This document shows positions 1 through 42,742 of a DNA stretch of 42,742 nt, piece after piece; within the stretch, counting starts at the first letter, position 1, and each line of letters opens with the position of its first letter. Position numbers and translations under genes: made by a program. A model generated the notes under the pieces. The model was not told where the DNA came from, did not search any database, and saw nothing but the letters and a program-made list of their open reading frames with translations. This DNA is from an uncultured Clostridia bacterium (GTDB lineage: Bacteria; Bacillota; Clostridia; TANB77; CAG-508): the NCBI GenBank assembly GCA_947631185.1, contig CANRKJ010000021.1:1-42742 (forward strand), given 5' to 3'.

Positions 1-3000
1 CCATACACTACCATCTGCATCTAGCATTACTACAAAGTTTTCTCCTGCAGATATTTGTATTATATTTGATACTTTTTTCATTTTTACTGGATAACAATTT
101 ACATCTGCTCCTGAAACATTTATTCCAAATTGTCCATAGTGATTATATCCCCATGAATATACTTCTCCATCTTTTGTTAAAGCATATCCTGTATAAAATC
201 CTGCTGTTATTTGTACTATGTCTTTTAATACATCTTCTCCATCTGGTCCTTTTACTGGTTTAAATACATCTTTATCATCAGTTGTACCATCACCTAATTC
301 TCCATGTCCATTATATCCTGTTGCCCATACTGTTCCATCTTCTTTTAATACTAATGTAAAATTATATCCTGAAGCCACATCTACTGCACCATCAAATTCA
401 ACTTTTTCTCCATTTTCATCTTCTCTTAAAGCTCTTTGTGGCACATTTCTATTTGTTTTATCTCCTAATCCTAGTTGTCCATTGCTATTATATCCCCAAG
501 TCCATACTGTTCTATCTGCTTTTAATGCAACAAAATGATTTCTTCCACCTACTATTTTAGGTTGAGTTTCTCCATCTTCTCCATTTACATTTACTTTTAC
601 AGCAGACCATAAATCATTATTTTCATTATGTACTTTTATATATGTAGTTCCTATTCCATTAGCAGTTATTTTTCCACTAGTATCAACATTAGCTACAGCT
701 TTATCCATAGATTCAAATGTACATTTATCTATTGGTAAAGTATCTTTTAATAGATTTAATCCCATTTCTAAACTACGTTCTATGTTGGATGTTTCACCTG
801 CTTTTTTGAAATTAACTACTTTATCTTTTACTTTTAACTTTATATTACTTATACACCATGGTTTAATTAAAGTCTCAACAGTTCCATTTCCAATTTCTCC
901 ATTAGCATTATAACCAACAGTAAAAATTCTTCCATCTTGATCTACTATTCCTGAAGTAGTATTTTCATCTTCATTTTTAGTTACTGTCATACATAATATA
1001 TCTTTATCTGCTTGTACTAAAGTTGGTTTATTTAGAGTGACATTATCTCCTGTAAACAATGCTCCATATACATTTTGTCCTGCTACATACATTCCACTAT
1101 TTTTTCCATCAATCTTTTGTCTTGAAATAAATGTTACTCTTCCTCCTGCTTGTATATGTTTTACAGATGCACTTGAGCCATCACCTATAAATTCATTTAT
1201 TTGTTTTATTAATGGTGTTTTTGTATAATCTCCTAATCCTAATTGACCATAATCATTAAGTCCAACAGTCCATACTGTTCCATCTTTTTTTAATATTACT
1301 GTATGATATGCACCTGAGGCAATTTCTTTAACTCCATATAAAATATTTTTTCCATCTGAATCTAGCATTTTTTGTGCAAATACTTGATTATTTTCATTAT
1401 TTATTCCTAATTGACCATATCCACCATAACCAGCTCCCCAAACACTTCCATTTGCATCTAACATGATGACATTATATAAGCCAGATGAAATTTGCATAAT
1501 ATTTGATACTTTTAACATTTTTTGTGGATATTGTTTTGTATCACCATTACCTATTCCAATTTGTCCATAATAACCATATCCCCATGAATACACTGTTCCA
1601 TCTTTTTTTAATGCATATGAAGTATGTACTCCTGTTGAGATTTGTACAACATCTTCTAAATATGCTCCTTTATCATCCATTTTTACTTTTGTAAACACAT
1701 TTGAGTTCGCATCTGTTCCATCACCTAATTTATAATAAGAATTATTTCCTGCACTCCATACAGTATTATCTTCTCTTAATATTAATGTAAAATTTCCATT
1801 TGCAGAAATGTCTATTGCATCATTTATAAGTTCTGTAGTTCCATCATCTGTTTTTGCCAAAGCTCGCACTGGTTCTGTTTGTTTATCATTATTTCCATTT
1901 CCTAACTGTCCACTACTATTTAATCCCCATGTCCAGACTGTTCCATCTGCTTTTAGTGCTACAAAATGATTATAACCAGCTTCTAATTTAGGTTGTGTTT
2001 TATTATCTTTTCCATTTACATTAACTTTTACAGCTTTATATAAATTATTTTCTTCATCTATAAGTTTTATATAAGTAGTACCTATTCCTACTGCTCTAAT
2101 AACTCCTGTAGTTTCACCTACTGTTGCAACTGATGAATCTAATGATTCAAATCTCATAGAGCTTGTCAAAAATTCACTTGTTTGTAAATTAAGCCCCATA
2201 ACTCTTTCATATGTAATTTTAGATTCATCACCAATATTTTCTAAATTTACTATATTATCAGAAGTAATTTTTATTTTTGAATCTTCTATATTAAATACTC
2301 TTAATTGGTCTGCTCCTCCAAAGGTTTCATTTCCTAATTCTCCTTCTACATTATATCCTGCAGTATAAATTCTTCCTTTAGTATCTACCATAGCACCTGT
2401 TTGATAATCAATATTTTTAGTCATTGCCATTAAAAGTACTTTTTTATCAGTTTGAACTTTTCTTAAACCAGTTATAGTTGTAGTATTCTCGCTTAGAGAT
2501 TGTCCACGATCTGTAAATCCTGCTACATATAGTTCATTACTATTAGTAGTCATCATTGTAGTATATCCTGTAGTAATAACATGTTTAACATCTGTAATTT
2601 GACTTTCTGTGTTTTCTAAATTCATTGGTTTAATCAAAAGAGAATTATTTGTAACACTCTTATTTGCTAATTGACCATATCCATTATATCCTACTCCATA
2701 AGCTTTTCCATCATCAGACAATAGTACAGTTTGTATCGTTCCTGCTGATACTTCTTTTATATTTTTAAGGAATTTTTTTCCTTCACTATCTAACATTTGT
2801 GTAGGCACATTTCTTTGGTCACCATTATTAATACCTAATTGGCCATATCCATTTGTACCTGCTCCCCAAACACTTCCATCTGATGCAACCATAACAATAA
2901 AGTTATCACCTGATGAAATTTGCATTATACTAGGAACCTTTAACATTTGCACAGGTTCACCATTTGGACTACCATTAGTTTTTGAGTTACCATACTGTCC

Positions 3001-4902
3001 ATAATAATTTCTACCCCAAGACCATACAGTTCCATCTTTCTTTATAGCATGTACAGTTTCCACATCAGCTGATATTGCAATAACATCTGAGATATTTGGA
3101 TTTTTTACAAAAGTTTTCTGGGTTTCTGTTCCTTCACCAGACATATTATATCCATTATATCCAGACATCCAAACTGTTCCATCATTTTTTAGTAAAACCG
3201 TATAACTTTTACCACATGCAATATCTACTATACCATCTATATTTACCTGTTCTGGTATAGCTCTATTTTTATCATCTCCTAAACCTAATTGTCCATAATT
3301 ATTTTGTCCCCATACCCAAACTGTTCCATCAGATTTTAAAGCTACAAAGAAATTATTACCTCCTTCAATTTTTGGATATGTAATTCCTTTAGTTTCGTTT
3401 ACATTAACTTTCACAAAACCATAAATCTTATTTGCCTCATCTTTAATTCTTACATAAGTTGTTCCGACTTCTCCAGCTACTATTGTATTACCACTAACAG
3501 TTGCAACAGATTTATCTAATGATTCATATGACAAATTTGTTGTTATATTTTGATTTAATAAATTTATTCCCAATTTAAATTCGCTTTCAATTTGAGAACT
3601 CTCTCCCTTATGTAAATTAACAACAGTATTTTTAGCAACAATTTTATAATCACTTATACTGTATGGTAAATATTTATATGATGTTTCAGTTGTTCCATTT
3701 CCTAATTGTCCTTCACCACTATATCCAACTGTATATATTCTACCGATTTCATCAACATATGCAGTTGTTTGATAATCAGGGTCTTTAGTAGATGCAATCT
3801 GAGTTACACTACATTCTGCAATAGTTTCCTCAAATTTGCTACGAACGGTTTCATTTCCTGAAACTAATACCCCATAATAATTTAGTCCAGTAGAATACAA
3901 TTTATTTGATTTCGTAATTATGTATGATGAATAAGCAGATGAATAAACTTTATCTACACTTGATACTGAAATTTGCTGTAATTTATTATAAGATTTATTA
4001 TCACCAATACCCAATTCACCATAATAATTATATCCTGTAGAATATGCTACACCGTTATTTTTCAAAATTATTGTATGATGTATACCTGCAGTTACTTCTT
4101 TTACATCTGTTAAACTTGTAGTTCCATCAGTGTCTTTCATATTATCCCAATTTTGTATATCGTTATTATTACCTAATCCCAATTGTCCATAACTGTTTTG
4201 TCCTGAAACATATACTTGACCATCTTTTGTAAGTGCTACTGTAAAATTTTCACCTGCAGAAACTTGTTTTATATTTTTTAAAGTGGTCTTATATGGAGAA
4301 TTTTGTTGACTTCTATCTCCTTTACCTAGTTGTCCAACATCATTACTTCCCCATTCATACAAATCTCCATCTTCTGTAATAGCATAAGCATTACTATAAC
4401 CTGCATAAATTGATTTTATAGCAGGTAAAGTTTCTCCATTACTGTCTGTAGTAATTTGAGTAAATTTATCTCTATCATTTGTATCACCTAAACCTAATTG
4501 TCCTTTATTATTTTGACCTACAGCCCAAACCGTTCCATCAGATTTCAAAGCTAAGTTGAAATATGAACCAGAAGCAACATCTACTACATCTTCTAAGCCC
4601 AAATCAATAGGCTGAGAAAAATTGACGTTTCTATCCTCTCGACAAAGCTGACCACAATTATTGCGACCCCAGCCATATAGTTTTCCATCAGCTGTTAAAG
4701 CGACAAAGTGTCTATATCCAGCTACTATCTTAACATTTTTGTTCTTAACCTCTATATTCAATTGACTTTCACCTTTTGTAGCTTTAAAAGTTTTTGTTGA
4801 AGCAATAAATGTTAAACTCACAGCTAATAAAACTAAAACTATTAAAATATTCGATTTCAATCTTTTCATCATTTTCGTCTTATATTTCTTACTTACTTTC
4901 AT
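1..4902 (-). CDS. Secreted RCC1/Big_2 repeat protein, 3' truncated by the window edge
   Basis: The frame stays open from an ATG at 4902 down to base 1 (1,634 codons) and runs out of the window, so the C-terminus is unknown. The N-terminus is basic (MKVSKKYKTKMMKR), followed by a hydrophobic stretch (ILIVLVLLAVSLTFIAS) that looks like a signal peptide or anchor. Then come RCC1 blades of the form DGTVWxWGxNxYGQLGxG. I count three complete groups of seven blades, each closed by a Big_2-type Ig-like domain (for example SVATVSGNTIVAGEVGTTYV), then three blades and the start of a fourth from another group. RCC1 groups of seven normally fold as a seven-bladed propeller used for binding; no ligand can be inferred. 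The start aligns with that of the giant gene upstream, so the two are tandem paralogues. Its Big_2 pre-segments (GINLL, GLNLL) most resemble modules 10-13 of the giant protein (GFNLL). It has its own promoter and lies beyond the giant gene's terminator. Confidence 0.93.
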   Translation of the reverse strand, partial: MKVSKKYKTKMMKRLKSNILIVLVLLAVSLTFIASTKTFKATKGESQLNIEVKNKNVKIVAGYRHFVALTADGKLYGWGRNNCGQLCREDRNVNFSQPIDLGLEDVVDVASGSYFNLALKSDGTVWAVGQNNKGQLGLGDTNDRDKFTQITTDSNGETLPAIKSIYAGYSNAYAITEDGDLYEWGSNDVGQLGKGDRSQQNSPYKTTLKNIKQVSAGENFTVALTKDGQVYVSGQNSYGQLGLGNNNDIQNWDNMKDTDGTTSLTDVKEVTAGIHHTIILKNNGVAYSTGYNYYGELGIGDNKSYNKLQQISVSSVDKVYSSAYSSYIITKSNKLYSTGLNYYGVLVSGNETVRSKFEETIAECSVTQIASTKDPDYQTTAYVDEIGRIYTVGYSGEGQLGNGTTETSYKYLPYSISDYKIVAKNTVVNLHKGESSQIESEFKLGINLLNQNITTNLSYESLDKSVATVSGNTIVAGEVGTTYVRIKDEANKIYGFVKVNVNETKGITYPKIEGGNNFFVALKSDGTVWVWGQNNYGQLGLGDDKNRAIPEQVNIDGIVDIACGKSYTVLLKNDGTVWMSGYNGYNMSGEGTETQKTFVKNPNISDVIAISADVETVHAIKKDGTVWSWGRNYYGQYGNSKTNGSPNGEPVQMLKVPSIMQISSGDNFIVMVASDGSVWGAGTNGYGQLGINNGDQRNVPTQMLDSEGKKFLKNIKEVSAGTIQTVLLSDDGKAYGVGYNGYGQLANKSVTNNSLLIKPMNLENTESQITDVKHVITTGYTTMMTTNSNELYVAGFTDRGQSLSENTTTITGLRKVQTDKKVLLMAMTKNIDYQTGAMVDTKGRIYTAGYNVEGELGNETFGGADQLRVFNIEDSKIKITSDNIVNLENIGDESKITYERVMGLNLQTSEFLTSSMRFESLDSSVATVGETTGVIRAVGIGTTYIKLIDEENNLYKAVKVNVNGKDNKTQPKLEAGYNHFVALKADGTVWTWGLNSSGQLGNGNNDKQTEPVRALAKTDDGTTELINDAIDISANGNFTLILREDNTVWSAGNNSYYKLGDGTDANSNVFTKVKMDDKGAYLEDVVQISTGVHTSYALKKDGTVYSWGYGYYGQIGIGNGDTKQYPQKMLKVSNIMQISSGLYNVIMLDANGSVWGAGYGGYGQLGINNENNQVFAQKMLDSDGKNILYGVKEIASGAYHTVILKKDGTVWTVGLNDYGQLGLGDYTKTPLIKQINEFIGDGSSASVKHIQAGGRVTFISRQKIDGKNSGMYVAGQNVYGALFTGDNVTLNKPTLVQADKDILCMTVTKNEDENTTSGIVDQDGRIFTVGYNANGEIGNGTVETLIKPWCISNIKLKVKDKVVNFKKAGETSNIERSLEMGLNLLKDTLPIDKCTFESMDKAVANVDTSGKITANGIGTTYIKVHNENNDLWSAVKVNVNGEDGETQPKIVGGRNHFVALKADRTVWTWGYNSNGQLGLGDKTNRNVPQRALREDENGEKVEFDGAVDVASGYNFTLVLKEDGTVWATGYNGHGELGDGTTDDKDVFKPVKGPDGEDVLKDIVQITAGFYTGYALTKDGEVYSWGYNHYGQFGINVSGADVNCYPVKMKKVSNIIQISAGENFVVMLDADGSVW

Positions 4903-4916
4903 CTTTGGTTTGGTTT

Positions 4917-4923
4917 CTCCTTT
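4917..4923 (-). promoter_or_regulatory. Ribosome binding site of the RCC1 paralogue, unusually distant
   Basis: AAAGGAG lies 14 nt before the ATG at 4902, longer than the usual 5-9 nt. The gap contains a tandem AAACC-A repeat. The corresponding leader of the giant gene has one AAACCA and a 6-nt gap, so a small duplication may have pushed this site away from the start. No better start codon is visible nearby. Confidence 0.6.
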
Positions 4924-4947
4924 ATATACTTAAATATATATACTTTT

Positions 4948-4976
4948 AATATAAAAATTTTTTTTCAGTATTTCAA
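4948..4976 (-). promoter_or_regulatory. Sigma-A-type promoter of the RCC1 paralogue
   Basis: Reading the minus strand, TTGAAA (4976-4971) is followed after exactly 17 bp by TATATT (4953-4948). This predicts a transcription start near 4941 and a leader of about 39 nt. AT-rich DNA makes chance matches likely, but position and spacing are right for the gene starting at 4902. Confidence 0.5.
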
Positions 4977-5416
4977 TCCCTTAAATTTTTATTTTTTTAA
5001 AAGATAATTTAAAAAAACTACGGAAATAAAGGTATTATATAAAATATATTATTTTGTTTACTTTTTTTATTATTTTTACAAAATTTTCCTTATCCACATA
5101 CGGGAACAACATTTTCAGGAATTTCTTTTAATTTTATTTTTAAAACATATTTTTGACGATTTTTAATGATTTTTTTGATATAAATACATTTATTTTCAAC
5201 TTTTTACCCAATTTTATTAATTTTTTTTTCAATTTACTAACTTTTTTCTTATATGATGAATAAAAAGCCCAATAAAATTACAAAAATAATGGTAAATTTT
5301 ATTATTTTAAAAAATCTGCTTTTTCCTTAGGGAATCAATAAAAATGCTCGACACAAATTCCAAAATATGCTAATTTTAGTGCATATAATAGTAAAGTAAA
5401 CCTTTCCTATTATATG
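4977..5416. other. AT-rich intergenic spacer, no gene seen
   Basis: About 440 bp of very AT-rich DNA with long T and A runs between the giant gene's terminator and the promoter of its paralogue. I see no reading frame with a ribosome binding site and no RNA gene. A single perfect DnaA-box-like 9-mer (TTATCCACA) sits at 5090-5098. It is isolated, so I do not call an origin. Confidence 0.6.
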
Positions 5417-5449
5417 AAAAAAGTAGGAAGTTAAAATAGCTTCCTACTT
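5415..5449 (-). terminator. Rho-independent terminator of the giant gene
   Basis: A perfect 10-bp inverted repeat, AAGTAGGAAG (5421-5430) against CTTCCTACTT (5440-5449), has a 9-nt loop. On the minus strand it is followed directly by a T run (TTTTTT). It lies about 80 nt past the stop codon at 5527 and should end the 31.5-kb transcript. Confidence 0.88.
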
Positions 5450-5483
5450 CTTCACAAATATTAATTTAAATATATTTATAACA

Positions 5484-5515
5484 TGTAGAAGGGCTCTTAT
5501 TAAGCCTCTTCTACA
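5484..5515 (-). other. Hairpin just after the giant gene's stop codon
   Basis: TGTAGAAG-GGCT pairs with AGCC-T-CTTCTACA, giving a 12-bp stem with one bulged base and a 7-nt loop, 12 nt past the stop. No T run follows on the minus strand, so it is probably not the terminator itself. It could protect the mRNA 3' end or act with the terminator at 5415-5449. Confidence 0.5.
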
Positions 5516-5526
5516 ATATTACTTAA

Positions 5527-8500
5527 TTAAAATTGATAATAACTATTTGGATCAATATCATTTCCATATCCACTAGCATTTCTCATTTCAAAATGTAAAT
5601 GATGTCCAGTACTATTTCCGTGGTTAGGATCACTTTCAGCTCCACCTTCTAAACCAATTTTTTGTCCTTGTGTTACTTTTTGACCTACTTGTACATCAAT
5701 TTCTGACAAATGTGCATAGAAACTGTATATTGTTTCCCCATTAACAACATGTTTAATTTCTACACAATTTCCAAAACCGTTTTGTACTCCTGCAAATGTT
5801 ACTTCACCATCAGCTATAGCTAGTATTTCTGTATGCCAATCTCCTGATAAATCTATACCTGTATGTTTCTTATATTCACCTGTTGTTGGATGTACTCTAT
5901 ATCCATATGGTGATGTTATTACATAATTACATTTTATTGGTAATATAAGTTTATCTTCTGTTTTTTCCTCTTCATTATCTTGTACATTTTCTTCTGTTTC
6001 TGGATTAGATATTTCCTCTTGTTCTACTGACATTATTTGAACCTGATCAGTAGTTGCAATTTCTGATGCAACTACTGCATCTGGATCAACCCAAACTTCT
6101 GATTCTTCTTGTTTATCATAATTGTTTTTCAATATATTTCTATCTAATTCATTTATAGCACCATCCTCATTTAAATCGAAATGTCTATTATCATCAGTTA
6201 TTGTAGCTCCAAAGTTTTTATTCATTGCTACTAAATCATCTATTTCTATATATCCAGATGTAATTACATCACCACCTAGAATTTCTTTTGTTTCTAATAC
6301 TGCTCCTAATCCATCTGTTATATCAATATTTGTAATTCTATGTTTTAAATATCCTGGTTTTGTAAATACAACATCATATACTCCTGGGTCTAATACTAAT
6401 TCATATGATCCATCTGGATTTATTTCAACATTGTCAATAACTTCTCTAACCTCTGTAGTTTCATCTACTGCTGTCTCTGGTCTAATATCTGCTGTTTGAT
6501 AAACCATAACATTACCTGTGTATTGTTTAGAAACATTATTATAAATTAATTGTCCTGTAATAGTTACTTTCTTAAATAATGTTAATGTATATATTCTAAC
6601 AGTTCCATCTGGTGCTGTTACAGTAATTGTTAATACTGTTGTTGATAATGTAGGTACTTTGGTTGTAGCTATATGTTCATATGAAGGTTCTTCATCTATT
6701 TGAACTTTTGCTTTTGGATTTGTCGTTGTAATTACAACATCTGACATGTTTACATTCTTAACAACATATTCCATACTATCTAAATCTACATTATCATTAT
6801 TTACTGTAATACTTTCTATTGAAGCATCATTTGATATCCTCTTTAATGTGATATTATAAGTTTCCTTTGAACCATCTTGTGCTACTATTACTACTGGAAC
6901 TACAATAGTATTTTCTGATAATTTTAGAGGAACCTTTACTGTAGATTCATAAGTTTCTGGATAATCATCTCCAATTTTTACTTCTGCAAATTGGCTAGAT
7001 GCTCTTACATGTATTAAAGCTGTTGTATCATCTTGTTTTATTTCTGTTTCATATGGATAGTCTATTTCCACACCATTAACTTCAACTAAAGCAAGAGTTA
7101 CATCTGAAGATTTTTTAATTAATTTTAATGTATAATATTCTGTCTCACCCATTTCAGATGTTACTGAAATTTTTACTTCAGTCTCATCTTTTTCTATAGG
7201 TATATTATCTAATGCCCTTCCTTCTTCTGTTACAGTGCCTAATCCGATTATAGCATATGGGTTACTAGATATAACTTCTACTTTTGAAGTTGTCGCATTA
7301 CTATCAATATATGCTGTATAAGTTTTTGAAACCGCATCATAATTCTTACACTCAATATCATCTACAAACACTGAATTTATTTGTGTACTTGGAGAAACTT
7401 TCTTTATATTTAAAATATATTCTCTTTCAACTCCCTTTTTAGAAGTTACTGTAATTATTACTTTAGTATATTTTGATTTATCTAATGTAATAGTTTCTTC
7501 AGTCTCATTAACATTAACTTGTAATTCATTGATTTGAACTTCAGCATAAGCATTTGTTGTAATTGCTTTTACAAGAGCTTCTTCATTAGTTTCTAGAACT
7601 TCTGCTTCATATTCACCATCATCATTCATATGAGCTTCTTTATTATCAACATAAACTTCTTTTAATGTATTGTCATCAGATATTTTTACAAGTTTAATAT
7701 TGTATGTTTCTGAATCCCCATTTTCAGCTGTTATAGTATATTGAACGATTGTTTCATCTGATTCTTCATCTAAAGCTTGAGTGAATTTTAATAAGTTCTC
7801 TGCAGAATGATCTCCACTTTCTATTGTCGCATATAAATCAACTGCTTTAATTTCTATTTCAACATTCTGCTTACTTGCATCAATGAATCTAGTATATGTT
7901 TTAGATTCTTCATCATATTCTTCTGGTTTTAGATCTACATTATCTACTTTTACATATTGTATATCTTTATTATCAGATACCTGTTTTATCAATACTTTAT
8001 ATGTATTAGTAGGTGCACCTTCTTGAGCTATTACTGTAATTGTAATTTCTGTTGTTTTATTTTCAAGTTGGATTTCTCTTTCTGATACCCAAATATTTCC
8101 TGTCTCATCTCCAATTTTTACAGTAGCATATTCATTATTTGCTACAGCTCTTAAAGTAACTTCTGTTGTTTCTTCTGGGACCTCAATTATATAATCATAA
8201 GTTCTATCTTCTCCATCTTCATATTCTTCCGGCTCTACATATTTATCATCACTATATAAATCAAGTAAATCACAATCTGTAGATTTTTTGTGTAATTCAA
8301 TCTTATAAACAAGAGAACTATTATCTTCTGCAACTACTGTCAAATATACATAAGTTACATCATTTTCTGTAACTGCTGGATAACTTAAAGTTTCAGTATT
8401 TGTTGTATCATCAATTGATAATTTAGCATAAGGACTCTTAGCTTTTATATCAATAGTTGCATTTTCACTACTTGCTGAAATAAATGTTCTAAATGTATGA

Positions 8501-11500
8501 CTTTCAGCATCATATTCTTCTTCTGTTAATAATGTACCATTTACTTTTACATATTCTAATTCTTTATTATCAGAAATTATATTTATTGTTAACTCATAAT
8601 CTTGTTGAACATTTTCATCTTCTGCTATTACTTTAATTGGTACTTTAAATTCTCTACCTTTGCCTGTTGTATCAACATCATGTACAAACTCTCCTCTATC
8701 TGGTCCAAGTTCACCATCTATCATGATTTGAGCTTCTAAACTTGATGCTTCTACATCGACTGTAGCAGTCAATAAACTTTCTAGAACATCAGCTTTATAT
8801 TTACCATCTTCATCTGGTTCAATAACTTTACCATTTACTGATAATTTAATAATTGTTGTATCTTTTGATAATTTCTTTATTATTAATGTTCTAGTTTCAA
8901 CTGTACCATCTTCTGCCATTACTCTAATCTCAAATACATTTTCTTCACTAGCTGTACTTACTGATACCGTTGCTTGAGATTTTACATAATCTTCTGCATC
9001 TATTTTTACACTTGCTTCTGGGTCAGCTGTTTTTACATAAATTTCTGAATCATTAATTGTATCATCAATTATTACTGTATATGTTTTATTTTCTTCATCA
9101 TATTGTTCTTCTGTAACAACTTGTTTATTTACTTGTATTTCTTCTATATCAGTGTTATTAGATATTCTTTCAATTTGCAATTTGTATTCTTTCTTATCTA
9201 CACCGTTTTGTGCTGTTACAGTAAATGTAACCTCTGTAATCTTCTGATCTGATAAAGTATAATTAATTGTGCTCTCTCCTAATGATGGACCTCTTGAAGC
9301 AATATCAACATATGCTAGAGGACTTGTTGCTTCTACTCTTATTTCTGCATCAGATACTCCAGACTCTACAGTAATATAGTAAATTTCTTCATCATCTTTT
9401 TCTATTAAAATTGTATCTTTACCGTTTACTGTAACTGATTGAACACCTGTCTCTGCTGATTCTTTTACAATATATACTATATAATTTGCAATTGAACCAT
9501 CTTCAGCAGTTACTAAAACTCTAATTGTTTCAACATCTTTTTCCATCTTTATCATCTTAGTAACTTCATGAACTTTATCTTCATCATCATCTAGTCTAAT
9601 CATCGCACCTTCTTGTGCTGTTTCAATGTGAAGTTCTACTTCTTCTAAGTTAGCTTTAACATATGCAGTATAAACTCCATCTTCTTCATCTATAGTTTTT
9701 TTATCTACAGTAACAAGTTGTAATGAATTATTACTTGAAACTTTGTTTATATTTACAATATATGTCTGTTCTTTTCCATTTTGTGCTTTTACTTTTACTT
9801 CTACCTTTGTAGATGTTTTATCTTGCATATCTAAACTATATTGGTTAATTTCCTTTGTAAATGCATTTCCTGCAATATTTACATCTGCATAAGGGCTTGT
9901 AGTCTTAGCTTCCATATCATAAGCCTCATCTTGAAGTGGTACTTTTACATAATATTCTCCTGAATCATCATCATATATTGCAAATTGTTCTCCAACCTTT
10001 ACATAATCTAATTCTGTATCATCAGACTTCTTAATTATTCTTAAAATATACTCTACTGAATCCTCTTCTATTGGTGAACTTACTTTAATTTTTATAACTG
10101 TTTCTTCTTGTTCTGTATTAACACTAAATTTTAATGATCCTGTACCTATATCTTCTACATCTTTTACTGATATTAAAGTTTCAGCTGATACTGCTGTAGC
10201 AGTTACTTCAGATATATCAGCATCTGTTTCAATCCATGCAATATATTCTCCTGATTCTTCATTATATGTTGCACTTTCATTATTTACTATAACAGACTCT
10301 AATTTTAATATATATTTTTTAATAATTGTTAATGTATATTCTTTTTCAGTACCATTTTCTGCTCTTACTGTAATAATTACATTTGTTGGAGTTGATCCAC
10401 TTTGTAATTCTACTGTATGAGTAGTCTCATGTTTATCAAAATCATTGCCTTCTATCTTAACAAAAGCTTCATCATGAGTAGTTGTTGCAGTTAAGTTAAC
10501 TTGAGTCCAATCAATTGGTACTATCATTTGATATGTGTTTTCAGAAGTTTGAATTATTTGTTCATCATCTATTTGATCAGCTTTTATTGATAATAATGAA
10601 TTATCATCTGAATATCTCTTTATTATCAATTCATAAATTTCTTCAGTTCCATCTTCTGCAGTAATCTTGATTTCAACTATCTTTTCCTCTGAAGTTGTAT
10701 TTATAGTTTCAGTATTTATATGAAGTTTTTCTTTATTTCCATCAATAGAAACCATAGATTTATCATCAACAGCTTGAACCTCGACATTTGTTGATGTATT
10801 ATTTCCTATTACTGCTACATATTTTCCGTCTGATTCAAATATTTCATTTTCATCTACAAATACATGCAATATATCTGTATTATTAGACATCTTAGTTACA
10901 TTTAATAAATATGTGTCTATAGTTCCATCTTCTGCTTTTACTTTTATATTAAATGTTGTTGTATTACCTGTTAATGTTCCTATAATTGAATCATAGTTAC
11001 TTGTTCCATCATCTCTTTCAATACCAACAATTGCTAAGTTAGAATCTGCTAATGCCTCGATATTTACTTCTGTAGTTGAATTTGGTACTTTTACATAATA
11101 CTGTCCATCTTCAGCTACATCAATAATTGCTCCATCAACTTTTACATATGCAAGTTTTGTATTTGATTCTTGTACAATAATTTCTAATACATAAGATTCA
11201 TTTGTTCCATCTTGAGCAGTAATATTAATTGTTGCTGTTGTAATATTAGAATTTGTATTCTTTGAAACAGTTTGTGTAGTTGTACCTTTAGCAGAATCAT
11301 ATGTATTTATTCTTACATCTGCTAAAGAGTCTTCTGCAGTAGCTGTTACCATATATTCAGCTAAAGTTCCTGGAACTTTTACTTGATATTTATTAGTGTA
11401 TTCTACAAGAGATGCCTCATAACCATTTACTGAAATACTCTTTACTCTTGTATCATCTGGTAATTCTCTAATAATTAATTTATATGTTTTTAATGTTCCA

Positions 11501-14500
11501 TTTTCTGCTTTTACATTTATATATGCAGTTACAGATTTTGAATCCATTGATATATTCTTTTCAACCATAGATATTTCATATACATTATTATTAATTGCTA
11601 CTTGAGCATTATCATCAACTGTTTTTGCAATTACATGAACATCATCTTCTTTTGTTTCTAATGTTGCAACATATGTATCTGGTTCATCTTTACTTAATTC
11701 TGCATATATATCATTTACTTTTACATATTCTAATCTTATATCTTCTGACATTCTTTCTAATATCAGTGTATAAGTTTCTTCCTCACCATCTTGAGATTTA
11801 ACTTTAATTGTTAGAGTATAATCATCACCTGTAAAGCTAATATCTAGTGAATCTTTACTTAATTTATATACATCATTTGGTAAAATCTCAACTTCTGATA
11901 AGTCATAATTTGCAATAGCTGTAACAGTCATATCTGTATACTTCTTATCAATTTTTGCTCTATAAGTATTACTCTTTGCATCTTTTGTAGCCTTTACACT
12001 CATCTGGTCATTTTCTATAATTATTTCTTTTAATGTATTATCTGTTGATGGCTTTTTAATCAATAATCTATAAGTAGCTGTTTGTTCCATATCATCAGGA
12101 TCAGAAATTATAATTGTATATGTGTTTACTAGATCTGGTGTATCAACATCTACTGTATAAGTACCTATAGCTGATCCATAATTTAAAATACTTACATCAC
12201 TTGTTGCAAATGCTGGAACTACTTGAACTTCTGCAGTTTGGTCTAAACTTGCTATAAATGTTTCATAATCACCATCTTCATTTTGAGTTACTTCTTTACC
12301 ATTTACATATATAGCACCTATACTAGAACCATCAACTATTCTCTTAATAGTTAAAGTATACTCTTGATCAATTCCTTCTGCAGATACTAAAATTTTAACA
12401 ATTGTATCTCCAACTTTATTTAAAGTAATTTTTCTTGTAGACTCTTTTGTTTCTTCTCCTAATCCATTGATATTTACTTCTGCAGAACTATATAAAGCTA
12501 CAGCTCTAACATCAACTTCTGTTGCATCTTTGTCTACTAAATAACTATATTCTGTATAATTATTCTTTGTTGCTTTGTTTCCATCTACAGTTAATAACTC
12601 TAAATCATTTATACCTGATTGTTTATAAATTGTTAATACATAATTTACTACTTTTCCACTTTCTGCAATTACTTGAATTGGAACTGTTTTTACTAAACTA
12701 TCTTCTAATGAAACTTCTTTTTGATCTTGATGAACATTTGCAACATTTCCATCTATTGAAACTTTAGCTGAAGCACTCTTTGCAATAGCGTTAACTGTTC
12801 CAATATCAATTTCTGAATCATCATTTAATACAACTGTATATTCTGTACTGCTAATTGGAGTAGCATTTATACCGTTTACATCTAAATGTTCTAATTCTGC
12901 TATATCAGATTGTTTATAAATAGTTAATGTATAATCAAATGTTGTTCCATTTTCAGCTTTTACTTTAATTGTTATTTCAGTTGGATTATTTGGTAACTCA
13001 ATTGTTGCAATCAAAGTACCTTTTGGAGCCCAATTATCTCCATCATCAATACTAATTTCATCTGAATCGATATTTGTAGTTACTAATAAACGTGCATTTT
13101 TAGCATCTGATGCAATTGTAACTTCATATTTTCTTGTACCAACAAGTTCTGCATCAATTCCATTTACTTGTATTTTATTAATTCTTTGAGCATCCATTTC
13201 TTCAACTACAACAACTACTTCTTTTTGTGCACTAGTATCATTTTCTGTAACAACTAATTTTGTTTCACCTTTACTAAGTGCTCTAATTTTAGCATTTCCT
13301 TCAACTTGTGCAATTGCTGTATCATCAATCTTCCAATCAAAATCGTTAATATCTCTTAAATCTTGTTTTAATACATTAAATCTTTCAGATTTTACTTGGA
13401 ATTCTTGAACATCATTTTCACTCATTAGTACTGGATTTGGAGCTACTTCAAAATCTTGAGTTCCAACTAATGTATAAACATCAGAATCTTCATTAGTACT
13501 ATTACCTAATGCACCATAAGTATTCAATCCACAACCATATACTAAACCAGAATCTTCAATATAGTAAGTATCATTTGCTCCTGTTCCAATTGAAATAACT
13601 GTTGATTCTCCACTTACAAGTTTTGGCTCATCTATAGTTGATTTATTTTGTAATCCAAATTGTCCATTTTTATTTTCTCCAAAGCCATATACTTGTCCTT
13701 GGTTATTTAAAATCATATAATTTCCGTTTTTTGAAACAATATCTACTGCATCATCTTCGTATATAGGAGTATTAGTTGCTCCAACTTTTACCACATCTCC
13801 ATCTTCTGTTAGGACAATTAAATCTTTACCACAAGCTACTTTAGCAACATCATAAACGTTATTTACAAGTGTTGGTGTTTTATAACTCTTTCCTAAAATA
13901 CTATCTGTATTTCCAAATACATATATTCTTCCTTTACTGTCTAATAATACTGTATATTTATCTCCTGCATATACATCTATAATCTTTGTTTCTGGAATTG
14001 TAATACGTACAGGAATATCTTTTGTAGATGTATTTCCTAATCCAAGTTGTCCTGAATCATTTGAACCCCATGTATAAACTTCTCCATATTCTGTTAATGC
14101 AACAGCATGCTTACTTCCTGCAGAAATTTTCTTTACATTACTCAATGAATTAACCATTATTGGAGACCTTGATAATGTTCTATTTCCAATTCCTAATTGT
14201 CCATAAGTATTATCACCAAAACTCCATACTGTTCCATCATTTCTTAGAACTAAAGCAAATCTATTTCCAACTACTAAATCTGTATATGTTTTCAAAACAT
14301 TTATTGGTTCTGGTACATTATATGAAACTAATTTTGATAGACCTAATTCACCATTTGAATTATATCCAAAGCTCCATATACTTCCATCTCCTTTTAATAC
14401 AACAGCATAATCATTTCCAGCTCCTACAATTGGTGCTGTATTATTGTCTCTTTCAACTACTCTAACAGTTACTATTTGAACTTCTCCAGTTGAATTATCT

Positions 14501-17500
14501 GTTACTTTTACCCATGTAGTTCCTATCTTTAATCCAGAAACTACACCTGTTTCGCTAACATCAGCTACATCAGTATTTAGTGATTGATAAGTATAACCAC
14601 TATTTTGAGTCATATCTTTAAATACATTAAATTCACGTTCATCAATTACTTCAATTTGTTTTGTTCCATCAAGATTTACTGCTATATCATTATCTTCAAC
14701 TGAAAATTCTTCTTTTCCAATTTTTACAGGAACATAACTCTTTGATTTTGTTCTGATGTCTTGTAATCCATGATAATAATCACCCCATGCCCATACAGAA
14801 CCGTCTTCTTTAATAGCCATCATATATGTATTTCCAGAAGCTTGAGTAATTACATCTGAAATAGTATCTAGCTTTGTAAATACTGTTGAGTGATCAGTTG
14901 TGCCATTTCCTAATTGTCCTAAATTATTTAATCCTGTATTATAAATTGTTCCATCTTTTGTTAAAACACTTGAATTTGATTTTCCTGCTGAAATTTCTTG
15001 TATATCTCTTATAGATGTAATACGTTGAGACTCAGTAATTGTATGTACTGAATCTATTCCAAGTTGACCATAAGCATTATATCCCCATACATATAATTTT
15101 CTACCTGTTGATAAAGCTAAATTATGATATTCACCACTTGATATATAAGCAATTGTATCATCAACATCAGTTTCATCGAACATATTACGTTTATATTCTG
15201 TACCTGTTAAACTTCCATATGAATTATTTCCTGTAGCCATTACTTTTCCTTTTGTAGTAATAATAATTGTATGAGTTTTACCAGATTTTACATCTAATAC
15301 ATTCTTTAATTTCTGAACTTTTGTTGGAGTTATTTTTTCAGTATAATTTCCTAAACCAAGTTCTCCATTTGAATTTAGTCCCCAAGCATATAATTCGTTA
15401 TTTTCTGTAATTGCAAATGATTGGTTATAACCAGCAGATATTTTTACAATTTTTTCGTCTAAATTTACTTTAACTGGTTTCTTTGAGCCTGTTATCTTAC
15501 TACCTAGTTGATAATAGTTATTTCTTCCCCAAGCCCAAACTGTTCCATTTTCGTCAAGAGCTAAAACATGATTTTCTCCTGCCACAATTTCTACTATTTT
15601 TACATTTTGACCAAATGAAACTTGTTTTAACTCATCATCTGGATCACTTGTTCCATCACCTAATTCACCATAATTATTTTTACCATATGTCCAAACTGTT
15701 CCATCAGCTTTTAATACTACTTGTGTACTATCAACAGTTGCAACTGCTGGCTTAACAGTAGTTCCTTCTCTGATGACACTTATTTGAACAATTGAAATAT
15801 TATCTGATCCATCTTCACTTACTGTAATAGAAGTTGTACCTTCTGCAACTGGAGTTATATCACCAGTTACAGAATTTACTCTTACTATTGATTTATCATT
15901 TGAATTATATGTTATTTCATCTGTAACTACAGATTTTATTAAATTAAATGATTCAACTTGTGCATTTAATGAATCTGTTTGACCCATTGGTAATACTATA
16001 TGATTTTTATTTACAACAACATCTTCTGCACCAACTAATACAGGCTCTACAGAATCTTTGTTTTTGCCATTTCCTAATGTACCATTATCTCCTTTACCCC
16101 AAGCATATACTTTACCATTTTCTTTTACATACATTGCGACATTTGCTCCAGCTGATACAATAATTCCGTTTGAAGTAAAGTTATTTTTTCTAGGTAATAT
16201 TTGATCATTTTGTTGCTCAGATCCAAGTTTCTTATTATCATTAGAACCCCATGTATATACTGATCCATCGTCTAAAACAGCCATTGAGAAATTATCTCCT
16301 GCTGAAATATCTTTTACATTTGTTAAAATACTTGTACCAGAACTACTATTTACTTGCGTTGGAGTAACACTAGTAACTTTCTTACCATTACCACATTGTC
16401 CATTTGCATTTTGTCCCATTGCATAAACAGTTCCATTAGATGTTAGGAATAATGTATGATTTTCACCTGCTGAAACTTTGATTATATCATTAAGATTTTC
16501 AATCTTCTCATTATCTAATAAATCAATTACTTCAGCATCTTTTGTTATTCCATAATTTCCAAATATCTCAGTTATATTTTCTTCACATTCAATTTTTGTT
16601 GCAACCTTTTTAAATCCATTTCCAAATGCATAAACTTCACCATTATAATCTAATAGATATGTTGTATTATCTTTAGCACTTACTCTTGCAATATTATTAA
16701 CTTTTTCACCAAATTCATCAACAACCTCTTCAAAAGTATTTGTATTCGAAGTTGTATTATTTCCTAATTGTCCATTTTCATTATATCCACATGTAATTAC
16801 GTTTCCACTTTCAAGTAAAACTACTGTATGATAATCACCAACTGCGATTTGTTTTACTCTTTCTTCTAGTTCTATTTTTTGTGGTTCATTACAATTATCA
16901 TTATTTGCTAAACCTAATTGTCCAAATTGATTTGCACCCCAAGTCCATATTGTTCCATCTGCTTTTAGAGCTACTGCAAAATCATTACCATTTTTTACAT
17001 CAATTACAGATTGTCTTCCTTCAGGTAAAACTTCAATTGATATATTAGCTGATTTTCCATAATCCTTATGTTCTATAACTGCAGTTGTAATACCGTTCTT
17101 TACACCTGTAATTTCAGAACCGTTAGCTTTAGCAACTTTTTGATTCATTGTTTTATAAGAAAATCCTGAACTCTCTAGAATATCTTGTCTTAAATTAAAT
17201 GTATTATTTAATGTTGCATTTATTGTATAACTTCCACCTTCATTAATTGTTACCCAATCATCTTGTTTTATAATTTTAACACTTCCAATTAATGTTGGTA
17301 TATTTCTATTTTCTTTATCTCCATGACCTAATTGACCTGCTGAGTTTAATCCCCAAGAATATGCAGATCCGTCATCTTTTACATATACTGCATAATTCTG
17401 TCCTGCAGATATTCTTTGAACTTGTTTGCTTTCAACTAATCTAGGACTAGATATAAATTCATCTGTTAAATCTAAACCTAAGCTAGAACTATTATTTCTA

Positions 17501-20500
17501 CCAAAACTATATACTTCTCCTTCTCTTGTTAAAATATATGAATTATATTGTCCAGCTTTTATTGATTCTGCTAATGGAATATTTTGAATTCTTACTGGAA
17601 TAGAATATTCTTGTGTATCATCAGATCCTAATTGTCCATAAGAATTATTTCCAAAGCTATATACTATTCCATCTGCAGTTAAGGCTAAATCATGACTTTC
17701 TCCTGAAGCAATTTCTACAATATTTGTTAATCCACTTATTTTGTGTGAAAAGTCTGATAGACTCCATACAGTTCCATTTTCTGCAAGAACCAAGTTTGAA
17801 GTAGCATCTATAGCTTTCATATAGAAGTCAGCTCTTGCTGGTTTATTTGTATAACCTTGACCCCAAATATACAACTTACCATCTTTATCAATAGCCATAC
17901 TAATATTCTTATCAGCAATAATTTTTACTATATTTTCTAATCCACTGATTTTCTCAATATTTCCAGTATTTATTCTATTTCCTAATCCTAATTGACCATT
18001 TGTATTTGCACCAAATCCATAAACATTTCCTTCAGTATCTAGTGCTAAAGTATGATTTTTACCTACAGCAATCTTAGTAAATCTAACTCCTTCTGGAATT
18101 ATTACTTCTTGAGGCTCTGTAACACTTACTGATTTAACTCTACCATCTCCCAATTGACCATAAGTATCATCACCAAATGCCCATAAAGTACCATTTGTTT
18201 TTAATCCAATTGTATGTTTTTCTCCTGCTTGTAAATCCATTGGTGCAACTTCTTCTGGTTTTAATACATTGATTTCAACACGTCTTTTTGAAATTCCAGC
18301 TACTACATCAATATATGTTTTTCCAATTCCAATTGCTGTAACATTTCCACTTTGATCAACTTGTGCAATATTAGAATCTTCTGATTCATATGTGATATCT
18401 GCAGGTTTTAAATCATTAAATAAGTTAAATCCTGCTGAATATTCTGCATGTATTGGTTGACTATCTCCAATTGTATTAAATACCATATCTAATTCTTTAA
18501 CTGATAAATATTCTTTACTAATATTTTCAGGAATCTTTATTGTTTCTGTTGAACTATTTCCTAACTGTCCATAAGCATTATATCCTGTTGCCCAAACTGT
18601 TCCGTCTGTCTTAGCATAAATACTATAATATTTACCCATTTCAGCTATAAATATATCTGACAATTTTGTATCTATTCCTTCAAGTACATAATCAGGAACT
18701 GATCTACTGTCTGTTGTACCATTTCCTAATTGTCCATATCCTCCAGTACCCCAAGCTAATACGTTTTCTGAATCAGTTATAGCTAATCCAGCATAATAAC
18801 CTGATGATATTGAAGAAATATCCTTAATTCTTGTATCATCCATACCTTGTATTTGTCTTGGTATTGAACCACCAATATCTGTTAGAGCTCCTAATGTTGC
18901 ATAACCCCAGCCCCAAACATGAGCATTATCATCTAATGCTAATACTTGTTCAGTAGTTGAAGCTGATATATCTATTACTCCAGATAATTCTTCTACTAAT
19001 ACAGGAACAATTCTTGTAGTATTTGTACCATCACCTAATTGTCCATTTGAATTATATCCCCAACTATATACTTTTCCTTCTGCAGATAATGCATATACAG
19101 ATCTATTTCCACCTTCTACTTTTATAATTCTTGGTAATCCTTCAACCTGTACTGGTAAAGTCTGTGTTTTCTTTGAGTTAATACCTAATTGACCATAATT
19201 ATTTAAACCCCATGTATATACATTTCCATTAGAATCTACTGCAATTGAAACATTATATGCTGTACTAATATCTACAATATCTTTTAATACATCTGTTCCA
19301 GTTGAATCTTTAACTTTTACAGGAGCAAGATATTGAGTATTATCTTTTTGACCTAATTGTCCATTTGTATTATCACCAAATGCCCAAACTGTTCCATCTT
19401 TTGCTAATAATAGTGTATGGTTTGAACTTACTGCAATTTTTACTATATTATCAACATTAACTTTTGTAGGATTTACACGATTTTCTTTATCTCCTAATCC
19501 TAATTGTCCATGATCATTTAATCCCCATGTCCATACTGTTCCATCATTTTTCAAAGCAACAGTTGTATATTCAGTTGTAACTACTTGTGGGAATGTAACA
19601 TCACTTTCTTTAATTACATATACATCAACAAAAACTGTTTTTTGTGTATTTGTTTCTGTAATTCCAACTTTTGTTTTACCACGACTTACACCAGTTATAA
19701 CACCATCTGTATTTACAGAAGCAACGCCTTCCTTTTTACTTACATAAACAAAATCTGATGCAGTCATGTTATCATATAATAGATTAAATCCTACTGATAA
19801 TTTTGCGTTTGTTTCATATTCTTCACCCTCTTTTATAGTAATTGAGTGTGAATCTACATCTATAGTAATATCACTAATACATACCCAAGCAGGTCTTTGA
19901 ATAGAAGATTTATCTCCTAATTGTCCATAATTATTCTTACCTGCTGTCCAAACTGTTCCATCTTCTTTTACTATAACAGAATGAGTTGAACCAGCTGATA
20001 CAGTTAATACATCTTCAAATTCATCACCATTTCCAGAATATCTAACTTGAACTGGATATAATTTATTTTTGGTTGATTCATCTCCAAATTGATATGTATT
20101 GTCTAAGCCCCAAGCATAAACATTTCCTTCAGAAGTTTTAGCCAATACATGACTTACTCCTGCAGAAACCTCTTCTATATTTTCAAGTGGTGTTTGTTGT
20201 TCATCCAAAACAACTTGAACAGGTTTATCACTATTTTTACTTGTACCATTACCTAATTGTCCACTTCCATTTACACCAAATGTAAAGACATTTCCTTTTT
20301 CTGATACTAGAACACTATAATTTGTTCCCATATCAATATCTAAAATTGGTTGCTCTAATTGTAAATGTGTAGGTGAACTTACATTTTCTTTTGTTTGTAA
20401 TCCTAATTGACCTGATTTATTATATCCAAAAACATATACATTTCCATCAACGTCTAATGCCATAGAACCATGATGTCCAGCAGATATTTCTTTAATATTA

Positions 20501-23500
20501 TCTAATCTTCTTGCTTGAACAGGAACACTTCTTCTAGTAGTAGTTTCATCACCTAATTGTCCATAAGCATTATAGCCCCAACTATAAACTGTACCATTAC
20601 TATTTAAAGCTAAACTATGGTTTGCTCCTGCAGATATTCTAATTATCTTATCTAAATTTTGTACCTGAACAGGTTCTAAACTATTCTTTGTTGTGTTATT
20701 TCCTAATTGTCCATAGTTATTCAATCCTGTTGCCCAAACTGTTCCATCTGATTTTAAGTATAGAACATGTTGAGTTCCACAAACTATGTCAACAACACCT
20801 TCTATTTTAACCTTTGTAGGCTCTTTTCTATTAACAGTATCGCCTAATCCTAATTGACCTCTACTATTATTGCCCCAAGCCCATACTGTTCCATCTGATT
20901 TCAATGCTACAGAAAAGTCTGTTCCACTTTCAACTTTTGGATTTGCAATATCACCTTCTCTTAAAATTTTAACAATAATAATTGCTGAACTTTGTGTTTC
21001 ATTATTTGTTACTAAAATACGTGCATCTCCATATTTTACAGCAGTGATTTCTCCTTTTGTATCTACAGATGCAATATTAGGATTTAATGATTTATAGCTA
21101 TAAGTAGCTCCTTCTAAATCATCATATAAAATATTGAATCCCATATTCATTTTTGCTTTTATTTTATGTGTTTCACCAATTTTATTCATAATTACAATTG
21201 GTTCATCTACTTCTATATAAGATTTACTTATTAAAATTAAATGTTTTGACTGAGAATTTGATCCATCACCAATCTCACCATTTCCATTATATCCAGCAGT
21301 ATAAACTCTACCCATTTCATCTGCAAATGCTGTAGTATTATTTGCATTACCACTTAATATACCTTTTTCAAACGGATTATTTAAATCAGTATCAAGTACT
21401 TTTGAATAATATTTATTTTGTGAAACAGATCCATTTCCAGCTTGACCATAACCATTATATCCAACTGTATATGCACTTCCGTCTTTTTTTATCATTGAAG
21501 CTGTATATTGTCTAGCACTAATATATTTAACATCTGTAATTTCTTGTTTATTTTCATCTAATGCCACTACTGGTAGATTTCTTCTAGTATTATCACCTTG
21601 AGATAATTGTCCATACTTATTGTATCCTGTAGAATAAATCTTACCTTCTTTATTTAATAAAATTGTGTAATTAACTCCAGCTGCTATTTGAACTATATCT
21701 GATATATCATCATTTCCACTTGAATCTTTCATTTTTACTGGGAATTTAGATGATGTCCAATTTTTTATACCTAATTGTCCATTTGTATTGCATACTGTTC
21801 CCCATACAGTTCCATCTGAATCTAACATAATTAAGAAATTAGATCCAGCTGTAATATCTATTATATTATTTACCTTTCTTACTCTTGTAGGTAATTTTCT
21901 AGTACTTGTTGTACTATCACCAAGCTGACCATAATTATTCTGACCCCAAGCATATACTGTACCATCAGATTTTAATACTGCCATAAAGTAATCTCCAGCT
22001 GTAATAGCCACAACATCACTTAAATATTTTGTTCCTGATTCATCATAAACAGGTATAAAGCTTGTTGAAGTTGTTGTATTATTTTGACCTAATTGTCCAT
22101 AATTATTTTGACCTGTTACCCAAACTGTTCCATCATTTTTTAATACAGCTGTGAAATTTGCACCTACTGCTATATCAAATACATCATCCATACCAGTTTG
22201 TGTAGGCTCAGTTCTAGTAGTTTTATCACCTAAACCTAATTGTCCATTTCCATTATAACCCCATGTCCAAACTGTTCCATTTGCTTTTAATGCAACAAAA
22301 TGTTTTGCACCACCTATAATCTTTGGCCATGTTTTTCCTGGGTCCTGTGGAACTATTGCTTTTACTGCAGTCGTAAAATCTTTATTTTTTACTTTTATAT
22401 ACGTTGTTCCAGGTCCACTTGAAATAGTCATTCCTTCTTGATCTACTGCAACTACATCTTCATTTAAAGTACTAAATTCATTTTCACCTAATTCAACATG
22501 ATTTGTTAATAAGTTAAATCCTGCTGTTACTGAAACATCTATTTTCTTCTTCTCACCAAATCTTGAACTAAATTTTAATACTTTTGGTTCCACATTTAAT
22601 TTAGCTTTACTTATACAAATTACCTGTTTTGAATTTATATTATCATCATCACCAAGCTCACCATTTGCATTATATCCAACAGTCCATACTGTTCCATCAT
22701 ATTTTACAAATGTAGTATGTGAACCAGAAGATGTTGCAAGCATAACATTATCAAGTAACGCATCTCCATTTTCATTCAATACTTGAACTGGTTTATTTTT
22801 ATTTGATTGGTCTCCATTAGCCAATTGTCCATATTTATTATAACCCCAAGAATAAACATGTCCATCTCTGTCAATTGCATAAGATGAATAATATCCACCT
22901 TCAATGCTTACAATATTCTCTAAATATTCTGATCTTGGCTCTGATGGGTCTGAATCTGAATTTGAACCTAAACCAGAATCTACATAATTTGATATCATTT
23001 TTGGTAAAGTAGTAGTTAGTGTGCTTCCTATTCCTAAACCATATTTATTTGTACCACTTACCCATACATGTCCATCTTTATCAAGAGCTAACATATACCA
23101 ACTATTTGTAGATATATCTATTATATTATTTAATGTTCCAGTTCCATCGCTTCCTTTAATTTCTCTAATAGTACGAACTGTTGTTTTACTCTTAATACCT
23201 AATTGTCCATTACAGTTATGTCCTGTTCCCCAAACTGTTCCATCTTCTTTTAATATAAATGTATCACATTGTCCTATTGCTATATCTTTTACACCAGTTA
23301 CATTACCTATACCGTTAGAATTTAACATATAAACAGGAGTTGTTCTATTTTTAGCTGTACCATCTCCTAAAGCTCCATATTCATTCCATCCACAGCCTAC
23401 AACTTCACTAGTATTAAGTATACCTACCCATTGATGTCTAGATGCTGAAATCTTTACAACACCTGTTAAATATCCTGTGCCATCAATGCCTTTTACTTTT

Positions 23501-26500
23501 GTTGGAACTGTATATGCTTTTGTATCTCCTTGTCCTAATTGTCCTTTGTCATTATATCCCCAAGCCCAAACTGTTCCATCTTTCTTTAAAGCAAGTGAGA
23601 AATAACTACCTGCTGCAACATCTACAACATCATCTATATCTATTTTCTTTGGAACATAACTATTAGTTTTTGTTCCATCACCTAATTGTCCATATCCATT
23701 ATAACCCCATGTCCATACTGTTCCATCTGCTTTTAATGCAACACTATGATTTAATCCTGAAACTATTTTTGGAGTTACTGCTGAATCTTCATCTAAGACT
23801 GTAACATCAATTGTAGTAATTTTTGATGAAATTGTATCTTGAGCAATAACTTTAGTAACACCCATGCTCTCGCCCTTTATAACTCCATCTGGTGTTACAG
23901 TAGCTACATTTGGATTTAAACTTGATAATGTTACTTCTCTTTCAGAATGATCAATATCTTTAAATAGGTTAAAAGAACTCATACTAATTGAAATATTTTG
24001 TTCCTCTCCTACTTTCAAATTAACACTTTTTGGTGTAGCAATAACTTTAAATCCTATATAAACTGGAGTTGAATAATTAGCACCTGAAGGATCTCCTAAT
24101 TGCTTTTTATTATTTAATCCCCAAACAGCTACATAACCAGTATTTTCTACAACTAATGCATGTGAAGTACCAGTTCCTATATATAAAATATTTTCTAGAT
24201 TATTATCTCCTGAAACTTCCTTAACCTGAACTGGAATAGAAGAATTCTTTCCTACATATGAATTTCCTAGTTCACCATATGTTGAAGTTCCCCAACTATA
24301 TACTTTTCCATCTCTTGTTAATGCATAAGTAGTATTTGCACCTGATTTTATAGAAATAATATTACTTAAATTTCCAACTTCATCATAATTTACTACCTGT
24401 TCTGGATATTGTTTAGTAACATTCTGATTATTTCCTAATTGACCAGATGTTCCCAATCCAACAGCTATTACTGTTCCGTCTGATTTTAATATATTTGTTG
24501 AATAATTAGTTGTTGAAACTCCTATTGCATCAGAAATATAGCTTCCATCACTTAATGTAGCTTTTACTGGAATTGTTTTATTTGATTTAGTTCCATCACA
24601 TAATTGATAATCATTATTTAGTCCCCAAGACCAAACACTACCATCTGCTTTTACTGCTACCACATGTCCATATCCACAAGCAATATCAATAACCCCTGAT
24701 AGATTTGCTTTTACCCTAACAGGAATATATTTTTCAACTTTAGTTCCATCACCTAATTGGCCATTTCCATTATAGCCCCAACTATATACTTCTCCTCTCT
24801 TATTTACCGCTACTGAATAATCTCCATTAGCAGAAATATAAACAATATCACTCAAGTAGTCTTGACCGTCTTCACCCCAAACTTGAACTGGAGTGTATTT
24901 TGTAATTTGTGAGTTATCTCCTAATTGTCCATGGTTATTATAACCCCATGCCCATACAGTACCATCACCTTTTAATGCTAATACATGGTTTGCACCACTT
25001 GCTATCATTTGTACATCATCTAAAACTCCATCTGCATTTGTATTTAAAACTTGTACTGGATCTTCTGATGCAATTGCTGTATTATTTCCTAATTGTCCAT
25101 ATGTGTTATCTCCCCATGTCCAAACTGTTCCATTACCTCTTAGTGCAACTGAATGATTATCACCACCAGTTACCATTGGTTCATATTTAATATCTTCTTG
25201 ATTTTTTATAACTTTAACTAATACTGCTGTTTGAATATCTCTTGTAGAATCTGTTATTTTAATTATCGTACTACCTATATTTTTAGCTTTTACTACACCA
25301 TCTTCACTAACAGTAGCTATAGATTCATCCATTGAATTATAAGTTAATTTATTCATTTCCAAATCTTTAATATATACATTAAATGAATCTTCAATTTGTG
25401 TAGATATTTTTTTAGTTTCTTCTGGTCTCATAGTAAATATAACTTCATCAGCAATCAATGATATTTCACCAATTTGAACAATATTATTTCTGTTATAGTT
25501 AGTATCATCACCAATTTGACCAGATTCATTTGAACCTACTGTCCAAACATCTCCATCTATATCTATATATCCAGAATTATTTGTTGATTTTGCATCATTT
25601 GCTAAAATATCTAAATCGTTAGCAATTCCTTCATTCTTTGAATCTTTAATAGGAACAAAAACTGAAGAGTCTACTTTATCACCTGTTCCTAATTGACCCA
25701 CATTATTCTGTCCAGCTATTAAAACTGTTTTTTCTTTATTTTTATTTTGAACTTTTATTAAAGTTCTATATCCAGATGTACCAATATCTATTATATCATC
25801 TTCTGAATAACCACTTTCTTCTGATAAAGTAATAGCTACTGGAACAGCTGTATAATAACTTGTTGATTGTGATAATCCTAATTGTCCTACATTATTTCTA
25901 CCCCATACATAAGCAATACCATTTGATGTAAGTGCTATATTTTGAACCCAACCACCTGATATTTTCACAACATCTCTTAGTACTCCATCACATGTTGGAT
26001 TTATAACAGAGCTTGTATAATTTCTTCCTTGACTTGCTGCTGTACTACCTCTACTAGTAGCATTAATTCCTAATGTTCCATAATAGTTAGAACCTGTAGA
26101 TTCAACCATACCATTACCAATTTGAATAATTGAACTTTCTGCATCAGCTTCAACTTTTACTGCATTATATACATTATCCATTTGTGTTGGTATATATTTA
26201 TTTGAATTATTTAATGTACCTAATTGTCCATATGCATTTCTACCAAATCCATATACATAACCTTCATCTGTTAATAAAAGTGAAAATTCATTTCCTGCAC
26301 TAACATCTACTATATTTGTAATCTCTTTTTCTCCACTAGAATCTAAAACCTTTTTAGCATATGTACTTGTTGAAGTTGAATCATTGCCTAATTGACCTAC
26401 ATTATTATATCCCCAAGCATATACTTCACCTGTTCTTGATAAAGCTAAAACATGTTCAGTTCCTGCTGATATTTTTACTATATCACTTAAATATGTTTTA

Positions 26501-29500
26501 GAATCTACTTTTACTCTAACTGGTTTTGAACGATTTACTGTTGTTCCATCACCTAATTGACCTTTAGAATTGTTACCTGTAGCCCAAACAGATCCATCTG
26601 CTTTTAGTATTACAGTAAATTTGTCACCTTGTGAAATATCTGGAACAGCAATTGCATTATCTTTATTTTGGATAGAATATACAATAGCTTGTGTTTTATA
26701 TCCATTTTCTAAATCACGTACTGTAATTGTAGCTTCACCAAGACCTACAGATGTTATCATTCCATTTTCTACTTTTACAACATCTTCATTTGATGAAGTC
26801 CATTTTAAATTTCCTAGTTTAATATGTGATGAATATGCATTTAATCTTTCCATCACTTTTACATTTAATTGTCTTGAATCTCCCTGTTTTATATAAATAG
26901 CTCTGTTTTCAATTTGAATATAATCTGGTTTTATAGGTTCAACTGTTGTTAAAATTGATGATCTATCTGATAATAATATTTTTCCTTTAGCTGTGCCATT
27001 TCTTTTTCCATTTCCATATAATGTACCATCTTCTGTAATAAACATATTTATACTAAAAACTTTATTTGAATTTAGTGCAATAATTTTTTCTGTAAATTCT
27101 TCTCCATAGTATGATTTGATTTCTTTAGCATATTCAGAATTTTTTGCTGTATTATTTCCAATTGCTCCAGCCTCATTTGCACCCCAACCATATAATTTTC
27201 CTGATTTAGTTAGAGCATAAGCTGTTTCATTTGCAAAACTAATATCTATAATATCATCAACTTCATCTAAAAATGTTGTTTCATCTAATTTTACTCTCTG
27301 TGGTTGAAGTTTAAAATAGTTTGAACTGCTACTACTAGAATTCATCACTCCAATTCCTAATGTACCATATCTATTTAGACCCCAAGAATATAATGTTCCA
27401 TCTTTCAAAATTGCCATTGCTGAATAATAACCACCTGCTATTTTTGATATATTTTTAATATTTGGTGATTTTTTTGGTAAAGATACAGCATAAGGTGATG
27501 ATGAAACTCTAGTTTCATTTCCAATTTGACCATGAGCATTATAACCCCAACCATACAACTCACCAGAATTTGTAACTGCTAGAGTTGTATTTGCTAATGT
27601 TGTAATATCACTTATATCATATAAATATCCTTTTCCTGTGGTATCTTTTACTTGAACAGCATAATTGCTATTAGTACGATTGTTTTGGCCTAATTGTCCA
27701 TTACCGTTATTACCACAAACCCAAACAGTTCCATCTGATTTTAGCATTGTTGTATGAACACGACCACAAGATATTTTAACTACATCTGTTATAGGGTTAC
27801 CTTCTGAATCTAATACATAAGTTGGTGATGATTTATTAACATTAGATTTATCACCTAATTGACCATATTCATTATTTCCCCAAGCTACAACTTTTCCATC
27901 ATTTTTCAATGCTGTAACATAATTAGCTCCAACTGATATTTGAATTACATCACTTAATATATTATCATTTTCTAAATTATGTACTTTTTGTTCTCCAGAA
28001 TGATTCTCGAAATCTCCTACACCTAATTCTCCATAATTATTTGTACCCCAAGTTAATACTGTTCCATCTGATTTTAGCATTGCTGAAACTGTTTCACCTG
28101 AGCTTATTTGAACTTGTACTTTATCTTCTGCATTTCCTACTACTTCTACAAAAACAGTAGCAGACCATAAATTTGTTTTATCTTCTATAGTAATTTTTGT
28201 TGTACCAACTGAATGTGCTTTCACATATCCTTCTGCTGTAACTTCTGCTATACTTGGTATTGCTGAAGTATAAACTATATTATCAACTTTATCTACTTCA
28301 TCTTCATAAACATTAAATCCTTGTGATATTAATGTCTTTAATTGATGTTCTTGACCAACTGTTAAAACTATTTTCTCTTCTTCTGGAATAAGTTTTGAAA
28401 CACCCATCTTTGTATAAACTGTTACATTTTCAAATCTGTTATTTCCTATTTGTCCATGTTCACCTGTACCAGAAACATAAACTTTTCCATCAGCTTTTAC
28501 AAGTGTAGTATTATTAATATTACCTATTGAATTTGGAACATTTATAACACCATCTATGAAAGCATCATCTTCTCCAGCATAAACTTCTTTATAAAGTTTA
28601 GAAATATTAATTAAATCATTTATATTATCTTTTTGTGCCAATTGAGACTTTGAATTTTCACCTGTTGCATAAACATCATTTGTATCTGTTAACAAGAAGG
28701 TAGATCTTTCAGATGCTCCTACTTTAGCAATTCCTGTAGCTCCATTCATTCCATCTGAATCCATTATTAGCACTGGTCTTACATTATTAGATACTACACT
28801 TCCTATTCCTATTTGACCGTCTTTACCATTACCCCAAGCATAAGCTTGTTTGCTAGAATCTAATGCAACACAGTGGTATCCACCTGATGCAATTTGAGTA
28901 ATATTATGTAATACTCCAGGATCTTGATAATTCATTACTTGTCTTACAAATTTTTGTGATGAACTTGAAGCTGTTCCAATTCCTAATTCACCATGTGTAT
29001 TATAACCAACTGACCAAACTGTAGAATCTCCACAAAGCATCATTGTATTATAATACTCATCAGAAATTTGTACTACATTTTGCATTTCTGCCATTTTAAC
29101 TATTTTATTTGAAATATTATTTGTTCCATCTCCTAATTGACCATATGTATTATTACCACAAGAATATACATCTCCTGATTTAGTCAATAATGTACTATGG
29201 CTTGATCCTGCTCCTATATCTATAATATCTGTAACTGGAGCTGTTCCATATTCATTTAAAATTTCTCTTGCATAATTTGATTCTATATTAGTATTATTTC
29301 CTAATTGTCCATCATCATTGCTACCCCATGCATAAACTCTTCCATCATTTGTTAGTGCTAAGTTGTGATCTATACCCAAAGAAATTTTTACTATATTTGT
29401 AAGAGGTGTTGTGCTATTTATCATAACTTGTTTTAATATTGATTCATAAGTAGAGGTGTATCCTAAACCACATTGACCAACATTATTTGCACCAACTGCC

Positions 29501-32500
29501 CAAACTGTTCCATCAGCTTTTAATACTACTGTATAATTTTCACCCTGTTCTGATTGAGGTATTGTAATTGCATTTGGAACATCTCTTACTACATATACTA
29601 AACTTGTTGCTTTATATCCATATTTACTATCTGTAACTGTAATTGTTGTTTGTCCTTCTGAAACTCCTGTTACAAGTCCATTATTTACTGTTGCTACTTT
29701 TGGATTTGAACTTTCCCATTTTAAAGTTCCAGCTATTGGTGTTTTTGCATACATATTAAAGTTTTGTACAACATTTGTATTTAACTGAATTGAAGCTTTA
29801 CCTTTAATATAATTTACTCTATCAGTTATTTCTAAATAAGAAGTTTTCATTTCCTTAGCTGAATTAAGTTGTACTGTATTTTTACCAAATAGTTGAGATG
29901 TACTATTTCTTCCTAATCCATATACACTTCCATCTTCTCTTATTAAGTACTCATTTCCAACCTCATCATCATCTCTTGCACAAGAAACACTCAATTTTAC
30001 AAATTTTGCAGAAATATCACCACCATATTTTCCCAATACTTCAACAAATTTATGTTTATCAACTTTAGTATTATCGCCTAAATTACCTAAAACATTTAAA
30101 CCTGATGCATATACTTTATTATCAGCTGTTAAAACATAACTAACTGCACCAGCAGATCCAATATCAATAACATTTTCAACTAAAGTATTGTCATCAAAAT
30201 ATGGTTGTGTAGGAGAAGTTATAGAAGCTGTATCTCCATTTCCAAGTTGTCCATATTTATTCCAACCCCATGCATAAACTTTTCCATCTTCTGTTAAAGC
30301 TAATATATCATGAGAACCTGCAGAAATTTTTGCTACTTTATCAATTTCTGCTTTCTTTGGTATATGTGCATCTGCAGTAGATCCTGTTCCTGTTTGACCT
30401 TCTACTCCATCACCCCATACCCAAATAGTTCCTTCTTCTGTTAGTGCATAAGAATTATATAAACCTGTTTTTATATCAACTATATTTTGTAAATAACCAT
30501 GTCCAGTTGAATCTTTGACTTTAACTGGGAAATGTCTTACACTTAATGAATTATCACCTAATTGTCCATCCTTATTATATCCCCAACTATATACTTCTCC
30601 ATTTTTAGATAGAGCTAAACAGAAATCATTTCCTCTAGAAATTTTAATAATATCTTTTAACTGATTACCATTTTCATCTACAACATATACAGGTGTAGCT
30701 CTGAATTCATTAGTTCCATCTCCTAGGTTATAATTAGAATTATCTCCCCAAGATACAACTCTTCCATCTGAAAGCAATGCTGATGCACTATCCATACCTA
30801 CAGCAATATCAACAACATCTACTAATTTTCCGTTTCCATCTGGAGATAGTACTTGAACTGGTTCATTCTGAGTATCTGTATTTCCTGTTCCAAGTCTTCC
30901 ACTTGCACCATTACCCCAGCTCCAAACAGTTCCATCTTCTTTTAATGCAACTTCAAAATCCAAACCTGAACCTATTTTACTATCAGTAAATCCATAACTA
31001 TTAGTTACAGTAACATATACTGATTTATCTATATTATTATTTTTGTCATGTATTTTTATTATTGTACTTCCAATTCTCTTTCCTGATACAAGACCTGTAT
31101 TATCAACTGTTGCCACTTGATCATTTTCTGAAGTATATTGTAATGTGCCTAAAGAACTATTGTTATCAAAAACATTTAAACCATTAACAAATTCTATATC
31201 TATTTTTTTATTACTATCTTTTTGTAATGTAATACAAGAATCTGTTTTTAAGCTATTATCTCCAGCTCTTACTACATATTCATGATCTAAATTGCTATTA
31301 TTTCCAAGTTGACCTTCTAATCCTATTCCTGCAATCCAAATTGAACCATCTTCTAAAATATATCCAGAATTTGTTTTATTAGAAGAACCTTCAGTTCCAT
31401 ATAATACATTATTTAATTTTCCTGTACCTGTGCTATCTGGAACTTCTGTAAATATTAAAACTTTTTCAGGATTCTTACCTAAACCTAATTGCAATGAATC
31501 ATTTGCACCACAACTATATGCTTTTCCATCAGAAGTAATTGCAAATGATGTATTTGCTCCAGAATAAATACTTACTACTCCTGTAAAATCATCTAATTTA
31601 TCATTTTTTAATATTTTAGCTTTTAATGGACGTGTTGTATTAGTTGTAGTTGCATTTTGTGATAATTGTCCTGATGATCCAACACCAACTGCATATAAAT
31701 AGTTATCTTCATCAAGAGTCATTGCATGTGTATTACCTGCAGAAATATCATACACATCTCTGTTAATTCCATCATTTTCCTCACCTATACATTCTACAGG
31801 TGTATAAGAAATTGCAACATCTCCTTTACTTAGCCAACCATTTGTATTTAAACCAGTTGCTTGAGCAACTCCATCTCCTCTTAATAACATTGTATATGCT
31901 TCACCAGCTGAAATTTTAACAACATTAAATGTATCTGTAATTTTTATTGGATAATATTGTGAATCAGTTAAATAATTTCCTAAACGATAACTTCCTCCAT
32001 TACCCCAAGCATAAACATTTCCTTTTTTATCAAGAACAACACTATGATATTGTCCTGCTGAAACATCAATAATATTGCTTAAACTACCTTCTCCATCAGT
32101 ATTCAAAACTTTTACTGGATAATATGAGTCATCACTTGTACCTATACCTAATTGTCCATAATTATTATAACCCCAACTATATACTTCTCCATTTGTATTT
32201 ACAGCAAGCATATGATTTTTACCAGCTGAAATTCTTACTATATTATTTAAATAAGTTCCATCTTCCATTTTTACTTGATCAAATACTGATCTTGATGATG
32301 TTGTTCCATCTCCTAAAACACCTTTACTATTTAATCCAGTTGTCCAAACAGTTCCATCTGCCTTTAATACAGCTGTAAAATTATCTCCTTGTACAATCAT
32401 TGGTGATGTTATAATATTTGGTTTATTTGGAATTACATATATAGTCATTTGTGCTCTATATTGATGTAAATCATCATTTACTATAATTGTTGTAGTTCCA

Positions 32501-35500
32501 GCTTTTTTTGGTGTTATAACTGCAGAATTATTTACATTTCTAACTGATGCAACTTCTGTATTTGTACTTTTATAAGTTAGATTTCCAATAGCAGGAGTTT
32601 TTGCAAATGCATTTAAATTTTCTTCTACTCTAACATTTAATACTTTTTCTTGATTTAATTTTATATAAGCAATTTTTTCTTCAAATTCTAAATAACTTGG
32701 TGAAACATCTTCAACATATAATCTAGTTTTATACTTATTTGATAAACCATCTAATAATTGTCCATTTGTACATTTACCATTTGCTAAAATAGAACCATCT
32801 TCTTTTATCATATAATTTGTATAAGAAGATGAAGAATCACCTTGTAATTTAACTACTTTATCAGTTAAATGTAAATCTTTAGAATATCTTCTCTCCATTA
32901 TAGTTGGAGTAGTTTTAGTACTATTTGAGTTATCAGCTACTTCACCACTTGTATTTAATCCCCAAGCATAAACTATTCCTTTACTATCTAATGCATATCC
33001 ACTTTGGAAAACAGCACCAATATCAACTATTTCATCTGTACTTTCTAATTGTACTTTAACTGGTGTACTACGAGTATTTTTTGTTGTATCTCCTAAGCAA
33101 TATGTAGTATTATATCCCCATGCCCAAACTGTTCCATCATTTTTTAAAGCAATTGTTGCATCACTTTCTGAAACTATCTTTTTTACACCTTCTAAATTTT
33201 TAACTTTAGCAGGATGTTTTACAGTACTTGTTGCACCATTTCCTATTTGTCCTCTTGTACCTGCACCCCATGCTATAACAGTTCCTTCTTTTGAAAGTGC
33301 TGATACAGAATTAGCACTACAAGATACTTCTTTTATACCAGTTAAATACTCTTTTCCTGCTGTATCTAAAACCTGAACAGCATAACTATAATTAGTAGTA
33401 ATATTAATTCCTAATTGATAACTTGAATTAAGTCCCCATGCCCAAACTGTTCCATCTGCTTTTACAGCCACACCAAAATATTGTCCTGCAGAAATATCTA
33501 CAACACCTGATAATTTATTATTATTTAAATCTACAACATAAATTGGAACACTTGTATTATCACTTGTATTACCTAATTGACCATCATTATTTTGGCCCCA
33601 AGAAACCACCTCTCCTGATTTCAATAAAGCTAAATTATAATTTAATCCTGAAGCAATATCTATTACATCAGTTAAAGGATTTTTTCCATCTGGAGATAAT
33701 ACTTGAACTGGCTTTTCAGTAGAAGCCTCAAAAGTTCCATCTCCTAATTGACCATATGTATTATCACCCCATGCCCAAACTGTTCCATTATTTTTCAATA
33801 ATACTGTATGAGAATTTCCTGATACAACCTTTGAAATATTTGATAAATCTCTTTCACCAACAACTACTTGAACTTTAGTTTCTAAATTATTTTTTGTATC
33901 AACTACTTTTATACCAGTTGTTCCATTACTTACACCTGTAATCTCACCATCAGGGCTTACATTTGCAATTCCATCATCATCACTTGTATATGTTAAATCT
34001 CCTATACTTTGCAAATTATTATCTATATTTAAATTGAAGTTTGGTTTAAATTTTATATCAATTTTTTTATTTTCTCCAACTCCGATTTCATACATATCAT
34101 CAGTATAAATACTAGCATCTTCTATTTTTGTAATTAAATTAGTAGAAACATAAGTACCGTCACCATGTTGACCTGATGTACCTAATCCTGTTACACCAAC
34201 AGAACCATCATTAAATGCAAATCCATAAGTAGTTCCTTTTGAGTCTCCAAGTTTTAAAATACTTTCTATAGGTGCAGAATTTTCATTTTTAACCTGTGTA
34301 AATACTTTTACTGTCTTAGATGTTCCAATTGATAATTCTCCACCAGTATTTAAACCACTAGCATAAATTTCAGTTTGACCATCAGCTTTCTTTACATTAA
34401 TAAAAACTGATGATGGACCTGATCCAATATCTACTATTTCTCCTTCAATATCTCCACCAAGTGTTAAATTAGTAGCTTTACTAAGTACAGTAGGTGTTGT
34501 AACACCAAATTGACCACTTGAATTTATACCCCAAGCTACAGCTGTTTTATCTTCTTTTAGACCAATTATATGATTTACACCAGAATCTATTCTTACAATT
34601 CCTTTTAAAATTTCTTCACTATTTGCATCAATAGCTTCTACAAGCTCTGCTCTAGTAGTTGTAGTAGTACCATCAGCTAATTGTCCACTACTATTTAATC
34701 CAGCTCCCCAAACAGTTCCATCTCCTTTTAAAATCCAAGATGTATCTGTTCCTCCTCTTGCTTGTATAACATTATATGAATCATGCATTTTTGTAGGATA
34801 TGTAATTGTTGATGTACTATTTATTCCAAGTGCATGATTTCCTGCATTACCCCAACCAAACACTTCTCCATCGCTAGTTACAGCTAAACTGAAATCTATT
34901 CCACATGCAATATCAACGATTTTATCAATATATCCACTTCCATCTTCATTATTTACTTTAACAGCATATCTTGAAATAGTATTTGAACCAATACCTAATT
35001 GACCACTTGAATTTTGTCCCCAAGCCCAAACTGTTCCATCATCCTTTAAAGCAATAACATGTTGTGCACCAACAGATATCTTTCTAATACCAGTTAAATA
35101 CTCATTAGAACTTATTTTTACTTGTGTTGGAATATTAACTGCTATTGTAGACCCATTTCCAAGTTCTCCAACAGATGAAGCTCCAGATGTCCAAACTGTT
35201 CCATCTTCTTTTAGATAAGCAGTAAATGTTGTTCCACTTTCTACTACTGGAATTGCTGTAGCTTTTGATGTTACGACATTTATAATAGATTCTGCAACAT
35301 ATCCCAAATCTTTTATTTCTGCTATAATCGTTACTTGACCTCTAGAAACTGCTGTTACAAGTCCATTATTCTCTACAGTAGCAATATCTGTATTTGAAGA
35401 ACGATATGTAACATTACTCAAAGGCACAATATAATTCTTAGTGCTAAATGCATTATTAAAACTTGGCGTTAATTGTATATTTTTACCAACTTCTACAAAT

Positions 35501-37047
35501 GCTTGATTATTATCTAATCTCAAATATTCTTCATCTAGTTTTGTAGCAAAAAATGTATATGCAGAACGCTCACTCATTAACTTATTTGAAGAAGAAACAC
35601 CACTTCCATACAAAAATCCATTTTTATCTATCATAATATTTGAATTAGTGTATTGACCTTCTTGTAAACTTTCTATATTACCTAAAATTTGATTTCCAAC
35701 TTTTACTACAGGAGTTGCTACTACTTTGTTAGCTACAGTATAGTCACCTATTTGTCCATATGTATTTAATCCCCAGCCATAAACATTTCCACTAGAATCT
35801 AAAGCAAAGCTAGTTTCATTATTTGAGGCTATATCAACAATATTTCCAATAGGATTATTTGCTCCTAGTAAAACTTGTTGAGGAAAATTCTTTCTATAAC
35901 TTGCATTTGAACCATTAGTTGATGATGTATTAATACCTAAATTTCCAGAGCGATTTAATCCCCAACTCCAAACATTACCATAACTATCTAATGCAATACA
36001 TTGATTTTGTCCAGCATCAACTTTTTCAATATCTGTCAAATCAGATACTTTTGTTGGAACATATTTACTCAATAATTCATTATTACCAATTTGTCCATTT
36101 GTACCAAGTCCCCAGTTATAAACTGTTCCATCTTTCATTAAAGCAGAGCTAAATGTTCCACCACCAGAAACCTGTTTTACACCATTAAAATCACTAAGAT
36201 TTCCTTCTTCATCTAAAGTTTGAACTTTTACTGCATATATTCTCTTATATGCATCGCTTTTTGTCGAAGTTGAAGCGACATTAATACCCAATTGTCCATA
36301 TGTATTTAATCCCCAGCTCCAAACACTACCATCTTCAGAAACAGCTAACATGTGACAATCACCAGCAGAAATATTAACTATATTTGACAAACGATCTCCA
36401 TTTTCATCAACAACATAAACTGGCAACAATGCAGTTTCTGTTGTATTATTACCTAATTGTCCATATGTATTATCACCCCAAGCTAATACTGCTCCACCGT
36501 TTGTAAGAGCATAAGCAGATAATCTACCTGCTGTAATTTGTTTGATATTGTTCAATTCTCCATCACCTGTTACATTTAATACAGGTGTAGGATTTTGCGT
36601 ACTTCCATCTATGGTATTATTACCTAATTGACCATTTTGGTTATCACCCCAAGCTAATACAGACCCATTTTCTTTCAAAACGATTGCAAAGTTTTCGCCT
36701 GATGCAACTTGAGATTTTGTTTTATTATTAAGGGCATCCAAAGAAGCAGTAGCATTTATTGGTGTTACTGCATTATTAGCAAAAGTTGAAGATACTTCAC
36801 TAATTTCATTTGTTTTTAAATTTGACTCTTCAGTGTTTTCATAGTCATTTGTGGCAATTTCCTCATTTTTTTCAACTTCCAAAAATTGTTCATCACTCAC
36901 AAATTCTTTATTTTCTAATTCAAATCTTTGAACCATTCCGTTTTTATCTTTAAACACAGTTGATACACAAAACATTGCGAGTATCACTGCTGTTATTAAA
37001 AACATTCTCTTTCTCATTTTTCTCTTTAACTTTTTACTAAACTTCAT
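5527..37047 (-). CDS. Giant secreted RCC1/Big_2/cadherin-like/dockerin/M23 peptidase protein (about 10,506 aa)
   Basis: One open frame of 31.5 kb encodes a multidomain surface protein. Order (numbering from the 37047 ATG): basic segment and hydrophobic helix (MFLITAVILAMFCVSTVF, about 15-32), acidic linker, 17 modules of seven RCC1 blades plus a Big_2 domain (about 112-7955), 23 cadherin-like beta-sandwich repeats (about 7956-10160), a carboxypeptidase-regulatory-like beta domain (about 10160-10256), a dockerin-like pair (about 10257-10312), an acidic linker, and an M23/LytM endopeptidase (about 10368-10506). M23 enzymes cut peptide cross-links of peptidoglycan. The first in-frame ATG is 37065, but I prefer 37047: AAGGTAGGG lies 6 nt before it, and MKFSKKLKRKMRKRM then aligns with MKVSKKYKTKMMKRL of the downstream paralogue. 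There is no LPxTG or SLH signal, so anchoring is probably N-terminal or through the repeats. The frame has no interruption, so it is apparently under selection. The natural role, such as adhesion, wall remodelling or contact-dependent lysis, is unknown. Confidence 0.95.
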   Translation of the reverse strand: MKFSKKLKRKMRKRMFLITAVILAMFCVSTVFKDKNGMVQRFELENKEFVSDEQFLEVEKNEEIATNDYENTEESNLKTNEISEVSSTFANNAVTPINATASLDALNNKTKSQVASGENFAIVLKENGSVLAWGDNQNGQLGNNTIDGSTQNPTPVLNVTGDGELNNIKQITAGRLSAYALTNGGAVLAWGDNTYGQLGNNTTETALLPVYVVDENGDRLSNIVNISAGDCHMLAVSEDGSVWSWGLNTYGQLGINVASTSTKSDAYKRIYAVKVQTLDEEGNLSDFNGVKQVSGGGTFSSALMKDGTVYNWGLGTNGQIGNNELLSKYVPTKVSDLTDIEKVDAGQNQCIALDSYGNVWSWGLNRSGNLGINTSSTNGSNASYRKNFPQQVLLGANNPIGNIVDIASNNETSFALDSSGNVYGWGLNTYGQIGDYTVANKVVATPVVKVGNQILGNIESLQEGQYTNSNIMIDKNGFLYGSGVSSSNKLMSERSAYTFFATKLDEEYLRLDNNQAFVEVGKNIQLTPSFNNAFSTKNYIVPLSNVTYRSSNTDIATVENNGLVTAVSRGQVTIIAEIKDLGYVAESIINVVTSKATAIPVVESGTTFTAYLKEDGTVWTSGASSVGELGNGSTIAVNIPTQVKISSNEYLTGIRKISVGAQHVIALKDDGTVWAWGQNSSGQLGIGSNTISRYAVKVNNEDGSGYIDKIVDIACGIDFSLAVTSDGEVFGWGNAGNHALGINSTSTITYPTKMHDSYNVIQARGGTDTSWILKGDGTVWGAGLNSSGQLADGTTTTTRAELVEAIDANSEEILKGIVRIDSGVNHIIGLKEDKTAVAWGINSSGQFGVTTPTVLSKATNLTLGGDIEGEIVDIGSGPSSVFINVKKADGQTEIYASGLNTGGELSIGTSKTVKVFTQVKNENSAPIESILKLGDSKGTTYGFAFNDGSVGVTGLGTSGQHGDGTYVSTNLITKIEDASIYTDDMYEIGVGENKKIDIKFKPNFNLNIDNNLQSIGDLTYTSDDDGIANVSPDGEITGVSNGTTGIKVVDTKNNLETKVQVVVGERDLSNISKVVSGNSHTVLLKNNGTVWAWGDNTYGQLGDGTFEASTEKPVQVLSPDGKNPLTDVIDIASGLNYNLALLKSGEVVSWGQNNDGQLGNTSDNTSVPIYVVDLNNNKLSGVVDISAGQYFGVAVKADGTVWAWGLNSSYQLGINITTNYSYAVQVLDTAGKEYLTGIKEVSCSANSVSALSKEGTVIAWGAGTRGQIGNGATSTVKHPAKVKNLEGVKKIVSESDATIALKNDGTVWAWGYNTTYCLGDTTKNTRSTPVKVQLESTDEIVDIGAVFQSGYALDSKGIVYAWGLNTSGEVADNSNSTKTTPTIMERRYSKDLHLTDKVVKLQGDSSSSYTNYMIKEDGSILANGKCTNGQLLDGLSNKYKTRLYVEDVSPSYLEFEEKIAYIKLNQEKVLNVRVEENLNAFAKTPAIGNLTYKSTNTEVASVRNVNNSAVITPKKAGTTTIIVNDDLHQYRAQMTIYVIPNKPNIITSPMIVQGDNFTAVLKADGTVWTTGLNSKGVLGDGTTSSRSVFDQVKMEDGTYLNNIVRISAGKNHMLAVNTNGEVYSWGYNNYGQLGIGTSDDSYYPVKVLNTDGEGSLSNIIDVSAGQYHSVVLDKKGNVYAWGNGGSYRLGNYLTDSQYYPIKITDTFNVVKISAGEAYTMLLRGDGVAQATGLNTNGWLSKGDVAISYTPVECIGEENDGINRDVYDISAGNTHAMTLDEDNYLYAVGVGSSGQLSQNATTTNTTRPLKAKILKNDKLDDFTGVVSIYSGANTSFAITSDGKAYSCGANDSLQLGLGKNPEKVLIFTEVPDSTGTGKLNNVLYGTEGSSNKTNSGYILEDGSIWIAGIGLEGQLGNNSNLDHEYVVRAGDNSLKTDSCITLQKDSNKKIDIEFVNGLNVFDNNSSLGTLQYTSENDQVATVDNTGLVSGKRIGSTIIKIHDKNNNIDKSVYVTVTNSYGFTDSKIGSGLDFEVALKEDGTVWSWGNGASGRLGTGNTDTQNEPVQVLSPDGNGKLVDVVDIAVGMDSASALLSDGRVVSWGDNSNYNLGDGTNEFRATPVYVVDENGNQLKDIIKISRGNDFCLALSKNGEVYSWGYNKDGQLGDNSLSVRHFPVKVKDSTGHGYLQNIVDIKTGLYNSYALTEEGTIWVWGDGVEGQTGTGSTADAHIPKKAEIDKVAKISAGSHDILALTEDGKVYAWGWNKYGQLGNGDTASITSPTQPYFDDNTLVENVIDIGSAGAVSYVLTADNKVYASGLNVLGNLGDNTKVDKHKFVEVLGKYGGDISAKFVKLSVSCARDDDEVGNEYLIREDGSVYGLGRNSTSQLFGKNTVQLNSAKEMKTSYLEITDRVNYIKGKASIQLNTNVVQNFNMYAKTPIAGTLKWESSNPKVATVNNGLVTGVSEGQTTITVTDSKYGYKATSLVYVVRDVPNAITIPQSEQGENYTVVLKADGTVWAVGANNVGQCGLGYTSTYESILKQVMINSTTPLTNIVKISLGIDHNLALTNDGRVYAWGSNDDGQLGNNTNIESNYAREILNEYGTAPVTDIIDIGAGSSHSTLLTKSGDVYSCGNNTYGQLGDGTNNISNKIVKMAEMQNVVQISDEYYNTMMLCGDSTVWSVGYNTHGELGIGTASSSSQKFVRQVMNYQDPGVLHNITQIASGGYHCVALDSSKQAYAWGNGKDGQIGIGSVVSNNVRPVLIMDSDGMNGATGIAKVGASERSTFLLTDTNDVYATGENSKSQLAQKDNINDLINISKLYKEVYAGEDDAFIDGVINVPNSIGNINNTTLVKADGKVYVSGTGEHGQIGNNRFENVTVYTKMGVSKLIPEEEKIVLTVGQEHQLKTLISQGFNVYEDEVDKVDNIVYTSAIPSIAEVTAEGYVKAHSVGTTKITIEDKTNLWSATVFVEVVGNAEDKVQVQISSGETVSAMLKSDGTVLTWGTNNYGELGVGDFENHSGEQKVHNLENDNILSDVIQISVGANYVTALKNDGKVVAWGNNEYGQLGDKSNVNKSSPTYVLDSEGNPITDVVKISCGRVHTTMLKSDGTVWVCGNNGNGQLGQNNRTNSNYAVQVKDTTGKGYLYDISDITTLANTTLAVTNSGELYGWGYNAHGQIGNETRVSSSPYAVSLPKKSPNIKNISKIAGGYYSAMAILKDGTLYSWGLNRYGTLGIGVMNSSSSSSNYFKLQPQRVKLDETTFLDEVDDIIDISFANETAYALTKSGKLYGWGANEAGAIGNNTAKNSEYAKEIKSYYGEEFTEKIIALNSNKVFSINMFITEDGTLYGNGKRNGTAKGKILLSDRSSILTTVEPIKPDYIQIENRAIYIKQGDSRQLNVKVMERLNAYSSHIKLGNLKWTSSNEDVVKVENGMITSVGLGEATITVRDLENGYKTQAIVYSIQNKDNAIAVPDISQGDKFTVILKADGSVWATGNNSKGQLGDGTTVNRSKPVRVKVDSKTYLSDIVKISAGTEHVLALSRTGEVYAWGYNNVGQLGNDSTSTSTYAKKVLDSSGEKEITNIVDVSAGNEFSLLLTDEGYVYGFGRNAYGQLGTLNNSNKYIPTQMDNVYNAVKVEADAESSIIQIGNGMVESTGSNYYGTLGINATSRGSTAASQGRNYTSSVINPTCDGVLRDVVKISGGWVQNIALTSNGIAYVWGRNNVGQLGLSQSTSYYTAVPVAITLSEESGYSEDDIIDIGTSGYRTLIKVQNKNKEKTVLIAGQNNVGQLGTGDKVDSSVFVPIKDSKNEGIANDLDILANDAKSTNNSGYIDIDGDVWTVGSNESGQIGDDTNYNRNNIVQIGEISLIADEVIFTMRPEETKKISTQIEDSFNVYIKDLEMNKLTYNSMDESIATVSEDGVVKAKNIGSTIIKITDSTRDIQTAVLVKVIKNQEDIKYEPMVTGGDNHSVALRGNGTVWTWGDNTYGQLGNNTAIASEDPVQVLNTNADGVLDDVQMIASGANHVLALKGDGTVWAWGYNNHGQLGDNSQITKYTPVQVWGEDGQDYLSDIVYISANGDYSVAVNKRGEVYSWGYNGNGQLGDGTKVEKYIPVRVKANLSGVIDIACGYGHVVAVKADGSVWSWGLNNDYQLCDGTKSNKTIPVKATLSDGSYISDAIGVSTTNYSTNILKSDGTVIAVGLGTSGQLGNNQNVTKQYPEQVVNYDEVGNLSNIISIKSGANTTYALTRDGKVYSWGTSTYGELGNSYVGKNSSIPVQVKEVSGDNNLENILYIGTGTSHALVVENTGYVAVWGLNNKKQLGDPSGANYSTPVYIGFKVIATPKSVNLKVGEEQNISISMSSFNLFKDIDHSEREVTLSSLNPNVATVTPDGVIKGESMGVTKVIAQDTISSKITTIDVTVLDEDSAVTPKIVSGLNHSVALKADGTVWTWGYNGYGQLGDGTKTNSYVPKKIDIDDVVDVAAGSYFSLALKKDGTVWAWGYNDKGQLGQGDTKAYTVPTKVKGIDGTGYLTGVVKISASRHQWVGILNTSEVVGCGWNEYGALGDGTAKNRTTPVYMLNSNGIGNVTGVKDIAIGQCDTFILKEDGTVWGTGHNCNGQLGIKSKTTVRTIREIKGSDGTGTLNNIIDISTNSWYMLALDKDGHVWVSGTNKYGLGIGSTLTTTLPKMISNYVDSGLGSNSDSDPSEPRSEYLENIVSIEGGYYSSYAIDRDGHVYSWGYNKYGQLANGDQSNKNKPVQVLNENGDALLDNVMLATSSGSHTTFVKYDGTVWTVGYNANGELGDDDNINSKQVICISKAKLNVEPKVLKFSSRFGEKKKIDVSVTAGFNLLTNHVELGENEFSTLNEDVVAVDQEGMTISSGPGTTYIKVKNKDFTTAVKAIVPQDPGKTWPKIIGGAKHFVALKANGTVWTWGYNGNGQLGLGDKTTRTEPTQTGMDDVFDIAVGANFTAVLKNDGTVWVTGQNNYGQLGQNNTTTSTSFIPVYDESGTKYLSDVVAITAGDYFMAVLKSDGTVYAWGQNNYGQLGDSTTSTRKLPTRVRKVNNIIDITAGSNFLIMLDSDGTVWGTVCNTNGQLGIKNWTSSKFPVKMKDSSGNDDISDIVQIAAGVNYTILLNKEGKIYSTGYNKYGQLSQGDNTRRNLPVVALDENKQEITDVKYISARQYTASMIKKDGSAYTVGYNGYGQAGNGSVSQNKYYSKVLDTDLNNPFEKGILSGNANNTTAFADEMGRVYTAGYNGNGEIGDGSNSQSKHLILISKSYIEVDEPIVIMNKIGETHKIKAKMNMGFNILYDDLEGATYSYKSLNPNIASVDTKGEITAVKYGDARILVTNNETQSSAIIIVKILREGDIANPKVESGTDFSVALKSDGTVWAWGNNSRGQLGLGDTVNRKEPTKVKIEGVVDIVCGTQHVLYLKSDGTVWATGLNNYGQLGNNTTKNSLEPVQVQNLDKIIRISAGANHSLALNSNGTVYSWGYNAYGQLGDETTTRRSVPVQARRLDNIKEISAGHHGSMALDVDGNVYVFGYNKSGQLGLQTKENVSSPTHLQLEQPILDIDMGTNYSVLVSEKGNVFTFGVNGSGQLGNGTSKNSDKPVQVVLDEQQTPLENIEEVSAGVSHVLAKTSEGNVYAWGLDNTYQFGDESTKNKLYPVQVRYSGNGDEFEDVLTVSAGSTHSVIVKEDGTVWTAGKNNYGQLGDKSSIQRPAWVCISDITIDVDSHSITIKEGEEYETNAKLSVGFNLLYDNMTASDFVYVSKKEGVASVNTDGVITGVSRGKTKVGITETNTQKTVFVDVYVIKESDVTFPQVVTTEYTTVALKNDGTVWTWGLNDHGQLGLGDKENRVNPTKVNVDNIVKIAVSSNHTLLLAKDGTVWAFGDNTNGQLGQKDNTQYLAPVKVKDSTGTDVLKDIVDISTAYNVSIAVDSNGNVYTWGLNNYGQLGINSKKTQTLPVQVEGLPRIIKVEGGNRSVYALSAEGKVYSWGYNSNGQLGDGTNTTRIVPVLVEELSGVIDISASTTEQVLALDDNAHVWGWGYATLGALTDIGGSIPRQIQGMDDTRIKDISSISSGYYAGLAITDSENVLAWGTGGYGQLGNGTTDSRSVPDYVLEGIDTKLSDIFIAEMGKYYSIYAKTDGTVWATGYNAYGQLGNSSTETIKIPENISKEYLSVKELDMVFNTIGDSQPIHAEYSAGFNLFNDLKPADITYESEDSNIAQVDQSGNVTAIGIGKTYIDVVAGISKRRVEINVLKPEEVAPMDLQAGEKHTIGLKTNGTLWAFGDDTYGQLGDGRVKSVSVTEPQEVIIPEGVRFTKIAVGKNHTLALDTEGNVYGFGANTNGQLGLGNRINTGNIEKISGLENIVKIIADKNISMAIDKDGKLYIWGQGYTNKPARADFYMKAIDATSNLVLAENGTVWSLSDFSHKISGLTNIVEIASGESHDLALTADGIVYSFGNNSYGQLGSDDTQEYSIPVRIQNIPLAESIKAGQYNSYILTREGEVYSFGRNNSSSLGLDLTDEFISSPRLVESKQVQRISAGQNYAVYVKDDGSAYSWGLNSAGQLGHGDKENRNIPTLIGSVKIIKQDDWVTINEGGSYTINATLNNTFNLRQDILESSGFSYKTMNQKVAKANGSEITGVKNGITTAVIEHKDYGKSANISIEVLPEGRQSVIDVKNGNDFAVALKADGTIWTWGANQFGQLGLANNDNCNEPQKIELEERVKQIAVGDYHTVVLLESGNVITCGYNENGQLGNNTTSNTNTFEEVVDEFGEKVNNIARVSAKDNTTYLLDYNGEVYAFGNGFKKVATKIECEENITEIFGNYGITKDAEVIDLLDNEKIENLNDIIKVSAGENHTLFLTSNGTVYAMGQNANGQCGNGKKVTSVTPTQVNSSSGTSILTNVKDISAGDNFSMAVLDDGSVYTWGSNDNKKLGSEQQNDQILPRKNNFTSNGIIVSAGANVAMYVKENGKVYAWGKGDNGTLGNGKNKDSVEPVLVGAEDVVVNKNHIVLPMGQTDSLNAQVESFNLIKSVVTDEITYNSNDKSIVRVNSVTGDITPVAEGTTSITVSEDGSDNISIVQISVIREGTTVKPAVATVDSTQVVLKADGTVWTYGKNNYGELGDGTSDPDDELKQVSFGQNVKIVEIVAGENHVLALDENGTVWAWGRNNYYQLGSKITGSKKPVKVNLDEKIVKISAGYNQSFAITENNELYAWGLNSNGELGLGNYTEKITPTKVQKLKNVLDVKSGKTHTIIITTKGKVMATGNNSYGSLTGTEYKRNMFDETDVDDTIAYISSGEYHNLALSTGRKLYVWGYNAYGQLGIDSVHTITESQRITSIRDIQEISAGKSNSSVLTKDGTIYNTGLNNLGQLGNGTTDHSTVFTKLDTISDVITQASGNTYMMAIKEDGSVWAWGDYYHGLQDIRTKSKSYVPVKIGKEEFSVEDNDIAVNLDGTKQIEVIDEREFNVFKDMTQNSGYTYQSLNTDVADVSETGVVSGLKIGTTWVKVTDNSTGEVQIVTVRVVERDNNTAPIVGAGNDYAVVLKGDGSIWSFGYNSNGELGLSKLVSYNVPEPINVLKTYTDLVVGNRFALVLRNDGTVWSFGDNTYGQLGIGNRTLSRSPIMVNSLSNVKKISAGSKHAVALTEYGEVYTWGSNDSGQLGLGNTSTKDIPVRITIPETKIIDVYAGDKYTVLLDSKGRIYVFGNTDSILGKSYKTPTLVNNVYDVAKVACGKDLIVLTEDGDVVKVGATNTPIYEDDAVDIVSKNGNYMILNNQGQVYGFGENKNGQFGLQNKSTIDEPKLVSGESTVISIGTGANDTYYIEDSGLVYGCGLNTYGALGNSTNEDSDVYTLVGTQDFEVAPNPVLMSENDVQEFQVKSERFNVLKQDLRDINDFDWKIDDTAIAQVEGNAKIRALSKGETKLVVTENDTSAQKEVVVVVEEMDAQRINKIQVNGIDAELVGTRKYEVTIASDAKNARLLVTTNIDSDEISIDDGDNWAPKGTLIATIELPNNPTEITIKVKAENGTTFDYTLTIYKQSDIAELEHLDVNGINATPISSTEYTVVLNDDSEIDIGTVNAIAKSASAKVSIDGNVANVHQDQKEVSLEDSLVKTVPIQVIAESGKVVNYVLTIYKQSGINDLELLTVDGNKATKNNYTEYSYLVDKDATEVDVRAVALYSSAEVNINGLGEETKESTRKITLNKVGDTIVKILVSAEGIDQEYTLTIKRIVDGSSIGAIYVNGKEVTQNEDGDYETFIASLDQTAEVQVVPAFATSDVSILNYGSAIGTYTVDVDTPDLVNTYTIIISDPDDMEQTATYRLLIKKPSTDNTLKEIIIENDQMSVKATKDAKSNTYRAKIDKKYTDMTVTAIANYDLSEVEILPNDVYKLSKDSLDISFTGDDYTLTIKVKSQDGEEETYTLILERMSEDIRLEYVKVNDIYAELSKDEPDTYVATLETKEDDVHVIAKTVDDNAQVAINNNVYEISMVEKNISMDSKSVTAYINVKAENGTLKTYKLIIRELPDDTRVKSISVNGYEASLVEYTNKYQVKVPGTLAEYMVTATAEDSLADVRINTYDSAKGTTTQTVSKNTNSNITTATINITAQDGTNESYVLEIIVQESNTKLAYVKVDGAIIDVAEDGQYYVKVPNSTTEVNIEALADSNLAIVGIERDDGTSNYDSIIGTLTGNTTTFNIKVKAEDGTIDTYLLNVTKMSNNTDILHVFVDENEIFESDGKYVAVIGNNTSTNVEVQAVDDKSMVSIDGNKEKLHINTETINTTSEEKIVEIKITAEDGTEEIYELIIKRYSDDNSLLSIKADQIDDEQIIQTSENTYQMIVPIDWTQVNLTATTTHDEAFVKIEGNDFDKHETTHTVELQSGSTPTNVIITVRAENGTEKEYTLTIIKKYILKLESVIVNNESATYNEESGEYIAWIETDADISEVTATAVSAETLISVKDVEDIGTGSLKFSVNTEQEETVIKIKVSSPIEEDSVEYILRIIKKSDDTELDYVKVGEQFAIYDDDSGEYYVKVPLQDEAYDMEAKTTSPYADVNIAGNAFTKEINQYSLDMQDKTSTKVEVKVKAQNGKEQTYIVNINKVSSNNSLQLVTVDKKTIDEEDGVYTAYVKANLEEVELHIETAQEGAMIRLDDDEDKVHEVTKMIKMEKDVETIRVLVTAEDGSIANYIVYIVKESAETGVQSVTVNGKDTILIEKDDEEIYYITVESGVSDAEIRVEATSPLAYVDIASRGPSLGESTINYTLSDQKITEVTFTVTAQNGVDKKEYKLQIERISNNTDIEEIQVNKQVVTEEQYDEENKTYTVIIDDTINDSEIYVKTADPEASVKIDAEDYVKSQATVSVSTASEENVFEIRVMAEDGTVETRTLIIKKLSKDTTIIKLSVNGKVIEPDEDGKYKADVLESLLTATVDVEASSLEAQIMIDGELGPDRGEFVHDVDTTGKGREFKVPIKVIAEDENVQQDYELTINIISDNKELEYVKVNGTLLTEEEYDAESHTFRTFISASSENATIDIKAKSPYAKLSIDDTTNTETLSYPAVTENDVTYVYLTVVAEDNSSLVYKIELHKKSTDCDLLDLYSDDKYVEPEEYEDGEDRTYDYIIEVPEETTEVTLRAVANNEYATVKIGDETGNIWVSEREIQLENKTTEITITVIAQEGAPTNTYKVLIKQVSDNKDIQYVKVDNVDLKPEEYDEESKTYTRFIDASKQNVEIEIKAVDLYATIESGDHSAENLLKFTQALDEESDETIVQYTITAENGDSETYNIKLVKISDDNTLKEVYVDNKEAHMNDDGEYEAEVLETNEEALVKAITTNAYAEVQINELQVNVNETEETITLDKSKYTKVIITVTSKKGVEREYILNIKKVSPSTQINSVFVDDIECKNYDAVSKTYTAYIDSNATTSKVEVISSNPYAIIGLGTVTEEGRALDNIPIEKDETEVKISVTSEMGETEYYTLKLIKKSSDVTLALVEVNGVEIDYPYETEIKQDDTTALIHVRASSQFAEVKIGDDYPETYESTVKVPLKLSENTIVVPVVIVAQDGSKETYNITLKRISNDASIESITVNNDNVDLDSMEYVVKNVNMSDVVITTTNPKAKVQIDEEPSYEHIATTKVPTLSTTVLTITVTAPDGTVRIYTLTLFKKVTITGQLIYNNVSKQYTGNVMVYQTADIRPETAVDETTEVREVIDNVEINPDGSYELVLDPGVYDVVFTKPGYLKHRITNIDITDGLGAVLETKEILGGDVITSGYIEIDDLVAMNKNFGATITDDNRHFDLNEDGAINELDRNILKNNYDKQEESEVWVDPDAVVASEIATTDQVQIMSVEQEEISNPETEENVQDNEEEKTEDKLILPIKCNYVITSPYGYRVHPTTGEYKKHTGIDLSGDWHTEILAIADGEVTFAGVQNGFGNCVEIKHVVNGETIYSFYAHLSEIDVQVGQKVTQGQKIGLEGGAESDPNHGNSTGHHLHFEMRNASGYGNDIDPNSYYQF
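5530..5946 (-). other. M23 (LytM-type) zinc metallopeptidase domain of the giant protein
   Basis: The last 139 residues begin LPIKCNYVITSPYGYR, the usual entry to an M23 domain. The motif HTGID gives metal ligands H10395 and D10399, and GHHLHFE gives the HxH pair H10483/H10485 (numbering from 37047). All residues expected for an active Gly-Gly or peptidoglycan cross-link endopeptidase are present. It is the extreme C-terminal domain of a 10,500-residue protein whose membrane anchor is at the other end. Confidence 0.93.
6112..6279 (-). other. Dockerin-like calcium-binding pair in the giant protein
   Basis: Two EF-hand-like loops with helices: GDVITSGYIEIDDLVAMNKN and, about 20 residues on, FDLNEDGAINELDRNILKNN. 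The second loop keeps calcium ligands D, N, D and D at positions 1, 3, 5 and 12. The first has lost the usual ligands at 3 and 5 (I and S). The preceding segment (about 6280-6571; GSYELVLDPGVYDVVFTKPG) looks like a carboxypeptidase-regulatory or prealbumin-like beta fold, a common partner of such dockerins. In non-cellulosomal proteins this pair may stabilise a neighbouring domain or bind a cohesin; no cohesin is visible in this window. Confidence 0.75.
6571..13186 (-). repeat. Array of 23 cadherin-like beta-sandwich repeats in the giant protein
   Basis: Units of about 95 residues follow the pattern L-x-x-V-x-VNG, Y-x-V-x-I, A-x-V-x-I, then an ENGT-x-x-x-YTLTI-like end and the joint K-x-SDD. 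Unit starts include INKIQVNG, LEHLDVNG, LELLTVDG, LEYVKVND, VKSISVNG, LAYVKVDG, LEYVKVNG and IESITVNN. This matches the cadherin-like beta-sandwich family of bacterial surface proteins. It probably forms a stiff stalk between the RCC1 modules and the C-terminal dockerin and peptidase. The repeats have diverged well beyond recent duplication. Confidence 0.85.
13195..36712 (-). repeat. 17 modules of seven RCC1 blades plus one Big_2 domain
   Basis: I read through all modules and find seven RCC1-type blades in each, 119 in total, each group closed by a Big_2 Ig-like domain. Approximate Big_2 positions: 35250-35530, 33845-34115, 32430-32700, 30985-31235, 29585-29850, 28115-28390, 26660-26930, 25195-25460, 23785-24045, 22345-22610, 20945-21215, 19590-19865, 18245-18510, 17020-17285, 15770-16005, 14450-14705 and 13195-13460. 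Typical blade: DGTVWAWGxNxYGQLGxG, then a P-x-x-V strand and an ISAG-x-x-H/F turn. Blade 7 is recognisably different in every module, which suggests the whole propeller is the duplication unit. Modules 14, 15 and 17 each have two worn-down middle blades yet still count to seven. Confidence 0.88.
25190..36712 (-). repeat. Four copies of a two-propeller super-repeat (modules 1-8)
   Basis: Modules 1, 3, 5 and 7 share features absent from 2, 4, 6 and 8, and the reverse. Odd modules have PVYVVDENGN-like text after blade 2, a YLEI...YIK entry to Big_2, NAFAKTP-like text and a YGYKA end. Even modules have a YAVKVLN-like strand after blade 2, KKIDIxF before Big_2 and an IGTTxIKIxD core. The super-unit is about 2.85-2.92 kb. 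Modules 9-17 do not clearly continue the alternation. The array therefore grew by duplication of a pair of propellers. Confidence 0.75.
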
Positions 37048-37053
37048 TGGTTT

Positions 37054-37062
37054 CCCTACCTT
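37054..37062 (-). promoter_or_regulatory. Ribosome binding site that decides the giant gene's start
   Basis: AAGGTAGGG lies 6 nt upstream of the ATG at 37047. It would fall inside the coding region if translation began at 37065, which has only an A-rich leader before it. The homology of MKFSKKLKRK with the paralogue's MKVSKKYKTK also points to 37047. Confidence 0.7.
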
Positions 37063-37085
37063 CATTTTTTTTATTTATATATATA

Positions 37086-37113
37086 ATTATAAAAGCTGAA
37101 TTTTATTTTTCAA
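37086..37113 (-). promoter_or_regulatory. Sigma-A-type promoter of the giant gene
   Basis: On the minus strand TTGAAA (37113-37108) is followed after 16 bp by a perfect TATAAT (37091-37086), predicting a start near 37079. The leader to the 37047 ATG is then about 32 nt and contains the ribosome binding site. A start at 37065 would leave only about 14 nt with no such site. Confidence 0.6.
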
Positions 37114-37295
37114 TAAGGCTAAAAATAAGTTATTTACAATATTTTCTTATTTTCTAACGGAAATTATTTATTTATTTTAGGTAATTTTTATATTATTTTT
37201 TGATTAAATTTTAATTATTTTTCTATTACAAAATATAATTTTTTCAACGGAAAGAGTAAATTTGGTCGTGTTTTTTATCATACATGCATGTACAA
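37114..37295. other. AT-rich spacer upstream of the giant gene
   Basis: Very AT-rich DNA between the giant gene's promoter and the repeat cluster. Two short AACGGAAA words (near 37156 and 37246) are the only non-random text I notice. I see no gene, hairpin terminator or RNA. Confidence 0.5.
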
Positions 37296-37372
37296 TTTAC
37301 AATATAAATTCGTAAAACATGATATTTGAAAATGATTATAATTTTTGCGGGCGCCCACTTGGCGCCCCTACA
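37296..37372. repeat. 77-bp direct repeat, copy A
   Basis: Matches 38235-38311 in the same orientation with 4 mismatches in 77 bp. It ends in one unit of the GC-rich palindromic repeat (37345-37372, TTGCGGG orientation). Together with copy B it brackets the small PepSY-like gene, its terminator and its promoter. Confidence 0.9.
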
Positions 37373-37380
37373 ATTTGTAT

Positions 37381-37592
37381 TATCTGTATTGGCGTTCATT
37401 GAACGCCCGCAATATTGTGTATAATCCTTATTATTTAAATCATCTGTATGGGCGCCCATTGGGCGCCCGCAATATTGTGTATAATCCTTATTATTTATAT
37501 CATCTGTAGGGGCGCTCATTGGGCGCCCGCAATATTGTGTATAATCCTTATTATTTAAATCATCTGTATGGGCGCTCATTGGGCGCCCACAA
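37381..37592. repeat. 60-bp tandem repeat array carrying GC-rich palindromes
   Basis: Units start at 37381, 37441, 37501 and 37561 (the last partial), with an exact 60-bp period. Each carries a 28-bp palindromic core (37385-37412, 37445-37472, 37505-37532, 37565-37592) and a conserved AT-rich filler (AATATTGTGTATAATCCTTA). Because 60 is a multiple of three, the array reads as a repetitive open frame on the minus strand; I treat that frame as an artefact. The cores differ in their stem arms but keep pairing. Confidence 0.9.
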
Positions 37593-37656
37593 ATTTATGT
37601 TTGTATCTGTTATACTTTATTCCGTAATACTAATAAATTTTTTATATTATTTTTTT

Positions 37657-37704
37657 GCAAAAAAAAACATCTTTTATTGATAATAATATCAATAAAAAAT
37701 GTTT
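37657..37704 (-). terminator. Rho-independent terminator of the PepSY-like gene
   Basis: AAACAT-C-TTTTATTGATA (37665-37682) pairs with TATCAATAAAA-A-ATGTTT (37687-37704): 17 bp with one mismatch and a 4-nt loop. On the minus strand it is followed by nine T residues. It starts 15 nt past the stop codon of the small gene. Confidence 0.88.
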
Positions 37705-37718
37705 AATCTATTTTATTT

Positions 37719-38162
37719 TTATTCTTTTACACTTATATGATTAATTTTTATTACTTCACCTGTTCTTTCTAATATTTCACAATTATTTTCTTTTGATGTG
37801 ATGTAATAATGTATTTCTCCATCTTTTATAAATCTTAATACTTCTAATTCATCTATATTTACTTTTTCATCTAATTCTTTAAACTGTTTTTTTGCTATTT
37901 TCTTTGCATCATCCTCACTTATTACATCTCCAGAAGATTCTACAACTTTTACTTCATTTTTTGAATCCGAATTATTTTCTTCTTTTGGTTTATTTTTATT
38001 TTCTGATTGTGTAGCATTTTTTATGCTTGCAACCATTCCACTCACATCAGGTTCCAAAATAACAAAAATAGAAGCAATAATGACTATAATACAACCTAAT
38101 ATTGCAATATTATATAAATTCAAAATATTTTTGCGTTTCTTGGTTCTTCTAGATTTTCTCAT
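37719..38162 (-). CDS. Small membrane-anchored PepSY-like protein (147 aa)
   Basis: The N-terminus is basic (MRKSRRTKKRKN), followed by one membrane helix (about 17-37; YNIAILGCIIVIIASIFVIL), a charged Asn/Lys/Glu linker (about 45-75) and a C-terminal domain (about 80-141). That domain has the PepSY layout: ISEDDAKKIAKKQF helix, a strand around EVLRFIKDGEIHYYI, and a final GEVIKI strand. It should sit in the membrane with the PepSY-like part outside. PepSY domains occur as inhibitory or folding modules of secreted peptidases and in membrane signalling proteins. The family match is weak, so the role is open. The gene has its own promoter, a good ribosome binding site and a terminator. It is flanked by the 77-bp direct repeats, so it may have been moved or duplicated as a unit. 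A link to the M23 domain of the neighbouring giant protein is only a guess. Confidence 0.85.
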   Translation of the reverse strand: MRKSRRTKKRKNILNLYNIAILGCIIVIIASIFVILEPDVSGMVASIKNATQSENKNKPKEENNSDSKNEVKVVESSGDVISEDDAKKIAKKQFKELDEKVNIDELEVLRFIKDGEIHYYITSKENNCEILERTGEVIKINHISVKE

Positions 38163-38169
38163 ATTAATA

Positions 38170-38176
38170 CCCCTCT
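38170..38176 (-). promoter_or_regulatory. Ribosome binding site of the PepSY-like gene
   Basis: AGAGGGG lies 7 nt before the ATG at 38162, the normal spacing, and supports this start. Confidence 0.8.
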
Positions 38177-38196
38177 TCTTTTGAATTTTCGATTAA

Positions 38197-38225
38197 ATTA
38201 TATCATTATAATTTTTTATTGTAAA
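38197..38225 (-). promoter_or_regulatory. Sigma-A-type promoter of the PepSY-like gene
   Basis: TTTACA (38225-38220) and TATAAT (38202-38197) are separated by 17 bp on the minus strand, predicting a start near 38190 and a leader of about 28 nt. The -35 box lies only 10 bp from the edge of 77-bp repeat copy B. Confidence 0.6.
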
Positions 38226-38234
38226 TAGAAATTT

Positions 38235-38311
38235 TTTACAATATAAATTCGTAAAACAGGATATTTGAAAATTATTGTATTTTTTGCGGGCGCCCACTTG
38301 GCGCCCCTACA
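38235..38311. repeat. 77-bp direct repeat, copy B
   Basis: Same orientation as 37296-37372, with 4 mismatches. It ends in the GC-rich palindrome at 38284-38311 (TTGCGGG orientation). Confidence 0.9.
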
Positions 38312-38404
38312 CAAGAATTGTAAATAACAAATATAATATTTTAAAATTCACAAAAAATTTGTATGTATGATTATTTTATAAATAAATGAAAAACAAAAAT
38401 ATAA

Positions 38405-38497
38405 ATCATCTGTAGGGGCGTTCATTGGACGCCCGCAATTTGTATAATCTTTATTATTTGTATCATCTGTATGGCGTTCATTGGACGCCCGCAATAT
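38405..38497. repeat. Second tandem pair of GC-rich palindromic repeats
   Basis: Two units about 58 bp apart with cores at 38411-38438 and 38468-38494, in the same orientation as the 37381 array and with related filler (TGTATAATCTTTATTATT). Both cores have the arm GGCGTTC facing GGACGCC, which pairs with one G-T wobble around the constant ATT loop. The stretch 38312-38404 before it is plain AT-rich DNA with no feature seen. Confidence 0.88.
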
Positions 38498-38504
38498 TTT
38501 TTCA

Positions 38505-38643
38505 CATGACTAATAAACCTTTAATTTTAAAGGTTTTTTTCACACATATTTAAATTTGTATTTTTTTTTTTCACATATTTAATTTATTTTTGGCATGATT
38601 AATAAACCTTTGTTTTTAAAGGATTTTTTTCATACATTTTTAT
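38505..38643 (+). repeat. Duplicated terminator-like hairpin element
   Basis: Two direct copies of about 50 bp start at 38505 and 38594 (offset 89 bp), each beginning CATGAYTAATAAACCTTT. Each has an inverted repeat (AAACCTTTAA/TTAAAGGTTT at 38515-38536; CCTTT/AAAGG at 38607-38622) followed on the plus strand by a run of T. They look like plus-strand intrinsic terminators, but no plus-strand gene precedes them. On the minus strand the trailing T run is poor. Confidence 0.7.
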
Positions 38644-38655
38644 ATTCTCTTTTTT

Positions 38656-38741
38656 TTGCGGGCGCCCAATGAGCGCCCCTACATGGCTCCATATATTTTT
38701 TTATTCTTTTTTTTTGCGGGCGCCCAATGAGCGCCCCTACA
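38656..38741. repeat. Inverted-orientation pair of GC-rich palindromic repeats
   Basis: Two identical cores (38656-38683 and 38714-38741) are exact reverse complements of the core at 37505-37532. Each is preceded by a T run and followed by ATGG. Hairpins preceded rather than followed by T on the plus strand, and followed by A on the minus strand, do not fit intrinsic terminators in either direction. Confidence 0.9.
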
Positions 38742-38754
38742 TGGTTTTACTCAT

Positions 38755-38843
38755 TGATTGTCTCTTTATTTATATCTCTACAAATCCATTGCGCGCTTTT
38801 ATGGACTTGTATCAATATAATGTGCGCACTTTCGAGACAATCA
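38755..38843. other. Nested imperfect palindrome, possible structured RNA or mobile-element remnant
   Basis: Three nested complementary pairs share one axis: TGATTGTCTC (38755-38764) with GAGACAATCA (38834-38843); TTATAT (38770-38775) with ATATAA (38815-38820); TACAAATCCAT (38779-38789) with ATGGACTTGTA (38801-38811, one mismatch). The apical loop holds GCGCGC. A separate 8-bp palindrome GTGCGCAC (38822-38829) could pair with that loop. I do not recognise a known RNA family, and the strand is undetermined. Confidence 0.55.
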
Positions 38844-39008
38844 TGTGAGAATGGCCATATTTTAATTTTTTATTTATTATTGAGTAATTTTATATATCTC
38901 TTATAAAATTCTCTTATTTTTGATTTTAATCACATATAATTTGCTTTGATATTTATTATATGCTACTAAAATCTTTTTAATTAGTACTAATATAATTTTT
39001 TACTTATC
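38844..39008. other. AT-rich 3' flank of the Big_3 gene
   Basis: Contains a 9-bp AT-only inverted repeat, AATTTTATA/TATAAAATT (38886-38910), without a T run after it on the minus strand. I find no convincing terminator for the gene that stops at 39009. Confidence 0.45.
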
Positions 39009-42000
39009 TTATTCTTGAACCTTATTATTTTCTTTCAAATCATCATCTTCTTCTAAGTTTGAATTTAGTTTAATGATGATTGGTTCATCGTTATAAATAA
39101 GTTTAATTTTTAATGTTCTATCTCTATGCTTAATTGTAATTGTTTCTCCATCTAGTTTTTCACTTATTCTATCATTTAATATTATCTTAACTTCGCTGTT
39201 GTAAGTTTCTCCGTCTAAATAATCATTTACATTGATTTCAGTTTTGTTTCTGCTTAATCTTTCTTTACCAGCTAATACAAACTCTCCATTTTCTTCAACA
39301 TAAATTTCTGTATTTTTCTTAGTTAATAATAGTATTAGTAATAGAATTGATGCACCTAATATTACTCCAACTGCTTTTTTCTTTGATAAAGAATCATTAT
39401 CTTTATTATCTTCAGCTACATCTTTTTCACCTAATGTAATTGTAGGTCTATTTTTATTATCATATTCTGTTTTTTCATTTACATTTGTATTTGTATCTGT
39501 ATCTGAACTATTATCTTCTTTATCTTTTAAATCTTCAGTTGTGTTATCTTTTAATTCATCTTGTGATTGATTGTTATTATTTACAGAACTCATTGAAGTT
39601 CTCTTTGGTTTTCTCTTTGAAGAAATACCATTTGAATTATTGTTTCCAGAGTTGTTGTTTCCTGGATTATTATCACTTGGATTATTACCACTTGGATTGC
39701 TGTTATTGTTATCGTTAGTAGATGGGGCTACTTTTGGATATACATATACAACAAAATCTGTAGTGAATCCTTGATAATTTACTTTTACTACTTGGTAACC
39801 AGATACATTAGGGTTATATCCAGATACCATATCTTGTGTAATATTTACAATATCTGTTCCACTTGTTTTTATTACTTTGATTGTTCCACCTGTTACATCT
39901 AGATTTTCACCATATTTATATTCTGTTTTATTAGGTGGTGTATTTAAAGCAATTCCACTTATAGAATCTGTTACTGTAATATTAAATGTTTTTGTATAAC
40001 CTTTATAATTTACTGTTAATGTTTGAGTTCCTACGACTTTACTATTAAATCCACTTATCATTGATGCAGTTAATCTTGCCTCTTCTTTAATAGCACCGCT
40101 TGCCATTTTAATTTTAATTGATCCACCTGTTAAATCTAATTCTTCACCATATTCATAAGTTAATTTATTAGGTGGTGTTAAAATAGCATCTGATTCATAA
40201 TCTGATACATTTATATAGAATGTATCTGTTAATCCTTCGTAGTTAACTGTTAATAATACTTGTCCTAATCTATTTGTTGTAAATCCTGTAATCATGCTAG
40301 CATCCATAGGGATGATTTCTTGATTACCACTTTCTCTTTTTATCTGGATACTTCCTCCAGCTAAATCCATTGCTTCACCGAATAAATATTCTAATTTATT
40401 TGGTAATTGGAAAATTGACATTTCTGTTAATTCATCTACAACTGTAATTCCAAATGTTGCTGTTTTTCCTTCATATTTTACTGTAATTATCTTAGCACCA
40501 GTTGTTCTTGTATCAAATCCTTCAATCATATCTTCTCTCATATCAACTGTTTCTTTTATAGTTCCTGATGCCATAACTACATTAACTTTTCCTCCGGATA
40601 AATCCATTGGTTCATTTAGTTTATAAACAAGTTTGTCTGGATAATCAATTGTAATTTCTTTTATATAATCTTGTACATTTACTTCATATGTTGTTGTTTG
40701 ATTTTCATATGTTACTGTTAATGTTTGTGGTCCTACTTTATTTGGATCAAAGTTTGTAACCATATCTGGTGTAATAGCTTGTGTTGTAGTTCCACTACTT
40801 CTTGTAACATTGATTGTTCCTCCATCTACATCTAAGCTTTCACCATACAAGTAATCTTTCTTTGGTGTTGTATTCATTGTAATTGATTTTACATCATCTA
40901 CAACTACTACACCGAATGACTTTGTAATTCCTTCATATTCTACATTTAATGTTTGTGGTCCTAATCTGTGAGAATCATATCCTTTTACCATTAGTTCTGT
41001 TAATTGAACAGTTTCAGTATTTTTACCACTTGCAGTTACTTTTGTTATGTATGCATCTGATAACTCTAAAGATTCTCCATATTGATATGTTGTCTTACTT
41101 GGGGGTGTAAGAACTATATCTACTAAGTAATCATTTACAGTTATATTAAATGTATCTGTTTCTTCTCCATATGTAACTGTAATTGTTTGTGGTCCTTCTA
41201 AATACGTTGAATCATATTCACTTAACATATCTGGTGTTACAGGAATTGTTGATGTTCCACTTTCTTTTACCACTTCTAAAGTTACATCTTTTAAGTCTAT
41301 ATCATGTCCATAATCTACTGATGATGGAGCATTTTTTACTTGTATACTTAAAATATGATCAATTACTTCTACTTCAAATGATTTTGTGAAACCTTCATAT
41401 GTTACTGTAATTGTTTGTTTTCCTTCTTGATTTGGAATGAAATTACTTAATTGTACACTTCCATTTCCTTTTCCATCTTCAAGAGAAACAGCTTCTGGAT
41501 TATCTCCACTTGCCATTACTTTCTGTACTGAACCACCTGTTAAATCTAAATCTCCTGAATTACTCCAAGAGTACTCTTTCTTGATTGGTTCTACTAATAT
41601 GATATCTTTTACATAATCTTTTACTTCTACAGTAAATTCAAATGTTTGACCACCATATTCTAATGTAACATCTTGTTGTCCTACTCTTTCTTTATCATAT
41701 CCATTAACTTCTACTTCACTGATGTCAATTTCTTCATCTCCACTATCTCTAGTAACTGTAATTACAGTTTCACTAAAGTCTAAGTCTTCTCCATATCTAC
41801 TTTCTGTTGGTAATCCTGTAGCTTTTAAGTCTTTTACATGATCAACTAAAGTTACTGTTAAATCTGTTTCAAACGTATGTCCTTTAGTAAAGCTATCTGG
41901 ATTATTATCTTCATATTTTACTTTTAAGTTTTGTTCTTGTACTGTTTGTGGATCATAATCTTCAATCATTTCTGGTTCAACTGGTTTTGGACCTTCTCTC

Positions 42001-42742
42001 TCTCCACTTGCATATATTACTGTATATTGAAGATTATTTTCATCTATTAAATCTTGTAATGACTTATTATATGAATCTGATATAGAATCTTGACTTATTT
42101 CTATCTTATCTACATAATCTTGTACTTCAACATTTAACTCACACGATACATCTCCATATTTTACTTTAACATCTTGTGGTCCGCTTGTATCATATTTATT
42201 AAAATCTTCGATTTTTAAATCTTGTTTTTCCTCTTCTGTTAATTCTCTTTCTCCATTACCATCTGTAATTTTTATAGTATAATCTTTTAAGTCTAAATCT
42301 TCTCCGTATTTTGATTTTACAGGTGGATCTTTAACTTCAACAACTAAACCTGTTATTTTATTTTTTATTTTTACATTATATGTTGTTGTTTGTGCTATTC
42401 CATTTTCTGTAAATGTTACTGTCAATTCTAAATTGTCATTTTCTACATCACTCTTAAATCCTGTTACTGCCACACGTCCTTTTGCATCATTTAAATCTAT
42501 TGATTCTTTAGCTCCTACTGCTCTTTGTACTAAGATTGAACCTTCTGATAAATCAATTCCTTCATTTAAATTATATTCTGTCTTTGGATTATCTGCTGGA
42601 TTCATCTCTATTGATCTTACATCATTTATTATTTTTATATCATATTCTTTTGTCTCTACAACTTTGTCTTCTTGATATTTTATTACTAATTTTTTTGTTA
42701 ATGTATGATCAGCTCCAAAATCTCCTTCTTCTGGTTCCATAT
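39009..42742 (-). CDS. Surface protein with Big_3 Ig-like repeats and a C-terminal membrane anchor, 5' truncated
   Basis: The frame is open to the right edge. The first visible ATG (42740) is probably internal: there is no signal peptide, and the text starts halfway through an Ig-like unit. From 42740 there are about 1,243 codons: one partial and twelve full Big_3-type repeats (YGExLDLxGGxIxV, SG, GPQTLTVTYEG, VxVxDY), up to about residue 1000; an Asn/Ser/Pro-rich linker (PSGNNPSDNNPGNNNSGNNN); basic, then acidic Asp/Asn-rich linkers; one membrane helix (AVGVILGASILLLILLLT, about 1123-1140) after KKK; and a 103-residue tail rich in beta-prone and charged residues. Such repeats usually extend an adhesin or receptor head away from the cell, and that head would be upstream, out of view. 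There is no LPxTG motif; the helix is followed by a real domain, predicted to be cytoplasmic. No clear terminator follows the stop, and a 0.85-kb repeat-rich gap separates it from the next gene. Confidence 0.92.
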   Translation of the reverse strand, partial: MEPEEGDFGADHTLTKKLVIKYQEDKVVETKEYDIKIINDVRSIEMNPADNPKTEYNLNEGIDLSEGSILVQRAVGAKESIDLNDAKGRVAVTGFKSDVENDNLELTVTFTENGIAQTTTYNVKIKNKITGLVVEVKDPPVKSKYGEDLDLKDYTIKITDGNGERELTEEEKQDLKIEDFNKYDTSGPQDVKVKYGDVSCELNVEVQDYVDKIEISQDSISDSYNKSLQDLIDENNLQYTVIYASGEREGPKPVEPEMIEDYDPQTVQEQNLKVKYEDNNPDSFTKGHTFETDLTVTLVDHVKDLKATGLPTESRYGEDLDFSETVITVTRDSGDEEIDISEVEVNGYDKERVGQQDVTLEYGGQTFEFTVEVKDYVKDIILVEPIKKEYSWSNSGDLDLTGGSVQKVMASGDNPEAVSLEDGKGNGSVQLSNFIPNQEGKQTITVTYEGFTKSFEVEVIDHILSIQVKNAPSSVDYGHDIDLKDVTLEVVKESGTSTIPVTPDMLSEYDSTYLEGPQTITVTYGEETDTFNITVNDYLVDIVLTPPSKTTYQYGESLELSDAYITKVTASGKNTETVQLTELMVKGYDSHRLGPQTLNVEYEGITKSFGVVVVDDVKSITMNTTPKKDYLYGESLDVDGGTINVTRSSGTTTQAITPDMVTNFDPNKVGPQTLTVTYENQTTTYEVNVQDYIKEITIDYPDKLVYKLNEPMDLSGGKVNVVMASGTIKETVDMREDMIEGFDTRTTGAKIITVKYEGKTATFGITVVDELTEMSIFQLPNKLEYLFGEAMDLAGGSIQIKRESGNQEIIPMDASMITGFTTNRLGQVLLTVNYEGLTDTFYINVSDYESDAILTPPNKLTYEYGEELDLTGGSIKIKMASGAIKEEARLTASMISGFNSKVVGTQTLTVNYKGYTKTFNITVTDSISGIALNTPPNKTEYKYGENLDVTGGTIKVIKTSGTDIVNITQDMVSGYNPNVSGYQVVKVNYQGFTTDFVVYVYPKVAPSTNDNNNSNPSGNNPSDNNPGNNNSGNNNSNGISSKRKPKRTSMSSVNNNNQSQDELKDNTTEDLKDKEDNSSDTDTNTNVNEKTEYDNKNRPTITLGEKDVAEDNKDNDSLSKKKAVGVILGASILLLILLLTKKNTEIYVEENGEFVLAGKERLSRNKTEINVNDYLDGETYNSEVKIILNDRISEKLDGETITIKHRDRTLKIKLIYNDEPIIIKLNSNLEEDDDLKENNKVQE
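39750..42620 (-). repeat. Big_3 Ig-like repeat array with a two-domain period
   Basis: Twelve full repeats of about 75-100 residues. From repeat 3 on, the SG motif alternates: YASG, RDSG, MASG, KESG, TASG, RSSG, MASG, RESG, MASG, KTSG. The ends alternate too: even repeats 2, 4, 6, 8 and 10 end in D-Y, odd repeats in D followed by H, D, E or S. The duplicated unit is therefore a pair of domains. Confidence 0.8.

Follow-up and report, generated by a model that had tools for sequence, protein, structure and literature searches.

The window, i.e. the whole stretch of 42,742 nucleotides analysed here, comes from a bacterium that its relatives place among the Clostridia and carries one giant gene, the N-terminal part of a second one and the gene of a Big_3-repeat protein; all coding features given for it lie on the minus strand. 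The first giant occupies a genuine open frame (5527..37065) of 10512 amino acids counted from the first ATG, with a predicted mass of ~1.14 MDa. A preliminary description of this DNA had set the start at 37047 (~10,500 residues). The frame was confirmed, and translation start at 37047, giving ~10,506 amino acids, is favoured because this seventh codon is preceded by the Shine-Dalgarno-like AAGGTAGGG and an equivalent start is present in the orthologues of two related genomes (G057 and G058). In the frame of a third orthologue (G056) a matching start was sought and none was seen. The chain begins with a charged and hydrophobic segment, read from the sequence as a putative export segment (36946..37047, MKFSKKLKRKMRKRMFLITAVILAMF...). 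This is followed by 17 propeller plus Ig-like units, 23 cadherin-like domains, a carboxypeptidase-regulatory-like domain, a dockerin and an M23 peptidase, so that the gene product is apparently a secreted protein. The last quarter of the giant, with the cadherin-like, dockerin and M23 domains, was absent from the preliminary description. TRF reported ten tandem-repeat rows in the window, none of which spans modules, tRNA and Rfam searches (gathering threshold) of the window gave no match, and NCBIfam returned no family for the first 1100 amino acids of the giant.

Blades were counted with an HMM of 56 positions, derived from the giant itself and searched at full sensitivity. It gave 118 matches in 17 groups, seven in 16 of the groups and six in group 15, in which the fourth blade was not detected. 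The great majority (116/118) score above 3 bits. The weakest are the last blade of group 1 (-1.5 bits) and the fourth of group 14 (0.7 bits), and the noise level, taken as the best match in one shuffle, is -0.8 bits. These two blades were counted because of their position, the one of group 14 also because of a profile comparison. Thus, two of the 16 groups of seven rest on a match of at most 1 bit, and the remaining group has a conserved minimal blade, which together bear out the 119 blades (17 x 7) counted by eye in the preliminary description. In addition, PF00415 and PF25390 are found above the curated Pfam cut-off at many places along the array. The propellers, on average ~375 residues long, lie at 35581..36777 (propeller 1), 34150..35301 (2), 32740..33897 (3), 31291..32466 (4), 29872..31044 (5), 28432..29619 (6), 26998..28164 (7, last blade 4 bits), 25498..26706 (8), 24085..25245 (9), 22639..23835 (10), 21256..22389 (11), 19903..21003 (12), 18547..19653 (13), 17314..18291 (14), 16060..17067 (15), 14764..15813 (16) and 13492..14499 (17, fifth blade 7 bits).

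Propeller 12 was predicted as a closed propeller, and the model of propeller 14, for which a closed fold is predicted as well, aligns with UVR8 from end to end. In the models the ring is closed by a velcro strand, as in RCC1-like propellers. These predictions support the earlier proposal that each group forms a complete closed propeller. Seven blades per group would persist because a propeller closes only as a complete ring.

The groups are separated by linkers of 82-97 residues, which had been described as a Big_2 domain after every group. The Pfam Big_2 cut-off is passed in only 12 of the 17, namely linkers 1 (35263..35580, 47.3 bits), 2 (33859..34149, 28.8 bits), 4 (31006..31290, 36.3 bits), 5 (29581..29871, 40.6 bits), 6 (28126..28431, 27.9 bits), 8 (25207..25497, 28.6 bits), 11 (20965..21255, 28.4 bits), 12 (19615..19902, 23.7 bits), 13 (18253..18546, 32.4 bits), 15 (15775..16059, 27.0 bits), 16 (14461..14763, 32.9 bits) and 17 (13195..13491, 27.6 bits). 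Three stay below it, linkers 3 (32428..32739, 15.8 bits), 7 (26668..26997, 21.1 bits) and 9 (23797..24084, 22.0 bits), and two have no Pfam Big_2 match, linkers 10 (22351..22638) and 14 (17029..17313). However, each linker matches a model built from the other 16 with 45-81 bits (17/17), linker 10 with 54 and linker 14 with 55 bits. Judged by these scores the 17 linkers are one homologous Ig-like family.

Some blades had been called badly worn. This does not hold for the short fourth blades of propellers 14 (17722..17841) and 15 (16486..16605), which recur at the same place in the three orthologues and in the tandem paralogue. With hhalign, profiles of five homologues were compared with a profile of 105 strong blades. 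The fourth blade of propeller 14 gave 85% over only 10 columns (20 column shuffles, at most 1.7) and that of propeller 15 gave 66% over 27 columns (20 column shuffles, at most 5.4), while an Ig control gave 0.3. Because of this conservation and the profile matches both blades are read as minimal and not as decayed, and their loss by decay is ruled out by the conservation in three orthologues and the paralogue. Decay of the fifth blade of propeller 17, which is longer in the paralogue, is unlikely, as hhalign gave 85% over 34 columns from four sequences. It could still be argued that some groups, notably group 15, are six-bladed or open, so that the giant would not consist of seven-bladed propellers throughout. 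The HMM indeed counts six in group 15 and in five further groups at the relatives' positions 14 and 15, 26 of 108 groups of the wider family count six, and in the predicted structure that includes propellers 14 and 15 (model 2) 43 residues of propeller 15 are left unfolded. However, these unfolded residues are conserved in five homologues and reach 66% with the blade profile against at most 5.4 in 20 shuffles, and the comparable propeller 14 aligns to UVR8 over its full length. We therefore consider six-bladed or open groups unlikely.

Behind the array, 23 tandem cadherin-like beta-sandwich domains (6559..13182; PF12733, 292.5 bits; counted with an own model) are followed by a carboxypeptidase-regulatory-like domain below the Pfam cut-off (6301..6447) and a dockerin type I domain (6124..6273). 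The latter scores 22.2-26.1 bits depending on the stretch scanned, i.e. 26.1 and 23.7 bits above and, for a longer stretch, 22.2 bits just below the Dockerin_1 cut-off of 22.9. The C-terminal M23 (LytM-like) peptidase (5551..5868; PF01551, 87 bits) is related to solved LytM-type endopeptidases and contains the motifs HTGID, YAHL and HHLHFE, which we take to have zinc-ligand roles. The H-x3-D and H-x-H motifs are intact in all four aligned sequences (both giants of the window, G056 and G058). In an NCBIfam search the C-terminus matched eight M23 families, all far below their cut-offs. An M23-like C-terminus is also found in several other array-bearing relatives; three long frames stop before M23.

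The source genome holds eight further M23 places, eight sortase places and two small cohesin proteins (L138 899-1705 and L139 1329-2234) of 268 and 301 residues. Both have signal-like N-termini and C-terminal ends that look membrane-like or suited to the wall, and one carries a PDTG sortase-like motif. Cohesins were found in all 12 relatives checked, including four same-genus genomes without a match to the RCC1-like domain, and are therefore not a specific partner of the giant. Near-identical small dockerin-bearing, membrane-like proteins, both cut by contig ends, were seen at L139 1-546 and L140 714-1265.

The second giant is represented in the window by its N-terminal part (1..4902), with an export-like segment, three full groups of seven by the blade HMM (877-2055, 2320-3432 and 3688-4797, one blade of the third with 0.2 bits) and a fourth group cut by the contig end. 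At the end of contig C18 of the source genome a 6957-residue frame, open at its start, contains eight complete groups as well as a single blade of a cut one, 29 cadherin-like domains and an M23 end. The two pieces fit as one gene of ~12 propellers, in which about two blades would be missing between the contigs. The last seven modules of this second giant pair one-to-one with modules 11-17 of the first (37-44%), which suggests that the two giants descend from one duplication. The array of G388 corresponds to that of the second giant, with 52-66% to S06-S12. A dockerin match reaching E 0.001 was not found in the second giant.

The Big_3-repeat protein is encoded upstream of the first giant (39009..42740). 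It has a membrane-like segment near the C-terminus, recognised by eye. Its conserved tail of ~100 residues matches no Pfam family, and NCBIfam gave no family for the protein. Its last 199 residues have matches in six of the eight genomes searched, the source genome included. In G058, G293, G372 and G217 the match lies upstream of and close to the gene of the giant array, whereas G056 has it on a different contig and no match was found in G345 and G057. A 147-amino-acid ORF (37719-38162, minus strand) separates the Big_3 gene from that of the giant; it has a charged start, one hydrophobic segment and no Pfam match. Repeated GC-rich imperfect palindromes of the GGGCGCTCATTGGGCGCCC type, in units of ~60 bases (37382-37592 and 38631-38771), stand out from the AT-rich intergenic sequence upstream of the giant.

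Relatives were found by a scan of one genome per species, and the figures rest on the best 80 matches, among which long arrays occur on three contigs. G056 (MAG of an uncultured Clostridia bacterium, Lapin-008 bin82) has a frame of 11453 residues with 19 groups, G058 one of 10460 residues with 17 groups and G057 one of 8112 residues with 17 groups, which breaks off early in the cadherin-like part. On contig C18 of G057 (1-4607) the cadherin-like part is spread over frames that begin with the same odd string, which is probably due to an error in assembly or sequencing. By matching places and frame lengths we put the three genomes in the same family as the source genome and in other genera. Exactly seven matches were counted in 73 of the 81 complete groups of the five arrays (the two giants of the window and the three orthologues), nine of the 73 depending on a match of at most 1 bit. 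All six groups with six matches correspond in position to 14 or 15, and two groups reach eight through matches of ~0 bits or less.

The order of the modules is conserved as well. All 17 modules of the first giant are matched best by the module in the same position, both in G058 (45-60%) and in G057 (42-59%). In G056 this holds for modules 1-4, while modules 5-17 correspond to 7-19 (48-63% over all 17), and for this reason modules 5 and 6 of G056 are read as an extra inserted pair. Within the first giant the modules are 29% identical on average, with 37% for the highest pair. In addition, 23 cadherin-like domains were found in each of the first giant, G058 and G056, the frames in which they could be counted. 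The mean identity of modules 1-8 against that of modules 9-17 is 49.8/55.8% to G058, 46.6/54.3% to G057 and 51.6/58.6% to G056, and this lower conservation of the N-terminal modules fits an exposed tip. Blade positions outside the strands vary even among orthologues, and this speaks against a closely conserved site for ligands in the loops. The propellers and their order are kept in related bacteria, which suggests that each propeller has its own job.

An assembly artefact or collapse is unlikely as origin of the array, since modules within the protein share so little identity and MAGs of two other species gave the same number. The contamination of the source MAG is 6.5%. Wrong binning of its contig C18 was considered and rejected, as a RimO-like gene on it (named by eye) has its best outside match in the same genus (75%); four of its five best matches are same-genus (68-75%), which speaks for C18 and does not by itself bear on C21. 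In the same-genus genome G012 (contig C2, 23470-24003) the RimO-like match lies inside an open frame of 24179 amino acids, which may be a run of N.

To trace how the array grew, single blades were compared. The best-matching blade comes from the same propeller for 6 of 117 scorable blades and has the same blade number for 44 of them. Identity across modules is 0.331 between blades at the same position and 0.293 between blades at different positions, the former exceeding all 200 permutations (maximum 0.303). That the duplication unit was the whole module and not the single blade is strongly supported by these comparisons, and whole-module copying together with closure of the fold would explain the seven in every group. 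In the N-terminal half modules 1, 3, 5 and 7 are alike (31-37%), as are modules 2, 4, 6 and 8 (30-37%), with 24-30% across the two sets, which points to a two-propeller unit. When C-terminal orders were compared in more distant frames (groups with fewer than five matches were skipped), the last propellers best matched 14-15-16-17 in five of seven frames, those of G345, G217, G388, G207 and G223 (contig C22), and a shorter core was found in G251 (15-16-17) and G293 (16-17). A C-terminal core of four propellers may have been the starting point, to which whole modules would have been added on the N-terminal side, with the array lengthening partly by two-propeller steps.

The wider family was analysed on stretches from ten further genomes, one of which (G223) is apparently the same genome as G056. 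The longer of these frames have ~4 to 10 groups and then cadherin-like domains, and many end dockerin-like and M23-like; over the longer frames of the whole family the number of groups ranges from ~4 to 19. With the same HMM, 59 of 108 uncut groups in 21 frames count seven, 26 count six and 23 other numbers, the last mostly one or two matches, strays included, and one with 12. Only in the close set does the regularity of seven show clearly. The irregular counts of the wider family may be due to divergent blades that escaped the HMM and to broken frames.

In a survey of other bacteria, several frames of which are cut by locus ends, 45 of 57 frames among those listed (L034-L110) have 7, 14, 21 or 28 blades; eight blades were counted in seven frames and 15, 16, 20, 26 and 51 in one each. 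The survey thus also leans towards multiples of seven. This count omits 13 of the 70 listed rows, namely the three giant relatives L031-L033, L019 and L025 from the source genome itself, and eight near-relative frames (L013, L015, L017, L018, L023, L024, L029 and L030). These eight have 8 to 13 matches each and do not fit multiples of seven, so either they speak against a universal rule of seven or the HMM may have missed blades in them. At L017, L018, L015 and overlapping loci (same order) the frames have ~950-975 amino acids and 11 or 12 RCC1 matches. L085 (Clostridia MAG contig SUG219) contains a frame of 4124 amino acids, open at both ends, with 51 RCC1 blades and seven in five of nine groups. 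L084, L088 and L046 are single frames of 28 blades that lack wide spacers, apparently four consecutive propellers. Of 385 genomes sampled from the order, 38 exceed the cut-off of the RCC1-like domain model. Among 56 genomes searched the source genome alone is above this cut-off and eight match at E 0.001. As none of 35 same-genus relatives passes the domain cut-off, the array is dispensable in the genus.

Taken together, we regard it as somewhat probable that the giant is a secreted surface protein with a wall-held C-terminus and an outward string of distinct binding propellers, each closed by seven blades, which grew module by module. The N-terminal segment would export the chain, in keeping with its domains of extracellular type. 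The dockerin/M23 end would then hold the chain at the cell wall, for which the wall-anchored cohesin proteins of the genome are a possible dock. The propellers would point outward, a row of binding platforms that are not interchangeable and to which other cells, glycans or matrix would bind. A wall-docked chain with outward propellers would be the simplest arrangement compatible with the sequence. A more specific version, in which 17 distinct platforms kept across genera form an addressable, cohesin-docked surface array with a four-propeller base and a faster-changing tip built in two-propeller steps, is tentative and in our view rather doubtful.

The propellers as a binding array are the preferred reading over three others. 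The protein could be a tethered or targeted cell-wall hydrolase, in which the M23 domain does the work on the own wall during growth or on neighbouring cells and the propellers and sandwich domains serve as arm or targeting device. This would account for the M23 domain in which both giants of the window, G056 and G058 end and whose motifs are intact, for its relation to solved LytM-type endopeptidases and for the M23-like ends of several array-bearing relatives. However, with eight other M23 places in the genome the giant is not needed as a general hydrolase, and 17 diverse propellers in our judgement far exceed the need of a spacer, which makes a primary role as hydrolase unlikely. A structural coat or S-layer-like scaffold, whose propellers pack on each other or on neighbouring cells and have no outside ligand, would go well with the great length, the regular architecture, the variable non-strand positions and the several array frames per genome of some relatives. 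Positional counterparts in other genera are closer (42-63%), however, than modules of the same protein (29% on average, 37% at most), and a passive coat would not need such a separate identity of each position; we hold this explanation to be quite improbable. Even less credible, although the range of group numbers within one family (~4 to 19 in the longer frames) and the patchy presence speak for it, is a neutral by-product in which tandem modules pile up and their number has no function. It sits badly with the group numbers of three other species, 17 in two of them and 17+2 in the remaining one, in arrays kept open at ~50% divergence, and with the 23 cadherin-like domains in all three proteins in which they could be counted.

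When large domains form tandem arrays, their number often varies and the copies become homogenised. Here, 17 propellers keep their number and their individual identity at ~50% divergence across genera, and the array is therefore a natural test of what fixes the blade number of a propeller and of the amplification of whole propellers. That a bacterium with a 2 Mb genome spends ~30 kb on a single protein, with a second such gene adjoining, puts the use of such proteins to the test.

The eukaryotic RCC1-like propellers, as in RCC1, UVR8, RPGR and the RLDs of HERC1/HERC2, occur as one to three propellers per protein and are intracellular. In difference to these, the giant described here joins 17 propellers in a single chain, which is apparently secreted and has an Ig-like domain between one propeller and the next. 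No bacterial giant protein with strings of RCC1 propellers was found in the titles and abstract starts of the open-access literature, a search outside which subscription papers and preprints mostly fall. A string of 17-19 distinct RCC1 propellers in conserved order was not seen in that search; the fold, bacterial extracellular RCC1 proteins (in the available parts of PMC3447821) and giant surface proteins (in those of PMC12863079) are already known. The available sections of PMC11573180, on huge proteins, mention neither RCC1 nor propellers, and those of PMC3482391 contain nothing on an architecture of RCC1 propeller strings. For Apilactobacillus kunkeei, the accessible text of PMC12863079 describes five consecutive genes, Giant1-5, whose products are extracellular, 3,000-8,000 residues long and built with internal repeats. 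In that text the repeats are mostly helical and partly sheet, the C-terminus carries DUF5776 and neither propeller nor RCC1 is mentioned; in the giant described here DUF5776 had no Pfam match in the C-terminal 2499 and 369 amino acids. Giant ORFs are shared with the Omnitrophota, for which the available portion of PMC10066038 reports noncellulosomal dockerins and one dockerin-bearing giant ORF proposed as adhesin. These giants have other domains, most of them poorly conserved, and that portion does not mention a propeller. The proteins of Bifidobacterium asteroides PRL2011 are closer in so far as they are bacterial, extracellular and contain RCC1 domains; in the parts of PMC3447821 at hand a figure legend gives an LPXTG-type signal and no distinct function is assigned. 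They are encoded by 19 separate near-identical gene copies with another companion domain, whereas the giant here is one array of distinct propellers. Propeller amplification itself is shared with the highly repetitive beta-propellers surveyed in PMC9218822, where, in the sections available, RCC1/BLIP-II is the third group, mostly bacterial, and the highest count is 47 near-identical blades, whose folding is left unresolved. In that set, as far as those sections go, blades were amplified within a propeller, whereas here 119 divergent blades form 17 groups and whole modules appear to have been amplified.
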